This document shows positions 1-64,000 of a stretch of DNA of 64,000 nt, one piece after another. Numbering within the stretch: the stretch's first letter is position 1; every line of letters begins with the position of its first letter. The stretch is taken from the NCBI RefSeq assembly GCF_001422285.1, contig NZ_LMMO01000003.1:821135-885134 (forward strand), given 5' to 3'. The position numbers and the translations under genes are program-made. The notes beneath the pieces were generated by a model. It worked only from the letters and a program-made list of their open reading frames with translations, was not told the DNA's origin and searched no databases. The stretch is from Frigoribacterium sp. Leaf263 (lineage in GTDB: Bacteria; Actinomycetota; Actinomycetes; Actinomycetales; Microbacteriaceae).

Positions 1-518
1 GCTTGCGGGCGGTGGCCGAACGATTCGGCAGGAGCGTCCTGACCGCTGCCGGTGATCTCGACCGCGCGGCCCTCGGGGGCATCGTCTTCGCCGATGCCTC
101 CGCGCGAGCCGATCTGGAGGCCATCATCCATCCGGCGGTCCGCGCGCTGTCGACGCGTCGGATGAACGAGGCCGTGACCGATGATCCGGAACGCGTCATC
201 GTCTACGACGTGCCCCTCCTCGTCGAGTCCCGTGGTGCCGGAGACTTCGACGTCGTCGCGGTGGTCGACACGCCACGGGAGACGAGGCTCCGGCGCCTCG
301 TCGAACTCCGAGGCATGTCCGAGGCCGAGGCTGTGAGGCGGTTGGACGCGCAGGCGCCCGACGACGTCCGTCTGGCCGCCGCCGACCTCGTGGTCGACGC
401 GAGCGGCACTCTCGACGACACCCGCCGTGGGAGCGACGAGCTCTACGACCGTCTCCGTTCGCTGTCAGCACGCAAGGCGTCCGGCTCATCGGCGAGCACT
501 GTCGGTGGTCGCTCGTAA
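1..518 (+). CDS. coaE: Dephospho-CoA kinase, C-terminal part (5' end outside the window)
   Basis: CoaE phosphorylates dephospho-CoA with ATP, the last step of coenzyme A synthesis in the cytoplasm. The window opens inside the gene, so the P-loop is missing. About 171 codons remain. They include the lid/helical region with the family-typical stretch [14 protein letters not shown], then [19 protein letters not shown] (the conserved DxPLLxE element) and the C-terminal [12 protein letters not shown] segment. The Ser/Gly-rich tail ([13 protein letters not shown]) is probably disordered. The stop TAA at 516-518 is also the first half of a -10-like hexamer for uvrB, which starts 10 bases later. CoaE next to UvrB is a common actinobacterial arrangement. 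The identification is secure; only the true start is unseen. Confidence 0.93.
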
Positions 519-521
519 ACT
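516..521 (+). promoter_or_regulatory. -10-like hexamer TAAACT for uvrB, overlapping the coaE stop
   Basis: TAAACT lies 7 bases before the uvrB ATG, so transcription would begin at or next to the start codon (leaderless). Its first three bases are the coaE stop codon. Inferred from position and from the same geometry at many other genes here. Confidence 0.5.
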
Positions 522-528
522 CGAGGGT

Positions 529-2595
529 ATGCAACCGACCCGCAGTGTTCGTCCCTTCGAAGTCGTCAGCGAGTACGAACCGAGCGGCGATCAGCCCGCG
601 GCGATCGCCGAGCTGGCTGGTCGGATCAACGCCGGCGAGACGGATGTAGTGCTGCTGGGCGCCACCGGCACGGGCAAGTCGGCCACGACGGCCTGGCTCG
701 TCGAGCAGGTCCAACGCCCCACTCTGGTCCTCGCCCACAACAAGACCCTGGCGGCGCAGCTCGCGAACGAGTTCCGCGAGATGTTCCCCCACAATGCGGT
801 CGAGTACTTCGTGTCGTACTACGACTACTACCAGCCCGAGGCCTACGTCCCCCAGACGGACACGTTCATCGAGAAGGACTCCTCGATCAACGCCGAGGTC
901 GAGCGTCTGCGGCACTCCACGACGAACTCCCTTCTGAGCCGGCGCGACGTCATCGTCGTATCGACGGTCTCGTGCATCTACGGCCTCGGCACACCCGAGG
1001 GGTACCTGGAGGCCATGATCGCCCTGCAGGTGGGCCAGAAGATCGAACGCGAGACGCTCATCCGTCGATTCGTGTCGATGCAGTACCAGCGGAACGACAT
1101 CGACTTCTCTCGGGGCAACTTCCGCGTTCGCGGCGACACCATCGAGATCATCCCGATGTACGAAGAGCTGGCCATCCGCATCGAGATGTTCGGTGACGAG
1201 GTCGAGGCCCTCTACGCGCTCCACCCCCTGACCGGTGACGTCGTGAAAACCCTCGATGCCGTCTCCGTCTTCCCGGGTTCCCACTACGTCGCGGGCACCG
1301 ATGTCATGCACAGGGCCATCGGCACGATCAAAGACGAGCTCGCCGATCGGCTGGCCGAACTCGACAAGCAGGGCAAGCTCCTCGAGTCGCAGCGGCTTCG
1401 GATGCGGACGACCTTCGACCTCGAGATGATGGAGCAGATCGGCTTCTGCAACGGCATCGAGAACTACTCGTCCCACATCGACGGCCGGTCGCCAGGCGAA
1501 GCGCCGCATTGTCTGCTCGACTACTTCCCCGACGATCTGCTCGTCGTCATCGACGAGTCCCATGTCACGGTGCCGCAGATCGGCGCGATGTACGAGGGCG
1601 ACGCATCCCGCAAGCGCACCCTGGTCGACCACGGCTTCCGGCTCCCGAGCGCCCTCGACAACAGGCCGCTGAAGTTCGAGGAGTTCCTCGATCGCGTCGG
1701 CCAGAAGGTCTACCTCTCGGCGACCCCCGGCAAGTACGAGCTCGGGATCACCGACAGCGTCGTCGAGCAGATCATCCGCCCGACGGGTCTCATCGACCCG
1801 GAGATCGTCATCAAACCCTCCGAGGGGCAGATCGACGATCTGCTCGAAGAGATCAAGCTCCGGAGCGAGCGCGACGAACGGGTGCTGGTCACGACCCTGA
1901 CGAAGAAGATGGCGGAGGAGCTCACCGACTTCCTCACGGAGGCGGGCGTCCGGGTCCGATACCTGCATTCGGACGTCGACACCCTGCGACGCGTCGAGCT
2001 GCTGACGGAGCTCCGTCAGGGCGTCTACGACGTGCTCGTCGGAATCAACCTCCTCCGTGAAGGGCTCGACCTCCCGGAGGTGTCGCTCGTCGCGATCCTG
2101 GACGCCGACAAGGAGGGATTCCTGAGGTCGTCCACGTCTCTCATCCAGACCATCGGCCGCGCCGCTCGCAACGTGTCCGGGCAGGTCCACATGTACGCCG
2201 ACAAGATGACCGATTCGATGAAGCAGGCTCTCGAAGAGACTGATCGTCGTCGCGACAAGCAGATCGCCTACAACCTCGAGCGGGGGATCGACCCCCAGCC
2301 TCTCCGGAAGAAGATCGCGGACATCACCGAGGCCCTGGCGAGGGAGGGCGTCGACACGGCCGCGCTCCTCGCCGGCCGAGACGGGAAGAAACGAGCCCCG
2401 ACGCCGAACCTCAGACGCGAGGGTCTGGCGGCGGGTGCGGCCAACGGACTCGAATCGATCATCGCCGACCTCAACGAGCAGATGCTGCAGGCCGCGGCCG
2501 AACTGAAGTTCGAGCTCGCCGGGAGACTGCGCGATGAGGTCGCCGACCTGAAGAAGGACCTTCGGCAGATGGAGGCGGCGGGGCATGTCCGCTGA
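529..2595 (+). CDS. uvrB: Excinuclease ABC subunit B
   Basis: UvrB is the damage-verifying helicase-like subunit of UvrABC nucleotide excision repair. UvrA loads it, and UvrC incises around it. The 688-residue product has the Walker A GATGTGKS at residues 44-51. The beta-hairpin that clamps DNA is [16 protein letters not shown] at about 97-112. The helicase motif [12 protein letters not shown] and motif VI region QTIGRAARN are present, and a C-terminal UVR domain ([20 protein letters not shown]) binds UvrC. Length is typical. I chose ATG 529 over an upstream in-frame codon at 427 because homology begins there, the coaE frame runs up to 518, and a TAAACT hexamer sits 7 bases upstream. No LexA-type palindrome is obvious before it. 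It overlaps the next gene by 11 bases. Confidence 0.97.
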
Positions 2596-3487
2596 TCGGA
2601 AGAGGATCGTCGTCACCGGTGCGACCGCAGGGCTCGGGTACTTCGCGGCTGAGCGCCTCGCCGCCCAGGGGCACAGGGTGGTCATCGCCGCCCGTGACGG
2701 GGTGCGCGCGAGCCGCGCCGTCGACGCCATCATCGACAGACTGCCCGCGGCCGATCTCGAGACGGTCGAGCTCGACCTGGCGGATCTCCGGTCCGTCCGC
2801 TCGGGCGCCGCCGCCATCGCCGCAGGCGGACCGGTGGACGTCCTGCTGGCGAACGCGGGAGTGGTCGGTTCGCGTCGTCGACAGAAGACGACCGACGGAT
2901 TCGAGCTTCAGTTCGGCACGAACCACCTGGGGCATTTCGCTCTGGTCTCGCACCTCCTCCCCGCTCTCGAAGCCGCCCCGGCGGCCCGTGTGGTGCATCT
3001 CGGCAGCATCAGCCATCGGTGGGTCCGGCTCGACCTCGACGACCCGATGATGCTGTCGAGCTACTCCAACTACGTCGCGTACGCGAGATCCAAGCTGGCC
3101 GTCATGACCTTCGGCTTCGAACTCGACAGGAGGCTGCGTCGTGCTTCGTCCACCGTGTCGAGCGTGGTCGCGCATCCCGGCTTCTCCTGGGAATCGCTGA
3201 GCGAGCCTCGACCTCCCGTCGTCGTGCCCCACCGCCCACCGGCTGTCATCACGTCCGCCATGCACACGTTCTCGCAGGGCAAGGAGATCGGCGCCGAGCC
3301 GCTCGTGGAGGCGGCGGTGGCCGAAGGCGTGCGGGGAGGGGAATACTGGGGCCCGGCCGGCTGGTTCCAGTTGACCGGTGGACCCGCGCTCGTGAAGGCC
3401 TCAGCCCACGCCTACGATCTCGCAGCCGCAGACCGCCTCTGGACGGAGTCAGCCCGTCTCACCTCCACCCGCCCCTCCCTCGATTGA
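2585..3487 (+). CDS. Short-chain dehydrogenase/reductase, substrate unknown
   Basis: A 300-residue NAD(P)-dependent oxidoreductase of the classical/extended SDR type. The Rossmann motif TGATAGLG is at 11-18, the NAG motif LLANAG at about 87-92, and a catalytic Ser lies near 141-143. The YxxxK pair is Y166/K170 (YARSK). The architecture ([13 protein letters not shown], then a long C-terminal region) resembles retinol-dehydrogenase/WW-domain-oxidoreductase-like bacterial SDRs; real substrates of these are rarely known. The start ATG lies inside uvrB (11-base overlap), so the two are probably translated from one message, although a repair role does not follow from that. No signal peptide is seen. 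The family call is firm; the function is not assignable. Confidence 0.88.
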
Positions 3488-3524
3488 GCTGAACGCGCCG
3501 ACCTCGCGATGTCGGTGGCCTTCA

Positions 3525-3530
3525 TAGAAT
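3525..3530 (+). promoter_or_regulatory. -10-like hexamer TAGAAT for uvrA
   Basis: TAGAAT lies 7 bases before the GTG chosen as the uvrA start. It fits a leaderless transcript and argues against the upstream in-frame ATG at 3529, which would overlap the hexamer itself. Confidence 0.55.
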
Positions 3531-3537
3531 GGTAAGA

Positions 3538-6483
3538 GTGTCAATCTCTCCCGTAGACGGTGTCCCGAAACTCAGTGTTCGAGGGGCCCGTGTCCACAAT
3601 CTCCACAACGTCGATCTCGAGATCCCACGGGACTCCCTCGTCGTGTTCACCGGGCTCTCCGGGTCCGGCAAGTCGTCGCTCGCCTTCGACACGATCTTCG
3701 CGGAGGGGCAGCGGCGCTACGTCGAGTCCCTCTCCGCGTACGCGAGGCAGTTCCTGGGGCAGGTCGATCGACCGGACGTCGACTTCATCGAGGGGCTCAG
3801 CCCGGCCGTGTCGATCGACCAGAAGTCGACGAACCGGAACCCTCGATCCACCGTCGGCACGATCACCGAGATCTACGACTACATGCGTCTGCTCTGGGCC
3901 CGGATCGGCATCCCGCACTGCGCCATCTGCGGAGAGAAGATCAGCCGTCAGACGGTGCAGCAGATCGCCGATCAGCTGATGACCCTCGACGAGGGCACCC
4001 GCTTCCAGGTCCTCAGCCCCGTCGTCTCGCAGAAGAAGGGCGAGTTCGTCGATCTCTTCGCCGAACTGGCGTCCTCCGGCTACTCGCGGGCCATCGTCGA
4101 CGGCGAGCAGATCCAGCTCAGCGCCCCGCCGAAGCTCAAGAAGCAGGTCAAGCACGACATCTCCGTCGTCGTCGATCGGCTCGTGGCCTCGCCGTCCGGC
4201 CTCACCCGTCTGACGGACTCGCTCGAGACGGCGCTTCGTCTGACCGACGGGCTCGTGACGGTCGACTTCGTCGACACGGACGCCGACGCCGCCGGCAAGT
4301 ACCGCACGTTCTCCGAGAAGCTCTCCTGCCCGAACAACCACCCGGTCCAGCTGACCGAGATCGAACCGAGGACGTTCTCCTTCAACGCCCCGTTCGGCGC
4401 CTGCCCCGAGTGCTCCGGGCTCGGCACCCGCATGTCCGTCGACACCGACCTCGTCCTCGGCGACCCGGAGCTCAGCCTCGTCGAGGGCGTCATCCTCCCG
4501 TGGACGAACTCGGGCAAGGGCCTCTACAACTACTTCCAGAAGCTGCTCGAGGGCCTGGCCGTCGATCTGGACTTCAGCCTGAAGACCCCGTGGGCGCAGC
4601 TGCCGACCCGCATCCAGCAGGCGGTCCTGCACGGGAACGACTTCGAGGTCACGGTCAAGTGGAAGAACCGCTTCGGCCGGGAGATGAAGTACTCGACCGG
4701 CTTCGAGGGCGTCATGCCGTACATCGAGCGGAAGTACGCCGAAGCCGAGAGCGACAGCCAACGCCAGCGGTACTCGGAGTACCTCCGCGAGATCCCGTGC
4801 TCGGTCTGCGACGGAAAGCGCCTGAAGCCCGAGGTCCTCGCGGTCACCGTGGCCGATCACAACATCGCCGACGTCTCGGAGCTGAGTCTCGCGGACGCCT
4901 TCACGTTCATGAACGGTCTCACCCTGACCGTCCGTGAGGCGCGGATCGCGGCGCAGGTCCTCCGAGAGATCCGGGTGCGACTCGAATTCCTTCTCGAGGT
5001 CGGTCTCACCTACCTGTCGCTGAGTCGCGCCGCGGGCTCGCTGTCCGGTGGTGAGGCCCAGCGCATCAGGCTCGCCACACAGATCGGCTCCGGGCTGACG
5101 GGCGTCCTCTACGTCCTCGACGAACCCAGCATCGGCCTTCATCAGCGCGACAACCGGCGCCTCATCGACACCCTGGTCAAACTGAAGAACCTGGGCAACA
5201 CGCTCATCGTCGTCGAGCACGACGAAGACACGATCAAGACCGCCGACTGGATCGTCGACATCGGCCCCGGTGCCGGTGTCAACGGCGGCACGGTGGTGCA
5301 CTCCGGCAACTACGAGGACCTCGTCGCCAACACCGACTCCTACACAGGCGACTACCTGTCAGGTCGTCGCTCGATCGAGACTCCGACCGAACGACGTCCC
5401 ATCGACAAGAAGCGCATGCTGAGCGTGGTCGGAGCCAAGGCCAACAACCTGCGCGACGTCACGGTGGAGTTCCCGCTGGGAACCTTCGTCGCGGTCACGG
5501 GAGTGAGCGGTTCGGGCAAGTCGTCCCTCGTGAACGACATCCTGTACAAGGTCCTGGCCAACAAGCTGAACGGCGCGAGGCAGATCCCGGGCAAGCACCT
5601 CCGGGTGACCGGACTCGACAACCTCGACAAGGTCGTCCATGTGGACCAGGCGCCGATCGGCCGGACGCCTCGTTCGAACCCCGCCACGTACACCGGCGTC
5701 TTCGACCGGATCCGGAACCTGTTCGCCGAGACGACCGACGCCAAGGCGCGCGGTTACCTCCCCGGGCGCTTCAGCTTCAACGTCAAGGGCGGGCGCTGCG
5801 AGAACTGCGCCGGCGACGGCACCATCAAGATCGAGATGAACTTCCTGCCCGACGTCTACGTCGCGTGCGAGGTCTGCGGCGGTGCTCGCTACAACCGGGA
5901 GACCCTCGCGGTGCTCTACAAGGGCAAGAACATCTCCGAGGTGCTCGACATGCCCATCAGCGAGGCGGCCGAGTTCTTCGCGCCGATCTCCGCCATCTCC
6001 CGATTCATGTCCACTCTGGTCGACGTCGGCCTCGGCTACGTGCGTCTCGGGCAGAGCGCGACCACCCTGTCCGGCGGAGAGGCGCAGCGCGTCAAGCTCG
6101 CCACGGAGCTCCAGCGGCGGTCAAACGGGCGGAGCATCTACGTGCTCGACGAGCCCACGACCGGTCTCCACTTCGAGGACGTCCGCAAGCTGCTGCTCGT
6201 GCTGAACGGTCTCGTCGACAAGGGCAACACCGTGATCACCATCGAGCACAACCTCGACGTGATCAAGTCGGCCGACTGGCTCATCGACATGGGTCCGGAG
6301 GGCGGAGCAGGAGGAGGCTCGGTCATCGCCGCCGGTACGCCCGAGTTCCTCGCGAAGGTACCCGACAGCCACACGGGCAGGTTCCTGGCCGAGATCCTCG
6401 AGAGCGGGCACACGGCCGTCCCGTCGCGCGCCACCCAGAAGGCACCCGCACGACGCCGTCGGGAGGCGCTGGACGCACGATGA
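3538..6483 (+). CDS. uvrA: Excinuclease ABC subunit A
   Basis: UvrA is the damage-sensing ATPase dimer of nucleotide excision repair. The product (981 residues from GTG 3538) has two ABC modules. The first Walker A is GLSGSGKSS near residues 40-48, with signature [17 protein letters not shown] and Walker [15 protein letters not shown]. The second Walker A is [10 protein letters not shown], with [14 protein letters not shown] and [14 protein letters not shown]. Zinc-finger cysteines are visible as CPECSGLG in the first half and as CENCAGDG...CEVCGGARY in the second. The start is set by family alignment (SISPVD...[12 protein letters not shown]) and by the TAGAAT hexamer 7 bases upstream; ATG 3529 is the alternative. 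The stop TGA overlaps the uvrC ATG (ATGA), so UvrA and UvrC are translationally coupled. Confidence 0.97.
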
Positions 6484-8408
6484 GCAACACGGTGTCCTGG
6501 CGACCCCCGGCAGGTGAGATCCCCACCGACCCCGGTGTCTATCGATGGCTCGACGAGCGAGGTCGAGTGCTGTACGTCGGCAAAGCGAAGAATCTCCGAG
6601 CCCGCCTGAGCAACTACTTCGCGCCGCTGCCCACGCTGCATGAACGCACCCGCCGGATGGTCCTGACGGCACGTTCGGTGACATGGACTGTCGTGGGAAG
6701 CGACATCGAGGCGCTGCAGCTCGAGTACACCTGGATCAAAGAGTTCGACCCGCCCTTCAACGTCAAATTCCGCGACGACAAGACCTACCCGTTCATGGCT
6801 GTGACGCTCGGCGACGAGGCGCCCCGGGTGATGGTCACGCGCAATCCCCGGATCAGAGGCGCGAAGTACTTCGGTCCGTACCCGAAGATCTGGGCCGTGC
6901 ACGACACGATCGACCTGATGATCAAGGTGTTCCCGATCCGCACCTGCTCGGACAGCAGCTACAAGAAGGCCATGCAGACGGGGAAGCCCTGCTTCCCCGG
7001 CCAGATCGGTCGCTGCGGTGGTCCATGTTCGGGGAAGGTCACGATCGAGGAGCATCGTCGGATCGTCGACGACTTCGTGCGCTTCATGAAGAGCTACGAC
7101 AAGAAGGTCATCGCCGGGCTGCAGAAGGAGATGAAGACGGCGGCCATCGACCAGCGGTACGAGGATGCGGCCAGGTACCGAGACCAGGTCCAGGCTCTCG
7201 AGGCGGTCCTCGACAAGTCCGCCGTGGTCCTCCGCGACTCCGTCGACCTCGACCTCTTCGCCCTCGCCGAGGACGAGCTGGCCGCTGCCGTGCAGCTCTT
7301 CACGGTCCGGGGCGGACGCATCCGCGGCTCGAGGGGCTGGGTCGTCGACAAGGAGATCGACGTCGGCACCGGAGAACTGGTCGAGCAGATCCTCCAGGAC
7401 ACCTACTCGGCCGGGGCCGAGCTCCCGCGAGAGGTCGTCGTCACGGCCGTGCCCGACGACAACGATGCGCTGGAGAGCGTCCTCGGCGGACTGCGAGGCA
7501 GGGGGAGGGTCCAGATCCATACGGCGCAGCGGGGCGACAAGGCCGCCCTCATGCAGACGGCCACGCTCAACGCGCAGCAGGCCCTGATGCTCTACAAGAC
7601 GAGGCGGAGCGCGGACTTCGCGACCCGCTCGACGGCTCTCGCGGACATCCAGGAGGCCCTCGGCATGAGCGACGCGCCGCTCCGGATGGAGTGCTACGAC
7701 GTCTCGCACCTCTCGGGCACGAACATCGTCGCCTCCATGGTCGTCTTCGAAGACGGTCTGCCTCGGAAAGACCAGTACCGCCGATTCAACATCCCCCGGT
7801 CGACCGACGACACCGAGTCCATCTATCAGACGTTGAGTCGTCGTCTCGCACGTCTGGACGACGAGCTCGCTCCGGTGGAGGAGGTCGGCGAACAACGAAA
7901 GCGATTCGCGTACCGTCCGAACCTGCTGATCGTCGACGGCGGTCAACCGCAGGTCGCGGCGGCTCGACGCGCCCTCGACGACGCCGGGGTCACGGACATC
8001 GCCCTCTGCGGGATCGCCAAGCGCCTGGAGGAGATCTGGCTGCCCGACGACGACTTCCCGGTGATCCTGCCTCGGAACTCCGACGCGCTGTTCCTCATCC
8101 AGCGCATCCGCGACGAAGCGCACCGCTTCGCCATCACGTTCCAGCGCCAGCGTCGACGTCGCGACATAGCCTCGCAGCTGGCGGAGATCCCCGGGCTCGG
8201 TCCGTCTCGCGTGGCGCGGCTCCTCAAGCACTTCGGGTCGGTCAAACGTCTGAAGGAGGCTGGAATCGACGAGATCGCCTCGATCAAGGGCATCGGACCG
8301 GCTCTCGCCACGGCTGTGGCGGAGAGACTCGGCGGCGACTCGGCGGCGGAGTCGGTGGAGGCCGAGGACGACCTCACGGCCTCCGGCGACGCCTCCGTAC
8401 CCGTTTAG
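6480..8408 (+). CDS. uvrC: Excinuclease ABC subunit C
   Basis: UvrC makes both incisions in UvrABC repair. The 642-residue product begins with a GIY-YIG nuclease domain (GVYRW at 19-23, [13 protein letters not shown] at about 31-43). It continues with a Cys cluster ([16 protein letters not shown]) and a UVR domain near 218 ([19 protein letters not shown]) that pairs with the UvrB C-terminus. Next is the RNase H-like endonuclease domain ([24 protein letters not shown]). It ends with tandem helix-hairpin-helix motifs ([25 protein letters not shown]). The ATG shares its A and T with the uvrA stop overlap. The longer reading frame upstream is only the uvrA shadow frame. The stop TAG is reused in a TAGACT hexamer for rapZ. 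Confidence 0.97.
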
Positions 8409-8411
8409 ACT
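8406..8411 (+). promoter_or_regulatory. -10-like hexamer TAGACT upstream of rapZ
   Basis: TAGACT begins with the uvrC stop codon TAG and lies 39 bases before the rapZ ATG. Here a leadered transcript with a ribosome site (GAAGGT, 8438-8443) would result. Inferred from similarity to other -10 elements in the window. Confidence 0.4.
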
Positions 8412-8450
8412 CGACCCACCGCCCGACCGCCCCGACCGAAGGTCACCGTC

Positions 8451-9332
8451 ATGAGCGATTCAAGCGAACAGCAAGAGGTCCTGATCGTGACCGGGATGTC
8501 GGGCGCAGGCCGCTCCACCGTGGGCAACGCCCTGGAGGACCTCGGCTGGTACGTCGTCGACAACCTGCCCGCGCAGATGCTCCGCCCGTTGCTGGATCTC
8601 GCGGAACGCGCCGGCGACTCCCTCCCGAAGATCGCCGCGGTCGTCGACGTCCGGGGCGGACGACTGTTCTCCGAGGCGCAGGAGGCGGTCCGCACTCTCC
8701 GTGAGAGCATGCCGAGCAAGGTCAGGGTCCTGTTCCTCGACGCGACGGACGCCGTCCTGGTGCGACGATTCGAGCAGGTCAGACGACCCCATCCGCTCCA
8801 GGGCGACGGCACGCTGCTCGACGGCATCCTGGCCGAACGCGCCAGGATGGAGGAGCTGCGCGAGACGAGCGACGTCATCATCGACACGTCGGAGCTGAAC
8901 ATCCACCAGCTCGCGACGGCGATCACCGAGACCTTCGCCGAGTCGGAGGATCCCGGGGTCCAGGTGACCGTCCTCAGCTTCGGCTTCAAGTACGGCCTCC
9001 CCACCGATGCGGACATGGTGGGCGATGCGCGGTTCCTGCCGAATCCGTTCTGGGTTCCGGAACTCCGTCCGCAGAACGGTCTGGACGAGCCGGTGACGAC
9101 GTACGTCATGGCTCAGCAGGGCGCGCGTCGATTCATCGACGCGTTCGGGGCCGCCCTCGAGCCCGTGCTCGAGGGCTATCAGCGTGAGAACAAGAGACAC
9201 GCTACGATCGCCATTGGCTGCACCGGCGGCAAGCATCGATCGGTCACCCTCGTCGGTGAACTGGCAGCGCATCTGCGCGGGCTCCGTGGTGTGGCCGTCA
9301 GCGTGAAGCATCGCGACCTCGGCCGGGAGTGA
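8451..9332 (+). CDS. rapZ: RapZ/YvcJ-family P-loop nucleotide-binding protein
   Basis: A 293-residue RapZ (YvcJ) family protein. In E. coli RapZ binds GlmZ/GlmY sRNAs and senses glucosamine-6-phosphate; in Gram-positives the role is less clear and involves UDP-sugar or nucleotide binding. Walker A is GMSGAGRS at 15-22, and the family element WYVVDNLP follows. The C-terminal domain contains [19 protein letters not shown] and the conserved [10 protein letters not shown] phosphate-binding loop. Its position between uvrC and whiA is the classical one, but the YvcK gene that usually sits between rapZ and whiA is absent. Only 58 bases separate it from whiA, so cotranscription is likely. Confidence 0.94.
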
Positions 9333-9390
9333 CCGAGACGGTCGGCGGATTCGTGCGCGCGCCGATCGACCCGAGAGAAGGAACCCAGGT

Positions 9391-10371
9391 TTGGCCCAGA
9401 CTGCCGACGTCAAAGAAGAACTCGCTCAGATCGACGTGAGCCGGACGACCGTCCGAGCCGCGGAGGTCGCGACGATCCTGCGGTTCGCCGGCGGGTTGCA
9501 CGTCATATCCGGGCGCATCGCCGTCGAAGCCGAACTCGACAGCCCGGGCATCGCCCGTCGCGTCCGGAAGGACCTCGCCGAGCTCTACGGCGCCCGGAGC
9601 GACGTCTCGGTGATCGCGGCCTCGGGCGTGAGGCGCACCAATCACTATCTCGTCCGAGTACACGAGGCCGGTGAGACGCTCGCGCGTCAGACGGGCCTCA
9701 TGGACCAGCGCAGACGTCCGGTGCGAGGCCTGCCGAATCGGCTGACGACGGGATCGAGAGAAGACCTCGCCGCCATCTGGCGTGGTGCGTTCCTCGCGCA
9801 GGGCACTCTGACCGACCCCGGCCGATCCGCGTCGCTCGAGGTCGTCTGCCCGGGCAACGAAGCGGCCATGGCCCTGGTCGGCGCCGCCGGTCGTCTCGGC
9901 ATCCCCGCGAAGGCCCGGGAGGTGCGAGGGGTTCACCGCGTCCTCATCCGCGACGGCGAGGCGATCAGCTCGATGCTCAAGACGATGGGCGCCCTGCGCT
10001 CCGTGGGCGAGTGGGAGGAGATGCGCCAACGCCGGGAGGTGCGGGCCACGGCGAACCGCCTGGTCAACTTCGACGACGCGAATCTCCGGCGCTCGGCGGA
10101 AGCCGCCGTGGCGGCCTGCGCCCGCGTCGAACGAGCGATGGAACTGCTCGGGGACGACATCCCCGACCACTTGAAGTACGCCGGCACGCTCCGCCTCGCC
10201 CACCGCGACGCGAGTCTCGACGAGCTCGGCCAGCACGCTGATCCGCCGATGACGAAAGACGCCGTCGCCGGTCGGATCCGGCGCCTCCTGGCCATGGCCG
10301 ACAAGAAGGCCTCCGACCTCGGGCTGCCCGGCACGGACTCCGGTCTGCCGTCGGATCTCGACCTCAGCTGA
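9391..10371 (+). CDS. whiA: Sporulation/division regulator WhiA
   Basis: WhiA is a DNA-binding protein with a degenerate LAGLIDADG homing-endonuclease fold and a C-terminal helix-turn-helix. In Streptomyces it controls cell-division genes with WhiB; in non-sporulating actinobacteria its targets are presumably division and growth genes. The 326-residue product shows the N-terminal signature [24 protein letters not shown] cut into VKEELAQI and [11 protein letters not shown], the middle [15 protein letters not shown] segment, and the C-terminal [24 protein letters not shown]. The start is TTG 9391, supported by the ribosome site AGAAGGA (9376-9382) and by alignment with the family N-terminus. 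Rare TTG use may keep expression low. Confidence 0.94.
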
Positions 10372-10405
10372 GGCGGGCGGGACGCCGCTCCGAAGGGTGG
10401 TCGAG

Positions 10406-10423
10406 CCCGGGCGTCGCCCCGGG
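10406..10423 (+). terminator. Possible hairpin after whiA
   Basis: CCCGGG at 10406-10411 pairs with CCCGGG at 10418-10423 around CGTCGC, flanked by weaker GGTG/CACC pairing. It has no T-run. This is a weak candidate terminator between whiA and gap. Confidence 0.35.
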
Positions 10424-10540
10424 TAACACCGGTCCGTGCCTGGTAGTGTCGCGTACGGCTGCGCATCCTCTTCCTCACGGTGTCGGGTGCGTTCTCGGGT
10501 CTGGTCGCCCACCCCCTCCACGCGTCCCCACGACGCCTGA

Positions 10541-11560
<1,020 letters not shown>

Positions 11561-11589
11561 GAGCGGCGGCATCCCGAGAACCGAACCAC

Positions 11590-11624
11590 CGAAGGCGGCT
11601 GGGCCCCGTGCCCGGCCGCCTTCG
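11590..11624 (+). terminator. Hairpin between gap and pgk
   Basis: CGAAGGCGGC (11590-11599) and GCCGCCTTCG (11615-11624) form a perfect 10-bp stem around a GC-rich 15-base loop, with no T-run. It may act as a leaky terminator or 3'-end stabiliser that lets gap mRNA exceed pgk-tpiA mRNA. Confidence 0.6.
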
Positions 11625-11642
11625 TCGAACGAAGAGAAGGTC

Positions 11643-12854
11643 ATGACCCTGAGAACACTCGAGTCCCTCGGCTCCCTGTCCGGTCGGCGAGTCATCGTCC
11701 GCTGCGACCTCAACGTCCCCCTGAAAGACGGTCGCATCACCGACGACGGTCGGGTCAGGGCCTCTCTCGCGACCCTCGACGCCCTGATCAACCAGGGCGC
11801 TCGCGTCATCGTCATCAGCCACCTGGGGCGCCCCGACGGCGAGGTCGCCGCCGAGTACAGCCTCCGTCCGGTGGCGCAGCGGCTCAGCGAGCTGCTCGGC
11901 AAGAGCGTCGGATTCGTCTCCGAGACCGTGGGGGAGGAGGCCGTCGCCGCCGTCGCCGCCCTCCAGGACGGCCAGATCACCGTCCTCGAGAACCTGCGCT
12001 TCGCCGCGGCCGAGACCTCCAAGGACCCGGACGAGCGTCTGGAATTCGCCGAGAAGCTCGCGGAGCTCGGCGACGTCTTCGTCTCCGACGGGTTCGGGGT
12101 CGTGCACCGCGAGCAGGCGAGCGTCTCCGACCTGCCGAAGCTCCTCCCCAGCGCTGCGGGCACGCTCATCTCCGCGGAGCTCGAGGTCCTCCAGAGGCTC
12201 ACGGAGACGCCGGAGCGGCCCTACACGGTCGTCCTGGGCGGTTCGAAGGTGTCGGACAAGCTGGGGGTCATCGAGCATCTCCTGCCCCGGGTCGACAACC
12301 TGCTCGTGGGCGGCGGCATGCTCTTCACCTTCCTCGCCGCCCAGGGTCACCCCGTCGGCAAGAGCCTCCTCGAGGCCGATCAGATCGAGCGGGTCCGGGG
12401 CTACCTCGCGGAGGCCGAGAAGAGGGGCGTGACGATCGTCCTCCCCGTCGACGTCGAGGTGGCCTCGGCGTTCTCCGCCGATGCGGATCATGAGACCGTC
12501 TCCGTCGACGGCATCGAGGCGTCCGCCTTCGGTTCGGACGCGATCGGACTGGACATCGGGCCGGAGACGGCCGCTCGTTTCGCCGAGATCGTCCTCGGGT
12601 CCAAGACGGTCTTCTGGAACGGCCCCATGGGCGTGTTCGAATTCGACGCGTTCGCGCAGGGGACGAAGACGGTGGCCCAGGCGCTCACCGACGTCCGCGG
12701 GCTCGCCGTCGTGGGCGGCGGGGACTCCGCTGCCGCCGTGCGGGCGCTCGGCTTCTCGGACGACCAGTTCGGCCACATCTCCACCGGCGGTGGAGCCAGC
12801 CTCGAGTTCCTCGAGGGCAAACGACTCCCCGGACTGGAGGTCCTCGGATGGTGA
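11643..12854 (+). CDS. pgk: Phosphoglycerate kinase
   Basis: Pgk transfers phosphate from 1,3-bisphosphoglycerate to ADP. The 403-residue product carries the N-domain motif VIVRCDLNVPLKDGRITDD, the substrate-binding HLGRPDG, the hinge VLGGSKVSDKLGVI, and the nucleotide-domain NGPMGVFE and GGGDSAAAV motifs with the closing STGGGASLEFLEG. The ATG follows GAGAAGG at a good distance. The stop overlaps the tpiA start by 7 bases, so the two are translationally coupled. A hairpin separates it from gap. Nothing unusual in length. Confidence 0.97.
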   Translation: MTLRTLESLGSLSGRRVIVRCDLNVPLKDGRITDDGRVRASLATLDALINQGARVIVISHLGRPDGEVAAEYSLRPVAQRLSELLGKSVGFVSETVGEEAVAAVAALQDGQITVLENLRFAAAETSKDPDERLEFAEKLAELGDVFVSDGFGVVHREQASVSDLPKLLPSAAGTLISAELEVLQRLTETPERPYTVVLGGSKVSDKLGVIEHLLPRVDNLLVGGGMLFTFLAAQGHPVGKSLLEADQIERVRGYLAEAEKRGVTIVLPVDVEVASAFSADADHETVSVDGIEASAFGSDAIGLDIGPETAARFAEIVLGSKTVFWNGPMGVFEFDAFAQGTKTVAQALTDVRGLAVVGGGDSAAAVRALGFSDDQFGHISTGGGASLEFLEGKRLPGLEVLGW

Positions 12855-13636
12855 CCACGCGCACGCCCCTCATCGCCGGCAACTGGAAGATGAACCTGGA
12901 TCATCTCCAGTCGATCGCCTTCGTCCAGAAGCTCGCTTGGAGTCTCAAGGACGCCAAGCACGAACACTCGGCCGTCGAGGCCGTCGTGTTCCCTCCCTTC
13001 ACCGATCTCCGTTCCGTGCAGACGCTGCTCGACGCCGACAAGCTCCCGCTCGGGCTCGGCGCACAGGATCTGTCCGCGCACGACTCCGGAGCGCACACGG
13101 GCGAGATCTCGGGCGCCTTCCTCGCGAAACTCGACATCCGCTACGTCATCGTGGGTCATTCGGAGCGTCGGACGATGCACGGCGAGACCGATGCCGTCGT
13201 GGCGAGCAAGGTCGTCGCCGCTCACCGCAACGGACTCGTCCCGGTCCTCTGCGTCGGCGAGACGGCGGACGATCTCGAGAAGCACGGACCGAGCGCGGTT
13301 CCGGTCGCGCAGCTCCGAGCCGCCCTCGCGGATCTCCCCGGCGACGCCGAGATCGTCGTGGCCTACGAGCCCGTCTGGGCCATCGGCTCGGGCAAGGCCG
13401 CCACGGCGGAGCAGGCCGAGCAGGTCTGCGCCGCCCTGCGGGAGGCCCTGTCCCGAGAACGTGGCGCCGACTCGGCCGCCGCCACGCGCATCCTGTACGG
13501 CGGATCCGTCAAGTCGACGAACATCGCCTCGTTCATGCGCGAACCCAACGTGGACGGAGCCCTCGTCGGAGGAGCCAGCCTGGACATCGAGGAGTTCTCG
13601 AGCATCGTCAGGTTCCCGTCGCACGTCGGCGTCTAG
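12848..13636 (+). CDS. tpiA: Triose-phosphate isomerase
   Basis: TpiA interconverts dihydroxyacetone phosphate and glyceraldehyde-3-phosphate. The 262-residue product has N12/K14 in GNWKMN, the catalytic H104 in VGHSERR, and the catalytic E174 in VAYEPVWAIGSGKAA (with flexible loop 6). The phosphate-binding YGGSVK and GGASLD complete the set. The start overlaps pgk by 7 bases, in the frame that gives full homology. Downstream there is a 114-base gap with its own promoter-like sequence before secG. Confidence 0.97.
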   Translation: MVTTRTPLIAGNWKMNLDHLQSIAFVQKLAWSLKDAKHEHSAVEAVVFPPFTDLRSVQTLLDADKLPLGLGAQDLSAHDSGAHTGEISGAFLAKLDIRYVIVGHSERRTMHGETDAVVASKVVAAHRNGLVPVLCVGETADDLEKHGPSAVPVAQLRAALADLPGDAEIVVAYEPVWAIGSGKAATAEQAEQVCAALREALSRERGADSAAATRILYGGSVKSTNIASFMREPNVDGALVGGASLDIEEFSSIVRFPSHVGV

Positions 13637-13711
13637 TCGACCACCCAACCGCTGCGAGTCGGACATCTCGCTCCACCCGCGGGTGAGGCCGCTGACGACC
13701 GGGCCGACGGT

Positions 13712-13717
13712 TATACT
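13712..13717 (+). promoter_or_regulatory. -10-like TATACT upstream of secG
   Basis: TATACT is close to the sigma-A -10 consensus and lies 33 bases before the secG GTG. The best upstream match CTGACG (13692-13697) is only 14 bases away, so the -35 is uncertain. Confidence 0.5.
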
Positions 13718-13750
13718 CGTTAGCGGTCTCACCGCATCGAAAGGTCCCAC

Positions 13751-14002
13751 GTGGAAATTCTCCAGGTCATCCTGCAGGTGTTGCTCGGCATCACGAGCCT
13801 CCTGCTGACCCTTCTCATCCTGCTCCATCGAGGTCGAGGGGGCGGTCTGTCCGACATGTTCGGCGGCGGCGTCACGAGCAACCTCGGTGCGTCCGGGGTC
13901 GCCGAGCGGAACCTGAATCGCATCACCGTGTTCCTCGGTCTCGTGTGGATCACGTGCATCGTCGTGCTGGGTCTCATCACCAAGTTCTCGGCGGTGGCCT
14001 GA
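13751..14002 (+). CDS. secG: Preprotein translocase subunit SecG
   Basis: SecG is the small accessory subunit of the SecYEG channel in the plasma membrane. The 83-residue product has two predicted membrane helices (about residues 3-25 and 58-78). They are joined by the conserved cytosolic loop LLHRGRGGGLSDMFGG, a family hallmark. The start is GTG 13751 with GAAAGG upstream. It sits after tpiA, as in many actinobacteria and firmicutes. Its stop TGA shares the A with the ATG of rbpA (TGATG), so SecG and RbpA are made from one transcript. Confidence 0.93.
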   Translation: MEILQVILQVLLGITSLLLTLLILLHRGRGGGLSDMFGGGVTSNLGASGVAERNLNRITVFLGLVWITCIVVLGLITKFSAVA

Positions 14003-14358
14003 TGGCGTCGGGCGGTAGCGCCATCCGCGGGTCGCGCGTCGGAGCCGGCCCCATGGGCGAGCAGGATCGCGGTTATCACGCCGAGCGGATCACGATCTCC
14101 TACTGGGACGCCCTCGGGAACGAGGTGGTGCGTCATTTCGCAGCCAACGTCCCCGAAGACGAGATCCCCGAGACGGTCGACTCACCGTCCAGTGGTCTGC
14201 CTGCAGGCCGCGACAAGGCGAACCCCCCGAGCGTCGCCAAGCTCGAGCCCTACAAGACGCATCTGGCCTATGTGAAAGAGCGTCGCTCCGAAGAGGAAGC
14301 AGCACAGCTTCTGGAAGAGGCGCTGCAGCAGCTGCGTGTCCGCCGAGGCAAGGCCTGA
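14002..14358 (+). CDS. rbpA: RNA polymerase-binding protein RbpA
   Basis: RbpA is an actinobacteria-specific transcription factor that binds principal sigma and RNA polymerase, stabilises the open complex and contacts DNA near the -10. The 118-residue product matches the family: a basic N-terminal tail (GSAIRGSRVGAGPM) and the RbpA core domain (YWDALGNEVVRHFAANV) that binds the polymerase beta' subunit. A basic linker and the C-terminal sigma-interacting domain (KTHLAYVKERRSEEEAAQLL) follow. The start ATG 14002 overlaps the secG stop. The longer upstream frame is a shadow of secG. A strong perfect hairpin follows 45 bases downstream. Confidence 0.93.
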   Translation: MASGGSAIRGSRVGAGPMGEQDRGYHAERITISYWDALGNEVVRHFAANVPEDEIPETVDSPSSGLPAGRDKANPPSVAKLEPYKTHLAYVKERRSEEEAAQLLEEALQQLRVRRGKA

Positions 14359-14403
14359 TCCATCCCTCGTGAGGGGGTCCGATCCGATTCCAGGACGACC
14401 TCG

Positions 14404-14456
14404 TCACAGAACGACGAAGCCCCGCAGCATCGCTGCGGGGCTTCGTCGTTCTGTGA
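14404..14456. terminator. Bidirectional terminator, 25-bp perfect stem with 3-base loop
   Basis: Bases 14404-14428 pair perfectly with 14432-14456 around the loop ATC. It lies between the convergent genes rbpA (stop 14358) and pgl (stop 14460), so it can end transcripts from both sides. The stem runs to 3 bases from the pgl stop. Confidence 0.9.
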
Positions 14457-14459
14457 GAA

Positions 14460-15236
14460 TCAGTAGGTCGAGGCGATGAGCTTCTCGGGAACCTCGGCGG
14501 CCGCGTCTCCGTCCACGAAGAAGACCGTGCGTCGACGCCCCTTGACGCCGGCGACCGGTACCTGATCCGCCCCGGCTCCGGCCAAGGCGAGACCCAGCGA
14601 CGAGGCCTTCTCGGCACCGGCGAGGATCATCCAGACCCGCTGCGAGTTGTTGATGGCCGGCAGACTGAGAGTGAGGCGGATGGGCGGAGGCTTGGGGGAG
14701 TCATCGATCGTGAGGACCGTCGAGTCCGTCGCCCGGATCTGTTCTCTGTCGGGGAACAGCGAGGCGATGTGGCCGTCGGGGCCGACGCCCAGGAGGGTGA
14801 TGTCGAAACGAGGCGAGAGGTCGTCTCCCTGCGCGTGGGCGAGAAGCTCCTCACGGTAGGCGGCGGCGGCGGCCTCGACGTCCTCGAAATCGCCGACCGC
14901 ACCGAAGCGGTGCACGTTGGCGGGATCGACGCCGATGTGATCGAGCAGGTCGATCCCCGCCTGCACGTCGTTGCGGTCGGCGTGGTCGGCCTCGACCCAC
15001 CGCTCATCAGCCCACCAGAACGACACCTTCGACCAGTTCACGCTGTCACGTGCCGGCGACTCGTTGATGGCGGCGAGAACGAGCGTGCTCACCGACCCGC
15101 CGCTCACGACCACCGAGGCGTAGTCCTGCTCCTCGATGACGTCGATGATCTTGGTGATGAATCGGGCGGCGACGGACGCCCCCAGCGATTCCTTGTTGGA
15201 GTGCACGAGCACTCGGCGTTCGTTCGTCACGGTCAT
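14460..15236 (-). CDS. pgl: 6-phosphogluconolactonase
   Basis: Pgl hydrolyses 6-phosphogluconolactone, the second step of the oxidative pentose-phosphate pathway. The 258-residue product is of the DevB/Pgl type, with VVSGGSVSTLVLAAI (sugar-phosphate isomerase-like loop), FWWADERWVEADHADRN (the conserved DER element) and LLGVGPDGHIASLFP (GxGxDGHxxSLFP motif) and a final PAINNSQRVWMIL. It is the last gene of the minus-strand tkt-tal-pgi-zwf-opcA-pgl run, 8 bases after opcA, and ends against the large terminator. Confidence 0.95.
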   Translation of the reverse strand: MTVTNERRVLVHSNKESLGASVAARFITKIIDVIEEQDYASVVVSGGSVSTLVLAAINESPARDSVNWSKVSFWWADERWVEADHADRNDVQAGIDLLDHIGVDPANVHRFGAVGDFEDVEAAAAAYREELLAHAQGDDLSPRFDITLLGVGPDGHIASLFPDREQIRATDSTVLTIDDSPKPPPIRLTLSLPAINNSQRVWMILAGAEKASSLGLALAGAGADQVPVAGVKGRRRTVFFVDGDAAAEVPEKLIASTY

Positions 15237-15244
15237 CGTCTGCC

Positions 15245-16195
15245 CTAGTTGTCCTGGACGGGTTCGCTCAGTTGGCGAACCCCGTTTCTGACGACGTCTC
15301 CGAAGAGGTCGTCGGGGTCGAGTCTACGGAGTTCCTCCGCGAGGCAGTCGCGGAGCGAGCGGCGCGGCAGAGAGAGGTCGTGGGTCGGCTGGCCGGGCTG
15401 TCGCAGAGTCGCGATGTTCTCCTGCTCCCTCTCCAGCTCGATGGCACCGGAGGCGCGCAGCAGTCGGACCCCCTGGATGCCGCTCGACCCCGTGGCGCGT
15501 GTCGTCAGCTCGTTCTCCACGGTCACCTGCAGCTGCAGGCGCAGCCATGCGGCGAGCAGGAGCGTGCTGGGGGAGTCGGGGGCGCCGCTGACGTCGACGG
15601 CGGTCACCGGCTCGTAAGGCGGCTGGTCGAGGACCGCGGCGAGCTGAGTCCGCCACAGCGTGAGGCGCGTCCACGCGAAGTCCGTGTCTCCCGGCGCGTA
15701 GGTCTCAGCGAGGTCGACGATCGTCTGACGCGGATTCTCCTGGCTGGCCGCGTCCGTGATGCGCCGCTGTGCGATGCGCCCCAGGGGCGACTCGGAGACG
15801 ATCGCCGGCGCTCGGCCCGGCCACCAGACGACGACGGGCGCGTCGGGGAGCAGCAGTCCCGTGACGAGACCCTCCTCGTCGCTCGCCGTGTCGCCGTAGG
15901 CGCGGAGCACGATCACCTCGCTGGCCCCCGCATCCCCGCCGACGCGGATCTGCGCATCGAGACGCGCGTCCGCGGCAGCCGAGGTCTCCCGTGCCGTGGA
16001 GATCACGATGACCCGCATGGGGTGCTCCCGTGAGGCGTCGTTGGCGGCCTCGATGGCCTCCTCCTCCTCGCCGAGGGAGGTCGAGATGATCAGGGTGAGC
16101 ACACGACCGAGGGCCACGACGCCTCCCTCCTCGCGGATGGAGACGAGCGACTTCTGCACTCGGGAGATGGTGCTGTCGGGCAGGTCGACGATCAC
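15245..16195 (-). CDS. opcA: Glucose-6-phosphate dehydrogenase assembly protein OpcA
   Basis: OpcA is needed for assembly and allosteric/redox control of glucose-6-phosphate dehydrogenase in cyanobacteria and actinobacteria. The 316-residue product aligns with the family: N-terminal MIVDLPDSTISRVQKSL, the central element PDAPVVVWWPGRAP and the C-terminal stretch SLPRRSLRDCLAEELRRLDPDDLF. The start overlaps the zwf stop (ATGA at 16192-16195), so the partner proteins are translated in coupled fashion. No enzymatic motif is expected. Confidence 0.94.
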   Translation of the reverse strand: MIVDLPDSTISRVQKSLVSIREEGGVVALGRVLTLIISTSLGEEEEAIEAANDASREHPMRVIVISTARETSAAADARLDAQIRVGGDAGASEVIVLRAYGDTASDEEGLVTGLLLPDAPVVVWWPGRAPAIVSESPLGRIAQRRITDAASQENPRQTIVDLAETYAPGDTDFAWTRLTLWRTQLAAVLDQPPYEPVTAVDVSGAPDSPSTLLLAAWLRLQLQVTVENELTTRATGSSGIQGVRLLRASGAIELEREQENIATLRQPGQPTHDLSLPRRSLRDCLAEELRRLDPDDLFGDVVRNGVRQLSEPVQDN

Positions 16196-17727
16196 GGACG
16201 CCTCCAGGTTCGGCCGTCACGGGCCATGAGTTCATCAGCTGACGCCGGGCCCCAGGTACCCGGTCGGTACTGCTCGGGTTGCCCCTGGGTCGCCCAGAAC
16301 TCCTCGATCGGATCGAGGATCTTCCACGAGAGCTCGACCTCCTCGTGGCGGGGGAACAACGGGGGATCACCGAGGAGGACGTCGAGGATGAGACGCTCGT
16401 AGGCCTCGGGGCTCGCCTCGGTGAAGGCGTGCCCGTAACCGAAGTCCATGGTGACGTCGCGGACCTGCGTCCCGATGCCCGGCACCTTCGAGCCGAAGCG
16501 GAGCGTCACACCCTCGTCGGGCTGGACCCGGACCACGAGCGCGTTCTGCCCGAGCGACGTCTGCGATCCGAAGATGTTCTCCGGGACCTGCTTGAACACG
16601 ATGGCGATCTCGGTCACCCGACGCCCCAGACGCTTGCCTGCCCTGAGGTAGAACGGGACACCCGCCCACCGACGTGTGGCGATCTCGAGCTTGATCGCGG
16701 CGAACGTCTCGGTGAGGCTCTCGGGGTTCATCCCCTCCTCGTCGAGGAATCCGAGAACCTTCTCACCGCCCTGCCATCCGCCGGCGTACTGACCACGCGC
16801 CGTTCCCTCCGCGAGGTCCTCGGGGAGACGCACGGCCGACAGGACCTTCTCCTTCTCCGCCCGCAGGTCCTTGGCGGTGAAGGAGACCGGCTCCTCCATG
16901 GCCGTGAGGGCGAGGAGCTGGAGCAGGTGGTTCTGGATCACGTCACGTGCGGCGCCGATGCCGTCGTAGTAACCGGCGCGGCCGCCGACCCCGATGTCCT
17001 CGGCCATGGTGATCTGGACGTGATCCACGTAGTTCGAGTTCCAGAGCGGCTCGTACATCTGGTTCGCGAACCGGAGAGTCAGGAGATTCTGGACGGTCTC
17101 CTTGCCGAGGTAGTGGTCGATGCGGAAGACCGAATCGGGTTCGAAGACCGTCTCGACGACCGCGTTCAGCTCTCGAGCGGTCGCGAGATCGCTGCCGAAC
17201 GGCTTCTCGATGACCACCCGACGCCAGGCGCCGTCCTTCTCCTCCGCGAGACCCGAGTTGCGGAGCTGCTCCGTCACGATGGGGAAGGCCTTGGGCGGGA
17301 TGGACAGGTAGAACGCGTGGTTGCCCATCGTGCCGCGTTCCCGGTCGAGCTCCTCGATCGTCTCCTTCAGGCGGGCGAACGCGTCAGCGTCGTCGAAGAC
17401 GCCCTGAACGAAGCGGAAGCCCAGCTTGAGCTGACGCCAGACGTCCTCGTCGAAGGGTGTGCGCGCGTACTGCTTGACGGCCTCGTAGACGACCTGCTCG
17501 AAATCCTGGCCCTCCCACTCGCGACGAGCGAAGCCCACGAGAGCGAATCCCGGCGGGAGCAGACCGCGGTTGGCCAGGTCGTACACGGCCGGCATGAGTT
17601 TCTTGCGGGACAGATCGCCTGTCACGCCGAAGATGATGAGACCGCTCGGTCCGGCGATGCGATTGAGTCTGCGGTCGGAGGGCAACCTCAGAGGGTTGGA
17701 CTCCGGGGTGATCTCCACCGGTGACAT
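16192..17727 (-). CDS. zwf: Glucose-6-phosphate 1-dehydrogenase
   Basis: Zwf oxidises glucose-6-phosphate, producing NADPH, and commits carbon to the pentose-phosphate pathway. The 511-residue product has the coenzyme motif GVTGDLSRKKL at 34-44 and the substrate-binding RIDHYLGKE at 202-210. EKPFGSD and the C-terminal RPGTWGP are also present. I chose ATG 17727 because family homology begins at SPVEITPESNPLRLPSDRR; the much longer upstream frame is a shadow of pgi. A hairpin lies just upstream (between pgi and zwf), so a separate promoter or partial readthrough may set zwf level. Confidence 0.97.
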   Translation of the reverse strand: MSPVEITPESNPLRLPSDRRLNRIAGPSGLIIFGVTGDLSRKKLMPAVYDLANRGLLPPGFALVGFARREWEGQDFEQVVYEAVKQYARTPFDEDVWRQLKLGFRFVQGVFDDADAFARLKETIEELDRERGTMGNHAFYLSIPPKAFPIVTEQLRNSGLAEEKDGAWRRVVIEKPFGSDLATARELNAVVETVFEPDSVFRIDHYLGKETVQNLLTLRFANQMYEPLWNSNYVDHVQITMAEDIGVGGRAGYYDGIGAARDVIQNHLLQLLALTAMEEPVSFTAKDLRAEKEKVLSAVRLPEDLAEGTARGQYAGGWQGGEKVLGFLDEEGMNPESLTETFAAIKLEIATRRWAGVPFYLRAGKRLGRRVTEIAIVFKQVPENIFGSQTSLGQNALVVRVQPDEGVTLRFGSKVPGIGTQVRDVTMDFGYGHAFTEASPEAYERLILDVLLGDPPLFPRHEEVELSWKILDPIEEFWATQGQPEQYRPGTWGPASADELMARDGRTWRRP

Positions 17728-17789
17728 CTGTATGGGGTTCCTTCGGGGGTCTTGACGGCCCGGCGGGGACACGGACACCCGACCGGGAG

Positions 17790-17820
17790 GCGGGCCGGCG
17801 TCGCGAGGACGCCGGCCCGC
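17790..17820 (-). terminator. Hairpin between pgi and zwf
   Basis: GCGGGCCGGCGTC (17790-17802) pairs perfectly over 13 bp with 17808-17820 around the loop GCGAG. It begins 4 bases past the pgi stop on the minus strand and has no T-run. It may split the operon into an upstream and a downstream level. Confidence 0.7.
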
Positions 17821-17824
17821 GTGA

Positions 17825-19420
17825 TCAACGGACGGAGGCCAGCAGCGCGGGCAGCGCTGCGGTGACGTCCGTGACCGTGAGGGTGAGCACCGGTCGACCG
17901 TGCTCGGCGAGCACCTTGGCGTCGCCCGCGGCCTGAGCTTGGACGAGCTGACCGAAGGTGAAGGGGCTCTCCGGGATCTCGAGGTCGCGCTCCGGCACCT
18001 GCGTGATCTGCAGGAACACGCCGTTCGCCGGCCCGCCCTTGTGGTACTGACCTGTGGAGTGCAGGAACCGCGGACCCCAGCCGAAGGTGACGGGACGAGA
18101 GGTCCGCGCCGCCAGGGCGTCCCGGAGCTTCTCGAGCTCGGGGTTGGCAACCCGGTCGATGTACGCCTGGATCGACACGTAGCCGTCGTCGTCGAGCTGC
18201 GCGAGAAGCGCCTCCACGGCGCTCTCCAGCGACTCGCCGAGCTCGATGCCGCCGACCTCGCGGACCTCGATGCCCTCGGCGGTGAACGCCGGGGGAGTCG
18301 GCGCGGGCCGGTCGTCGAGCAGAGCGCGCGTCGCGATCTTCGCCGACTCGACGTCGGGCTGATCGAACGGGTTGATGTCGAGGAGGCGCCCTGCGACGGC
18401 GACCGCGTACTCCCAGACCATGATCTGCCCGCCGAGCGAACCCGAGATCTCGACCTCGCCGGGAGCGACCTCACGCGTCTCGGCGGCGTTGGCCACCAGC
18501 CGGATGACCTGCACGTCGTGCAGGCCGAGCGACACCTCGGGGGCGTCAGACCCGAGCACGACCGGCAGGAGACCACGGCCCTGCTTGCCCGTCGACTCCG
18601 CGATCAGCTGCTCCGCCCAGTCGGGGAAGCCGATGATGTGCGTGCCGTCGGCGACGATGGCGATCTTGTCTCGGAGCGGCTGAGTGCCCGCTAGGACGGC
18701 GCCGAGCACGAGACCCGGGTTGTCGACGGAGTCCTGAGCGAGCTCCACCGTGACGGCGTCCGCTTCGCTGAGGAGCTCGCGGATGTCCGCGCCGGCGAGA
18801 CCGGACGGCACCAGACCGAACGCGGAGAGCGCCGAGTAGCGGCCGCCGATGTTCGGGTCCGCGTTGAAGACGCGATAGCCGGCCTCGCGCGCGGACGCGT
18901 CCAGGGGCGATCCCGGATCCGTCACGACGACGATCCGGTCGACGGGGTCGATGCCCGCGTCGTGGAAGGCCTTCTCGAACGTCTTCCGCTGACTCGCGGT
19001 CTCGACCGTCGAGCCCGACTTCGACGAGACGACCAGGACGGTGCGCTCGAGTCGGTCGGCAAGGGCGGTCAGGACCTGTCCTGGCTCGGTGGCATCCAGC
19101 ACGGTCAGCTCCACGCCGTACGTGCGCGTGATGACCTCGGGTGCCAGAGACGAACCGCCCATTCCGGCCAGGACGACGTGATCGACGCCCTTGCCCGCGA
19201 GCTCCTCGCGGAGCTCGGCGATCTGGTCGATGAGCGGCGTCGAGACGACTACCGCTTCGGTCCAGCCGAGGCGCTTGGCCGACTCGTCTTCCGCGTCGGC
19301 CCCCCACAGCGTGGGGTTCTGAGCCGTGATGCCGGAGGCGACCAGGTCGTCCACCAGAGTGGGTACGACCTTCTCGACAGCCTCCGCAGCGGCGCCGCTG
19401 GCGGCGATCGTGATCGTCAC
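17825..19420 (-). CDS. pgi: Glucose-6-phosphate isomerase
   Basis: Pgi interconverts glucose-6-phosphate and fructose-6-phosphate. The 531-residue product is of the type usually encoded beside tal and zwf in actinobacteria. It has [15 protein letters not shown] (the first signature), [15 protein letters not shown] (phosphate-binding SKSGST), and [13 protein letters not shown]; the late region includes [11 protein letters not shown]. The start is GTG 19420, overlapping the tal stop as GTGA. The product sits between the oxidative branch (zwf) and the non-oxidative branch (tal, tkt), which allows carbon recycling through the pentose-phosphate cycle. Confidence 0.95.
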
Positions 19421-20544
19421 TTGGCCTCCTCGGCGGGCTTGGAGGCCTCGAGGGCGGCGGTGACGGTGTCGAGCAGCTCGTTCCAGGAGACGATGAACTT
19501 CTCGACGCCCTCCTTCTCGAGGACCTCGGTCACGTCGTCGTACGAGACGCCCTGGGCGGCGATGGCGTCCATGACCTCGTTCGCGGCGGCGTAGGAGGCG
19601 CTGATCGAGTCCCCGCGGATCTCGCCGTGGTCGAAGGTCGCCTCGAGCGTCTTCTCCGGCATCGTGTTGACGACGTCGGCCGCGACGAGCTCGACCACGT
19701 AGGTGGTGTCGAGGACGTTGGGGTCCTTGACGCCGGTCGACGCCCAGAGAGGGCGCTGCTTGTTCGCGCCGGCCGCGAGCAGGCCCTTGGCGCGCTCGGT
19801 GTCGAAGGCCTGGGTGTAGACCTCGTAGGCGAGCTGGGCGTTGGCGACGCCGGCCTTGCCCTTGAGCGCCTTCGCCTCGTCCGTGCCGACGGCGTCGAGG
19901 CGCTTGTCGATCTCGGTGTCGACGCGCGACACGAAGAAGGACGCGACCGAGTGGATCGACGTGATGTCGATGCCGGCGGCCTTGGCCTGCTCGAGACCGG
20001 TGAGGTAGGCGTTGATGACGGCGCGGTACCGCTCGAGGCTGAAGATCAACGTGACGTTGACGCTGATGCCCTGGGCGATGACGGCGGTGATCGCCTCGAG
20101 GCCCTCGATCGTGGCGGGGATCTTGATGAGCGCGTTGGGGCGGCCGACCTTGGCGGCGAGCTTGATCGCCTGGTCGATGGTGCCCTGGGCGTCGTGGGCG
20201 AGACCGGGCTCGACCTCGATGGACACGCGTCCGTCGAAGCCGTTCGTGTTGTCGTAGATCTCACGGAAGATGTCGCTGGCGCGCGTGACGTCGTCGGTGG
20301 TGATCTCGAAGACAGCGTCGGTGACGCTGACCCCGCTCTTGGCGAGGAGCGCGACCTGGTCGTCGTAGGCCTCGCCCTTGGCCAGGGCGGAGGCGAAGAT
20401 CGTCGGGTTGGTCGTGACCCCGACGACGTTGCGCTCGGCGATGAGCTTCTCGAGACCGCCGGCGTTGATGCGCTCACGGGACAGGTCGTCGAGCCAGATG
20501 CTGACCCCTGCTGCGGAGAGCTGAGCTGTGTTGGATTCAGTCAT
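19417..20544 (-). CDS. tal: Transaldolase
   Basis: Tal moves a three-carbon dihydroxyacetone unit between sugar phosphates. The 375-residue length fits the actinobacterial transaldolase subfamily. Motifs: [12 protein letters not shown] at the N-terminus, [13 protein letters not shown] (the TNPT/S signature), the Schiff-base lysine region [16 protein letters not shown], and the late [16 protein letters not shown] 20544 is chosen because family homology starts at [17 protein letters not shown]; the longer upstream frame is a shadow of tkt. AGAAGA-type purine sequence precedes it. The stop overlaps the pgi GTG. Confidence 0.96.
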
Positions 20545-20573
20545 GTGTCTTCTTCTCTTCTCTTCGTCGGCGC

Positions 20574-22667
20574 TCAGAGAGCGGCCAGCGAGTCCTTGAC
20601 GGCGGCGACGGTGGCTTCGGTGGTGATCCCGAACTCCCGGTACAGCGTCTTGTAGTCGGCGGAGGCACCGAAGTGCTCGATCGAGATGCTGCGTCCGGCG
20701 TCGCCCACGATGCCACGCCACGGGAGCGAGACACCGGCTTCGATCGAGACCCGGGCCTTGACGGCGGCGGGCAGGACGGACTCCTTGTACTCGGCGCTCT
20801 GCTCGTCGAACCATTCGAGGCTCGGGGCGGAGACGACACGGGCGTTGACGCCCTCGCCGCGGAGAACCTCGCGGGCCTCGACGGCGATCTGCACCTCGGA
20901 GCCGGTGGCGATCAGGATGACGTCAGGCGTGCCTCCCGGAGCCTCGGCGAGCACGTACGCGCCCTTGGCGACGTTCTTGGCGGAGGCGAACTCCTCACCG
21001 GAGGCATCGCCCTCGCCGCGCTCGAAGACCGGCAGGTTCTGACGGCTGAGGGCGAGACCGGCGGGTCCGCTGTGGCGCTCGAGGATCGTCTTCCAGGCCC
21101 ACGCCGTCTCGTTCGCGTCGGCCGGACGGACGACGTCGAAGTCGGGGATGGCACGGAGGGCGGCGAGCTGCTCTACCGGCTGGTGGGTCGGTCCGTCTTC
21201 GCCGAGGGCCACGGAGTCGTGGGTCCAGACGTAGGTGACGGGGGACTTCATCAGCGCGGCGAGACGCACCGCAGGGCGCATGTAGTCGCTGAAGATCAGG
21301 AACGTGCCGCCGAAGACGCGGGTGTTCCCGTGCAGGGCGATTCCGTTCATGATCGCGCCCATGGCGTGCTCGCGGATCCCGAAGTGCAGCACGCGACCGT
21401 AGGGGTTGCCCTGCCACTCGTGCGTCGACCACTCGCTCGGGACGAACGAGCCGCCGCCGGCGATCGTCGTGAGGTTCGACTCGGCGAGGTCGGCGGACCC
21501 GCCCCAGAACTCGGGGACGACTCCGGCGATGGCGTTGATGACCTTGCCGGACGCGGCACGGGTCGACACCTCTTTGTCGGTCGGGAAGACGGGCAGCGCC
21601 TCGTCGAGACCCTCGGGGAGATCCCCAGCCAGGACGCGGTCGAGGAGCACCTTCTTGTCGGGGTTGGCCTCGGCCCACCGGTCGAACGACTCGGTCCACT
21701 CGGCGTGCTGCGCCTGGCCGCGCTCGACGGCCTTGCGGGTGTGAGCGAGGACCTCGGGGTCGACGTCGAAGCTCTTCTCGGGATCGAAGCCGAGGACCTC
21801 CTTGAGGCCCGCGAGCTCCTCGGCGCCGAGCGCCGAGCCGTGGATCTTGCCGCTGTTCTGCTTCTTGGGCGAAGGCCATCCGATGATGGTCTTCAGGATG
21901 ATGAGGGAGGGCTTGCCGGTCTCGGCCTTGGCCGCCTCGACGGCGTCGTTCAGCGCCTGCACGTCTTCGACGTACTCGCCCGTCTTCTTCCAGTCGACGA
22001 CCTGCACGTGCCAGTCGTACGACTCGTAGCGCTTGTGGACGTCCTCCGTGAAGGCGATGTTCGTGTCGTCCTCGATGGAGATCTGGTTGGAGTCGTAGAT
22101 GACGACGAGGTTGCCGAGCTGCTGGTGACCGGCGAGCGACGACGCCTCGCTGGTCACGCCCTCCTGCAGGTCGCCGTCGCCGGCGATGACGTAGACGTGG
22201 TGGTCGAACGGCGAGGTGCCGACGGCCGCCTCGGGGTCGAACAGGCCGCGCTCGAAGCGCGCCGCGTAGGCCATGCCGACGGCTGAGGCGAGGCCCTGGC
22301 CGAGCGGGCCGGTCGTGATCTCGACGCCATCGGTGTGGCCGTACTCGGGGTGACCGGGGGTCTTGGATCCCCAGGTGCGGAGCGCCTTCAGATCGTCGAG
22401 CTCGAGTCCGTAGCCGCCGAGGTAGAACTGGACGTACTGCGTCAGCGAGCTGTGGCCGACGGAGAGGATGAAGCGGTCGCGACCGATCCATTCGCTGTCG
22501 CTCGGGTCGCGACGCATGACCTTCTGGAACAGGAGGTAGGCGGCGGGCGCGAGGCTCATCGCCGTTCCCGGGTGGCCGTTACCGACCTTCTCGACCGAAT
22601 CGGCCGCGAGGACGCGGACGGTGTCGACGGCCTTGTTGTCAATGGATTCCCATTGCAGATCTGCCAC
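20574..22667 (-). CDS. tkt: Transketolase
   Basis: Tkt transfers two-carbon units using thiamine diphosphate. The 697-residue product has [20 protein letters not shown] (substrate histidines), the ThDP/Mg motif [13 protein letters not shown]...YDSNQIS, and the pyrimidine-domain element [18 protein letters not shown] with the catalytic Glu region. The C-terminal domain has [15 protein letters not shown] 22667 is chosen because AAGAAGGG (22678-22685, minus strand) is an ideal ribosome site and [20 protein letters not shown] is the family N-terminus. It is the first gene of the pentose-phosphate operon; tal begins 29 bases after its stop. Confidence 0.97.
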
Positions 22668-22850
22668 GTGGAGTTGACCCTTCTTGATGCGGATTGCGCG
22701 GGGTCGATTCGCTCCCGCGCTGACATGCGCCTGCCGAGACGTCGTCGGCTTCGGTCGAACGCACACCGCAGGGTGGGATCAGGACGGGAAGTGGGTTCCG
22801 GTGTCGGAGATTCCAGCGCCGAACGGGCGTGCGACTGGCAAGCACCTGTC

Positions 22851-22856
22851 AGTATA
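22851..22856 (-). promoter_or_regulatory. -10-like TATACT for the tkt operon
   Basis: TATACT on the minus strand, about 184 bases before the tkt start, is the best -10 match in the tkt-ctaB divergent region. It implies a leader of roughly 175 bases. I see no convincing -35. Confidence 0.45.
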
Positions 22857-22923
22857 GGGACGAACGTGCCGGTCCCGCCCGCATGTGACTCCCAGAGAGC
22901 CGTCACCGTCGACGATCATCGCC

Positions 22924-22929
22924 TAGACT
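22924..22929 (+). promoter_or_regulatory. -10-like TAGACT for ctaB
   Basis: TAGACT lies 34 bases before the ctaB ATG, leaving room for the ribosome site GAGGAC just before the start. The rest of the 296-base tkt-ctaB gap contains no gene that I can support. Confidence 0.45.
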
Positions 22930-22963
22930 TTTCGAGCAAACCGCTCATCTCGTTAGAGGACTC

Positions 22964-23887
22964 ATGACCGCAGCCGTTGACACCCGCCCCGACACCGAAC
23001 CCCGGGGCATCCGTCGCAAGGCTCGGGCGTACGTGGCCCTCACGAAACCCCGGGTCATGGAGCTCCTGCTCGTCACGACCGCCCCGACCATGTTCCTGGC
23101 CCAGGGCGGCGTCCCCAACCTGTGGCTGGTCGCCGCGACGCTGATCGGCGGTGCGCTGAGCGCCGGCTCCGCCTCGGCCTTCAACTGCTACATCGACCGC
23201 GACATCGACCGCATCATGAAGCGGACGCAGGGTCGCCCGCTGGTGACGGGCGAGGTGACCGACCGCGAGGCTCTGATCTTCTCCTACGTCGTCGGCGTCG
23301 CATCCATCGCCTGGCTGGCCCTGACGGTCAATCTCCTGTCGGCCGCTCTGTCGCTCGGCGCCATCCTGTTCTACGTCGTCGTGTACACGCTCTGGCTCAA
23401 GCGCCGCACCCCGCAGAACATCGTCTGGGGCGGCATCGCGGGGTGCATGCCCGTCCTGATCGGCTGGGCCGCCGTGACCGGCAGCCTCACCTGGACGCCC
23501 GTCATCCTCTTCATGGTGATCTTCCTGTGGACGCCTCCGCATTACTGGCCGCTCTCGATGAAGTACCGGGACGATTACGCGGCGGCCGACGTCCCCATGC
23601 TCGCCGTCGTCCGTGGCCGGTCGATCGTCGGGCTGCAGGTCATCCTGTACGCCTGGGCGACCGTCGTCTGCTCCCTCCTGCTCGTCCCGGTCGCCGGCAT
23701 GGGCGTGCTCTACACCGTCGTCGCCGCGTCCAGCGGCCTCTGGTTCATCTGGGAGGCGCACCGTCTCTACAGTCGGGCCATCCAGCACGTCGCCGAGGTC
23801 CGCCCCATGCGCGTGTTCCACAGCTCCATCACGTATCTGACCCTGCTCTTCATCGCCGTCGGGATCGACCCGCTGCTCCCGTTCTAG
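22964..23887 (+). CDS. ctaB: Haem o synthase (protohaem IX farnesyltransferase)
   Basis: CtaB attaches a farnesyl group to haem B in the plasma membrane, giving haem O for cytochrome oxidase. The 307-residue product has the UbiA-family prenyl-diphosphate motif [19 protein letters not shown] at 74-92 (Asp-rich, Mg-binding). The second motif is [14 protein letters not shown]. About eight to nine hydrophobic helices follow a short polar N-terminus. The start ATG has GAGGAC upstream. CtaA, the next enzyme of the pathway, is convergent and lies 163 bases away across a perfect hairpin. Confidence 0.96.
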
Positions 23888-23929
23888 GTCTGCGACCTCG
23901 CCGTCACGCGGCGACTCGGAGAGCGGAAG

Positions 23930-23963
23930 ACGAATGCCCCGGGCTCGCGCCCGGGGCATTCGT
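23930..23963. terminator. Bidirectional terminator between ctaB and ctaA
   Basis: ACGAATGCCCCGGGC (23930-23944) pairs perfectly over 15 bp with 23949-23963 around a TCGC loop. It lies between the stops of convergent ctaB and ctaA and can serve both strands. Confidence 0.85.
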
Positions 23964-24050
23964 GCGTCCGTCCGACGACCGTCGTTAGCACGTCGTGTAC
24001 CTAAGACGCGCCTCGAGCGCCGGCCCGGTGGGTCGTCAGGGAGAGGGCGA

Positions 24051-25019
24051 TCAGACCCGAGCGTCCTCCACGGCCACCGGCGCATCGATCTCATCCGGGG
24101 CCTGCTCGTTCCGCAGCGACAGCACGACCGCCGTCATTGCGCCGACGAGGAGCGCCGAGAGGACCATGTGCGAGCCGACCAGGATCGGGGGGAGGCCGGT
24201 GCGCGCCTGCGTGATCCCCACGGCGATCTGGACGAGCTCCACCCCGAGCAGCAGCAGGGGGAATCGACGGGGGAGTCCCGCCCGCAAGGTCCAGGCGACG
24301 ATGGCGAGCGTGAGCACGAGTGTCGCGTAGGCGGGCCAGCTGTGCACGTGGTCCATCACGGCGGGGTCCAGGCCGTTGCGGGGAGTCGCGGCGTCGCCTG
24401 CGTGCGGGCCGGAACCCGTCGTGAGGATCCCGACGACGACGGTGACGCCCACCACGCCGGCGGCGGCGTGCACCAGGCGTGCGTAGCCGCGGGGTGTCGC
24501 GGCGTGCGACCCGCGGGGTCCTCGGTGCACACGCCAGAGGAGGACGGTGGTCAACGCCACGAGGAAGATCGACACCACGAAGTGGGCGCCGACGATGTAG
24601 GGATTCAGACCGGTGAGCACGGTGATGCCCCCGAGGGCGGCCTGGAACGGGATGCCGAGCCCCTGGACGAGCGTCAGGAGGAACAGGTCGCGACGCACCG
24701 CCCGCATGCGGATCACCGCGAGGAAGGCGAGGATCACCACGATCGTCAGGACGAACGTCAGCAGACGGTTGCCGAACTCGATGACGCCGTGGATGCCCAT
24801 CTCCGGCGTGCTCACGAACGAGTCGGCCGTGCACCGCGGCCATGTCGGGCAGCCGAGCCCGGATCCGGTGAGCCGCACCGCGCCTCCTGTGCCGATGAGC
24901 AGCACCTGGCAGGCGAAGGACGCCCAGGCGATGATGCGGACACGACGGTCGACGGTCGTGGGCAGCCACGACCGCACTCGGGACAGTGCTCCGGCGGGAC
25001 CCACCTGTGTGTTGCTCAC
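24051..25019 (-). CDS. ctaA: Haem A synthase (CtaA/COX15 family)
   Basis: CtaA oxidises the C8 methyl group of haem O to a formyl group, making haem A for aa3-type oxidase. The 322-residue product has eight membrane helices. It shows the family elements IGTGGAVRLTGSGLGCPTWP near the start (with the conserved CPxWPxC cysteines), EFGNRLLTF (Glu and Arg near the first haem His), and AHFVVSIFL and DHVHSWPAY histidines. The start is GTG 25019 (SNTQVGPAGAL), supported by an AAAGG ribosome site; the longer upstream frame is not family-like. A TAGACT hexamer lies about 147 bases upstream on this strand. Confidence 0.93.
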   Translation of the reverse strand: MSNTQVGPAGALSRVRSWLPTTVDRRVRIIAWASFACQVLLIGTGGAVRLTGSGLGCPTWPRCTADSFVSTPEMGIHGVIEFGNRLLTFVLTIVVILAFLAVIRMRAVRRDLFLLTLVQGLGIPFQAALGGITVLTGLNPYIVGAHFVVSIFLVALTTVLLWRVHRGPRGSHAATPRGYARLVHAAAGVVGVTVVVGILTTGSGPHAGDAATPRNGLDPAVMDHVHSWPAYATLVLTLAIVAWTLRAGLPRRFPLLLLGVELVQIAVGITQARTGLPPILVGSHMVLSALLVGAMTAVVLSLRNEQAPDEIDAPVAVEDARV

Positions 25020-25365
25020 GAACTGTTGCCTTTCGTCGCTTTCGGCGCTTCGACCTGTAGAATCAACGGGTTCAGGAACACAACCCGGCACGGTGTCGAC
25101 GACGACGCCGATGGTCTGCTCAGACCGCTGTGCGAGCGGGTGGCATGGCCACTCCGCGCGGCTCAAGTCTAGGCAACGCACACCTGTCATCCGGCCGTGA
25201 ATAAGGTCGTCTGGAGCGTGGATCACGCCCGACGGTGTGTTCACCTCGTATCGCGAGTGTCTGGGCCACCAAGAGAGCGCGTCTCGACGAGGCGCGTCCG
25301 CAGGAAAGCACGGGAATGGTCATCCGACTCCCCGTGTTCGGTCCAGCAGAAGGAAGAGGTAAGAG
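25020..25365. other. Divergent ctaA-sufB intergenic region
   Basis: This 346-base stretch separates ctaA from the suf operon. I see no supportable gene: reading frames here lack homology and ribosome sites. In many actinobacteria a sufR repressor precedes sufB, and none is present. On the minus strand TAGACT at 25166-25171 could be the ctaA -10. On the plus strand AAGGAAGAGG (25350-25359) is the sufB ribosome site. I found no clear sufB promoter or IscR/SufR-type palindrome. Confidence 0.6.
25166..25171 (-). promoter_or_regulatory. -10-like TAGACT for ctaA
   Basis: TAGACT on the minus strand, same sequence as other -10 candidates in this window, with a predicted leader of about 140 bases before ctaA. 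No strong -35 seen. Confidence 0.35.
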
Positions 25366-26784
25366 ATGTCAGACGTGTTGATCGACCGACCCGAGCTCGA
25401 GAGCCTGGGACAGTACGAGTTCGGCTGGGCCGACTCCGACGCCGCGGGCGCCTCGGCGCGCCGGGGAGTGTCTCCCGAGGTCGTCTCCGACATCTCCGCC
25501 CTGAAGGGCGAGCCGGAGTGGATGCTCAAGAACCGCCTCAAGGGCCTCGCGCTCTTCGAGAAGAAGCCCATGCCGACCTGGGGCGCCGACCTCTCCGGCA
25601 TCGACTTCGACAACATCAAGTACTTCGTCCGCTCCACCGAGAAGCAGGCGACGACGTGGGACGACCTCCCCGACGACATCAAGAACACCTACGAGAAGCT
25701 CGGCATCCCCGAGGCGGAGCGCAATCGACTCGTCGCCGGCGTCGCCGCCCAGTACGAGTCCGAGGTCGTCTACCACCAGATCCGCGAGGACCTGGAGGAG
25801 CAGGGCGTCATCTTCATGGACACCGACACGGCGCTGCGTGAGCACCCCGAGCTGTTCCAGGAGTACTTCGGCACCGTCATCCCCGCCGGAGACAACAAGT
25901 TCGCCGCGCTCAACACCTCCGTGTGGTCGGGCGGCTCGTTCGTCTACGTGCCGAAGGGCGTGCACGTGGAGATCCCGCTGCAGGCGTACTTCCGCATCAA
26001 CACCGAGAACATGGGCCAGTTCGAGCGGACGCTGATCATCGCCGACGAGGACAGCTACGTCCACTACATCGAGGGCTGCACGGCGCCGATCTACAAGTCG
26101 GACTCGCTGCACTCGGCCGTCGTCGAGATCATCGTGAAGAAGAACGCCCGCGTGCGGTACACGACCATCCAGAACTGGTCCAACAACGTCTACAACCTCG
26201 TCACCAAGCGCGCCATCGCCCACGAGGGCGCGACCATGGAGTGGATCGACGGCAACATCGGCTCCAAGGTGACGATGAAGTACCCGTCCATCTACCTGGT
26301 CGGCGAGCACGCGAAGGGCGAGACGCTCTCGGTGGCCTTCGCCGGTCCCGGCCAGCACCAGGACGCCGGCGCGAAGATGGTCCACATGGCTCCGTACACG
26401 ACCTCGTCGATCGTCTCGAAGTCGATCGCCCGAGGGGGCGGACGCGCCGGGTACCGCGGCGAGATCCGCGTCGACCCGTCGGCTCACCACTCCGCGAACA
26501 CCGTGCGGTGCGACGCGCTGCTCGTCGACACGATCTCCCGCTCCGACACGTATCCGGCGATCGACATCCGCGTCGACGACGTGCAGCTGGGTCACGAGGC
26601 GACCGTCTCGCGGGTCAGCGAGGAGCAGCTCTTCTATCTCATGTCGCGCGGCATGGCCGAAGACGAGGCCATGGCGATGATCGTCCGTGGATTCATCGAG
26701 CCCATCGCCCGCGAGCTCCCGATGGAGTACGCGCTCGAACTCAACAAGCTCATCGAGATGAGCATGGAAGGATCAGTCGGCTAG
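25366..26784 (+). CDS. sufB: Fe-S cluster assembly protein SufB
   Basis: SufB is the scaffold subunit of the SufBCD complex on which Fe-S clusters are built. The 472-residue product has the typical SufB course: [20 protein letters not shown], the beta-helix core [38 protein letters not shown] (with the conserved Cys), and the C-terminal [20 protein letters not shown]. The start ATG has the strong site AAGGAAGAGG. The stop TAG is followed at once by the sufD ATG with no spacer. First gene of the operon sufB-sufD-Rieske-sufC-sufT. Confidence 0.97.
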
Positions 26785-28005
26785 ATGTCCGCCGCAGCAC
26801 CCACCACCACAGACAGCAGCACCTCCGAGCGCACGCAGCACGGCGCCGGAGCCCACACCGACGGCGGCTGGAGCCTCGTCCCCGTCCAGACGAGGTCGGC
26901 CCGCTTCTCATCGACCGATCCCGCGGCGTTCGCTGAGGTGACCGGTCGCGAGGTGGACTGGAAGCTCAGCCCGGTGACGCGCCTCCGGCCCCTCATCGAC
27001 GGCGTCCTCGACGGGTCCCCTTACGCGTACCTGGCCCGGGAGACCGGAGGGGCGACGGTCGACTGGATCGACCCCACCGACCCGCGGGTGGGCCGCGCCG
27101 GCACCCCGGAGGACAAGGCCTCCGCCAATGCGTGGTCCAGCACCGAGAAGGTGCTGCTCGTCTCGCTGACCGGCGAGGAGCCCTCGACCATCACGATCGG
27201 CCGATCGGGACTCGACCGCGAACCCCGGGCCGGGCACACGCTGATCCACGCCGCGGCTCACACGACCTCGCTCGTCGTCCTCCGGAACACCGGGGCAGCG
27301 CAGCTCGTCGAGAACGTCGAGATCGTGGTCGAGGACGGCGCGCACCTCACCGTCGTCACCCTCCAGGAGTGGGACGACGATGCCGTTCACCTGGCGAGCC
27401 ACTTCGCCACGATCGGTCGTGACGCGCAGCTCAAGCACTTCGTCGTCAGCCTCGGCGGTTCGATCGTCCGCGTGAACCCGTCGGCCCACCTGGCCGGCCA
27501 GGGCTCCGACACGGAGCTCTACGGCGTCTACTTCGCCGATGCCGGACAGCACCTCGAGCAGCAGGTGTACGTCAATCACGACGCCCCCAACTCGCGCAGC
27601 CGTGTCAACTACAAGGGCGCCCTCCAGGGCGAGGGTGCCCGCACCGTCTGGATCGGCGACGTCCTCATCGGACGCACGGCTCCGGGCACCGACAGCTACG
27701 AGCAGAACCGCAACCTCGTGCTCAGCGAGGGGACCCGCGCCGACTCGATCCCGAACCTCGAGATCGAGACCGGCGACATCCAGGGTGCCGGTCACGCCAG
27801 TGCGACCGGTCGCTTCGACGACGAGCACCTGTTCTACCTCCAGTCGCGCGGGATCTCCGAAGACGAGGCCCGCAGGCTGGTCGTCCTCGGGTTCCTCAGC
27901 GAGGTCGTGCAGAAGATCGGCGAGCCCGGGCTCCAGGATCGACTCATCGCCGCGCTCGAGGTCGAACTGACCCAGGCACCCGGCACCGGGGCGGTCCGCC
28001 GATGA
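26785..28005 (+). CDS. sufD: Fe-S cluster assembly protein SufD
   Basis: SufD pairs with SufB and SufC in the cluster-building complex and is thought to help iron acquisition. The 406-residue product has the SufBD core fold with ENVEIVVEDGAHLTVVTLQEWDDD, the conserved His region YFADAGQHLEQQVYVNHDAPN and the C-terminal SRGISEDEARRLVVLGFLSEV. The N-terminal 25 residues (SAAAPTTTDSSTSERTQHG) are polar and probably flexible. The ATG directly abuts the sufB stop with AAGGA upstream. The stop overlaps the next ATG (ATGA). Confidence 0.95.
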   Translation: MSAAAPTTTDSSTSERTQHGAGAHTDGGWSLVPVQTRSARFSSTDPAAFAEVTGREVDWKLSPVTRLRPLIDGVLDGSPYAYLARETGGATVDWIDPTDPRVGRAGTPEDKASANAWSSTEKVLLVSLTGEEPSTITIGRSGLDREPRAGHTLIHAAAHTTSLVVLRNTGAAQLVENVEIVVEDGAHLTVVTLQEWDDDAVHLASHFATIGRDAQLKHFVVSLGGSIVRVNPSAHLAGQGSDTELYGVYFADAGQHLEQQVYVNHDAPNSRSRVNYKGALQGEGARTVWIGDVLIGRTAPGTDSYEQNRNLVLSEGTRADSIPNLEIETGDIQGAGHASATGRFDDEHLFYLQSRGISEDEARRLVVLGFLSEVVQKIGEPGLQDRLIAALEVELTQAPGTGAVRR

Positions 28006-28340
28006 CCGTCAAGGTCTGCGCCGCCGACGACGTCACCCCGTCGCAGGCTCTCCGCGTCGTCGTCGACGGTGTCGCCATCGCCGTCGTCAAGGACAGCGCG
28101 GGCGTCATCCATGCGATCGGCGACACGTGCACCCACGGCGACATCTCGCTCGCCGAGGGGTTCGTCGAAGACGACACGCTCGAGTGCTGGGCTCACGGGT
28201 CCAAGTTCGAGCTCACCACCGGCAAGCCGTTGACCCTCCCCGCCTACGAACCCGTCCCGGTCTTCGCCGTCTCCGTCGTCGACGGCGACGTGTACGTCGA
28301 CACCAGTGCCACGCCTTCGCCGGCGGGCGTCGCGCAGTAA
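28002..28340 (+). CDS. Rieske [2Fe-2S] ferredoxin in the suf operon
   Basis: A 112-residue stand-alone Rieske protein. The cluster ligands are clear: C43-x-H45 (CTHGDISL) and C62-x2-H65 (CWAHGSKF), separated by the 16 residues usual for this class. It resembles the ferredoxin subunits of aromatic-ring dioxygenases and is often annotated that way, but the operon context (between sufD and sufC, ATGA overlap with sufD) suggests it supplies electrons to, or receives a cluster from, the Suf machinery. That role is inferred and not shown by the sequence. A short 12-base gap leads to sufC. Confidence 0.9.
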   Translation: MTVKVCAADDVTPSQALRVVVDGVAIAVVKDSAGVIHAIGDTCTHGDISLAEGFVEDDTLECWAHGSKFELTTGKPLTLPAYEPVPVFAVSVVDGDVYVDTSATPSPAGVAQ

Positions 28341-28352
28341 GGAATAAGCATC

Positions 28353-29135
28353 ATGTCCACTCTCGAGATCCGCGACCTCAAGGTCAGCATCGACACCGAC
28401 CAGGGCGTCAAGCCCATCCTCAAGGGCGTCGACCTCACCATCAACGAGGGCGAGATCCACGCCGTCATGGGCCCGAACGGCTCCGGCAAGTCCACGCTCG
28501 CCTACACGATCGCCGGACACCCGCGGTACAACGTCGACGGCGGCTCCATCCTGCTCGACGGCCGCGAGGTCCTCGACATGACCGTCGACGAGCGGGCCAA
28601 GGCCGGGCTCTTCCTCGCCATGCAGTATCCGGTCGAGATCCCCGGCGTGACCGTCGCGAACTTCCTCCGCACCGCCAAGACGGCGCTCGACGGCGAGGCT
28701 CCGGCGATCCGCAGCTGGGTCAAGGACCTGCGGACGCACATGTCGGACCTCAAGATGGACCCCTCCTTCGCCGAGCGGAACGTCAACGAGGGCTTCTCGG
28801 GAGGCGAGAAGAAGCGCCACGAGATCATGCAGCTCGAACTGCTGAAGCCCAAGTTCGCCGTCCTCGACGAGACCGACTCCGGCCTCGACGTCGATGCGCT
28901 GAAGATCGTCTCCGAGGGCGTCAACCGCGCGAAGGCCAAAACCGGCCTCGGGCTGCTGATGATCACGCACTACACGCGCATCCTGCGGTACATCAAGCCG
29001 GACTTCGTCCACGTCTTCGTCGACGGTCATGTCGCCGAGCAGGGCGGGCCCGAACTGGCCGATCGCCTCGAGGACGAGGGCTACGACCGCTACGTCACCG
29101 CGGCTGCCGCCGAAGCCGCCGCGGCGGTGAGCTGA
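28353..29135 (+). CDS. sufC: Fe-S cluster assembly ATPase SufC
   Basis: SufC is the ABC-type ATPase that drives conformational change in SufBCD. The 260-residue product has Walker A MGPNGSGKST at about 39-48, the Q-loop region LFLAMQYPVEIPGV, the SufC-specific signature NEGFSGGEKKRHEIMQ, Walker B FAVLDETDSGLDVD and the switch His in LLMITHYTRIL. The ATG has GGAATAAG upstream. The C-terminal Ala-rich tail (AAAAEAAAAVS) is longer than usual. SufT-like protein follows after 2 bases. Confidence 0.97.
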   Translation: MSTLEIRDLKVSIDTDQGVKPILKGVDLTINEGEIHAVMGPNGSGKSTLAYTIAGHPRYNVDGGSILLDGREVLDMTVDERAKAGLFLAMQYPVEIPGVTVANFLRTAKTALDGEAPAIRSWVKDLRTHMSDLKMDPSFAERNVNEGFSGGEKKRHEIMQLELLKPKFAVLDETDSGLDVDALKIVSEGVNRAKAKTGLGLLMITHYTRILRYIKPDFVHVFVDGHVAEQGGPELADRLEDEGYDRYVTAAAAEAAAAVS

Positions 29136-29137
29136 GC

Positions 29138-29470
29138 ATGGCCGTCGCCCTCGCACCCGAGAAGTTCGACGAGGTCGCCGAGGCGCTGAAGGAGGTCGTC
29201 GACCCCGAACTCGGTGTCAACATCGTCGACCTCGGTCTCATCTACGACCTGGCGATGGACGAAGAGCACGAGAACGCGCTCATCATCAGCATGACGCTCA
29301 CCTCGGCCGGCTGTCCTCTTACGGACGTCATCGAGGCTGATACGGCCAACGCTCTGGACGGGGTCGTCGACGCGTTCCGCATCAACTGGGTCTGGATGCC
29401 GCCGTGGGGTCCCGACCGGATCACAGACGACGGGCGCGACATGATGCGCTCCATCGGCTTCTCGATCTGA
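29138..29470 (+). CDS. sufT: SufT/MIP18-type metal-sulfur cluster assembly factor
   Basis: A 110-residue DUF59 (MIP18) family protein involved in Fe-S cluster maturation or carriage. It has the family signature DPELGVNIVDLGLIYDL near residues 21-37, the conserved Cys in TSAGCPLTDVIEAD, and a C-terminal WMPPWGPDRITDDGRDMMRSIGF segment. The start ATG lies 2 bases after the sufC stop; the longer frame upstream is a sufC shadow. It closes the operon, and a 17-bp hairpin follows 11 bases on. The gene name follows its operon position; biochemical evidence for this subfamily is limited. Confidence 0.88.
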   Translation: MAVALAPEKFDEVAEALKEVVDPELGVNIVDLGLIYDLAMDEEHENALIISMTLTSAGCPLTDVIEADTANALDGVVDAFRINWVWMPPWGPDRITDDGRDMMRSIGFSI

Positions 29471-29481
29471 GACCGCCAGCG

Positions 29482-29520
29482 AGAAGAACCCCCGACCACG
29501 TGCTGGTCGGGGGTTCTTCT
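29482..29520. terminator. Bidirectional terminator after the suf operon
   Basis: AGAAGAACCCCCGACCA (29482-29498) pairs perfectly over 17 bp with 29504-29520 around CGTGC. On the plus strand the 3' arm ends in TTCTTCT, giving a partial T-rich end. It faces both sufT and the convergent bioY. Confidence 0.88.
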
Positions 29521-29574
29521 GCTCTCGGAAGAGAATGCCGAGGAGGCGCGGAGACCGGCTCGAGACCGGCCGCC

Positions 29575-30180
29575 TCAGCGTGAACGTCGGTCGAGCATCC
29601 TCCACGCGAGGGGGAGCGCAGCGGCGGCGATGAGCCACTTGGCCACACCGCCCACGATGAACGGGTAGAGACCGGCGGCCAGGACGCTCGCCGGGTCGTG
29701 CGGGTAGCCGAGCTGTGCGAGGACCACGGCGAGGTAGGGGAGTCCGACGGCGAAGGGGACGAGACTCGCGGCGAAGAAGGCCGCGGCCGAGCGGAACCAG
29801 TGCTTGTCCCAGTCGCGCTCGGAGAGCCAGCCGATGAGGGCCGCGGTGAAGACGAAGCCGATGACGAATCCGAAGCTCGGCTTGAGAACGCTGAGCGGCC
29901 CGCCCGTGAACTCCGCGAAGATCGGGAGTCCGGCGACGCCGAGCACGAGGTAGGTGAGGAGCGAGAGCGCTCCTCGTCGGGCGCCGAGGCTCGCGCCGAC
30001 CAGCATGACGCCGAGCGTCTGACCGGTGACGGGGACGGGCCACAGAGGGACCTGGACCTGCGCGAGCACCGAGACGACGGCGACGCCGCCGAGCACGAGG
30101 GCCACGTCGGTGGCGCGGCTCGAGGTGACGAACCGGTCGGCGAGCACCGGCCGGGAGGTCGTTGCGGTGGCGTTCGTCAT
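29575..30180 (-). CDS. bioY: Biotin transporter substrate-binding subunit BioY
   Basis: BioY is the membrane S-component that binds biotin, usually working with the ECF energising module BioM/BioN or a shared EcfAAT. The 201-residue product has about six hydrophobic helices and the family elements VPLWPVPVTGQTLGVMLVGA, GALSLLTYLVLGVAGLPIF and GFVIGFVFTAALIGWLSER. The start ATG 30180 has an ideal AGGAG site; the frame extends 23 codons further without homology. No bioM or bioN is adjacent, so it either acts alone or borrows a distant energising module. The last codons overlap an imperfect hairpin containing AGGAGGCGCG. Confidence 0.93.
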   Translation of the reverse strand: MTNATATTSRPVLADRFVTSSRATDVALVLGGVAVVSVLAQVQVPLWPVPVTGQTLGVMLVGASLGARRGALSLLTYLVLGVAGLPIFAEFTGGPLSVLKPSFGFVIGFVFTAALIGWLSERDWDKHWFRSAAAFFAASLVPFAVGLPYLAVVLAQLGYPHDPASVLAAGLYPFIVGGVAKWLIAAAALPLAWRMLDRRSR

Positions 30181-30316
30181 GCAGTCTCCTAGAATGGGTA
30201 GGTTGATCGGCCTGAGGGCGGGTCGACTCCCATGCGCACGGCCCCTCACGACACGATGTGATCATTTTAGGGGCGACCCAACGGCGGGCGGCGTTGTGGA
30301 CACCTCCCCAATCGAT

Positions 30317-30322
30317 TGGACT
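30317..30322 (+). promoter_or_regulatory. -10-like TGGACT for the ABC-F gene
   Basis: TGGACT lies 6 bases before GTG 30329, the same geometry as other leaderless candidates in the window, although the second base departs from TANNNT. Weak call. Confidence 0.3.
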
Positions 30323-30328
30323 TCTGCT

Positions 30329-31927
30329 GTGCTTTCCGTGCACGACCTCGAGATCCGCGTCGGCGCGCGCCTGCTGATGGAAGACGTGACGTTCCGCGTC
30401 GACAAGGGCGACAAGATCGGCCTCGTCGGCCGGAACGGCGCCGGCAAGACCACGATGACCAAGACGCTCGCCGGTGAGACGCTGCCCACCGGCGGCACCA
30501 TCGAGAAGACGGGCGAGATCGGCTACCTCCCGCAGGACCCTCGCAGCGGCAACCCCGAGGATCTCGCCCGCACGCGCATCCTCGACGCCCGCGGGCTCGG
30601 TCAGATCCTCCTGGGCATCCAGGAGGCCTCGATCGAGATGGGCAGCGACGACCCCGCCGTCGCGGCGCGTGCGATGAAGCGCTACGGCGACCTCGACGAT
30701 CGCTTCAACGCCCTCGGCGGATACGCCGCCGAGGCCGAGGCGGCCTCGATCGCCAGCAACCTCAGCCTCCCCGACCGCATCCTCGAACAGCCCCTGTCGA
30801 CCCTGTCGGGTGGTCAGCGACGTCGCATCGAGTTGGCGCGCATCCTGTTCTCGGCCGCCGACACCATGATCCTCGACGAGCCGACCAACCACCTCGACGC
30901 CGATTCGGTCGTCTGGCTCCGCGAGTACCTCAAGACCTACCAGGGCGGGGTCATCGTGATCAGTCACGACATCGAGCTCGTGGAGGAGGTCGTGAACCGC
31001 GTCTTCTACCTCGATGCGAACCGCCAGGCCATCGACATCTACAACATGGGATGGCGGAACTACCAGCGTCAACGCGCCGCCGACGAGGAGCGCCGCAAGA
31101 AGGAGCGCTCGAACGCCGAGAAGCAGGCGTCGGCTCTGCAGAAGCAGGCCGCCCGCTTCGGAGCGAAGGCGTCCAAGGCGGCGGCCGCCCACCAGATGGT
31201 CGCCCGGGCCGAGAAGCTCCTCGCCGGGTTGGACGAGGTGCGTGCCGTCGATCGCGTCGCGAAGCTCAGGTTCCCGACCCCGGTCGCGTGCGGCAAGACG
31301 CCCCTCATGGCCTCCAACCTGTCGAAGAGCTACGGCTCGCTCGAGATCTTCACGGCTGTCGACCTGGCGATCGACCGCGGGTCCAAGGTGGTCATCCTCG
31401 GGCTCAACGGTGCCGGCAAGACGACCCTGCTGCGCATCCTCGCCGGCGTGGACGAGCCCGACACCGGCCAGCTCGAGCCGGGGCACGGGCTCCGGGTGGG
31501 CTACTACGCGCAAGAGCACGAGACGATCGACGTCAAGCGCAGCGTGCTCGAGAACATGGTGTCCTCCTCGCCGAACATCACCGAGATGGAGGCGCGCCGG
31601 GTGCTCGGCTCGTTCCTGTTCACGGGGGACGACTCCGCCAAGCCCGCCGGCGTCCTGTCCGGTGGTGAGAAGACGCGCCTCGCTCTCGCGATGATCGTCG
31701 TGTCCGGGGCCAACGTCCTGCTGCTCGACGAGCCCACGAACAACCTCGACCCCGCCAGCCGCCTCGAGATCCTGGACGCCCTCGCCAACTACGAAGGCGC
31801 CGTGGTCCTGGTCAGCCACGACGAGGGTGCCGTCGAGGCTCTGAACCCGGAGCGCGTCCTCATCATGCCCGAGGGCACGGAGGACCACTGGACCCCGGAC
31901 TACAGCGAGCTCATCAACCTCGCCTGA
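30329..31927 (+). CDS. ABC-F family ribosome-associated ATPase
   Basis: ABC-F proteins have two ATPase modules and no membrane part. They act in the ribosomal E site to relieve stalling, and some protect against antibiotics. The 532-residue product has Walker A GRNGAGKTT (first half) and GLNGAGKTTLL (second half), signatures LSGGQRRRIELARIL and LSGGEKTRLALAMIV, and Walker B ILDEPTNHLDAD and LLDEPTNNLDPA. The basic, charged interdomain linker (EERRKKERSNAEKQAS region) is the P-site tRNA interaction motif. The start GTG 30329 gives LSVHDLEIRVGARLL; the ORF extends upstream without homology. The length matches a 530-540-residue actinobacterial subfamily whose precise role is not settled, so no symbol is given. 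Confidence 0.92.
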   Translation: MLSVHDLEIRVGARLLMEDVTFRVDKGDKIGLVGRNGAGKTTMTKTLAGETLPTGGTIEKTGEIGYLPQDPRSGNPEDLARTRILDARGLGQILLGIQEASIEMGSDDPAVAARAMKRYGDLDDRFNALGGYAAEAEAASIASNLSLPDRILEQPLSTLSGGQRRRIELARILFSAADTMILDEPTNHLDADSVVWLREYLKTYQGGVIVISHDIELVEEVVNRVFYLDANRQAIDIYNMGWRNYQRQRAADEERRKKERSNAEKQASALQKQAARFGAKASKAAAAHQMVARAEKLLAGLDEVRAVDRVAKLRFPTPVACGKTPLMASNLSKSYGSLEIFTAVDLAIDRGSKVVILGLNGAGKTTLLRILAGVDEPDTGQLEPGHGLRVGYYAQEHETIDVKRSVLENMVSSSPNITEMEARRVLGSFLFTGDDSAKPAGVLSGGEKTRLALAMIVVSGANVLLLDEPTNNLDPASRLEILDALANYEGAVVLVSHDEGAVEALNPERVLIMPEGTEDHWTPDYSELINLA

Positions 31928-31948
31928 GGGCCGAGGCTCTCGGCCTCA
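31925..31948. terminator. Compact hairpin spanning two convergent stop codons
   Basis: TGAGGGCCGAG (31925-31935) pairs with CTCGGCCTCA (31939-31948), with one bulged G and a GCT loop. The left arm starts with the ABC-F stop and the right arm ends with the complement of the SURF1 gene stop. Confidence 0.65.
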
Positions 31949-32827
31949 CCGCGAGACGGCGTCGAGGATCTCATCCTCGACGTCGTCGTCATGTCGGGCG
32001 CGCGTCCGCGGTCGCGCGCCTCGACGGGGCCGTTCGTCGAGGCGCGCGTCGCTCTCTCGCTCCGCCTCGGCCGCCTCGTCGGCATCGGCCCGGCTGTTGC
32101 GCTGCTCCTGTCGGATGACGTAGAAGAGGAACAGGAACGCGCCGGCCGCGAACATGATCCACTGCACGAAGTACGAGAGGTTGAGCCCCGTGTCGATCTC
32201 CGGCTCGGCGTACTTGACCGGGGTCGTCGCCGGGGTCGGGTCCTCGGAGAGGAGCTGTCCGTAGGCAGCCGAGTAGATCTCCCGATCGACCCGCTTCTGG
32301 ACCTCGCTCAACTGGATGGTCGCGATCTGGTTCGTCCCGGCGACGGCCGTGCGGTCGCCCACGGCGGGCTCTCCCGGCTTGATCCGCGCCACGACGGTGA
32401 CCTGCCCCGTCGGGGGCGCCGGAACGACGTCGGGAGCGTCCTGATCGTTGCCTGTGGGCACCCATCCGCGGTCGACGACGAAGACCCGCCCGCCGTCGAC
32501 CTGGAACGGGACGAGCACGGCGAAACCGGGCTGCCCGTTGTAGGGGCGATTGCGCACCAGGAGCGTCTCGTCGACGAGGTACCGTCCGCGCATCTCGACC
32601 GGCTGCCACTCGGCGCCCGGATCGTAGGACGACGCCCCGGGCAGAGCCGCCTCGACCGGGACCGGCGGAGCGTCGTAACGCTGCTCCAGCTGATGCACGA
32701 CCGCCATCTTCTCTTCGTGACGGTTCCATTGCCAGTTCGCGAGCATGGCGCAGATCAGCGCGAAGGCCACGACGACCCCGAGGTATCCGAGCCACTTCTT
32801 CGACAGCAGCAACCGGAACCCGGTCAT
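31946..32827 (-). CDS. SURF1-family cytochrome oxidase biogenesis protein
   Basis: SURF1 (Shy1) proteins are membrane factors that help insert haem A into subunit I of cytochrome c oxidase. The 293-residue product has the family's two membrane helices at the ends (about residues 11-29 and 222-242). Between them is an outside domain with EWQPVEMRGRYL, LVRNRPYNGQPGFAVLVPF and VFVVDRGWVPTG. The charged C-terminal tail (rich in Arg/Glu) is cytosolic. ATG 32827 overlaps the upstream gene's stop (ATGA). It shares a chromosome neighbourhood with ctaA and ctaB, which fits the haem A pathway. Confidence 0.93.
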   Translation of the reverse strand: MTGFRLLLSKKWLGYLGVVVAFALICAMLANWQWNRHEEKMAVVHQLEQRYDAPPVPVEAALPGASSYDPGAEWQPVEMRGRYLVDETLLVRNRPYNGQPGFAVLVPFQVDGGRVFVVDRGWVPTGNDQDAPDVVPAPPTGQVTVVARIKPGEPAVGDRTAVAGTNQIATIQLSEVQKRVDREIYSAAYGQLLSEDPTPATTPVKYAEPEIDTGLNLSYFVQWIMFAAGAFLFLFYVIRQEQRNSRADADEAAEAERESDARLDERPRRGARPRTRARHDDDVEDEILDAVSR

Positions 32828-33066
32828 GTGGCCGCCCCGACCGACTCCACCTCGACGCCGACGGCCGTGACCACGACGGGGAAGTCCCGCGCGAGCAGGA
32901 ACTCCTGGAGGAAGTCGACGTGCTCGTCGCACGCCGACCAGACCTTGACCCGGTCGATGCCGTGGATCTTCGGGTTGCGCCAGTTCACCGCACGGGTCGC
33001 GACGGCTGCGCACCCGGCGCGGGAGCACTGCACGTCGTCCGGGCCGACGGCTCCGAGACCGAGCAT
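32824..33066 (-). CDS. Small uncharacterised Cys/His protein (putative zinc ribbon)
   Basis: An 80-residue protein with no function I recognise. It begins MLGLGAVGPDDVQCSRAGC and has two Cys-bearing groups, CSRAGC near residue 14 and CDEH near 47, a spacing that could bind one zinc ion. Between them is WRNPKIHGIDRVKVWSA. It sits in the middle of a three-gene minus-strand unit: its ATG shares a base with the DUF3099 stop (TGATG) and its stop overlaps the SURF1 ATG (ATGA). Such tight coupling argues that it is a real gene and suggests a link to respiratory-chain assembly, which is inference only. Confidence 0.75.
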   Translation of the reverse strand: MLGLGAVGPDDVQCSRAGCAAVATRAVNWRNPKIHGIDRVKVWSACDEHVDFLQEFLLARDFPVVVTAVGVEVESVGAAT

Positions 33067-33434
33067 CAGACGTCGCCCTTCGGGGCACGCCGATCGGAGC
33101 CGTCGTCGCTGCTCGGCTCGTGCCAGCTCGGCGTCGCCGTCGGGGGCGCCCAGGGCTGCGCGGGCTGCCGGTAGGTCTCGATCGCGCCCGGTCGCTCGAC
33201 GCTCTGGCCGGGGTCGTGTCCGACGTTGACCAGCACGACGGCGAAGTAGGGGATGAGCACGGCTCCCGCCACGGGGAGCAGCGTCCACCAGCTGAGCGGG
33301 ATCACGAAGCACAGGGCGATGCAGACGATCCGGATGCCCATGGCCACGAGGTAGCGGATCATCCGGGCATGACGATCGTCCGCCGGCGACGGCGGAAGCG
33401 AGGTGATCGGTTGCGATGTCTTCAATTCACTCAC
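33066..33434 (-). CDS. DUF3099 membrane protein
   Basis: A 122-residue protein of the DUF3099 type, found across actinobacteria and of unknown function. Features: an N-terminal TSLPPSPADDRHARMIRYLVAMGIRI motif region (Thr/Ser-rich, then DDRHARMIRY), two hydrophobic helices (about residues 31-50 and 54-75) ending with PYFAVVLVNVGHDPG, and a Pro/Gln/Ser-rich tail. GTG 33434 is preferred to a far upstream start because family similarity begins after it. TACGAT on the minus strand at 33471-33476 could be the -10. It leads an operon with the small Cys protein and SURF1. Confidence 0.8.
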   Translation of the reverse strand: MSELKTSQPITSLPPSPADDRHARMIRYLVAMGIRIVCIALCFVIPLSWWTLLPVAGAVLIPYFAVVLVNVGHDPGQSVERPGAIETYRQPAQPWAPPTATPSWHEPSSDDGSDRRAPKGDV

Positions 33435-33493
33435 GAACTCTGGGTGCGTCTCGGTCGGGCGCCTGGACAGATCGTACGGCGTCGAGCCGACAG

Positions 33494-33499
33494 TAGGCT
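33494..33499 (+). promoter_or_regulatory. -10-like TAGGCT for fabG
   Basis: TAGGCT 51 bases before the fabG ATG leaves a leader that contains the ribosome site GAGGAGA. On the other strand TACGAT (33471-33476) may serve the DUF3099 operon. Confidence 0.4.
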
Positions 33500-33550
33500 G
33501 GAGGATGGCCCGTCGACCGGGCCGCATCAGATCGCATCGAGGAGACACCC

Positions 33551-34261
33551 ATGAACACCCCCCGAACAGTCCTCATCACCGGAGGCAACCGAGGGATCGG
33601 CTACACGATCGCCGAGGAGTTCGTGGCAGCAGGCCACCGAGTCGCCGTCACCGCGCGGAGCGGCAGCGGACCGGAGGGTTCGCTCACGGTCATCGCCGAC
33701 GTGACCGACCCGGCGTCCGTCGACACCGCGTTCACCACGGTGGAGGCCGCGCTCGGCCCCGTCGAGGTCGTGGTCGCCAACGCCGGCATCACCAAGGACG
33801 TCCTCCTCATGCGCATGACGGAGGAGGACTTCTCGTCGGTGGTCGACACCAACCTCGGGGGAGCGTTCCGCGTGGTCAAGCGGGCGTCGAAGAACATGAT
33901 CCGAGCCCGCTTCGGCCGGATCCTCCTGGTCTCCAGCGTGGTCGGTCTCTACGGCGGCGCCGGTCAGACCAACTACGCCGCCTCGAAGAGCGCTCTCATC
34001 GGCTTCGCCCGCTCGCTCACCCGTGAGCTCGGCGGCCGGGGGATCACCGCGAACGTGATCGCTCCGGGCTTCATCGAGACGGACATGACCGCCGCGTTGC
34101 CCGACGACGTCCAGGACGACTACAAGAAGGTCATCCCTGCCGGTCGGTACGGCAGCGCGGCCGAGGTCGCGAAGACGATCACCTGGCTGGCCGGCGACGA
34201 CTCCGCCTACATCTCAGGTGCCGTGATCCCCGTCGACGGCGGCCTCGGCATGGGCCACTGA
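33551..34261 (+). CDS. fabG: 3-oxoacyl-ACP reductase-type SDR
   Basis: FabG reduces 3-oxoacyl-ACP with NADPH in type II fatty acid synthesis. The 236-residue product has LITGGNRGIGYT at 8-19 (cofactor loop), VVVANAGITKDVLLMRM (NAG motif plus the family-typical NAGITKD), the catalytic Ser in ILLVSSVVGLYG, and YAASKSAL with Tyr and Lys. It ends in PVDGGLGMGH. GITxNVIAPGFIETDM is characteristic of FabG and not of generic SDRs. The ATG is well served by GAGGAGA. No other fab genes are adjacent, so it may be the housekeeping FabG or a specialised paralogue. Confidence 0.88.
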   Translation: MNTPRTVLITGGNRGIGYTIAEEFVAAGHRVAVTARSGSGPEGSLTVIADVTDPASVDTAFTTVEAALGPVEVVVANAGITKDVLLMRMTEEDFSSVVDTNLGGAFRVVKRASKNMIRARFGRILLVSSVVGLYGGAGQTNYAASKSALIGFARSLTRELGGRGITANVIAPGFIETDMTAALPDDVQDDYKKVIPAGRYGSAAEVAKTITWLAGDDSAYISGAVIPVDGGLGMGH

Positions 34262-34279
34262 CGCGACGGACGAGGACGA

Positions 34280-34310
34280 AGGCGCGGGTCCGCTCGGACG
34301 AGCCGCGCCT
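34280..34310. terminator. Hairpin between fabG and serB, with repeat motif
   Basis: AGGCGCGG (34280-34287) pairs with CCGCGCCT (34303-34310), extended inside by GTCC/GGAC with a small bulge. It lies between convergent genes. The right arm is part of a recurring CGCGCCTCCT decamer. Confidence 0.65.
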
Positions 34311-34320
34311 CCTGGGCTCG

Positions 34321-34962
34321 TCACCGCGATGAGAGTCCCATGACGGCGAGCACCTGCGAGAGTTCACGGTCGGCCACGACCAGATCGGCCTGAGCGCGCA
34401 CCACGGGCTTCGCGTTGAAGGCGATCGAGAGACCCGCGACGCGCATCATCTCGAGGTCGTTCGCGCCGTCGCCGATCGCGATGGTCCGGTCCAGGGGGAT
34501 GCCGAACTCCTCGGCCCACGTCCTCAGGGACTCGGCCTTGGCCGCCGCATCGATGATCGGACCGGTGGTCTCGCCCGTCAGACGGCCGGAGACGACGCCG
34601 AGCCGGTTGGCGCGCCAGCGATCGAGACCGAGGCGACCGGCCAGGGGGTCGAGGGTCTCGTGGAAACCGCCGGAGACGACCCCGACCACGCCTCCGTGAG
34701 ACCGGACGACCTCGACGAGTCGATCAGCACCGCCAGTGGGACGGAGGCGCTCCGATACCTCGGCGAAGACGGAGACGGGCAGCCCGGCGAGCGTCGCGAC
34801 ACGGGCGGCGAGGCTCTCGGCGAAATCGAGCTCACCGGCCATCGCCCTGTCCGTGATGCCCGCCACCTCGTCGCGCACCCCGGCAGCCTCGGCCAGGAGC
34901 TCGATGACCTCGTCCCGGATGAGGGTGGAGTCGACATCGAGGACTGTCAGGAAGCGCGGCAC
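34321..34962 (-). CDS. serB: Phosphoserine phosphatase
   Basis: SerB dephosphorylates phosphoserine, the last step of serine synthesis. The 213-residue HAD-superfamily protein shows motif I DVDSTL with D9 and D11, motif II VGVVSGGFHETL, motif III with Lys in AAAKAESLRTWAEEFGI and motif IV AIGDGANDLEMM. There is no N-terminal ACT domain, so this is the short catalytic form. The start is GTG 34962. TAGGCT on the minus strand ends 6 bases before it, giving a leaderless transcript. The stop faces a hairpin shared with fabG. Confidence 0.93.
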   Translation of the reverse strand: MPRFLTVLDVDSTLIRDEVIELLAEAAGVRDEVAGITDRAMAGELDFAESLAARVATLAGLPVSVFAEVSERLRPTGGADRLVEVVRSHGGVVGVVSGGFHETLDPLAGRLGLDRWRANRLGVVSGRLTGETTGPIIDAAAKAESLRTWAEEFGIPLDRTIAIGDGANDLEMMRVAGLSIAFNAKPVVRAQADLVVADRELSQVLAVMGLSSR

Positions 34963-34968
34963 CCGCTC

Positions 34969-34974
34969 AGCCTA
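34969..34974 (-). promoter_or_regulatory. -10-like TAGGCT for serB
   Basis: TAGGCT on the minus strand lies 6 bases before the serB GTG, with no ribosome site between them, as expected of a leaderless gene. Confidence 0.5.
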
Positions 34975-34997
34975 GAGGTGCCCGTGGAAACGGATGA

Positions 34998-36239
34998 CTA
35001 CTGGTCGACCCGGACGCCCTTGCCCACCACCGTGATGCCCGACGGCGTCACCGTGAAGCCCCTGGCCCGGTCGGCCTCGTGATCGACGCCGACCGAGGCT
35101 CCCTCGGCGATGACGACGTCCTTGTCGAGGATCGCCCGGTTGACGGTCGCGTTCGGCCCGATGTGCGCCCGCTCGAACACCACGGAGTCGACGACACGGG
35201 ATCCCGAGTCGAGGGTGCTCCACGGCCCCAGCACGCTGCGCTCGACGTGAGCGCCCGAGAGCAGGGAGCCGAGCGAGACGATCGAGTCGATGGTCGTCCC
35301 GAGGTTCCCGTGCCCGTCTCGCACGAACTTCGCCGGGGGCGAGTTGAGCTGCTGACTGAAGATCGGCCAGTCGGTGTTGTACAGGTTGAAGATCGGCAGG
35401 GCGGAGATGAGGTCGCGGTGCGCGTCGTAGAACGAGTCGATCGTGCCGACGTCGCGCCAGTAGTACCGGTCGCGCTCCGTCGAGCCGGGGACCTCGTTGC
35501 GGTTCAGGTCGTAGACCGCGGCGTCCTTGCGGGAGACGAAGTCCGGGACGATGTCGCCCCCCATGTCGTGATCCGACTCGGGGTTCTCGCCGTCGCGCAG
35601 GACCGCGTCGATGAGGACGTCCGCGTCGAAGACGTAGTTGCCCATCGAGGCGAGGATCTCGTCGGGGGAGTCCGGCAGACCCGTGGCGTCCTTCGGCTTC
35701 TCCAGGAACCGCCCGATGCGCGTGGGGTCGTCGGAGTCGACCTCGATCACGCCGAACTGGTCGGCGAGGGAGATGGGCTGGCGGATGGCCGCGACCGTGA
35801 CACCGGCCCCCGAGGCGATGTGCGCCTCGATCATCTGCGAGAAGTCCATCCGGTAGACGTGGTCCGCGCCGACGACGACGACGATGTCCGGCTTCTCGTC
35901 ACGCAGCAGGTTGAGACTCTGGAGGATCGCGTCGGCACTGCCGGCGAACCAGCGCTTGCCCAGTCGCTGCTGGGCCGGGACCGACGCGACGTAGGCGCCG
36001 AGGAGCCCCTCGATCGACCAGGTCTGCGAGACGTGGCGGTCGAGACTGTGCGACTTGTACTGGGTCAGCACGACGATCTGACGCAGTCCGGAGTTGATGA
36101 GGTTCGACAGCGCGAAGTCGATCAGTCGGTAGTTGCCGCCGAACGGGACGGCCGGTTTGGCCCGGTCGGCCGTGAGGGGCATGAGTCGCTTGCCCTCTCC
36201 ACCGGCGAGGACGATGCCGAAGATCTTCTTTGATGCCAT
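34998..36239 (-). CDS. glgC: Glucose-1-phosphate adenylyltransferase
   Basis: GlgC makes ADP-glucose from ATP and glucose-1-phosphate, the activated donor for glycogen or for maltose-1-phosphate synthesis. The 413-residue product has the nucleotidyltransferase motif [20 protein letters not shown] at 11-30, [23 protein letters not shown], and FLEKPKDA (glucose-phosphate-binding Lys). [20 protein letters not shown] and a C-terminal left-handed beta-helix with hexapeptide-like repeats follow. ATG 36239 is divergent from glgM with 47 bases between. CATTCT on the minus strand ends 6 bases before the ATG, so it is probably leaderless. Confidence 0.97.
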
Positions 36240-36245
36240 GGGGTC

Positions 36246-36251
36246 AGAATG
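36246..36251 (-). promoter_or_regulatory. -10-like CATTCT for glgC
   Basis: CATTCT lies 6 bases before the glgC ATG on the minus strand. It differs from TANNNT at one base. It pairs with TACGGT for glgM on the other strand in the same 47-base gap. Confidence 0.4.
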
Positions 36252-36273
36252 GCACGTTTCGTCGCCGCGCGAC

Positions 36274-36279
36274 TACGGT
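36274..36279 (+). promoter_or_regulatory. -10-like TACGGT for glgM
   Basis: TACGGT lies 7 bases before the GTG of glgM; no ribosome site is present between them. Fits a leaderless transcript. Confidence 0.45.
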
Positions 36280-36286
36280 GACTCTC

Positions 36287-37471
36287 GTGCGAGTCGATGT
36301 CATCACCAAGGAATATCCGCCGAACGTCTACGGAGGCGCCGGCGTCCACGTCGTCGAGCTCGTCAAGGCCCTCCGGGAGTCCATCGACGTCCGGGTGAGA
36401 GCCCTCGGCGACGTCGACGACGAGCCCGGCACCACGGGCTACCCGGAGCTGCCGGCGCTGGCCTCCGCCAACCCCACCCTCCGGACCCTCGGCAGCGATC
36501 TCCTCGCCGCGCAGGACGTCGCCGGAGCCGATGTCGTGCACAGCCACACCTGGTACGCGAACGCGGCCGGGCAGCTGGCGCAGATGCTGCACGATGTGCC
36601 TCACGTCCTGACGGCGCACAGTCTCGAGCCCCTCCGGCCGTGGAAGGCCGAGCAGCTCGGCGGCGGCTACCGCGTGTCGAGCTGGATCGAGAGACAGGCC
36701 TACGAGACCGCCGACGCCGTCATCGCCGTGAGCGAGGGCATGCGCCGCGACATCCTCCGGTCGTACCCGACGATCGACGAGGGCAAGGTCAGCGTCGTCT
36801 ACAACGGCATCGACCTCGACGCGTGGCGTCCCGTCAGCGACGAGGGGGTCCTCCGCGACCTCGGGATCGATCCCGACCGACCGTCCGTCGTCTTCGTCGG
36901 GCGCATCACGCGTCAGAAGGGTCTGCCCTACCTGCTGCGGGCGGCCCGGCTCCTGCCGCCCGACGTCCAGCTGGTTCTCTGCGCGGGCGCCCCGGACACT
37001 CCCGAGATCATGGCCGAGGTGACCGGGCTCGTCCACGAGCTGCAGGAGGCGCGCACGGGTGTGGTCTGGATCGATCGCGTCCTGCCCCGCCACGAGCTGA
37101 GCGCGGTCCTGACCTCCGCGACGACCTTCGTCTGCCCGTCGATCTACGAGCCTCTCGGCATCGTCAACCTCGAGGCCATGGCCTGCGGCGTGCCCGTCGT
37201 GGGCTCCGGCACCGGCGGGATCCCCGAGGTGGTCGCCGACGGTCTCACCGGTCGGGTGGTGCCCCTCGATCAGGTCCAGGACGGCACCGGGACCCCCACC
37301 GACCCCGATCGCTTCGTGCGCGATCTGGCGGGGATCCTCACCGACGTGGTCTCCGACCCGGGGCTCGCGAAGCTCATGGGGCGCGCCGGGCGCATGCGGG
37401 CCGAAGCCGAGTTCTCGTGGTCGCGGATCGCCGAGCGGACCCTCGAGGTCTACTCGGGTCTGCGTCGATAG
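36287..37471 (+). CDS. glgM: Glycogen synthase-type GT4 enzyme, probable alpha-maltose-1-phosphate synthase (GlgM)
   Basis: A 394-residue GT-B glycosyltransferase (family GT4). Unlike the roughly 480-residue GT5 glycogen synthase of E. coli, the short actinobacterial form beside glgC is known in mycobacteria (Rv1212c) to make maltose-1-phosphate from ADP-glucose and glucose-1-phosphate. Motifs: YPPNVYGGAGVHVVELVKAL at the N-terminus, VVYNGIDLDAWRP, FVGRITRQKGLPYLL (donor-site Arg/Lys) and the GT4 EX7E element CPSIYEPLGIVNLEAMACG. Start GTG 36287, 7 bases after TACGGT. The substrate assignment rests on subfamily and neighbourhood; a plain glycogen synthase is the alternative. Its TAG stop is also the start of a TAGGCT hexamer for the next gene. 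Confidence 0.85.
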   Translation: MRVDVITKEYPPNVYGGAGVHVVELVKALRESIDVRVRALGDVDDEPGTTGYPELPALASANPTLRTLGSDLLAAQDVAGADVVHSHTWYANAAGQLAQMLHDVPHVLTAHSLEPLRPWKAEQLGGGYRVSSWIERQAYETADAVIAVSEGMRRDILRSYPTIDEGKVSVVYNGIDLDAWRPVSDEGVLRDLGIDPDRPSVVFVGRITRQKGLPYLLRAARLLPPDVQLVLCAGAPDTPEIMAEVTGLVHELQEARTGVVWIDRVLPRHELSAVLTSATTFVCPSIYEPLGIVNLEAMACGVPVVGSGTGGIPEVVADGLTGRVVPLDQVQDGTGTPTDPDRFVRDLAGILTDVVSDPGLAKLMGRAGRMRAEAEFSWSRIAERTLEVYSGLRR

Positions 37472-37474
37472 GCT
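37469..37474 (+). promoter_or_regulatory. -10-like TAGGCT overlapping the glgM stop
   Basis: TAGGCT starts with the glgM stop codon and ends 6 bases before the next ATG (37481), leaving no room for a ribosome site. Third example of stop/-10 fusion in this window. Confidence 0.5.
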
Positions 37475-37480
37475 GATCGC

Positions 37481-38266
37481 ATGCCTACCGTCCTTCAGCT
37501 GTCCGATGTCTCGATCGTCCGGGGCGGCACCGCCGTCGTCGACTCCGTCAACTGGACGGTCGAGTCCGACGAGCGCTGGGTCGTGCTCGGCCCGAACGGC
37601 GCCGGCAAGAGCTCGCTGCTCCAGGTCGCCGCGGCCCAGTCGCACCCCTCGTCCGGCACCGCCGAGGTGCTCGGCGGCGACCTCGGGACGGTCGACCTCT
37701 TCGATCTGCGACCGCGCATCGGCTTCGCCTCGACGACGATCGCCCGCCGCATCCCCGCCAAGGAGAAGGTCGTGGACGTCGTCCTGACGGCCGCCTACTC
37801 CGTCACCGGGCGCTGGAACGAGGAGTACGAGAACGTCGACGTGCGCCGCGCGCATCGCGTGCTCGACGAGTGGAATCTCGACCACCTCGCCGAGAGGACC
37901 TTCGGCGAGCTGAGCGACGGCGAGCAGAAGCGCGTCCAGATCGCCCGTGCGGTGATGACCGACCCCGAGCTCCTCCTGCTCGACGAGCCGGCCGCCAGCC
38001 TCGACCTCGGCGCGCGTGAGGAGCTTCTCCAGATGCTCTCGGGCTACGCGCAGTCCCACGACGCCCCGGCGATCGTCATGGTGACCCACCACGTCGAGGA
38101 GGTGCCCCGCGGTTTCACCCACGCGCTCCTCCTCGACCGCGGGTCCGTCGTCGCCGCGGGCCCCCTCGCGGACGTCCTCACCGCGGAGACGCTCGGCTCG
38201 ACCTTCGGCGTGACGCTCGAGGTCGAGGTGCGCGACGGCCGGTACTCGGCGCGCGCGGCCGGCTGA
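37481..38266 (+). CDS. Orphan ABC transporter ATP-binding protein
   Basis: A 261-residue single ABC ATPase. Walker A GPNGAGKSSLL is at about 37-47, Q-loop region FASTTIARRIPAKEK, signature FGELSDGEQKRVQIARAVM (LSDGE in place of LSGGQ), Walker B LLLLDEPAASLDLGA and switch His MVTHHVEEV. The sequence style, with LFDLRPRIGFAS and an HHVEE switch, resembles the ModF/YlmA-like soluble ATPases and iron-siderophore ATPases. No permease or binding protein is adjacent, so the substrate is unknown; it may be a non-transport ABC protein. It follows glgM by 9 bases but probably has its own leaderless promoter. Confidence 0.85.
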   Translation: MPTVLQLSDVSIVRGGTAVVDSVNWTVESDERWVVLGPNGAGKSSLLQVAAAQSHPSSGTAEVLGGDLGTVDLFDLRPRIGFASTTIARRIPAKEKVVDVVLTAAYSVTGRWNEEYENVDVRRAHRVLDEWNLDHLAERTFGELSDGEQKRVQIARAVMTDPELLLLDEPAASLDLGAREELLQMLSGYAQSHDAPAIVMVTHHVEEVPRGFTHALLLDRGSVVAAGPLADVLTAETLGSTFGVTLEVEVRDGRYSARAAG

Positions 38267-38268
38267 CC

Positions 38269-38278
38269 CGCGCCTCCT
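38269..38278 (+). repeat. Copy of recurring decamer CGCGCCTCCT
   Basis: Identical decamers lie at 24879, 34304, 47103 and 63103 on this strand, and the complement AGGAGGCGCG at 29541, 37044, 41520, 48164, 58512, 59071 and 63077. This copy sits 3 bases after a stop codon and just before the rpmE2 promoter region. Confidence 0.6.
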
Positions 38279-38300
38279 GCGTTCCGGGCCGCACGTCTGG

Positions 38301-38306
38301 TATCGT
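38301..38306 (+). promoter_or_regulatory. -10-like TATCGT for rpmE2
   Basis: TATCGT 94 bases before the rpmE2 start, with TGCGTT 17 bases further upstream as a poor -35. Best candidate in this 133-base gap. I see no Zur-type AT-rich palindrome here. Confidence 0.4.
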
Positions 38307-38399
38307 TCATAGCTGGTCACGGACTCACGTCCCGGTGCCACGACGGCAACGTCCCCCCGACATCAACTCCATCACTCGTTCGCTAGACCTAGGACAATC

Positions 38400-38648
38400 A
38401 TGAAGACCGACATCCACCCCGAGTACAAGCAGATCGTCTTCCGCGACCTCGCATCGGGCGCCACGTTCCTGACGCGCTCCACGACGACCAGCGACAAGAC
38501 CATCGAGCTCGACGGTGAGACCTACCCGGTCATCGACGTCGAGATCTCGTCCGAGTCGCACCCGTTCTACACGGGCAAGCAGCGCATCCTCGACTCGGCC
38601 GGTCGCGTCGAGAAGTTCAACTCGCGCTACAAGAACTTCGGCAAGTAG
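38400..38648 (+). CDS. rpmE2: 50S ribosomal protein L31, type B (zinc-free)
   Basis: An 82-residue L31 of the C-minus type: [20 protein letters not shown], then [12 protein letters not shown] and [11 protein letters not shown]. It lacks the CxxC zinc-binding cysteines of type A L31, and so does not need zinc. In many bacteria the C-minus paralogue replaces the zinc form under zinc starvation, but in several Microbacteriaceae type B appears to be the normal copy; nothing seen upstream indicates Zur control. The start has TAGGACA upstream. A strong UUCG-capped terminator follows 18 bases after the stop. Confidence 0.95.
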
Positions 38649-38666
38649 GCTCCGGCCTCAGACGTC

Positions 38667-38702
38667 GAACGGGGCGGTCCACTTCGGTGGGCCGCCCCGT
38701 TC
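38667..38702 (+). terminator. Terminator with 16-bp stem and UUCG tetraloop
   Basis: GAACGGGGCGGTCCAC (38667-38682) pairs with 38687-38702, with one G-U pair, around TTCG closed by C-G, the exceptionally stable cUUCGg loop. It ends the rpmE2 transcript. Confidence 0.85.
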
Positions 38703-38779
38703 CGTCTGTGCAGCCAGCGCGATCCGGAGTCGCCGGACGGTGATGCCGGCTCGGGGGATCAGGACGCGCGAGACCCGGG

Positions 38780-39571
38780 TCAGAGTCCTGCGGACCGTTG
38801 GGGCCACTCGCCCGAGGCCGTGAACGTGGGATCCTTGCTGCGTCGCATGTACTGCTGGAAGCTCTCGGCCTGCGTCGCGCACCAGCCCATCTGCTGGTCG
38901 TGCAAATCGGTCGACGGCACCGCGAGCTGATCCGGGAACTTCCGGGCCATGGCCTGGGCCACCCGGCCCGCCGCGATCGCATCCGCCCCCGCGTCGTGGG
39001 CGTCGTCGAGGCTGACCCCGTAGACCTCGGCCGCCGCCTCGAGAGTCCGCTTGCCCTTCCGGTACCGGTCGACGGCCTTGTCGATGACGAGCGGGTCGAC
39101 GACGCAGCCGATGGCGCTCACGTCGCCCAGGGGCTCGATGCCGTGTCGCCGCGCCTCACGGTCGAGGAGGGTCAGGTCGTACGGCGCGTTGTACACGACG
39201 AGAGGCACGCCACGGGCGAAGACGGCCCTGACGGCCGCCACGACCTCGGCGACGACCTCGGCCGCCGGACGCCCCTCGGCCCGAGCCTGCTCGGTCGAGA
39301 TGCCGTGCACGGCGCTCGCCTGCTCGGGGATCTCGATGCCGGGATCGGCTAGCCAGGCGCCATGCGCGATGCTCGTGCCGTCGGCGTCGATCAGACCGAC
39401 GTGCGCGGTGACGATCCGGGCCGTCTCGACGTCGATGCCGGTCGTCTCGAGGTCGAAGACGCCGAGTGCCTTCCACCACTCGGTCGGCACGGGGCCGACG
39501 GGGATCGGCTCACCGGACGCGACCGCGTCCGATGATGCGGTCGGGGTCGGGGAGAGGTCGGTGTCGGTCAC
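38780..39571 (-). CDS. DnaQ-family 3'-5' exonuclease
   Basis: A 263-residue DEDDh exonuclease related to the polymerase III epsilon subunit. Exo I is FDLETTGID at about 39-47, Exo II VVYNAPYDLTLLDREARRHG, and Exo III contains HDAGADA with the catalytic His and Asp. Extra N-terminal Ser/Pro/Ala-rich residues precede the domain. Unlike dinG or UvrC-like fusions, there is no second domain. It may be a proofreading exonuclease or a separate repair enzyme; substrate not assignable. Start GTG 39571; TAAACT ends 6 bases upstream, and the TAA in it is the stop codon of treS. Confidence 0.9.
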   Translation of the reverse strand: MTDTDLSPTPTASSDAVASGEPIPVGPVPTEWWKALGVFDLETTGIDVETARIVTAHVGLIDADGTSIAHGAWLADPGIEIPEQASAVHGISTEQARAEGRPAAEVVAEVVAAVRAVFARGVPLVVYNAPYDLTLLDREARRHGIEPLGDVSAIGCVVDPLVIDKAVDRYRKGKRTLEAAAEVYGVSLDDAHDAGADAIAAGRVAQAMARKFPDQLAVPSTDLHDQQMGWCATQAESFQQYMRRSKDPTFTASGEWPQRSAGL

Positions 39572-39580
39572 GCCTCGAGT

Positions 39581-41320
<1,740 letters not shown>

Positions 41321-41327
41321 CCGTGTC

Positions 41328-41333
41328 ACTCTA
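41328..41333 (-). promoter_or_regulatory. -10-like TAGAGT for treS
   Basis: TAGAGT on the minus strand ends 7 bases before GTG 41320. This decides between two in-frame GTG codons 9 bases apart. Confidence 0.5.
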
Positions 41334-41377
41334 CGGTGGCGCGCGCGGCTTCGCGCATCGCGTTCGGATCCGACTCG

Positions 41378-41383
41378 TAGACT
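41378..41383 (+). promoter_or_regulatory. -10-like TAGACT for the alpha/beta hydrolase gene
   Basis: TAGACT ends 6 bases before GTG 41390; no ribosome site lies between. Divergent from the treS element across 69 bases. Confidence 0.5.
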
Positions 41384-41389
41384 CGCCGG

Positions 41390-42295
41390 GTGATCGTCCG
41401 AGAGCCCCGCGTCCCGTCTCCCTACCGCTCGCGCCTGGCCGCCTCCGACGTCTCCGAGCACGTCGTCGACGTCGGCGGGAGTTCGACGCGCTACTGGATC
41501 TACGAGACACCCGATGCCGAGGAGGCGCGGGTCACGATCGTCGCGGTCCACGGCTTCCGAGGGGATCACCACGGTCTCGAGCCGGTGGTCGCCCATCTCA
41601 CCGGCGTCCGCGTCGTGATGCCCGACCTCCCGGGCTTCGGCGAGTCGTCGCCTCTGACGGGGGAGCACACGGTCGCCGCCTACGCGCGGTGGCTGACCGC
41701 CTTCGTCGCCGCGCTGGGACTCGGCGACGACGTCGTCGTGCTGGGTCACTCGTTCGGGTCGATCGTGACCTCGGCCGCGCTGGCGGACGGACTCCGCGCC
41801 TCCCGCCTCGTCCTCGTCAATCCGATCGCCGCGCCGGCGCTGCGCGGTCCTCGCGGCGTCGTGACGCGGCTGGCCGTCCTCTACTACTGGGCCGGGGCCG
41901 CCCTTCCCGAACGCGCCGGGCTCGCGGCCCTGCAGAGCGCCCTGGTGACCCGGTTCACGAGCCTCGCGATGGTCAAGACGCGCGACCGGGGACTCCGGCG
42001 GTGGATCCACGACCAGCACGACGCGTACTTCTCGCGCTTCGCGGATCGTCGGGTCGTCCTCGACGCCTTCCGTGCCTCGGTCTCGAGCGACGTCAGCTCG
42101 TACGCGGCCCGGGTCGACGTGCCGACGCTGCTGATCGCGGCCGATCGCGACGACATCACCGCGCTCCCGGCCCAGCACGAGCTGCGCGCGCTGTTCCCCG
42201 ACGCCACCCTCGACGTCATCGACGGGGTCGGGCACCTGATCCACTACGAGAAGCCCCGTGAGGCCGCCGCGGCCGTCGAGGCCTTCGTCCGATGA
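41390..42295 (+). CDS. Alpha/beta hydrolase
   Basis: A 301-residue alpha/beta-fold hydrolase. It has the oxyanion strand TIVAVHGFRGDHHGLEP, the nucleophile elbow VVLGHSFGSIV (Ser), a late Asp in LLIAADRDDITAL, and the catalytic His in GVGHLIHYEKPREAA. The cap region is helical and rich in Ala/Arg. Substrate unknown; lipase, esterase and haloperoxidase-like roles are all possible. It shares ATGA with the glycosyltransferase that follows, so the pair could act on the same lipid or glycan, which is inference. Leaderless start at GTG 41390. Confidence 0.87.
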   Translation: MIVREPRVPSPYRSRLAASDVSEHVVDVGGSSTRYWIYETPDAEEARVTIVAVHGFRGDHHGLEPVVAHLTGVRVVMPDLPGFGESSPLTGEHTVAAYARWLTAFVAALGLGDDVVVLGHSFGSIVTSAALADGLRASRLVLVNPIAAPALRGPRGVVTRLAVLYYWAGAALPERAGLAALQSALVTRFTSLAMVKTRDRGLRRWIHDQHDAYFSRFADRRVVLDAFRASVSSDVSSYAARVDVPTLLIAADRDDITALPAQHELRALFPDATLDVIDGVGHLIHYEKPREAAAAVEAFVR

Positions 42296-43371
42296 GGATC
42301 GTCGCCGACTGCCGGTACGTCCGCGTCGGCCGTCACGACGGCATCAGCCGCTTCACGGCGGGTGTCGTCGGGGCGCTGGCCGAGACCCACGACGTCACGC
42401 TGCTCGTCAACGATCCCCGTCAGCTCGAGAAGCTGCCCGACCGACCCCACGTCGTCATCAGCTCGCCGACGAGCCCGCTCGAGCCGCTCGTCGCGCTGCA
42501 GGTCAATCGTCTGCGACCCGACGTCGTCTGGTCGCCGATGCAGACCATGGGCTCGTTCGGACGCCGGTACCCCCTCGTCCTCACCCTGCACGATCTGATC
42601 TACTACACGAACCGCACCCCGCCGCCCGAGTTCGCGCTGCCGATCCGTCTGCTGTGGCGGCTGTATCACCTCGCCTGGTGGCCCCAGCGTCTGCTGCTCG
42701 ACCGGGCCGACGCGGTGGTCACGGTCAGCCGGACGACGCGCGACGAGATGCGCCGACACCGCCTGACGCGTCGGCCCGTCACGGTCGTCGGGAACGCCAC
42801 CGACCCGGTGGCACCGAGCGCGCCGCGCACCGCACCGGAGCGCCGCGACCTCGTCTACATGGGGTCGTTCATGCCGTACAAGAACGTGTCCGCGCTCGTG
42901 AGGGCGCTGCCCCTGCTCGACGGGTACCGGCTGCATCTGATGAGCCGGGTGTCCGAGCGCGAGCGCGCCTCCCTGTCCGCTCTGGCGCCCCGTGACGCGC
43001 TCGTGTTTCATCACGGGGTGGGGGACGACGAGTACCACGACGTGCTGAGGCGTGCGACGGCCGTCGTGACGGCGTCGCGCGCCGAGGGGTTCGGCATCCC
43101 GATCGTCGAGGGGATGGCGCTCGGCACGCCCGCCGTCGTCAGCGACATACCGATCTTCCGGGAGATCGGGGGAGAGGCCGCCCTGTACTTCGACCCGGAG
43201 TCCCCGGCCTCGATCGCCGCCGCCGTGAGACGTCTCGAGTCGGAGTGGGCGTCGCGGTCGAGGGCCTCGGTCGAGCAGGCCTCGCGATTCGACTGGGACG
43301 CCTCGGCGGCCGCTCTGGCCGCCGTGCTCGCCTCGGTCGCGTCGACGGGCGCCGCCGAGCCGACGGCCTGA
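42292..43371 (+). CDS. GT4 family glycosyltransferase
   Basis: A 359-residue GT-B glycosyltransferase of family GT4. Motifs: N-terminal DGISRFTAGVVGALAE, HDLIYYTNRTPPPEF, VVTVSRTTRDEMRRH, YMGSFMPYKNVSALVRAL in the donor domain, and the EX7E element ASRAEGFGIPIVEGMALG. No membrane helix or signal peptide, so it acts at the inner face of the membrane. It resembles mannosyl/glucosyl transferases of actinobacterial cell-wall glycolipid or lipoglycan synthesis, but the donor sugar cannot be read from sequence. Translationally coupled to the hydrolase. The Ala/Ser-rich C-terminus is unremarkable. Confidence 0.88.
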   Translation: MRIVADCRYVRVGRHDGISRFTAGVVGALAETHDVTLLVNDPRQLEKLPDRPHVVISSPTSPLEPLVALQVNRLRPDVVWSPMQTMGSFGRRYPLVLTLHDLIYYTNRTPPPEFALPIRLLWRLYHLAWWPQRLLLDRADAVVTVSRTTRDEMRRHRLTRRPVTVVGNATDPVAPSAPRTAPERRDLVYMGSFMPYKNVSALVRALPLLDGYRLHLMSRVSERERASLSALAPRDALVFHHGVGDDEYHDVLRRATAVVTASRAEGFGIPIVEGMALGTPAVVSDIPIFREIGGEAALYFDPESPASIAAAVRRLESEWASRSRASVEQASRFDWDASAAALAAVLASVASTGAAEPTA

Positions 43372-43386
43372 CCGAGGAGTCGCGGT

Positions 43387-44031
43387 TCAGTCCCTCCCGC
43401 TCGCCCCGTTCTCGAGAGCGTTCTGGTACTCGAAGTCGAACGTCCCCGGGCGCTCGGACTCGAGCTCGATGGGGTCGTCGAACTCGCGGAGCACGAGACC
43501 GCCCCCGTCGGACACGAAGGAGTGGATCGAGCCGTTGCGGATCGGCACGCCGACATGGGCCTCGGTCTCGGGCGAGACGTGATTGACGACGGCTCGGATC
43601 ACGGCGCCATGCGTGGCCACCACCACCAGACCGCCGGCGTGGGAGCGGGCGATGTCGTCCAGTGCGGGCAGGACCCGCGCGACGAGATCGCGGCGGCTCT
43701 CGCGACCGGGCACCGGCGTTCCGGTCGGGAACCGGGTCTCGACCTCGGTTCCGGTGAGACCCTCGGCCTCGCCGTACCGGCGCTCGGCGAGTGCGGCCGC
43801 ATGCGTCGGCGGAGCGAGGCCCAGGACCTCGGCGATGATGGCGCCCGTCTCGGCGGCCCGCGACAGCGGGCTCGCGACGACGGCCGAGACGCGGCGTCGC
43901 GCGAGCAGCGCACCGGCCTCACGGGCCTGCGAGCGGCCCAGGTCGTTCAGGGGGATGTCGGTGGCGCCCTGGATGCGCCTCGCGCGGTTCCAGTCGGTCT
44001 CGCCGTGGCGCACGAGGTAGAGAAGAGTCAC
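43387..44031 (-). CDS. Histidine phosphatase family protein
   Basis: A 214-residue phosphoglycerate-mutase-like histidine phosphatase. The phospho-acceptor motif is LVRHGETDWN at about 6-15, followed by VVASPLSRAAETGAII, an acidic-His region ERRYGEAEGLTGTE and the second His in VVVATHGAVIRAVVNHV. It belongs to the broad-specificity group (cobC/GpmB/PhoE-like) and cannot be assigned to one substrate. Start GTG 44031 with an excellent GGAGGAAC site. The sirtuin gene lies 27 bases upstream on the same strand, so the two are likely cotranscribed. Confidence 0.88.
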   Translation of the reverse strand: MTLLYLVRHGETDWNRARRIQGATDIPLNDLGRSQAREAGALLARRRVSAVVASPLSRAAETGAIIAEVLGLAPPTHAAALAERRYGEAEGLTGTEVETRFPTGTPVPGRESRRDLVARVLPALDDIARSHAGGLVVVATHGAVIRAVVNHVSPETEAHVGVPIRNGSIHSFVSDGGGLVLREFDDPIELESERPGTFDFEYQNALENGASGRD

Positions 44032-44058
44032 GCGGGTTCCTCCGATCGGCGGAACGGG

Positions 44059-44925
44059 TCAGGGGATCAGTCGCTCCGCGAGGGCCGCCAGGGTCTCCGA
44101 CGTGCCGGCGTTCAGCTTAACCGCCGCTCGGCCGTCGCCCTTGGTGACGCCGCGGTTCACGACGACGACCGGCAGTCTCCGCCGGGTGGCCTGATCGAGC
44201 AGCCGGATGCCCGAGTTGACGACCAGCGAGGACCCGGCGATCAGCAGGGCCTCGGCCCCGACGACCAGGGAACGGGCCTCGGCGAACCGCTCGACGGGCA
44301 CGAACTCGCCGAAGAACACCACGTCGGGCTTGAGCATGCCGCCGCAGACGGTGCAGACGGGCACCTCGAAGGCGTCGATGTCGTCCACCTCGACATCGCC
44401 GTCCGGGGCGAGCCGCACGCTCTCGGGGTGCTCGAGCCACGGGTTCGCCTCGGCCAGACGAGACGAGACCATGTCGCGGGCGAACGACTGGCCGCAGGTC
44501 AGGCAGACGACGCGGTCGACCGTGCCATGCAGATCGACGACCCGTTGCGAGCCCGCCCGCACGTGCAGGTTGTCGACGTTCTGCGTCACCACGCCGTTCG
44601 TCACCCCGGCGCGCTCGAGCTCCGCGAGGGCGCGATGGCCGCGGTTCGGCTCGGACGCGCGGAAGGCCTTCCAGCCCAGGTGGCTGCCCGCCCAGTAGCG
44701 CTTGCGGTACCGGTCGCTCGACAGGAACTGCTGGAAGGTCATCGGGTTGCGCGGCGGCGCCCCGGCGCCGCGGTAGTCGGGGATCCCCGAGTCGGTGCTG
44801 ACGCCGGCCCCGGTCAGGACCGCCACCCGCCGACCCCGCAGGAGCCCCACCGCCTCGTCTAGGGCCTCGGCGTCGAGAGGGGGATCGACGACGCTCCCGC
44901 CCCGGGGCGTGGTGTTCGAGACCAT
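44059..44925 (-). CDS. Sir2-family NAD-dependent protein deacylase
   Basis: A 288-residue sirtuin that removes acyl groups from lysines, using NAD. It has GAGVSTDSGIPDYRG at 39-53, TQNVDNLH, catalytic DLHGTV, the zinc ligands CLTC and CTVC, and FFGE. The SGIPDYR form together with MTFQQFLSSDRYRKRYW and an insertion between the zinc pairs resemble class II (SIRT4-like) sirtuins, not the class III CobB of E. coli; this class call is by eye. Start ATG 44925 with GGAAGGAG upstream. TAGGCT at 44953-44958 on this strand is the likely -10. Confidence 0.92.
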   Translation of the reverse strand: MVSNTTPRGGSVVDPPLDAEALDEAVGLLRGRRVAVLTGAGVSTDSGIPDYRGAGAPPRNPMTFQQFLSSDRYRKRYWAGSHLGWKAFRASEPNRGHRALAELERAGVTNGVVTQNVDNLHVRAGSQRVVDLHGTVDRVVCLTCGQSFARDMVSSRLAEANPWLEHPESVRLAPDGDVEVDDIDAFEVPVCTVCGGMLKPDVVFFGEFVPVERFAEARSLVVGAEALLIAGSSLVVNSGIRLLDQATRRRLPVVVVNRGVTKGDGRAAVKLNAGTSETLAALAERLIP

Positions 44926-44951
44926 CGAGGCTCCTTCCGATCCGTGGACGT

Positions 44952-44958
44952 TAGCCTA
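44952..44958. promoter_or_regulatory. Overlapping divergent -10 elements (TAGGCT / TAGCCT)
   Basis: TTAGCCTAAA at 44951-44960 reads TAGCCT (44952-44957) towards the RNA methyltransferase and TAGGCT (44953-44958) towards the sirtuin. The two hexamers share five bases, so polymerase could occupy only one at a time. Confidence 0.45.
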
Positions 44959-45027
44959 AACGTCGTCACCTCCCGTTTCGTCTCCGTCAGCCGACCTCGG
45001 CCCGGACCCCACCGCCTCCGGAGCCCC

Positions 45028-45852
45028 GTGCGCATCACCCGCATCACCGATCTCGACCACCCGGCCCTCGCCGACTACCGCCGACTCACGGACGTCGCGC
45101 TGCGCCGGGTGAGCGAACCCGAGGGCGGGCTCTACATCGCGGAGTCGTCGAAGGTCATCGAGCGGGCCCTGCGGGCGGGCCATGTGCCCCGGTCTGTGCT
45201 CATGACGGAGCGCTGGCTCGCGGACATCGAGCCTCTGGTCGCCGACTTCGAGGGCGAGATCTTCATCGGCGACGCGGCCCTGCTCGAGACCCTGACGGGG
45301 TATCACCTGCACCGCGGGGCCCTCGCGGCGATGCACCGCCCCGCACTCCCCGACGTCGCCGCGGTCCTCGCCGACGCCAGACGGGTCGTCGTGCTCGAGG
45401 ACATCGTCGACCACACCAACGTCGGGGCCATCTTCCGGGCCGTCGCCGGACTCGGGGCGGACGCCGTGCTCGTCACGCCCCGATGCGCCGATCCGCTCTA
45501 CCGCCGGAGCGTGCGCGTCAGCATGGGCACCGTCCTGCAGGTCCCGTGGACGCGCCTCCCGGAGTGGCCCGAAGGCGGCGACCTGCTGCGGGCGGCGGGC
45601 TTCGAGGTGGCCGCCCTCGCGCTGTCCGACGACGCGGTGCCCCTCGACGCCTACTCCGCCGACCCTCCCGAGAAGGTGGCGCTGCTGCTCGGGACCGAGG
45701 GCGACGGACTGAGCCGCGCCGCCCTGCGATCGTCCGACGTCGTCGTCACGATCCCCATGCTGCACGGCGTCGACAGCCTCAACGTCGCGGCCGCTTCGGC
45801 GGTGGCCCTCTGGGCGCTCCGGGTGCCCACGATGACGTCCGTCGAGCGATGA
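45028..45852 (+). CDS. SpoU/TrmH-family RNA methyltransferase
   Basis: A 274-residue SPOUT methyltransferase that would 2'-O-methylate tRNA or rRNA with S-adenosylmethionine. Features: N-terminal substrate-binding region (GGLYIAESSKVIERALRAGH), motif 1 LEDIVDHTNVGAIFRAVAG with the conserved Asn and Arg, motif 2 LLLGTEGDGLSRAAL and motif 3 IPMLHGVDSLNVAAASAV, whose NVAxA loop belongs to the knot. Start GTG 45028 is supported by GGAG at 45020-45023 and by homology; earlier codons are unrelated. Its stop overlaps the next ATG (ATGA). Target nucleotide unknown. Confidence 0.9.
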   Translation: MRITRITDLDHPALADYRRLTDVALRRVSEPEGGLYIAESSKVIERALRAGHVPRSVLMTERWLADIEPLVADFEGEIFIGDAALLETLTGYHLHRGALAAMHRPALPDVAAVLADARRVVVLEDIVDHTNVGAIFRAVAGLGADAVLVTPRCADPLYRRSVRVSMGTVLQVPWTRLPEWPEGGDLLRAAGFEVAALALSDDAVPLDAYSADPPEKVALLLGTEGDGLSRAALRSSDVVVTIPMLHGVDSLNVAAASAVALWALRVPTMTSVER

Positions 45853-47114
45853 CGGCTGCGACCGGCCCCACCGCCGGGTCGCGGCTCGGCGCACGGCGCC
45901 GTCGGCGCGGGGTCGTCGCCGCCCTCACGGCGCTGGTCGTGGTCGCCGGGTCGTACACGTCGGTCATGCTGCTCGGCCCCACCTCGCCCGCGGCGGCGAC
46001 GGCCTCGACCTTCGAGGCGCCCGAGCAGGCGGCCCCCGATCTGACGTTCCCCGGCTACGGGGCGACGGCCGTGCAGGCCCTCGGCTACGACGACAGCCTC
46101 ACGACGAGCGGCGACGATCGCGCCCGTCCCATCGCCAGCATCAGCAAGGTCGTCAGCGCGCTGGTCGTGCTCGACGAGCGGCCCCTGGATGGCGGAGACG
46201 GTCCGACCATCACGTTCGACGCGGACGACGAGGCGCTCTACGACTCCTATCTGGCGCAGAACGGCAAGGTCGCGCCCATGCCCGCCGGCCTCCGCCTGAC
46301 CGAGCGTCAGGCCCTCGAGGTCTCGCTGATCGAATCGGCGAACAACTACGCCGACGCGATCGCCCTGTGGGCCTTCGGCAGCTCGGAGGCGTTCGTCGAG
46401 GCGGCCGACGCCTGGCTCGACGACAAGGGCCTCACGTCGACCACGATCGTCGAGCCGACGGGCATGTCACCCGCGAACACGAGCACGGCCACCGATCTGG
46501 TCGCCCTGGGGCGACTCGCCCTCGAGGACCCCGTCGTGGCCGAGATCGTCCGCACCGACAGAGCGGTCATCCCGGGAGTCGGCGAGATCGAGAACTCCAA
46601 CGAGCTGCTGGGCATCGACGGCGTGACCGGCATCAAGACGGGCACCCTCGACGAGGCGGGCGCGTGCCTGCTGTTCTCGGCGGACTACACGATCGGGGAC
46701 GACACCGTGACGGTCGTGGGCGTGATGCTCGGCGGGGTCGACCACGACTCGCTCGACGTCGACGTCACGGCGCTGCTCGGCAGCGCGCTCGCGCGGTTCC
46801 AGACGATCGATCTGACCCGCTCGGGCGACCCCTTCGCGCGGTACGACCTCCCCTGGGGAGCGACGTCCGAGGCCGTGACGACCGAGGACGCCTCCGTGCT
46901 CGTCTGGGGGGACGAGACGATCGAGGCTCGCGTGACGACCGATCCGATCGGGCCCGACGCCGCTGGCGCCGAGGTGGGGGTGGTCCGTTTCACGGTCGAC
47001 GACGAGACGGTCGAGGTGCCGCTCGTGCTCGCCCGCGACATCCCCGAGCCGGGCGCCTGGTGGCGGCTGACCCACCCGGGCGAGATCATCGACGGGCTGA
47101 CGCGCGCCTCCTGA
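45849..47114 (+). CDS. D-alanyl-D-alanine carboxypeptidase, peptidase S11 family
   Basis: A 421-residue penicillin-binding protein of the DacA/S11 type, which trims the terminal D-Ala of peptidoglycan stem peptides outside the cell. Basic residues at 15-20 (ARRRRR) precede a membrane segment at about 21-44, acting as an uncleaved anchor or signal. The catalytic triads are S97-I-S-K100, S163-A-N165 and K263-T-G265. C-terminal beta-rich domain follows. The start overlaps the upstream methyltransferase stop. The final codons fall inside a 14-bp tandem repeat (47107-47134). No C-terminal amphipathic anchor helix is visible. Confidence 0.9.
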   Translation: MTAATGPTAGSRLGARRRRRGVVAALTALVVVAGSYTSVMLLGPTSPAAATASTFEAPEQAAPDLTFPGYGATAVQALGYDDSLTTSGDDRARPIASISKVVSALVVLDERPLDGGDGPTITFDADDEALYDSYLAQNGKVAPMPAGLRLTERQALEVSLIESANNYADAIALWAFGSSEAFVEAADAWLDDKGLTSTTIVEPTGMSPANTSTATDLVALGRLALEDPVVAEIVRTDRAVIPGVGEIENSNELLGIDGVTGIKTGTLDEAGACLLFSADYTIGDDTVTVVGVMLGGVDHDSLDVDVTALLGSALARFQTIDLTRSGDPFARYDLPWGATSEAVTTEDASVLVWGDETIEARVTTDPIGPDAAGAEVGVVRFTVDDETVEVPLVLARDIPEPGAWWRLTHPGEIIDGLTRAS

Positions 47115-47134
47115 CCCTCGCCTCCTGACCCTCG
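47107..47134 (+). repeat. Perfect 14-bp tandem duplication at a gene end
   Basis: CCTCCTGACCCTCG occurs twice head to tail (47107-47120, 47121-47134). The first copy holds the carboxypeptidase stop TGA; the second repeats it out of frame. It looks like a recent slippage duplication. Confidence 0.85.
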
Positions 47135-47147
47135 CTTCGGCGCGGCG

Positions 47148-47936
47148 TCAGACCTCGTCGCGGTAGACGACCGTGACGGCTTCGGGCCGTTTGGGCTGCC
47201 GGCCGTCGCCCGACGACTGATGGCGGATGCGACGGACCACCCAGGGCACGAGGTACTCCCGCGCCCAGCCCATGTCCTCGGAGCGGGCCTGACGCCAGGG
47301 TCGTCTCTGGAGCGGCTCCGGCTGGAAGGGCTCGAGGTCGTTCTCGACCGCCAGTGCGGCCAGGACCATCCGCGCGATGGTGTGATGACCGAGGGGGCTG
47401 AAGTGGAGGCGATCCGGCGCCCACATGCCCGGGCCCGACAGCTCGCGAAGCGCCCACATGTCGGCCACGACGGCGTCGTGACGCTGCGCGATCGCATGGA
47501 CGTGCTCGTTGTAGATGGCGACCTTGCCCCGCATCCGACCGAGGACGGGGGTGGCGCCGATGTCGGGGCCGGTGAAGACGACGACGGTGGCGCCCTCGCT
47601 GCCGAGGCGCTCGACGAGACCCTCGAAGCCCGCCGCGACCTGGTCGGGGTCGGTGCCGGGGCGGATGATGTCGTTGCCCCCGGCGGAGACCGTGACGAGG
47701 TCGGGGCGGAGAGCGAGCGCGGCGTCGGCCTGCTCGTCGATGATCTGCTGCAGCAGGCGACCGCGGACGGCGAGGTTCGCGTAGGCGAAGTCGTCCGTCG
47801 ACGATCCGAGGACCTCGGCCACCCGGTCCGCCCATCCCCGGTGCCCGCCGGGGGACTTCTCCTCCGGGTCGCCGATGCCCTCCGTGAACGAGTCTCCCAG
47901 AGCGACGTACCGCGACCAGGGGTGCTGCTGTGACAT
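47148..47936 (-). CDS. SGNH/GDSL-family hydrolase
   Basis: A 262-residue SGNH hydrolase (esterase/lipase type). Block I is VALGDSFTEGIGDP with S16, block III VSAGGNDIIRPG with Gly/Asn oxyanion residues, and block V APDRLHFSPLGHHTIAR with the catalytic Asp and His. No signal peptide, so it is probably cytosolic. A charged C-terminal tail (DGRQPKRPEAVTVVYRDEV) extends past the domain. Substrate unknown. ATG 47936 lies 7 bases after TAACGT on the minus strand, giving a leaderless gene divergent from the flavoprotein gene 39 bases away. Confidence 0.9.
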   Translation of the reverse strand: MSQQHPWSRYVALGDSFTEGIGDPEEKSPGGHRGWADRVAEVLGSSTDDFAYANLAVRGRLLQQIIDEQADAALALRPDLVTVSAGGNDIIRPGTDPDQVAAGFEGLVERLGSEGATVVVFTGPDIGATPVLGRMRGKVAIYNEHVHAIAQRHDAVVADMWALRELSGPGMWAPDRLHFSPLGHHTIARMVLAALAVENDLEPFQPEPLQRRPWRQARSEDMGWAREYLVPWVVRRIRHQSSGDGRQPKRPEAVTVVYRDEV

Positions 47937-47943
47937 GCCCACC

Positions 47944-47949
47944 ACGTTA
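47944..47949 (-). promoter_or_regulatory. -10-like TAACGT for the SGNH hydrolase gene
   Basis: TAACGT ends 7 bases before ATG 47936 on the minus strand, within a 39-base divergent gap that also holds the opposite -10 (47964). Confidence 0.45.
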
Positions 47950-47963
47950 CCCGGCGACCGGAA

Positions 47964-47969
47964 TACTCT
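47964..47969 (+). promoter_or_regulatory. -10-like TACTCT for the acyl-CoA dehydrogenase-like gene
   Basis: TACTCT ends 6 bases before GTG 47976; no ribosome site lies between. Confidence 0.45.
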
Positions 47970-47975
47970 CGACCC

Positions 47976-49169
47976 GTGCAGACACCAGGACCTCGGATCA
48001 GGATCGACCGCGACACATCGCCGGAGGACGCCCTGCCGGCCGACCTCCTCGACCGGTTCCGGGCCCGTGCGGCGGTCGCGGACCGGGAGAACGCGTTCCC
48101 CGGCGAGGACCTCGCCGAGCTCCGCGAGCGGGGGTGGCTGCGCCTGTTCGTCCCGCAGGACCGAGGAGGCGCGGGTCTCGGACTCGAGCAGGTCGCGGCC
48201 CTGCAGACCCGCCTCGCCACGGCCGCCCCGGCCACCGCCCTCGCGGTCGGGATGCACCTGGTCTGGACGGGCTGCGCCGCCGTGCTGCGGGCGAGAGGCG
48301 ACGAATCGCTCGACTACGTCCTGGACGAGGCCGCCCGCGACGAGATCTTCGCCTTCGGCGTCAGCGAACCGGGCAACGACCTGGTCCTGTTCGATTCGGT
48401 CACCCGGGCGGAGCCGGACGACGACGGCGGCTACCGCTTCAGCGGGACGAAGATCTTCACCTCGCTGTCTCCTGTCTGGACCCGACTCGGGGTGTTCGGC
48501 CGCGACGACGCGGACCCGGGTCGACCGACGCTGGTGCACGGGTTCCTGAGGCGCGAGGACGGCGGCCACGAGTCGCTGGGCGACTGGGACACCATCGGCA
48601 TGCGCGCGACCCAGAGCCACACCACCCGACTCGACCGGGCACCCGTCGCCGCCTCGCGGATCGTCCGACGACTGCCCGTCGGCCCCTCGTCCGACCCCTT
48701 CGTCTTCGCGGTGTTCGCCGTCTTCGAGACCCTCGTCTCGGCCGTCTACCGGGGGATCGCACGACGCGCCGTCGAACTCGCGGTCGAGGCGGCCACCACG
48801 CGCACGTCGCGTCGCGCGGGCGGGGCGCCGCTGTCGTCCGACGCGGTGATCCGGTGGCGGATCGCGGACGCCGCCATCGCCCTCGACGGCATGGAACCGC
48901 AGGTGGACACGGTCGCCCGGGACGTGGACCGGCTGGTCGACCACGGGGCGGCCTGGTTCCCGCGCGTGGTCGGGTTGAAGACGCGGACGACCGAGACCGC
49001 GCGCGCCGTCGTCGACCAGGCCGTCGCCGTGACGGGCGGCGCGTCGTACCGGACGTCGTCCGAGCTCGGCCGACTGCAGCGCGACGTGCTAGCCGGGCGC
49101 TTCCACCCGTCGAGCACGGACTCGGCTCATGCGACGACGGCCGCCTGGCTGCTCGGTCCCGCCTCCTGA
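47976..49169 (+). CDS. Acyl-CoA dehydrogenase-superfamily flavoprotein
   Basis: A 397-residue protein of the acyl-CoA dehydrogenase fold. It shows the N-terminal helical domain, the middle beta-domain elements FGVSEPGNDLVLF and YRFSGTKIFTSLSPVWTRLGVFG, and the C-terminal bundle ending VTGGASYRTSSELGRLQRDVLAGRFHPSSTD. The GASYRTSSELxRxxRDVxAGxxHP ending resembles DszC/SfnB-like monooxygenases and other non-CoA members, so the substrate need not be a CoA ester. The catalytic Glu of true dehydrogenases is not identifiable by eye. No beta-oxidation genes adjoin. Start GTG 47976, leaderless. Confidence 0.83.
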   Translation: MQTPGPRIRIDRDTSPEDALPADLLDRFRARAAVADRENAFPGEDLAELRERGWLRLFVPQDRGGAGLGLEQVAALQTRLATAAPATALAVGMHLVWTGCAAVLRARGDESLDYVLDEAARDEIFAFGVSEPGNDLVLFDSVTRAEPDDDGGYRFSGTKIFTSLSPVWTRLGVFGRDDADPGRPTLVHGFLRREDGGHESLGDWDTIGMRATQSHTTRLDRAPVAASRIVRRLPVGPSSDPFVFAVFAVFETLVSAVYRGIARRAVELAVEAATTRTSRRAGGAPLSSDAVIRWRIADAAIALDGMEPQVDTVARDVDRLVDHGAAWFPRVVGLKTRTTETARAVVDQAVAVTGGASYRTSSELGRLQRDVLAGRFHPSSTDSAHATTAAWLLGPAS

Positions 49170-49193
49170 TCTCCGGATGTCGGAGGCCCGTGT

Positions 49194-49199
49194 GAGGAT
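49194..49199 (+). promoter_or_regulatory. -10-like GAGGAT for dinB
   Basis: GAGGAT ends 6 bases before GTG 49206. First base departs from TANNNT, so the call rests mainly on spacing. No LexA box recognised upstream. Confidence 0.3.
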
Positions 49200-49205
49200 G
49201 CACGG

Positions 49206-50504
49206 GTGAGCAAACAGGACGGCAGCGGGCGACTGGTCACCAGCCATCCCACCGACGACGCGACGGCTCCGATCCTCCACGTCGACATGGACGCCTTCTT
49301 CGCCTCGGTCGAACTGCTCGATCGCCCCGATCTGGTCGGTCAGCCGGTCGTGATCGGTCATCGGTCGGAGCGCTCGGTCGTCACGGCCGCGACGTACGAG
49401 GCACGGAAGTACGGCGTGAACTCCGCGATGCCCATGGCGATCGCGCTCCGGCGATGCCCGCAGGCCGTCGTCCTCGAGCCCCACGGCGAGAAGTACCGTC
49501 ACTACTCGTCGATCGTCATGTCGATGTTCGACGACGTCACGCCGATGGTCGAGCGGCTCGGCATCGACGAGGCCTTCCTCGACGTCTCGGGGTCCATCCG
49601 CCTGATGGGGTCGCCCTTCGAGATCGCGACCGAGCTCCGCCGCAGGGTGCACGACGAGACGGGACTGCACTGCAGCATCGGCGCCGCCTCCACGAAGTTC
49701 GTGGCGAAGCTCGCGTCGAGCGTCGCCAAGCCGGACGGCCTGCTCATCGTCCCTCACGACGAGACGCTCGGGTTCCTGCACCCGCGGCCGATCAGCGGGC
49801 TCTGGGGCGTCGGGGGCAAGACGGAGGAGACCCTGCTCAACCTCGGCCTGCGGACCATCGGCGATGTGGCCGCCGCACCCCTCGACACGCTCGTGCGGGC
49901 CGTGGGCCCGGCAGGCGGTGCGAAGCTGCACGCCCTCTCCTGGGGCCGCGACCCGCGGTCCGTCACGACGACGACCGAGGAGAAGAGCGTCGGGCACGAG
50001 GTCACGTTCTCGAGCGACGTGACCGACCCCGTCGAGATCCGTCGCGAGCTGCTGCGGCTCAGCGACAAGGTCGCCGTCCGTCTCCGTGCCGCCGGCATGA
50101 GCGGACGCACCGTCGTGCTGAAACTGCGGACCACCGACTTCGTCACCATCACGCGCTCGAAGACGCTCGCCGAACCCACGGATCTCGGTCGACGCATCTA
50201 CGACGAGGTGCGTTCGGTGTACGAGGCGACGGGCAAGCAGCACGAACGCATCCGGCTCGTGGGCGTCCGGGTCGAGCAGCTGGTGGCGGGTGCAGGGGGC
50301 GGCTTCTCGCTCGGGCTGTGGGACGACGACGCCGACTGGCGCGAGGCCGAGTCGACGATGGACGCCCTCCAGGCGAAGTTCGGTTCGGCGATGCTCACGC
50401 CGGCGTCGCTCCTCCGCCCCGGCAACGGTCGGCCGGGCCGGCGCCGCACGGGCGCTTCGCCGGTCGAGCCGCCCGCCGACCCCGGGTACAGTGGGGTCGA
50501 GTGA
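49206..50504 (+). CDS. dinB: DNA polymerase IV (Y family)
   Basis: DinB copies past DNA lesions with low fidelity. The 432-residue product has the palm motif ILHVDMDAFFASVELLD (D27, D29), YEARKYGVNSAMPMAIALRRCP (fingers), GIDEAFLDVSGSI with the second acidic pair, and helix-hairpin-helix LWGVGGKTEETLLNLGLRTI; the little-finger domain follows. The C-terminus (PGNGRPGRRRTGASPVEPPADPGYSGVE) lacks an obvious beta-clamp QLxLF motif; the nearest candidate is FSLGLW at about 365. A 20-residue polar N-terminal extension precedes the palm. Stop overlaps the helicase start (GTGA), so the two are translated together. Confidence 0.93.
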   Translation: MSKQDGSGRLVTSHPTDDATAPILHVDMDAFFASVELLDRPDLVGQPVVIGHRSERSVVTAATYEARKYGVNSAMPMAIALRRCPQAVVLEPHGEKYRHYSSIVMSMFDDVTPMVERLGIDEAFLDVSGSIRLMGSPFEIATELRRRVHDETGLHCSIGAASTKFVAKLASSVAKPDGLLIVPHDETLGFLHPRPISGLWGVGGKTEETLLNLGLRTIGDVAAAPLDTLVRAVGPAGGAKLHALSWGRDPRSVTTTTEEKSVGHEVTFSSDVTDPVEIRRELLRLSDKVAVRLRAAGMSGRTVVLKLRTTDFVTITRSKTLAEPTDLGRRIYDEVRSVYEATGKQHERIRLVGVRVEQLVAGAGGGFSLGLWDDDADWREAESTMDALQAKFGSAMLTPASLLRPGNGRPGRRRTGASPVEPPADPGYSGVE

Positions 50505-52360
50505 GCACAGCTAGCGTGGACGACCCCTCGGGGCGCGACGACCCCCGCGGCGACAGCACCCTCGACCTCACGGACGTCGGCGTGTCCGCCGGCAACTCGG
50601 CCGCCGAGCACCTGTCTCCCGCCTTCCCCGAGCGAGCCGCCTGGGGCACCGCGGCCAAGCTCCGTGCCTGGCAGGCCGAAGCCCTCGAACAGTACTTCGC
50701 GACCTCGCCGGTCGACTTCCTCGCGGCAGCCACACCGGGCGCGGGCAAGACGACCTTCGCTCTGCGACTCGCGACGGAGCTCCTCTCGCGCGAAATCGTC
50801 GACCGGGTCGTCGTCGTCGCCCCCACCGAGCACCTCAAGAGGCAGTGGGCGGACGCGGCCGATCGGGTGAATCTCCGTCTCGACCCGATGTTCAAGAACG
50901 CCGACGTGACCTTCGGCCGCCACTACCACGGTGTCGCCGTGACCTACGCGCAGGTGGGCATGAACCCCGAGGTGCACCGGGCTCTGACCGAGGCCGGTCG
51001 CACCCTCGTCATCCTCGACGAGGTGCACCACGGCGGCGACGCCCTCAGCTGGGGCGACGGCATCCGCGAGGCCTACGGCAAGGCGACGAGGCGGCTCTCC
51101 CTGACCGGCACCCCGTTCCGCTCCGACACCGCACCCATCCCGTTCGTCACGTACACGGCCGACGAGCAGGGCATCCGGACCTCCCGCTCCGACTACGCCT
51201 ACGGCTACGGCCGGGCTCTCGCCGACGGCGTCGTGCGCCCCGTGCTCTTCATGGCCTACGCCGGTCAGATGCGCTGGCGGACCCGCATGGGCGACGAGAT
51301 GAGCGCCTCCCTCGGCGAGGCCGTCACCAAGGACATCACGGCGCAGGCCTGGCGCACGGCGCTCTCGCCTCAGGGCGACTGGATCCCGGCCGTGCTGTCC
51401 GCAGCCGACAAGAGGCTCACCGAGGTCCGGCGCGGCGTCCCCGACGCCGGCGGGCTCGTGATCGCGACCGACCACACCGCCGCCCGCCAGTACGCGGCCG
51501 TGCTGCAGAGGATCACGGGGGAGCGCCCCACGGTCGTCCTCTCGGACGAGAAGGCGGCCAGCGACCGGATCCAGGCGTTCTCGGACAGCGACAGCCGGTG
51601 GATGGTGGCGGTCCGGATGGTGTCGGAGGGCGTCGACGTGCCTCGGCTCGCCGTCGGCGTTTACGCGACCTCCGCCTCGACCCCGCTGTTCTTCGCCCAG
51701 GTCGTCGGCCGGTTCGTCCGAGCCCGTCGCCGCGGCGAGACGGCCTCGATCTTCCTGCCGAGCGTGCCGAGTCTCATGGCCCTGGCTGGGCAGCTCGAAC
51801 TCGAGCGCGATCACGCCCTCGACCGGCCGACCACGGCCGACGACGGCATCTTCGCCCCCGAAGAGGACATGATGGCCGCCGCCAACCGCGAGGAGAAGGC
51901 CTCGAGTCTGCTCGAGCAGCAGCCGTTCGAGGCCCTCGATTCGCAGGCGTCGTTCGACCGGGTCCTCTACGACGGCGGCGAGTTCGGCACCGGTGGCGAG
52001 ATCGGCAGTCTCGAGGAGCTCGACTTCATCGGCATCCCCGGTCTGCTGGAACCCGACCAGGTGCGCGATCTCCTCCGTCAGCGTCAGGCCACGCAGGCGC
52101 GCCGATCATCGAAGACGGGGATGCCGGCCGCGGCCGCCCCGATCGAGACCGCCCGACCGCTCTATCAGACCATCAAGGAGCAGCGTCAGGAGCTCAGCCG
52201 GCTGGTGTCCATCTGGTCGCGGCACTCGAACGAACCCCACGGCCTCATCCACGCGGACCTCCGTCGGATCAGCGGCGGCCCGTCGGTGGCTCAGGCCAGC
52301 ACGGAGCAGATCCAGAAGCGGATCGACGTGCTCCGGGGACGCATCGGCAACCGCAAGTAG
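50501..52360 (+). CDS. SF2 DEAD/DEAH-type helicase, RadD-like
   Basis: A 619-residue superfamily 2 helicase. A WQ-type motif (LRAWQAEALEQYF, 54-66) precedes Walker A AATPGAGKTT at 76-85. Motif II is LDEVHHGGDALSWGDG near 173, motif III SLTGTPFRSDT, and domain 2 shows MVSEGVDVPRL and FFAQVVGRFVRARRRGE (motif VI). The C-terminal 200 residues are charged (FAPEEDMMAAANREEKASSLLEQ) with a QIQKRIDVLRGRIGNRK end. Overall layout recalls the XPB/RadD group of repair helicases. GTG 50501 overlaps the dinB stop. Coupling with a translesion polymerase supports a role in damage tolerance; that is inference. Confidence 0.88.
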   Translation: MSTASVDDPSGRDDPRGDSTLDLTDVGVSAGNSAAEHLSPAFPERAAWGTAAKLRAWQAEALEQYFATSPVDFLAAATPGAGKTTFALRLATELLSREIVDRVVVVAPTEHLKRQWADAADRVNLRLDPMFKNADVTFGRHYHGVAVTYAQVGMNPEVHRALTEAGRTLVILDEVHHGGDALSWGDGIREAYGKATRRLSLTGTPFRSDTAPIPFVTYTADEQGIRTSRSDYAYGYGRALADGVVRPVLFMAYAGQMRWRTRMGDEMSASLGEAVTKDITAQAWRTALSPQGDWIPAVLSAADKRLTEVRRGVPDAGGLVIATDHTAARQYAAVLQRITGERPTVVLSDEKAASDRIQAFSDSDSRWMVAVRMVSEGVDVPRLAVGVYATSASTPLFFAQVVGRFVRARRRGETASIFLPSVPSLMALAGQLELERDHALDRPTTADDGIFAPEEDMMAAANREEKASSLLEQQPFEALDSQASFDRVLYDGGEFGTGGEIGSLEELDFIGIPGLLEPDQVRDLLRQRQATQARRSSKTGMPAAAAPIETARPLYQTIKEQRQELSRLVSIWSRHSNEPHGLIHADLRRISGGPSVAQASTEQIQKRIDVLRGRIGNRK

Positions 52361-52423
52361 CCCCTGCGCCGCCGTGATCCGCCCCGGATCCGCTTGACCG
52401 GCTTCTCGGGCCGGGGCTCGCGC

Positions 52424-52444
52424 CGGACCCTGCCCCGGGGTCCG
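52424..52444 (+). terminator. Short hairpin after the helicase gene
   Basis: CGGACCC (52424-52430) pairs with GGGTCCG (52438-52444). It precedes the -10-like TACGAT of the next gene by 2 bases, so it may end dinB-helicase transcripts or modulate the next promoter. Weak. Confidence 0.35.
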
Positions 52445-52446
52445 CG

Positions 52447-52452
52447 TACGAT
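52447..52452 (+). promoter_or_regulatory. -10-like TACGAT for the small gene at 52459
   Basis: TACGAT ends 6 bases before ATG 52459. GGGGG lies between but abuts the start codon, too close to be a ribosome site. Confidence 0.45.
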
Positions 52453-52458
52453 CGGGGG

Positions 52459-52713
52459 ATGCTCGATCCGCTCGGAGAACGTCGCTGGGTCGTCCGTCGC
52501 GAAGACGGTTCCGCCCCGTTGGCGCTCGTGGAGCGGTTCGGCGGGGGTTACCGACTGACGCGGTGGTCCATCGTCGAGAGAGAGCAGCGCCCCCTCGGGG
52601 TCTTCACGTCGGCGGAGCAGGCCGAGACCGCCTGGTGGCGGCATCTCGACCGAGACCACGGTCACCGCAGCGGCAGCACCTCGGCGAGGGCGAGACGCCT
52701 CGGCGAGGACTGA
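52459..52713 (+). CDS. Small hypothetical protein
   Basis: An 84-residue protein that I do not recognise. It reads RRWVVRREDGSAPLALVERF, GGGYRLTRWSIVEREQRPLG, VFTSAEQAETAWWRHLDRD and a basic tail SGSTSARARRL. Alternating strands followed by a helix (SAEQAETAWWRHL) suggest a small compact alpha-beta fold. The -10-like hexamer at the leaderless distance and codon use with strong third-position GC support it as real. It overlaps the 3' end of the convergent gene by 52 bases. Function unknown. Confidence 0.65.
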   Translation: MLDPLGERRWVVRREDGSAPLALVERFGGGYRLTRWSIVEREQRPLGVFTSAEQAETAWWRHLDRDHGHRSGSTSARARRLGED

Positions 52714-53228
52714 ATGCGCTCCCGTCTCGCCCCTCCGCCGATGTCCCGGCTCAGGCCGCCCTGATCCGCCCTCGACGACGCGCCCGCGATCGACGCGGAC
52801 GCCGCGGACGCCGGTAACGCCGGCGCCACCACCCAGGGGCGGACGCCGACGTCGGTGCAGCCCAGCACGGAGCGGACGACGAGCCCCGGCGACGAGTCGA
52901 GCGTGCTGAGGGACTCGCACCACGCCCTGTCCGAATCGTTCGGCTCTGCCCCACCCGGGCGTTCGATGACGAACGACACCCAGGCGACCTCGAACTCGGC
53001 GACCACCGCCTCCAGGGCACGGCCCCATGCGAGGACGGCCGACCGCGACGGCCGCTCGGGGATCCCCTCGAGGGGGACCATCATCGGGAGCTGCACGTCA
53101 TCGCGGTCGAAGAACAGCGTCCACAGCTGACGGCGGACGGCCACGGGCAGCAGCTCGGCCACCCGATCGGCGAGATCGTGAACGCTCGAGACGGGCAGAT
53201 GGGCGGGTGAGGGAGGGCGGCAGGTCAT
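52662..53228 (-). CDS. Hypothetical protein with a helical DUF-like N-terminal domain
   Basis: A 188-residue unknown. The first 130 residues look like a folded domain: SSVHDLADRVAELLPVAVRRQL, LFFDRDDVQLPMMVPLEGIP, WGRALEAVVAEFEVAWVSFV and LSTLDSSPGLVVRSVLG. The last 55 are low-complexity (Ala/Ser/Arg) and overlap the convergent gene by 52 bases, so the true end may be frayed or a frame error may exist. ATG 53228 is chosen because CAGGCT ends 6 bases before it (leaderless pattern). Similar proteins occur in related actinobacteria, I believe, but I cannot name a family. Confidence 0.6.
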   Translation of the reverse strand: MTCRPPSPAHLPVSSVHDLADRVAELLPVAVRRQLWTLFFDRDDVQLPMMVPLEGIPERPSRSAVLAWGRALEAVVAEFEVAWVSFVIERPGGAEPNDSDRAWCESLSTLDSSPGLVVRSVLGCTDVGVRPWVVAPALPASAASASIAGASSRADQGGLSRDIGGGARRERIQSSPRRLALAEVLPLR

Positions 53229-53358
53229 GGCTTCAGCCTGCCGGGGGCCTGCAGCTGATCGGAGCCGCTCCACAGCCCGGGTCGCTCTCCGTGCCCGGCC
53301 TTCTGATGGGGAGGGATCATGGCCCTCTCGCCGGACGACCGTGCCACGACACCGGCCG

Positions 53359-54402
53359 TCAGGGACGCGTGACGAACCCCTTCTCGATCATCCAGTCGAA
53401 GGCCACGTCGGCCGGCTCCTCCCCTTCGACGTCGACCCTGAGATTGAGACCACGGAGCTCCTCGTCGGTGAGCTCGGGCGAGATCAGGTCGAACACGTCG
53501 GCCAGTTCGGGGTACGTCTCGAGCGTCGCGGTCGACAGCACCGGGGCCGCGTTGTAGGCGGGGAAGAACCCCTGGTCATCTTCGAGGACGGTGAGGTCGA
53601 GGGCGTCGATGCGACCGTCGGTGGTGAAGATCTCGCCGAAGTTGCAGTTGCCGCGATCGGTCGCCTCGTAGACGGTGCCGGTGTCGAGGATGCTCACGTT
53701 GCTCGTCGGCACCCCGTCCGGAGCGCCCAGCTCGAGGCCGTACCTCTCGAGCATGGGCTTGAAGCCGTCGGCACGACTGTTGAACTCGGCCTCGACGCAG
53801 AACGTGCGCTGCTCGACGGGGAGTGCGGCGATGTCCGAGAGCGTGGCGACGTCGCCCAGCTCGGCCACCGCCTCCGATCGGACGGCCATGGCGTACGTGT
53901 TGTTCAGGGGCGCCGGCTCCAGCCAGGTCAGGCCGTTGGCCGTGTCCGCGTCGCGGACCGCCTCGTACTGCTCCTGCTGGTCGGGGATGCCCGCGGCCTC
54001 GCCGAGGTAGGTCAACCAGGCCGTGCCCGTGTACTCGTACGTCATGTCGGCGTCGCCGTCGAGCATGAGCTGTCGGACGGCGACGCTGCCCGGCACGTTC
54101 GTGAGGTCGGTCACCTCGAAGCCCGCGGCCTGTGCCGCGAGGACGGCGATCTTGCCGAGGACGAGCTGCTCGGTGAAGTTCTTGGCGGTCACCGTGAGCG
54201 CCGCGTCGTCGGGCAGGCCCTCGATCGCCTCGATCGACCCGGGCGCCACGGCGGGCACGAAGGCGGTGGCGGGCTGCAGGCCGCACCCGGCGAGCCCGGC
54301 CACCGTCGCTGCGGCGAGCACGCCCGCGAGAGCGCCGCGGACGGCCGGCCGACGGTGGATGCGCGAGGTCGATGAGCGCGGGCGGGAGTCGTGATGGACC
54401 AC
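53359..54402 (-). CDS. Osmoprotectant-type ABC transporter substrate-binding lipoprotein
   Basis: A 347-residue binding protein of the OpuC/OsmF (quaternary amine, type IV periplasmic-binding-fold) family. A basic N-terminus and hydrophobic segment lead to the lipobox LAGC with C40, so it is anchored to the outer face of the membrane. Family elements: VTAKNFTEQLVLGKIAVLAAQ (the KNFTEQ signature), GDADMTYEYTGTAWLTYLG (the Tyr/Asp region) and CNFGEIFTTDGRIDALDL. The start is GTG 54402, 3 bases after the permease stop. Last gene of a four-gene operon. Likely ligands are glycine betaine, choline or carnitine, not determined here. Confidence 0.92.
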   Translation of the reverse strand: MVHHDSRPRSSTSRIHRRPAVRGALAGVLAAATVAGLAGCGLQPATAFVPAVAPGSIEAIEGLPDDAALTVTAKNFTEQLVLGKIAVLAAQAAGFEVTDLTNVPGSVAVRQLMLDGDADMTYEYTGTAWLTYLGEAAGIPDQQEQYEAVRDADTANGLTWLEPAPLNNTYAMAVRSEAVAELGDVATLSDIAALPVEQRTFCVEAEFNSRADGFKPMLERYGLELGAPDGVPTSNVSILDTGTVYEATDRGNCNFGEIFTTDGRIDALDLTVLEDDQGFFPAYNAAPVLSTATLETYPELADVFDLISPELTDEELRGLNLRVDVEGEEPADVAFDWMIEKGFVTRP

Positions 54403-54405
54403 GGG

Positions 54406-55182
54406 TCAGAGTCCCTTCGGCCGGGCGACGTGTTCGACGAGTCGCCCCAGCCAGTCGATGAGCAGGGCCAGCAGGGCGATGAGGATCGCGCCCGAGACGA
54501 GGACCCGGGGGAGGAACAGATTGACGCCGGTCGTGATGAGGAGCCCGAGCCCGCCCGCCCCGATGAACGTGGCGAGGGCGGCCGAACCGACGAGGAGGAC
54601 GAGGGCGGTGCGGATGCCCGACAGCATCACCGGCACGGCGAGGGGCAGCTCGACCCTGAGCAGCACCGAGAAGGCGCTCATGCCCATCCCTCGTCCCGCC
54701 TCGACGAGTCGGGAGTCGACGCTCTGCAGACCGATCATCGTGTTGCGGAGCACCGGCAGGACGGCGTAGAGCACGAGGGCCACGACCGCTGCTCGGAACT
54801 CGAAGCCGAGCCAGAACGCCAGGAGGACGATGAGGCCGATCGCGGGGGCCGCCTGTCCGAAGTTCGCGACGGCGAGCACGCCCCCGCTGATCTTGACGAA
54901 GGGACGACGCGTGAGCAGGATCCCGAGGGGGATCGCGATCACGAGCACGATCAGCGCCGAGACGAAGGTCAACGAGAGGTGCTCGCTCATCAGCGACACC
55001 AGGGTGTCCGGGTTGAGCGTCGTCCGTTCGCCGGCGCTGAGGTCCGCTGCCGACAGCCAGACGGCGAAGGCCCCGAAGCCGAGGAGGACCGCCACCGGTT
55101 GCGGGACGAGCCCCAGCCAGGTCGGACGGTGTGCGCGACTCGACCCCGCGCCGGCGGTGCCGACTGCGGTGGCCGCGCTCAC
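54406..55182 (-). CDS. Osmoprotectant-type ABC transporter permease (second permease)
   Basis: A 258-residue membrane protein of the ProW/OpuCB type with about six helices. The EAA loop for the ATPase is LVEAGRGMGMSAFSVLLRVELPLAVPVMLSGI, within which G-rich EAGRGMG is visible. N-terminal 25 residues are polar and Ala/Gly-rich. The second helix group starts LTFVSALIVLVIAIPLGI. The gene is coupled to the ATPase upstream (overlap of 4 bases) and to the binding protein downstream. It forms a heterodimeric channel with the permease at 56491. Confidence 0.92.
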   Translation of the reverse strand: MSAATAVGTAGAGSSRAHRPTWLGLVPQPVAVLLGFGAFAVWLSAADLSAGERTTLNPDTLVSLMSEHLSLTFVSALIVLVIAIPLGILLTRRPFVKISGGVLAVANFGQAAPAIGLIVLLAFWLGFEFRAAVVALVLYAVLPVLRNTMIGLQSVDSRLVEAGRGMGMSAFSVLLRVELPLAVPVMLSGIRTALVLLVGSAALATFIGAGGLGLLITTGVNLFLPRVLVSGAILIALLALLIDWLGRLVEHVARPKGL

Positions 55183-56504
55183 GATCGCCCCTCGGACGAG
55201 GCCGGGGTCTCAGCGCCGGTCGACCCGGGCTCGTCGACCGGTCCCGGCCCGCCCGAGGGCCGGGCGTCGCGCGCCGTGACGTCGACCACGTCGAGCTGGC
55301 CCGTGTTGGTGCCGACGGGCGTGTACTCGGCGGCCACGGCGGCCGCCTTCCGGGCACGGGTGATCGCCTCCATGACGACCTCGACCGTGATGACGCCGAT
55401 GAACGAGTCACGGCGCCCGGTCACGAGCGCGGCCCCCGCGCTCGAGACGAGCATGGTGTCGAGCGCGTCGTTCAGGGTCGCCCCGCTGCCGATCACCGGG
55501 AGGTCGGCGTCGACGGTCGCGGCGACGGTGTCGACGCGCGAGAGCCGGCGCGTCGACGGCCAGGCGATGGGCCGGTTGCGCTCGTCGACGACGACGACGT
55601 GGTTGTGCCCGGCGGCCTTCGCCCGGGCGAGCACCTCAGCACCGGACTCGCCCGGGGACGCGACGACCGCCTCCTCGAGATCGACGTCGCCGACCCGGGA
55701 CAGCGTCAGCTGCTTGAGCCCGGCGCCGGAGCCGATGAAGTTCTCGACGAACTCGTTCGCCGGCTCGGCGAGGATCCGCTCGGGGGTGTCGTACTGCACG
55801 ATGTGCGCCCCCTCCGAGAACACGACGATCCAGTCGCCCAGCTTGACCGCCTCGTCGAAGTCGTGCGTCACGATGACGATGGTCTTCTGCAGCTCGTGCT
55901 GGATGTTGATGAGCTCGTCCTGAAGACGCTGCCGCGTGATCGGGTCGACGGCCCCGAACGGCTCGTCCATGAGCAGCACCGGCGGATCCGCGGCCAGGGC
56001 CCGGGCGACGCCGACGCGCTGCTGCTGCCCACCCGAGAGCTCGCGGGGGAATCGATCGCGATAGGTCTCCGGGTCGAGCGACACCAGCTCGAGCAGTTCG
56101 TCGACGCGGGCGGCGATGCGCTCCTTCGACCAGCCGAGCATCTTCGGAACGATGCCGATGTTCGTCGCGACGGTCATGTGCGGGAACAGCCCGCCGGCCT
56201 GGATGACGTAGCCGATCCGACGGCGCAGATCATCACCGTCGATGTCCGTCACGTCGTCGTCCCCGAGCACGATCCGCCCCTCGGTGGGCTCGATGAGGCG
56301 GTTGATCATCTTCAACGTGGTCGTCTTGCCGCAACCGGACGGGCCGACGAGCATGACGATCTTGCCGGCGGGGATCTCCAACGTGATCCCGTCGACGGCC
56401 GGCCTCGTCTGGCCGGGGTACCGCTTGGTGACCTGCTCGAGGCGGATCGCCTTGCCCGAGACCTCTCCGGTCGACGAGACGGCGGGGGAGTCAGTTCTGG
56501 ACAC
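55179..56504 (-). CDS. Osmoprotectant-type ABC transporter ATPase with CBS domains
   Basis: A 441-residue ATPase of the ProV/OpuCA group. Walker A VGPSGCGKTTT is at 53-63, Q-loop YVIQAGGLFPHMTV, signature LSGGQQQRVGVARALA, Walker B VLLMDEPFGAVDP and switch His IVIVTHDFDEA. After about residue 260 come two CBS domains (GHNHVVVVDERNRPI and SSAGAALVTGRRDSFIGVITVE regions), which in OpuA sense ionic strength. The tail (DVTARDARPSGGPGP...) is low-complexity. It overlaps the upstream permease by 14 bases. The CBS pair supports an osmotic control role. Confidence 0.93.
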   Translation of the reverse strand: MSRTDSPAVSSTGEVSGKAIRLEQVTKRYPGQTRPAVDGITLEIPAGKIVMLVGPSGCGKTTTLKMINRLIEPTEGRIVLGDDDVTDIDGDDLRRRIGYVIQAGGLFPHMTVATNIGIVPKMLGWSKERIAARVDELLELVSLDPETYRDRFPRELSGGQQQRVGVARALAADPPVLLMDEPFGAVDPITRQRLQDELINIQHELQKTIVIVTHDFDEAVKLGDWIVVFSEGAHIVQYDTPERILAEPANEFVENFIGSGAGLKQLTLSRVGDVDLEEAVVASPGESGAEVLARAKAAGHNHVVVVDERNRPIAWPSTRRLSRVDTVAATVDADLPVIGSGATLNDALDTMLVSSAGAALVTGRRDSFIGVITVEVVMEAITRARKAAAVAAEYTPVGTNTGQLDVVDVTARDARPSGGPGPVDEPGSTGAETPASSEGRS

Positions 56505-57141
56505 GGATACCTCGCGAGATGGTCAGGCGGCCGAGGCCGACGAGCAGGAGATCGAGCACGGCGGCGAGGACGACGACGCCGACGACACCGGTGACGACGG
56601 AGGCGAGCGCGTTGGCGCCGCCGGTTCGGGACAGACCCGAGAAGATGAAGCCGCCGAGCCCGGGCCCCAGGCTGTACGCCGCGACGGCCGCGATGCCCAT
56701 GACCATCTGAGCGCTGACGCGGACACCGGTCAGGATGATCGGCCAGGCGAGCGGCAGCTGGACCGTGAGCAGGGTCCGCATCGAGCCCATGCCCGCGCCG
56801 CGCGCGGATTCGAGCAGCGAGGCGTCGACCTCGTTCAACCCGACGACCGCGTTCCGGAGGATGGGCAGGGTCGCGAAGAACGTGACGATGGCGACCGCCG
56901 GAGGCACGCCGAAGCCGAGGAACGGGATGAGGAGGCCCACCAGGGCGAACGACGGGAGCGTCAGACCGACGGCGGACACGCCGTTCGCGACGGCGCTCAG
57001 CCAGGGGGTCCGGTGGACCAGCACGGCGATGACGACGGCGAGGACGACTGCCAGCACCACGCATTGGACCACGAGGCTGAAGTGCTGCCAGGAGGCGAAC
57101 CAGATCTGGTCCCACCTCGCCGCCACGTACTCGAACACCAT
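56491..57141 (-). CDS. Osmoprotectant-type ABC transporter permease (first gene)
   Basis: A 216-residue ProW/OpuCD-type permease with about five to six helices. The EAA-type loop reads LLESARGAGMGSMRTLLTVQLPLAWPIILTG in part, with conserved glycine. N-terminal FEYVAARWDQIWFASWQHFSL is family-typical. ATG 57141 is preferred to the far upstream start because homology starts there. First gene of the operon (permease, ATPase, permease, lipoprotein). TAGGGT at 57215-57220 on the minus strand may be the -10, with a leader of about 67 bases. Confidence 0.9.
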   Translation of the reverse strand: MVFEYVAARWDQIWFASWQHFSLVVQCVVLAVVLAVVIAVLVHRTPWLSAVANGVSAVGLTLPSFALVGLLIPFLGFGVPPAVAIVTFFATLPILRNAVVGLNEVDASLLESARGAGMGSMRTLLTVQLPLAWPIILTGVRVSAQMVMGIAAVAAYSLGPGLGGFIFSGLSRTGGANALASVVTGVVGVVVLAAVLDLLLVGLGRLTISRGIRVQN

Positions 57142-57214
57142 CGCCGCCCGCCCCTCGTCAGCCGGGCCGATCCGACCCTCACCCCACGGCCCGGACGGGC
57201 TGCACAGCACGTCA

Positions 57215-57220
57215 ACCCTA
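57215..57220 (-). promoter_or_regulatory. -10-like TAGGGT for the osmoprotectant operon
   Basis: TAGGGT lies 74 bases before the first ATG on the minus strand. The only candidate with TANNNT form in the 118-base gap before the flavin monooxygenase gene. No clear -35. Confidence 0.35.
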
Positions 57221-57259
57221 ACCGGGATGCGCGCCGGGCGTCACGGAGAGGCCGCGGGG

Positions 57260-58648
57260 TCAGCCGTCGGTCGGCTCCGCAGCGACCTTGTACCGCGCGC
57301 CGTGGTGCTCGTCGGGGAGACGATCGCCGCGACCGAAGAGCTTCTGCCGCAGGGTGCCGGGCTCGTACTCCGTGGGGTAGACGCCGCGGGCCTGCAGCAC
57401 CGGGATCACGTGCTCGACGATGTCCTCGAAGGTCCCGGGGGTGATGGCGTAGGCCAGGTTGAACCCGTCGACGTCGGTCTCGTCCACCCACTCCTGCAGC
57501 TGATCGGCGATCTGCTCGCCCGAACCCACGATGCGCGGACCGAGACCCCCGATGCCGGCCGCCTCGGCGATGTCCCTGATCGTCCACTCCCTGCCGGTGT
57601 CGCCCTCCTGGGCCTGGAAGTTGGCGAGCGCCGACTGGATCGCGTTGCTCTCGACGTCTCCGACCGGATCGTCGAGCGAGTAGGTCGAGAGATCGACGCC
57701 CATCCAGCCCGACATGAGCGTCAACGCGCCTTCGTGCGACGCGTACCGCTGGTACTCCTCGTGCTTGGCCGCCGCGGCCTCGGGGGTCGCGTCCGTGATG
57801 ACGGTCAGGAGCGTGTAGATGCGCGCCGAGTAGCGATCGCGCCCCGCCTCCTCCAGGGCGTCGCGCAGCTTCGTCACGGTGGACGCGAGGCGCTCCTTGG
57901 TGGGGGCCGCCACGAAGATCGACTCGGCGTTCCCGGCGGCGAAGCGGATGCCTCGGGGCGAGGCCCCGGCCTGGTAGATGACCGGGGTGCGCTGGGGGCT
58001 GGGCTCGGCGATGTGGATCCCCGGCACCTTGTAGTAGGTGCCGTCGTGCCCGATCGAGTGCACCTTCAACGGGTCGGTGAACACGCCGGTCTCCCGATCC
58101 CGGACCACCGCGTCGTCCTCCCACGACCCCTCCCACAGCTTGTAGAGCACCTCGAGGTACTCGTCCGCCTGGTCGTAGCGCGTGTCATGGTCGAGCTGGT
58201 CGTCGGCGCCCATGTTGCGGGCGGCGCTCGGGAGGTACCCGGTCACGACGTTCCAGCCCACCCGTCCCTCCGTCAGGTGGTCGAGGGTCGACATGCGTCG
58301 CGCGAAGGGGTACGGGTGCTCGTAGGCGGTGCCCGCCGTGATGCCGAACCCGAGGTGCTCGGTGGCGGCCGCCATCGCCGAGACCAGCAGGATCGGGTCG
58401 CCGACGGGGGTCTGGGTGCCGTTCCGCAGGGCGGCGTCGTGGTTCCCGCCGTAGACGTCGTAGGTGCCGAGCACGTCGGCGATGAAGAGCCCGTCGAAGA
58501 CGCCCTTCTCGAGGAGGCGCGCGAGGGAGGTCCAGTAGCTCAGCTTCGTGTAGTCGGCCGACCGGTCGTCGGGGTGGCGCCACAGTCCGGGGGACTGGTG
58601 CCCCACGCAGTTCATGTCGAAGGCGTTGAACCGGATTCGTCGAGTCAT
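57260..58648 (-). CDS. LLM-class flavin-dependent monooxygenase, NtaA/DmoA type
   Basis: A 462-residue member of the bacterial luciferase-like superfamily, in the NtaA/SnaA/DszA branch that uses FMNH2 and oxygen. Features: VFDGLFIADVLGTYDVYGG, GFGITAGTAYEHPYPFARRMSTLDHLTEGRVGWNVVTGYL in pieces (MSTLDHLTEGRVGWN is the hallmark), PQRTPVIYQAGASPRGIRFA and GFNLAYAITPGTFED near the end. It needs a separate flavin reductase, which is not adjacent. The start ATG 58648 lies 6 bases after CAGAAT on the minus strand. Substrate unknown; sulfone, nitrilotriacetate-like and pristinamycin-type substrates are known for relatives. Confidence 0.9.
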   Translation of the reverse strand: MTRRIRFNAFDMNCVGHQSPGLWRHPDDRSADYTKLSYWTSLARLLEKGVFDGLFIADVLGTYDVYGGNHDAALRNGTQTPVGDPILLVSAMAAATEHLGFGITAGTAYEHPYPFARRMSTLDHLTEGRVGWNVVTGYLPSAARNMGADDQLDHDTRYDQADEYLEVLYKLWEGSWEDDAVVRDRETGVFTDPLKVHSIGHDGTYYKVPGIHIAEPSPQRTPVIYQAGASPRGIRFAAGNAESIFVAAPTKERLASTVTKLRDALEEAGRDRYSARIYTLLTVITDATPEAAAAKHEEYQRYASHEGALTLMSGWMGVDLSTYSLDDPVGDVESNAIQSALANFQAQEGDTGREWTIRDIAEAAGIGGLGPRIVGSGEQIADQLQEWVDETDVDGFNLAYAITPGTFEDIVEHVIPVLQARGVYPTEYEPGTLRQKLFGRGDRLPDEHHGARYKVAAEPTDG

Positions 58649-58654
58649 GACCTC

Positions 58655-58660
58655 ATTCTG
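58655..58660 (-). promoter_or_regulatory. -10-like CAGAAT for the LLM monooxygenase gene
   Basis: CAGAAT ends 6 bases before ATG 58648 on the minus strand. GAGGTC between them is too close to act as a ribosome site. Confidence 0.4.
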
Positions 58661-58725
58661 GGTCGCCGTCCCGAGCGCGTCGCCGGATGCCGAAACACGG
58701 CGTCACACTCGCGCGCCCACCCGAT

Positions 58726-59397
58726 CTACGCGCCGGGGTGGACGATGAGCCACGTGGCCACGGCGTCGATGTCGCCCCGGTTGCCCAGGCGGTGGGGGAG
58801 ATCGCACGGGAACGTCACGGAGTCGCCGGCCCGGACGACGATCCGCTCGTCGGGGAACTCGATCGTCAGCTCGCCGGAGACCACCGTCCCCACCTCGTAG
58901 CCCTCGTGGGTGACGAGGTCGTTCACGCCGGTCGCCGAGGCGCCCGGCGGATAGGTCGACTCGAAGAAGTCGACGCCGCGCAGATGACCGGGCGAGAGAC
59001 GACGGAAGACGACACCGCCGCCCAGGACGACGGGTCGGCTCTCGTCGGCCCGCTGCACGACGACGCTCCGAGGAGGCGCGGCGACGGTGCCACCCGGTGC
59101 CGCCGACGCCCCGGTCGCGAAGACGTCTGCCAGCGGGACCTCCAGGACCTGCACGATGGTGAGGAGTCGGCTCACGGACGGTCGCCGGGCCCCTCGCTCG
59201 AGCTGCGACACGGCGCTGGGCGAGATGTCGAGTCGGGTGGCGAGGGATCTCAGCGAGAGCCCTCGGGCGAGGCGGAGCTCGCGGAGACGTGCCCCGAGGG
59301 CGATCGCGTCGAGGTCGATCGCGGAGTCGTCCGGTCGCGACGAGGGTGTTCCGGGCACGGGCAGCCGATCTGTCGGGTGTGAAGCGATGGCTGTCAC
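58726..59397 (-). CDS. XRE-family transcriptional regulator with C-terminal cupin
   Basis: A 223-residue regulator. The XRE helix-turn-helix spans about 31-87 (LGARLRELRLARGLSLRSLA, then DISPSAVSQLERGARRPSVS). A cupin domain (about 135-222, with GVDFFESTYPPGASATG, THEGYEVGTVVSGELTIEF and SVTFPCDLPHRLGN) would bind a small effector. It is divergent from the NCS1 transporter gene, and such HTH-cupin proteins often control purine, nitrogen or osmolyte uptake genes. The GTG start lies inside an inverted repeat (GTGTGA-N11-TCACAC), which suggests autoregulation. Confidence 0.9.
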   Translation of the reverse strand: MTAIASHPTDRLPVPGTPSSRPDDSAIDLDAIALGARLRELRLARGLSLRSLATRLDISPSAVSQLERGARRPSVSRLLTIVQVLEVPLADVFATGASAAPGGTVAAPPRSVVVQRADESRPVVLGGGVVFRRLSPGHLRGVDFFESTYPPGASATGVNDLVTHEGYEVGTVVSGELTIEFPDERIVVRAGDSVTFPCDLPHRLGNRGDIDAVATWLIVHPGA

Positions 59398-59449
59398 ACG
59401 CTTGTTACCTCGCGGAAACCGACGACAGGTCGTGAAGCCATAGATTCAC
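59377..59449. promoter_or_regulatory. Candidate operators between the regulator and NCS1 transporter genes
   Basis: GTGTGA-N11-TCACAC occurs at 59377-59399 across the regulator start. GTGAA-N8-TTCAC occurs at 59432-59449, covering the -10-like TAGATT (59441-59446) of the transporter gene. Both contain GTGAAGC as their left half. Plausible binding sites for the XRE-cupin protein; pattern only. Confidence 0.45.
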
Positions 59450-59503
59450 ACCAGGACGAGGATCACCACCCCCTCACGCTACCTCGTCGATCAGGAGGAA
59501 CTC

Positions 59504-61084
59504 GTGGAATCGAACACCGCTCCGACCGCCCCGGCGGAGGCGCCCGGCACCTCCCCGCTCGACCGGACGCCGTCCGGCCACGCTGCCGGGGGAGCCGGGT
59601 ACCACCCGGACCTGACCAACGACGACCTCGCGCCTCTGACCCGCCAGACCTGGCGCAGCTACAACATCTTCGCGTTCTGGATGTCCGACGTGCACTCGGT
59701 CGGCGGGTACGTGACGGCGGGCAGCCTCTTCGCCCTCGGCATCGCCAGCTGGCAGGTCCTGGTGGCCCTCGTCGGCGGCATCGTGATCGTCAACGTCTTC
59801 ACGAACATGGTCGCGAAGCCGAGTCAGCGCACGGGTGTTCCGTACCCCGTGGTCAACCGGGCGGTCTTCGGCGTCCGAGGAGCCAACATCCCGGCGATCA
59901 TCCGGGGCCTGATCGCCACGGCCTGGTACGGCGTCCAGACCTACCTCGCCTCGCAGGCCCTCACGATCATGTTCCTGAAGTTCCTCCCGGGCAGCGCGGC
60001 CCTGCTCGAGCCGTCCTTCCTCGGCCTCGACGCCCTCGGCTGGATCAGCTACGGGATCCTGTGGGTGGCACAGGCGGCGCTGTTCTGGCGGGGGATGGAG
60101 TCCATCCGCCGTTTCATCGACTTCGCCGGCCCGGCCGTCTACATCGTGATGATCGCCCTGGCCGTCTATCTCGTCTCGCAGGCGGGCTGGGGCGGCGTGA
60201 GCCTCACCCTGTCGGCCGGGCCCCCGCTGGACCTCGGGGCGTCGATCCCCGTCATGCTCTCGGCCGTGGCCATCGTGGTGAGCTACTTCTCGGGACCGAT
60301 GCTGAACTTCGGCGACTTCGCCCGATACGGTCGCAGCTTCCAGGCCGTGAAGAAGGGCAACCTCCTGGGACTGCCCGTCAACTTCCTCTTCTTCTCGCTG
60401 CTCACGGTGATCTGCGCATCCGCGACGGTGCCGGTCTTCGGGAGGCTCATCACCGACCCCATCGAGACCGTCGACGCCATCGGCACACCCTTCGCGATCC
60501 TCCTCGGCGGGCTGACGTTCGTCACGGCCACGGTCGGCATCAACATCGTCGCGAACTTCATCTCGCCGGCCTTCGACTTCACGAACGTGAGCCCGCGCCG
60601 CATCAGCTGGCGCGCCGGAGGGATGATCGCCGCCGTGGGCAGCGTCGCCCTCACCCCCTGGAACTGGTACGGGGACGCCCAGGCCATCCAGTACTCGCTG
60701 GGTGTGCTCGGCGCCCTCATCGGTCCGCTGTTCGGCATCCTCATCGCGGGGTACTACCTCGTCGGTCACCAGCGGATCGCAGTCGACGACCTCTTCACGA
60801 TGGGCCCAGCCGGGCGCTACTGGTACCGGCGCGGCGTCAACCCGAACGCCGTCCGAGCCCTGGTCGCCTCGGGAACCGCATCCGTGGCCGTCGCCGTCGT
60901 GCCGGCGCTCGTCGTCGACCTCGGCGGCCCCTCGGTCGTCTGGGTCAGCGACTACAGCTGGTTCGTCGGCTGCGGTCTCGGCCTCCTCATCTTCCGCGCC
61001 CTCGAACGACGCTGGCCCCGCATGCCGTCGCTCGACCCCGCCGACGAGTCCGTCGACGACGGCACCGCCCCCACCCCCGCCTAG
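59504..61084 (+). CDS. NCS1-family nucleobase:cation symporter
   Basis: A 526-residue membrane transporter of the nucleobase-cation-symport-1 family (Mhp1/PucI/CodB relatives), which imports purines, pyrimidines, allantoin or hydantoins. About 12 helices are visible. Motifs: RQTWRSYNIFAFWMSDVHSVGGYVTAGSL in part (NxFxFWMSDVHS), FGVRGANIPAIIRGLIATAWYGVQTYL and SYFSGPMLNFGDFARYGRS; the late segment is TPWNWYGDAQAI. GTG 59504 has an AGGAGG site. The partner gene downstream is a hydantoin-racemase-like enzyme, which suggests uptake of a hydantoin, allantoin or related cyclic ureide; inferred. Confidence 0.9.
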   Translation: MESNTAPTAPAEAPGTSPLDRTPSGHAAGGAGYHPDLTNDDLAPLTRQTWRSYNIFAFWMSDVHSVGGYVTAGSLFALGIASWQVLVALVGGIVIVNVFTNMVAKPSQRTGVPYPVVNRAVFGVRGANIPAIIRGLIATAWYGVQTYLASQALTIMFLKFLPGSAALLEPSFLGLDALGWISYGILWVAQAALFWRGMESIRRFIDFAGPAVYIVMIALAVYLVSQAGWGGVSLTLSAGPPLDLGASIPVMLSAVAIVVSYFSGPMLNFGDFARYGRSFQAVKKGNLLGLPVNFLFFSLLTVICASATVPVFGRLITDPIETVDAIGTPFAILLGGLTFVTATVGINIVANFISPAFDFTNVSPRRISWRAGGMIAAVGSVALTPWNWYGDAQAIQYSLGVLGALIGPLFGILIAGYYLVGHQRIAVDDLFTMGPAGRYWYRRGVNPNAVRALVASGTASVAVAVVPALVVDLGGPSVVWVSDYSWFVGCGLGLLIFRALERRWPRMPSLDPADESVDDGTAPTPA

Positions 61085-61095
61085 GAGACACCGCC

Positions 61096-61839
61096 GTGCA
61101 CATCCGTGTCATCAACCCCAACACCAGCGTCGCCATGACCCGATCGATCGGCACCGCGGCGAGGGACGCCGTGTCGCCGTCGTCTCGGGTGAGCGCCGCC
61201 CATCCGACGATGGGCCCCGCCTCCATCGAGAGCCACTACGAGGAGGCGCTGGCCGTCCCCGGTCTCCTCGAGCAGATCTCCGTCGGGGAGCGCGAGGGGG
61301 TCGACGCGTTCGTGATCGCCTGCTTCGGCGATCCCGGACTCGACGCCGCGCGGGAGCTGGCGACGGTTCCGGTGGTGGGCATCGCGGAGGCGGCGTTCCA
61401 TGCGGCCGCCTTCGTGGCCCGTCGGTTCGGCGTCGTGACGACGTTGGGACGCACCACGGGTCGCGCGCGCGAACTCGTCGACCGGTACGGGTTCGGGTCC
61501 GCCTGCACGGTGATCCGGGCCTGCGAGATCCCGGTGCTGGCACTCGACGACCCGGCGTCCTCGGCCCGGCGGGCGGTCGCCGACGAATGCCGCCTGGTCC
61601 TCGACTCGGGGGCCGAGGCGATCGTCCTCGGCTGCGCGGGGATGGCCGACCTCTGCCACGAGCTCACCGTCGAGCTCGGGGTCCCCGTCGTCGACGGCGT
61701 CCGGGCGGGTGCCGCCTTCGCCGAGTCCCTCGCTCGCCTCGGTCTGAGCAGCGGCGCACGGGGCGAGTACGCCGCACCTCCCGAGAAGGGCTTCTCGGGT
61801 CTGCTCAGCGGCTTCTCGCTCGCGGGGCCGTCCGCCTGA
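61096..61839 (+). CDS. Asp/Glu/hydantoin racemase-family protein
   Basis: A 247-residue cofactor-independent racemase. It has the family start IRVINPNTSVAMTRSIG, the two catalytic cysteines C76 in VIACFGDPGLDAAREL and C180 in IVLGCAGMADLC, and GVVTTLGRTTG in between. This is the hydantoin/allantoin racemase branch (HyuE, HpxA). Start GTG 61096, 11 bases after the NCS1 stop, with AGGAGA. Coupled expression with the transporter suggests that both handle one cyclic ureide. No hydantoinase, carbamoylase or allantoinase gene is in the window, so the rest of the pathway lies elsewhere. Confidence 0.85.
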   Translation: MHIRVINPNTSVAMTRSIGTAARDAVSPSSRVSAAHPTMGPASIESHYEEALAVPGLLEQISVGEREGVDAFVIACFGDPGLDAARELATVPVVGIAEAAFHAAAFVARRFGVVTTLGRTTGRARELVDRYGFGSACTVIRACEIPVLALDDPASSARRAVADECRLVLDSGAEAIVLGCAGMADLCHELTVELGVPVVDGVRAGAAFAESLARLGLSSGARGEYAAPPEKGFSGLLSGFSLAGPSA

Positions 61840-61854
61840 CCCGAGGCGACGACG

Positions 61855-61860
61855 TACCCT
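61855..61860 (+). promoter_or_regulatory. -10-like TACCCT for the MFS gene
   Basis: TACCCT ends 6 bases before ATG 61867; the intervening GAGGGG abuts the start codon, so is too close to be a standard ribosome site. Confidence 0.4.
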
Positions 61861-61866
61861 GAGGGG

Positions 61867-63114
61867 ATGTCCACACCGGCGCCCGACGTCCCCCACGAGG
61901 CGCCCCGCGTCCGACTCGGACGCGACGTGGTCGTCCTCGGCGTCATCGCGTTCTTCGTCATGGTCGGATTCGGCGTCGTCGTGCCCGTCCTCCCGGTCTA
62001 CGCCCGGAGCTTCGGGGTCGACAACACCCTGGTCGGCGCCGTGCTGTCGGCCTTCGCCCTCATGCGCCTCGTGGCGAGCCCCTTCGTCGGCAAGCTGCTC
62101 GACCGGGTCGGCGAGCGACTCGTCCTCGCGGTCGGCATCGGCATCGTCGCCATCTCGAGCGGCCTGGCGGGGCTCGCCGAGACGTACCCGCAGCTGCTGC
62201 TGCTCCGTGGTCTCGGCGGCATCGGGTCGGCCATGTTCAGCATCGCGGCGATGACCCTCCTCCTCGCCACGACGGCGCCGTCGCATCGCGCACGGGCCAT
62301 CGGCTTCTATCAGGGCGGCTTCCTGGTCGGCGGCATGGCCGGTCCGGCCCTCGGCGGGGTCCTGGCCACGATCTCCCTCACGGCGCCCTTCTTCTTCTAC
62401 GCGGCCACCCTCGTGATCGCCGGCGTGGTGGGCGTCGTGCTGCTGCGATCGCCGCGAGGCCGCAGCACGACGGCACCGGGCGAACCCCCCGTCGCCTTCG
62501 CGGTCGTGATCCGCGACATCCGCTTCCGGGCGGCGTGCGTGGCGAGCTTCGCGCAGGGCTGGTCGTCCCTCGGGGTGCGCAGCGCGCTCGTCCCCGTCCT
62601 GGTCGTCGAGGTGCTCAAGGGGACGACGGCCTGGACGGGCGTCGTCTTCGCGGTGGCCGCGGTCGCCCAGACCGTCGCCCTCGCTCCCGCCGCCCGCCTG
62701 GTCGACACGGTGGGGCGCCGACCGGCGATGATCGTCGCGTTCCTCGTCGCCGGAGTCACGCTCGCCGCCGTGGCGTTCTCGACCGACGTCGTGATGCTCG
62801 GTGCGCTGCTGGCCGTCTACGGCGTGGCCACGGCCTTCATGGGCACGGCTCCCGCCGCGCTGGTCGGCGACGCGGCGGGCGGTCGCGGCGGTCGCCCCGT
62901 GGCCGTGTTCTCGATGTGCTCCGACGTGGGCGCGATCGCCGGTCCGCTGATCGCGGGTCTGCTGGTGGACACCACGTCGTACGCGGTCGCGTTCGGCTCT
63001 GCGGGGGCCCTCCTGGTGCTCAGCGCCGTCGTGTCGCTGCGACTGCCGCGGGCCCTGCCCGCCGACCACGATGCGAAGGAGGCGCGCCCCGGTTCCCCGG
63101 GACGCGCCTCCTGA
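61867..63114 (+). CDS. MFS transporter
   Basis: A 415-residue 12-helix major facilitator. The loop 2-3 motif A appears as PFVGKLLDRVGERLVLAVG and its repeat in the second half as ARLVDTVGRRPAMIVAFLVAG. Helix 5 motif C region reads GFYQGGFLVGGMAGPALGG, which is characteristic of drug/proton antiporters, so export is likely. Substrate unknown. Start ATG 61867 at leaderless distance from TACCCT. The gene ends within a perfect 10-bp inverted repeat of the recurring AGGAGGCGCG motif. Confidence 0.9.
   Translation: MSTPAPDVPHEAPRVRLGRDVVVLGVIAFFVMVGFGVVVPVLPVYARSFGVDNTLVGAVLSAFALMRLVASPFVGKLLDRVGERLVLAVGIGIVAISSGLAGLAETYPQLLLLRGLGGIGSAMFSIAAMTLLLATTAPSHRARAIGFYQGGFLVGGMAGPALGGVLATISLTAPFFFYAATLVIAGVVGVVLLRSPRGRSTTAPGEPPVAFAVVIRDIRFRAACVASFAQGWSSLGVRSALVPVLVVEVLKGTTAWTGVVFAVAAVAQTVALAPAARLVDTVGRRPAMIVAFLVAGVTLAAVAFSTDVVMLGALLAVYGVATAFMGTAPAALVGDAAGGRGGRPVAVFSMCSDVGAIAGPLIAGLLVDTTSYAVAFGSAGALLVLSAVVSLRLPRALPADHDAKEARPGSPGRAS
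63077..63112. terminator. Terminator built from AGGAGGCGCG / CGCGCCTCCT
   Basis: 63077-63086 pairs perfectly with 63103-63112; the loop contains a smaller CCCGG/CCGGG stem. The right arm includes the first base of the MFS stop codon. Lies between convergent genes. Confidence 0.8.
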
Positions 63115-63130
63115 TCGACGGATCGGTCCG

Positions 63131-64000
63131 TTACTTCTTCTTGCCGGCCGCGTCGTCCGCCGAGATCGACGGGGTGACCTCGAGGAACCCGGCGCGGGGG
63201 TCGGCCATGCCGACGAGCGGCGTCTGGTCGCGTCCGCCGACGAAGTTGGTGATCCACCCGGTGAGGATGCGCCACTTGCGGTTCAGCGTGGGCATCGCGT
63301 ACAGGTGGTAGCCGCGGTGCGCCAGCCAGGCCGGGACGTTCTTCATCTGCACGTTCTTGATGTTCGCCGCGCCCTTGCCGATGCCGAAGCTGGCGACCGT
63401 CCCGACGGATTCGTGGCGGTACTCCGCGATCGGCTGACCCGAGAGCTGCGCGATGATGTTGTCGGCCACGGTGACGGCCTGCCGGACGGCGTTCTGCGCG
63501 TTCGGCGGGTAGTAGGCGGGCTGCTGCTCGCTGAGCAGGTTCGGCACCTGGGCGCCGTCGCCGAGCGACCAGACGCCCTCGAGCACCTCGCCCTCGTCGC
63601 TCTGCACCTGCAGGGTGGCGGACACGTTGACGTGCCCGCGCGGACCGAGCGGCAGACCGAGGTCGGCCAGGACCGGGTTGGGCTTGACGCCGGCGGTCCA
63701 GACGATCGTGCCCGCCGGGATGGTCTCGCCGTCGCTGAGGACGACGTCGCCGTCGATGCACGAGGGCATCGTGGTCTTCAGTCGGATGTCGATGCCGCGC
63801 GAGCGCAGGTGGCCGAGGGTCCACTTCGAGAGCTCGGGCCCGACCTCGGGGGCGACGCGGTCGAGCGCCTCGACGAGCACGAACCGGAGCTCGTCGCGAG
63901 AGAGGTTCGGGAACGAGTCGACGGCCGCCTTGGCCGCGTCGTCGAGCTCGGCCATGGCCTCGACGCCCGTGTAGCCGCCGCCGACGAACACGACGGTGAG
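63131..64000 (-). CDS. NAD(P)/FAD-dependent oxidoreductase, probable type II NADH dehydrogenase (5' end beyond the window)
   Basis: The visible 290 residues are the C-terminal part of an NDH-2-like membrane flavoprotein that passes electrons from NADH to quinone. Seen: VFVGGGYTGVEAMAEL (second GxGxxGxE, NADH-binding), VLVEALDRVAPEVGPELSKW, TIVWTAGVKPNPVLADLG and WSLGDGAQVPN (FAD GD motif). QPAYYPPNAQNAVRQAV and the C-terminal membrane-associating stretch WLAHRGYHLYAMPTLNRKWRIL follow. The N-terminal FAD Rossmann fold is missing because the gene runs off the window end. The family call is good; the electron acceptor is inferred. Confidence 0.88.
   Translation of the reverse strand, partial: LTVVFVGGGYTGVEAMAELDDAAKAAVDSFPNLSRDELRFVLVEALDRVAPEVGPELSKWTLGHLRSRGIDIRLKTTMPSCIDGDVVLSDGETIPAGTIVWTAGVKPNPVLADLGLPLGPRGHVNVSATLQVQSDEGEVLEGVWSLGDGAQVPNLLSEQQPAYYPPNAQNAVRQAVTVADNIIAQLSGQPIAEYRHESVGTVASFGIGKGAANIKNVQMKNVPAWLAHRGYHLYAMPTLNRKWRILTGWITNFVGGRDQTPLVGMADPRAGFLEVTPSISADDAAGKKK

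Follow-up and report, generated by a model that had tools for sequence, protein, structure and literature searches.

Results

Hexamers at the start codons of the window

The window, a stretch of 64,000 nucleotides of the Frigoribacterium sp. Leaf263 genome (Microbacteriaceae), contains 17 genes for which a first-pass annotation had listed a TANNNT-like hexamer ending 6–7 bases before the start codon. Each site was read, and the hexamer was found at all 17 starts: 12 have an exact TANNNT separated from the start codon by 6 or 7 bases, and five have a one-mismatch form (Table 1). Among these genes, glgM and glgC are divergently oriented, the starts of the SGNH hydrolase and acyl-CoA dehydrogenase-like genes lie 39 bp apart, and the small gene at 52459 ends at a stop at 52713 (84 codons). 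The helicase gene following dinB (GTG 50501), which is absent from that list, has a TANNNT at gap 8 before GTGAGCAC in at least 7 of 10 congeners (7 congener rows examined).

Table 1. Candidate −10 hexamers and damage-type promoters (RecA-NDp/PafBC-type) in the window. Gap, distance from hexamer to start codon; pTA and pSD, model posteriors for the TA and Shine-Dalgarno (SD) classes; last column, presence in congeners
Gene (start)	Element	Position	Strand	Hexamer form	Posterior	Congeners
uvrB (ATG 529)	damage-type promoter TGTCGGTG-N8-TAAACT, gap 7	500..521	+	exact		damage element and −10 both 10/10
uvrA (GTG 3538)	damage-type promoter TGTCGGTG-N7-TAGAAT, gap 7	3510..3530	+	exact		−10 (YANNNT) 10/10; damage element 6/10, missing in 4/10
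ABC-F (GTG 30329; or 30338 with TGCTGT)	candidate −10 TGGACT	30317..30322	+	one mismatch	pTA 0.66	YANNNT 0/10
HAD/serB-like (GTG 34962)	−10 TAGGCT	34969..34974	-	exact	pTA 1.00	10/10
glgC (ATG 36239)	−10 CATTCT	36246..36251	-	one mismatch	pTA 0.94	YANNNT 10/10
glgM (GTG 36287)	−10 TACGGT	36274..36279	+	exact	pTA 0.92	9/9 aligned, 1 unaligned
ABC ATPase (ATG 37481)	−10 TAGGCT	37469..37474	+	exact	pTA 1.00	10/10
DnaQ/RNase T (GTG 39571)	damage-type promoter CGTCGGTG-N8-TAAACT, gap 6	39578..39599	-	exact	pTA 1.00	4/4 aligned; 6 unaligned at start
treS-like GH13 (GTG 41320)	−10 TAGAGT	41328..41333	-	exact	pTA 0.98	10/10
alpha/beta hydrolase (GTG 41390)	−10 TAGACT	41378..41383	+	exact	pTA 1.00	10/10
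SGNH hydrolase (ATG 47936)	−10 TAACGT	47944..47949	-	exact	pTA 0.42, pSD 0.47	TANNNT, gap 6/7, 10/10
acyl-CoA dehydrogenase-like (GTG 47976)	−10 TACTCT	47964..47969	+	exact	pTA 0.98	1/1 aligned, 9 unaligned
dinB (GTG 49206)	damage-type promoter TGTCGGAG-N8-GAGGAT, gap 6	49178..49199	+	one mismatch	pTA 0.39, pSD 0.58	TGTCGGNG-N8-GAGGAT 10/10
helicase (GTG 50501)	candidate −10 TACAGT, gap 8	50487..50492	+
small gene (ATG 52459)	−10 TACGAT	52447..52452	+	exact		TANNNT, gap 6/7, 10/10
ORF 53228 (ATG 53228)	CAGGCT	53235..53240	-	one mismatch		YANNNT 1/2 aligned; 8 more mapped, unaligned at start
LLM (ATG 58648)	CAGAAT	58655..58660	-	one mismatch	pTA 0.92	1/8 aligned
MFS (ATG 61867)	−10 TACCCT	61855..61860	+	exact	pTA 0.99	2/2 aligned; 6 more mapped, unaligned at start

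With starts called from codon usage alone, the exact hexamer at gap 6 or 7 preceded 7/57 genes of the window and 83/711 genes of 40 further genomic stretches. It preceded only 4/7,928 internal in-frame ATG/GTG codons and, counted on both strands, 180/42,923 ATG/GTG triplets. The hexamer is thus far from equally frequent at starts and non-starts, an equality that the first-pass annotation had named as evidence against its reading. One-mismatch hexamers occurred at the same gaps before 721 of the 7,928 internal codons (9.1%) and are therefore poor evidence for a leaderless start; part of any permissive list of sites will be due to chance.

Conservation of the box

In ten congeners, the box is kept at 106/106 aligned starts of 13 window genes (the listed genes less ABC-F, LLM, dinB and 53228), some represented by few aligned starts (one for the acyl-CoA dehydrogenase-like gene, two for MFS), whereas it occurs at 0/258 aligned starts of 34 SD genes. 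Two of the 17 listed sites, those before LLM 58648 and 53228, fail this test, so that a leaderless signal is not supported at either gene. ABC-F is a third doubtful case. The model leans towards the TA class at 30329, yet none of the orthologues has YANNNT; TGGAC(T/A) is conserved, but so is its whole surrounding, and the case is left undecided.

Unsupervised motif model

Motif discovery started from random seeds, with the start position hidden and a first-order Markov background. This background replaced an order-zero version, whose two-motif expectation maximization had returned the SD motif together with a position-free GTCGTC-like one. Of 736 genes, about 27% were assigned a YAGGCT-like −10 box (T/C A N N N T) lying 6 or 7 bases before the start, and about 56% an SD site. 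The TA motif was present in the best two runs of each seed set. Of 24 two-motif random seeds, 5 equalled or exceeded the likelihood obtained when AGGAGG and TANNNT served as seeds, so that random seeding gives the best among many optima. Not all members of the TA class are strong: the posterior exceeds 0.9 in 130/736 genes. Its start codons were ATG (133), GTG (67) and TTG (2), TTG being about equally rare in the SD class (9/462). The TA signal was found in 163/474 genes that are first in their unit (34%) as against 28/222 operon-internal ones.

All 13 window genes classed as TA, a set that includes ABC-F and LLM, had an SD posterior below 0.1. Before conservation is considered, SGNH and dinB are ambiguous in the model and lie outside these 13; the box at the SGNH start is nevertheless found in every congener. 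The claim that the listed genes have no ribosome site at normal distance applies to strong sites only; weaker ones precede glgM (GGTGA, gap 5) and dinB (AGGA, gap 7). The hexamer was also said to pick the correct starts of uvrA and treS. For uvrA, the coding score alone selected 3643, the model with the motif selected 3538, and 10/10 congener orthologues align at 3538. The treS start was already given by the coding score without the motif.

DNA-damage promoters and the PafBC regulator

A feature overlooked in the first-pass annotation is common to uvrB, uvrA, dinB and dnaQ: a RecA-NDp/PafBC-type DNA-damage promoter. Compared with TGTCRGNG-N7/8-TANNNT, uvrB and uvrA match exactly, dnaQ has one mismatch in the 8-mer, and dinB departs in its −10 box, which opens with G instead of T. 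The published consensus is tTGTCRgtg-8 nt-TannnT (PMC5656591, PMC6789036, PMC8223512, PMC11804915), from which the N7 spacer of uvrA differs.

Adjacent WYL genes, pafB and pafC, are located 12 kb outside the window (near G000:C3:896867-898895; the pafC start is our choice). Their products match the chains of solved PafBC structures with E values of 1e-35 and 3e-38 (phmmer; 6sj9, 7p5x), and PafBC probably controls the four damage-type promoters. A search for Pup ligase (PF03136) gave no match in the same genome; among 14 control genomes, it was positive in Corynebacterium glutamicum.

RecA-NDp-type matches at genome scale

The RecA-NDp pattern has 48 matches in the genome as against 6 for the reversed pattern, so that about 6 of the 48 are expected by chance. 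A coding start lies at gap 5–9 in 30 cases and elsewhere in 15, with no clear ORF in 3; promoter and coding start are fused in 29/48. A Pfam scan covered 40 of the 45 downstream ORFs, leaving out the short L195, L208 and L231:2984-3286, and uvrB and uvrA were identified separately. By Pfam name, at least 12 of the 42 genes examined function in repair or replication: an AlkZ-like protein, two UvrD, DnaX, RecG, RarA/MgsA, PolA, a RadA-like protein, RecA, GyrB, UvrB and UvrA. Ten of these 12 are fused to their promoter, RecA and GyrB being unfused. Other downstream genes have no obvious repair role (metG-like, M16 peptidase, HIT, aldo/keto reductase, ClpX, SAM synthetase), which indicates that some matches belong to genes outside this group or have arisen by chance.

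As a comparator, TTGACA-N16/18-TANNNT has 16 sites in the genome, 4 of which have a coding start fused to them at gap 5–8; comparison with 29/48 gives a Fisher p of 0.02, on small numbers. Against the 163/474 first-in-unit genes, the RecA-NDp share gives p = 0.0005, which is indicative only because the denominators differ in kind (pattern matches versus genes). In 148 actinomycete genomes, ATG/GTG follows the −10 box at gap 6–7 in 1,593/3,271 RecA-NDp-type matches as against 27/649 for the reversed-pattern control, corresponding to a fused share of about 60% once background is subtracted.

Discussion

The motif, its position, its conservation and the presence of pafB and pafC are direct observations. 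Gap position, base pattern, rarity at internal codons, bias towards first-in-unit genes and congener conservation all support the leaderless reading of the first-pass annotation. Together they argue that the hexamer is, very probably, a housekeeping-type −10 box producing a leaderless mRNA. The box would let RNA polymerase begin at the first base (A or G) of the start codon, or at the base preceding it, and the resulting transcript would be read by ribosomes from its 5′-terminal ATG or GTG. At uvrB, uvrA, dinB and dnaQ, the RecA-NDp/PafBC element stands upstream of the −10 where a −35 would be, so that these four genes would be both leaderless and damage-inducible. A leaderless-type signal is borne by about a quarter of the genes modelled.

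A variant in which the −10 box is genuine but transcripts begin a little before the start codon or at more than one base, with leaders of 1–3 bases, seems rather unlikely. The share of sites at gap 7 (22–23%) and at gap 8 (5%) would be in keeping with it, as would the practice in M. tuberculosis of counting genes as leaderless when start codon and transcription start site (TSS) are no more than 5 bp apart (PMC3898074). However, a gap of 6, the most frequent one, agrees with the usual distance from −10 to TSS and places +1 on the start codon, and mycobacterial reporters required ATG or GTG at +1 (PMC4633059).

That the hexamer is a ribosome-bound translation signal without promoter function is very improbable: its fixed distance to the start codon would suit such a signal, but many of the treS orthologues examined have SD sites instead of the box, and dinB of L138, from another genus, has the same GTGTGAGGAT stretch and box followed by an inserted SD leader with GGAGGTGATC before the start, as expected of a promoter and unlike a ribosome site. 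Base composition, or a bias introduced by using the motif to select starts, hardly comes into question either: permissive hexamers are frequent within genes, but the excess of exact ones at starts called from coding alone and the conservation contrast with SD genes refute this explanation for the set as a whole, while it is possible for LLM 58648 and 53228.

Leaderless genes with TANNNT have been described before in Actinobacteria (PMC3160421, PMC3898074). Zheng et al. (2011) described TA-led genes with TAnnnT about 10 bp before the start in 86/89 actinobacterial genomes, making up 19.2% of genes on average (range 2.3–29.8%; PMC3160421). The box described here lies at a like distance (gap 6–7), and its share, estimated by the same kind of model in another genus, is near the upper end. 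In M. tuberculosis, 73% of primary TSSs have a TANNNT centred 7–12 bp before them and 26% of primary-TSS genes are leaderless (PMC3898074), and mycobacterial leaderless transcriptomes show no fixed −35 (PMC3898074, PMC4633059); in M. smegmatis, a 5′-terminal ATG or GTG is necessary and sufficient for leaderless translation (PMC4633059). The Frigoribacterium genes resemble these in the TANNNT −10 and in ATG/GTG at the predicted +1, but the mycobacterial sets rest on RNA and ribosome maps, whereas ours is known from sequence. In a different phylum, the −10-adjacent ORFs of Deinococcus-Thermus likewise have TANNNT beside the ORF, with leaderless mRNA and mutational tests (PMC12340547).

As in the known RecA-NDp/PafBC regulon, the damage motif precedes DNA repair genes in a genome encoding pafB and pafC; the differences here are the lack of a Pup ligase match and the frequent fusion of promoter and coding start. 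The fused share across actinomycetes exceeds the leaderless shares of Actinobacteria, of M. tuberculosis and of first-in-unit genes here, suggesting that the actinomycete PafBC regulon may be preferentially wired to leaderless starts, a reading that we regard as evenly balanced. A counter-example is higB1 of M. tuberculosis, whose RecA-NDp promoter is leadered and lies 51 nt upstream (PMC3968373). Among the matches listed in a literature search that did not extend to the PafBC papers in Cell Reports (2018) and Science Advances (2021), there was no statement that RecA-NDp/PafBC genes are leaderless, nor is there one in the passages available from PMC11804915, PMC3898074, PMC6789036, PMC8223512, PMC2897130, PMC3968373, PMC7790235, PMC13388538 and PMC10936776. 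In the available parts, the word leaderless does not occur in PMC11804915, PMC6789036 or PMC8223512, nor DNA damage or DNA repair in PMC3898074; a leaderless LexA appears in PMC2897130. For leaderless together with Microbacteriaceae, Frigoribacterium or Clavibacter, nothing was pertinent by title or start of abstract among the matches listed.

The signature is a practical tool that corrects the uvrA start and uncovers the small gene at 52459. The tie to PafBC promoters raises the testable question of whether leaderless mRNAs are used on purpose for a stress regulon, and the dinB element, without a leader in Frigoribacterium and with one in L138, provides a natural comparison. If the preferential wiring holds, selection may favour SD-free initiation in damaged cells.

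Results

A TANNNT-like hexamer 6-7 bases before the start codon had been proposed in the first-pass annotation to mark 17 genes of the window as leaderless, i.e. with the transcript 5′ end on the start codon. The hexamer was present at all 17 starts, in 12 as exact TANNNT and in five with one mismatch, always with a gap of 6 or 7 bases, and the gene names agreed at family level with the protein family matches (see table). The window (G000:C3:821135-885134) most likely comes from a Frigoribacterium (Microbacteriaceae), since its treS-like product shares 98% identity with the Frigoribacterium faeni counterpart.

Gene calling relied on codon usage only; it covered the window plus 40 other stretches of the genome (864 kb) and yielded 788 genes, 768 of them with enough upstream sequence for scoring. 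Exact TANNNT at gap 6 preceded 64/711 non-window and 6/57 window genes versus 2 of the 7,928 ATG/GTG codons lying in frame within genes. With gaps 6 and 7 combined, the numbers were 83/711, 7/57 and 4/7,928, so the hexamer is not equally frequent at non-start codons; counted on both strands, it occurred 180 times among 42,923 ATG/GTG codons. One-mismatch hexamers preceded 9.1% of internal codons, and list members of this kind thus need independent support.

An EM model with hidden start position and signal type, a first-order background and random upstream words as seeds (best optimum reported) recovered the signal de novo. In the two-signal version, 27.7% of 736 genes carried a TA signal (T66/C25 A92 G50 G48 C42 T92; gap 6 in 63%, gap 7 in 23%) and 56% an AGGAG-type Shine-Dalgarno (SD) site; a three-motif version assigned 27.1% to the TA class. 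Of 55 modelled window genes, 13 fell into this class, all of them among the 17 proposed, including ABC-F and LLM. TA-class genes were rarer within operons (28/222) than among first-in-unit genes (83/256 same-strand with distance, 80/218 divergent).

Features of the window and its genome
Feature	Position	Family match or description
uvrB		UvrB
uvrA		UvrA
ABC-F		two-domain ABC (ABC-F type)
serB-like		HAD family
glgC		nucleotidyl transferase
glgM		GT4
ABC ATPase gene	37481	ABC ATPase
dnaQ		RNase T/DnaQ
treS-like		GH13
hydrolase gene	41390	alpha/beta hydrolase
SGNH gene		GDSL/SGNH
ACAD-like		acyl-CoA dehydrogenase
dinB		IMS polymerase
short ORF	52459-52713	84 codons; absent from codon-usage gene calls
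gene at 53228	53228	no match at E 0.001
LLM gene		luciferase-like
MFS gene		MFS
back-to-back boxed pairs	36239/36287, 41320/41390, 47936/47976	start codons 39-69 bp apart
helicase gene after dinB	50501	candidate GTG start overlapping dinB stop; TACAGT at gap 8
pafB-pafC (L240)	G000:C3:896867-898895	adjoining, ~12 kb past window
S24 peptidase locus (L226)	G000:C4:233656	damage-type promoter match, ATG at gap 7

Conservation was assessed on the homologous region of 10 congeners. For 13 genes (uvrB, uvrA, serB-like, glgC, glgM, 37481, dnaQ, treS, 41390, ACAD-like, MFS, 52459 and SGNH), a T/C-A-N-N-N-T (YANNNT) box at gap 6/7 was found in 106/106 orthologues with aligned start, few of these belonging to dnaQ (4), MFS (2) and ACAD-like (1), versus 0/258 aligned starts of 34 SD genes. 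When sequences were aligned on the hexamer, identity to the window was 78-84% at the T, A and T positions versus 41-59% at positions 3-15 bases further upstream. Four proposed genes lay outside this set. The dinB box is GAGGAT in 10/10 congeners and hence scores 0/10 as YANNNT. The leaderless explanation is supported for most of the list, but not for LLM (box in 1/8 aligned congeners) or 53228 (1/2 aligned); ABC-F (0/10 congeners) is a candidate at most.

Discussion

The signal is real and regular, and leaderless expression as such is already known for Actinobacteria. In dinB of L138, another Microbacteriaceae genus, GTGTGAGGAT is followed by an additional leader with GGAGGTGATC and then ATG. 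Displacement of the start while the box remains agrees with a -10 box; this single case fits a promoter element rather than a ribosome site. At the helicase gene that follows dinB, the TAA of the box appears by eye to be in frame with dinB in some congeners and could end dinB earlier.

In other Microbacteriaceae (up to 26 rows listed per gene), SD sites replace the box in many treS and serB rows, whereas most glgC and glgM rows retain it, indicating that single genes change between leaderless and SD modes. Across genera, treS and serB orthologues (L042-L078) alternate between the two.

Among divergent pairs less than 400 bp apart in the sampled genome, 17/96 were TA class on both sides, spaced 26-150 bp. 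Since polymerase footprints are expected to overlap in close pairs, the promoters of such a pair may be mutually exclusive.

Upstream of the -10 box, at a distance of 7 or 8 bases, uvrB, uvrA, dinB and dnaQ have words resembling TGTCGGTG in common. Judged by sequence, word and box together are the motif tTGTCRgtg-8 nt-TannnT, described for the LexA/RecA-independent damage response (PMC5656591). This promoter type, termed RecA-NDp, is used by PafBC (PMC6789036), of which PafB is described as contacting a -26 motif and PafC as contacting domain 4 of sigma (PMC11804915); a review extends the response to other Actinobacteria (PMC8223512). Throughout the 3.24 Mb genome, TGTCRGNGN{7,8}TANNNT matched 48 times and the reversed pattern 6 times. 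Among the 42 downstream genes that were examined, Pfam names place 12 in repair or replication (AlkZ-like glycosylase, two UvrD-like helicases, DnaX, RecG, RarA/MgsA, PolA, RadA-like, RecA, GyrB, UvrB and UvrA). The products of the neighbouring pafB and pafC genes gave matches to both halves of Arthrobacter PafBC (6sj9) as well as to the PafBC chains in 7p5x, the latter from M. smegmatis. A Pup ligase (PF03136) was not found in this genome, which seems to have retained the damage regulator without pupylation.

Damage promoter and putative leaderless start are frequently fused. ATG/GTG followed at gap 6 or 7 in 32/48 matches of this genome and a coding start at gap 5-8 in 29/48, RecA and GyrB being matches without a fused coding start; as a comparator, 4/16 TTGACA promoters were fused. 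At L226, the ATG is not the start of the S24 peptidase reading frame, which was taken to begin 69 bases further on; a small leaderless ORF preceding this gene is possible. In 148 genomes of the class, this one included, 1,593/3,271 matches (48.7%) had ATG/GTG at gap 6-7, against 27/649 (4.2%) in the reversed control; among the 78 genomes that had 15 matches or more, the fused share per genome had a median of 50% (range 13-81%). Published leaderless shares, a mean of 19.2% in Actinobacteria (PMC3160421) and 26% in M. tuberculosis (PMC3898074), are per gene, not per promoter. Leaderless starts are therefore likely enriched among RecA-NDp promoters of this genome, while for the class, which lacks a comparator of equal kind, we put enrichment forward as a proposal. 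The part worth pursuing is the overlap between the PafBC damage regulon and leaderless starts.
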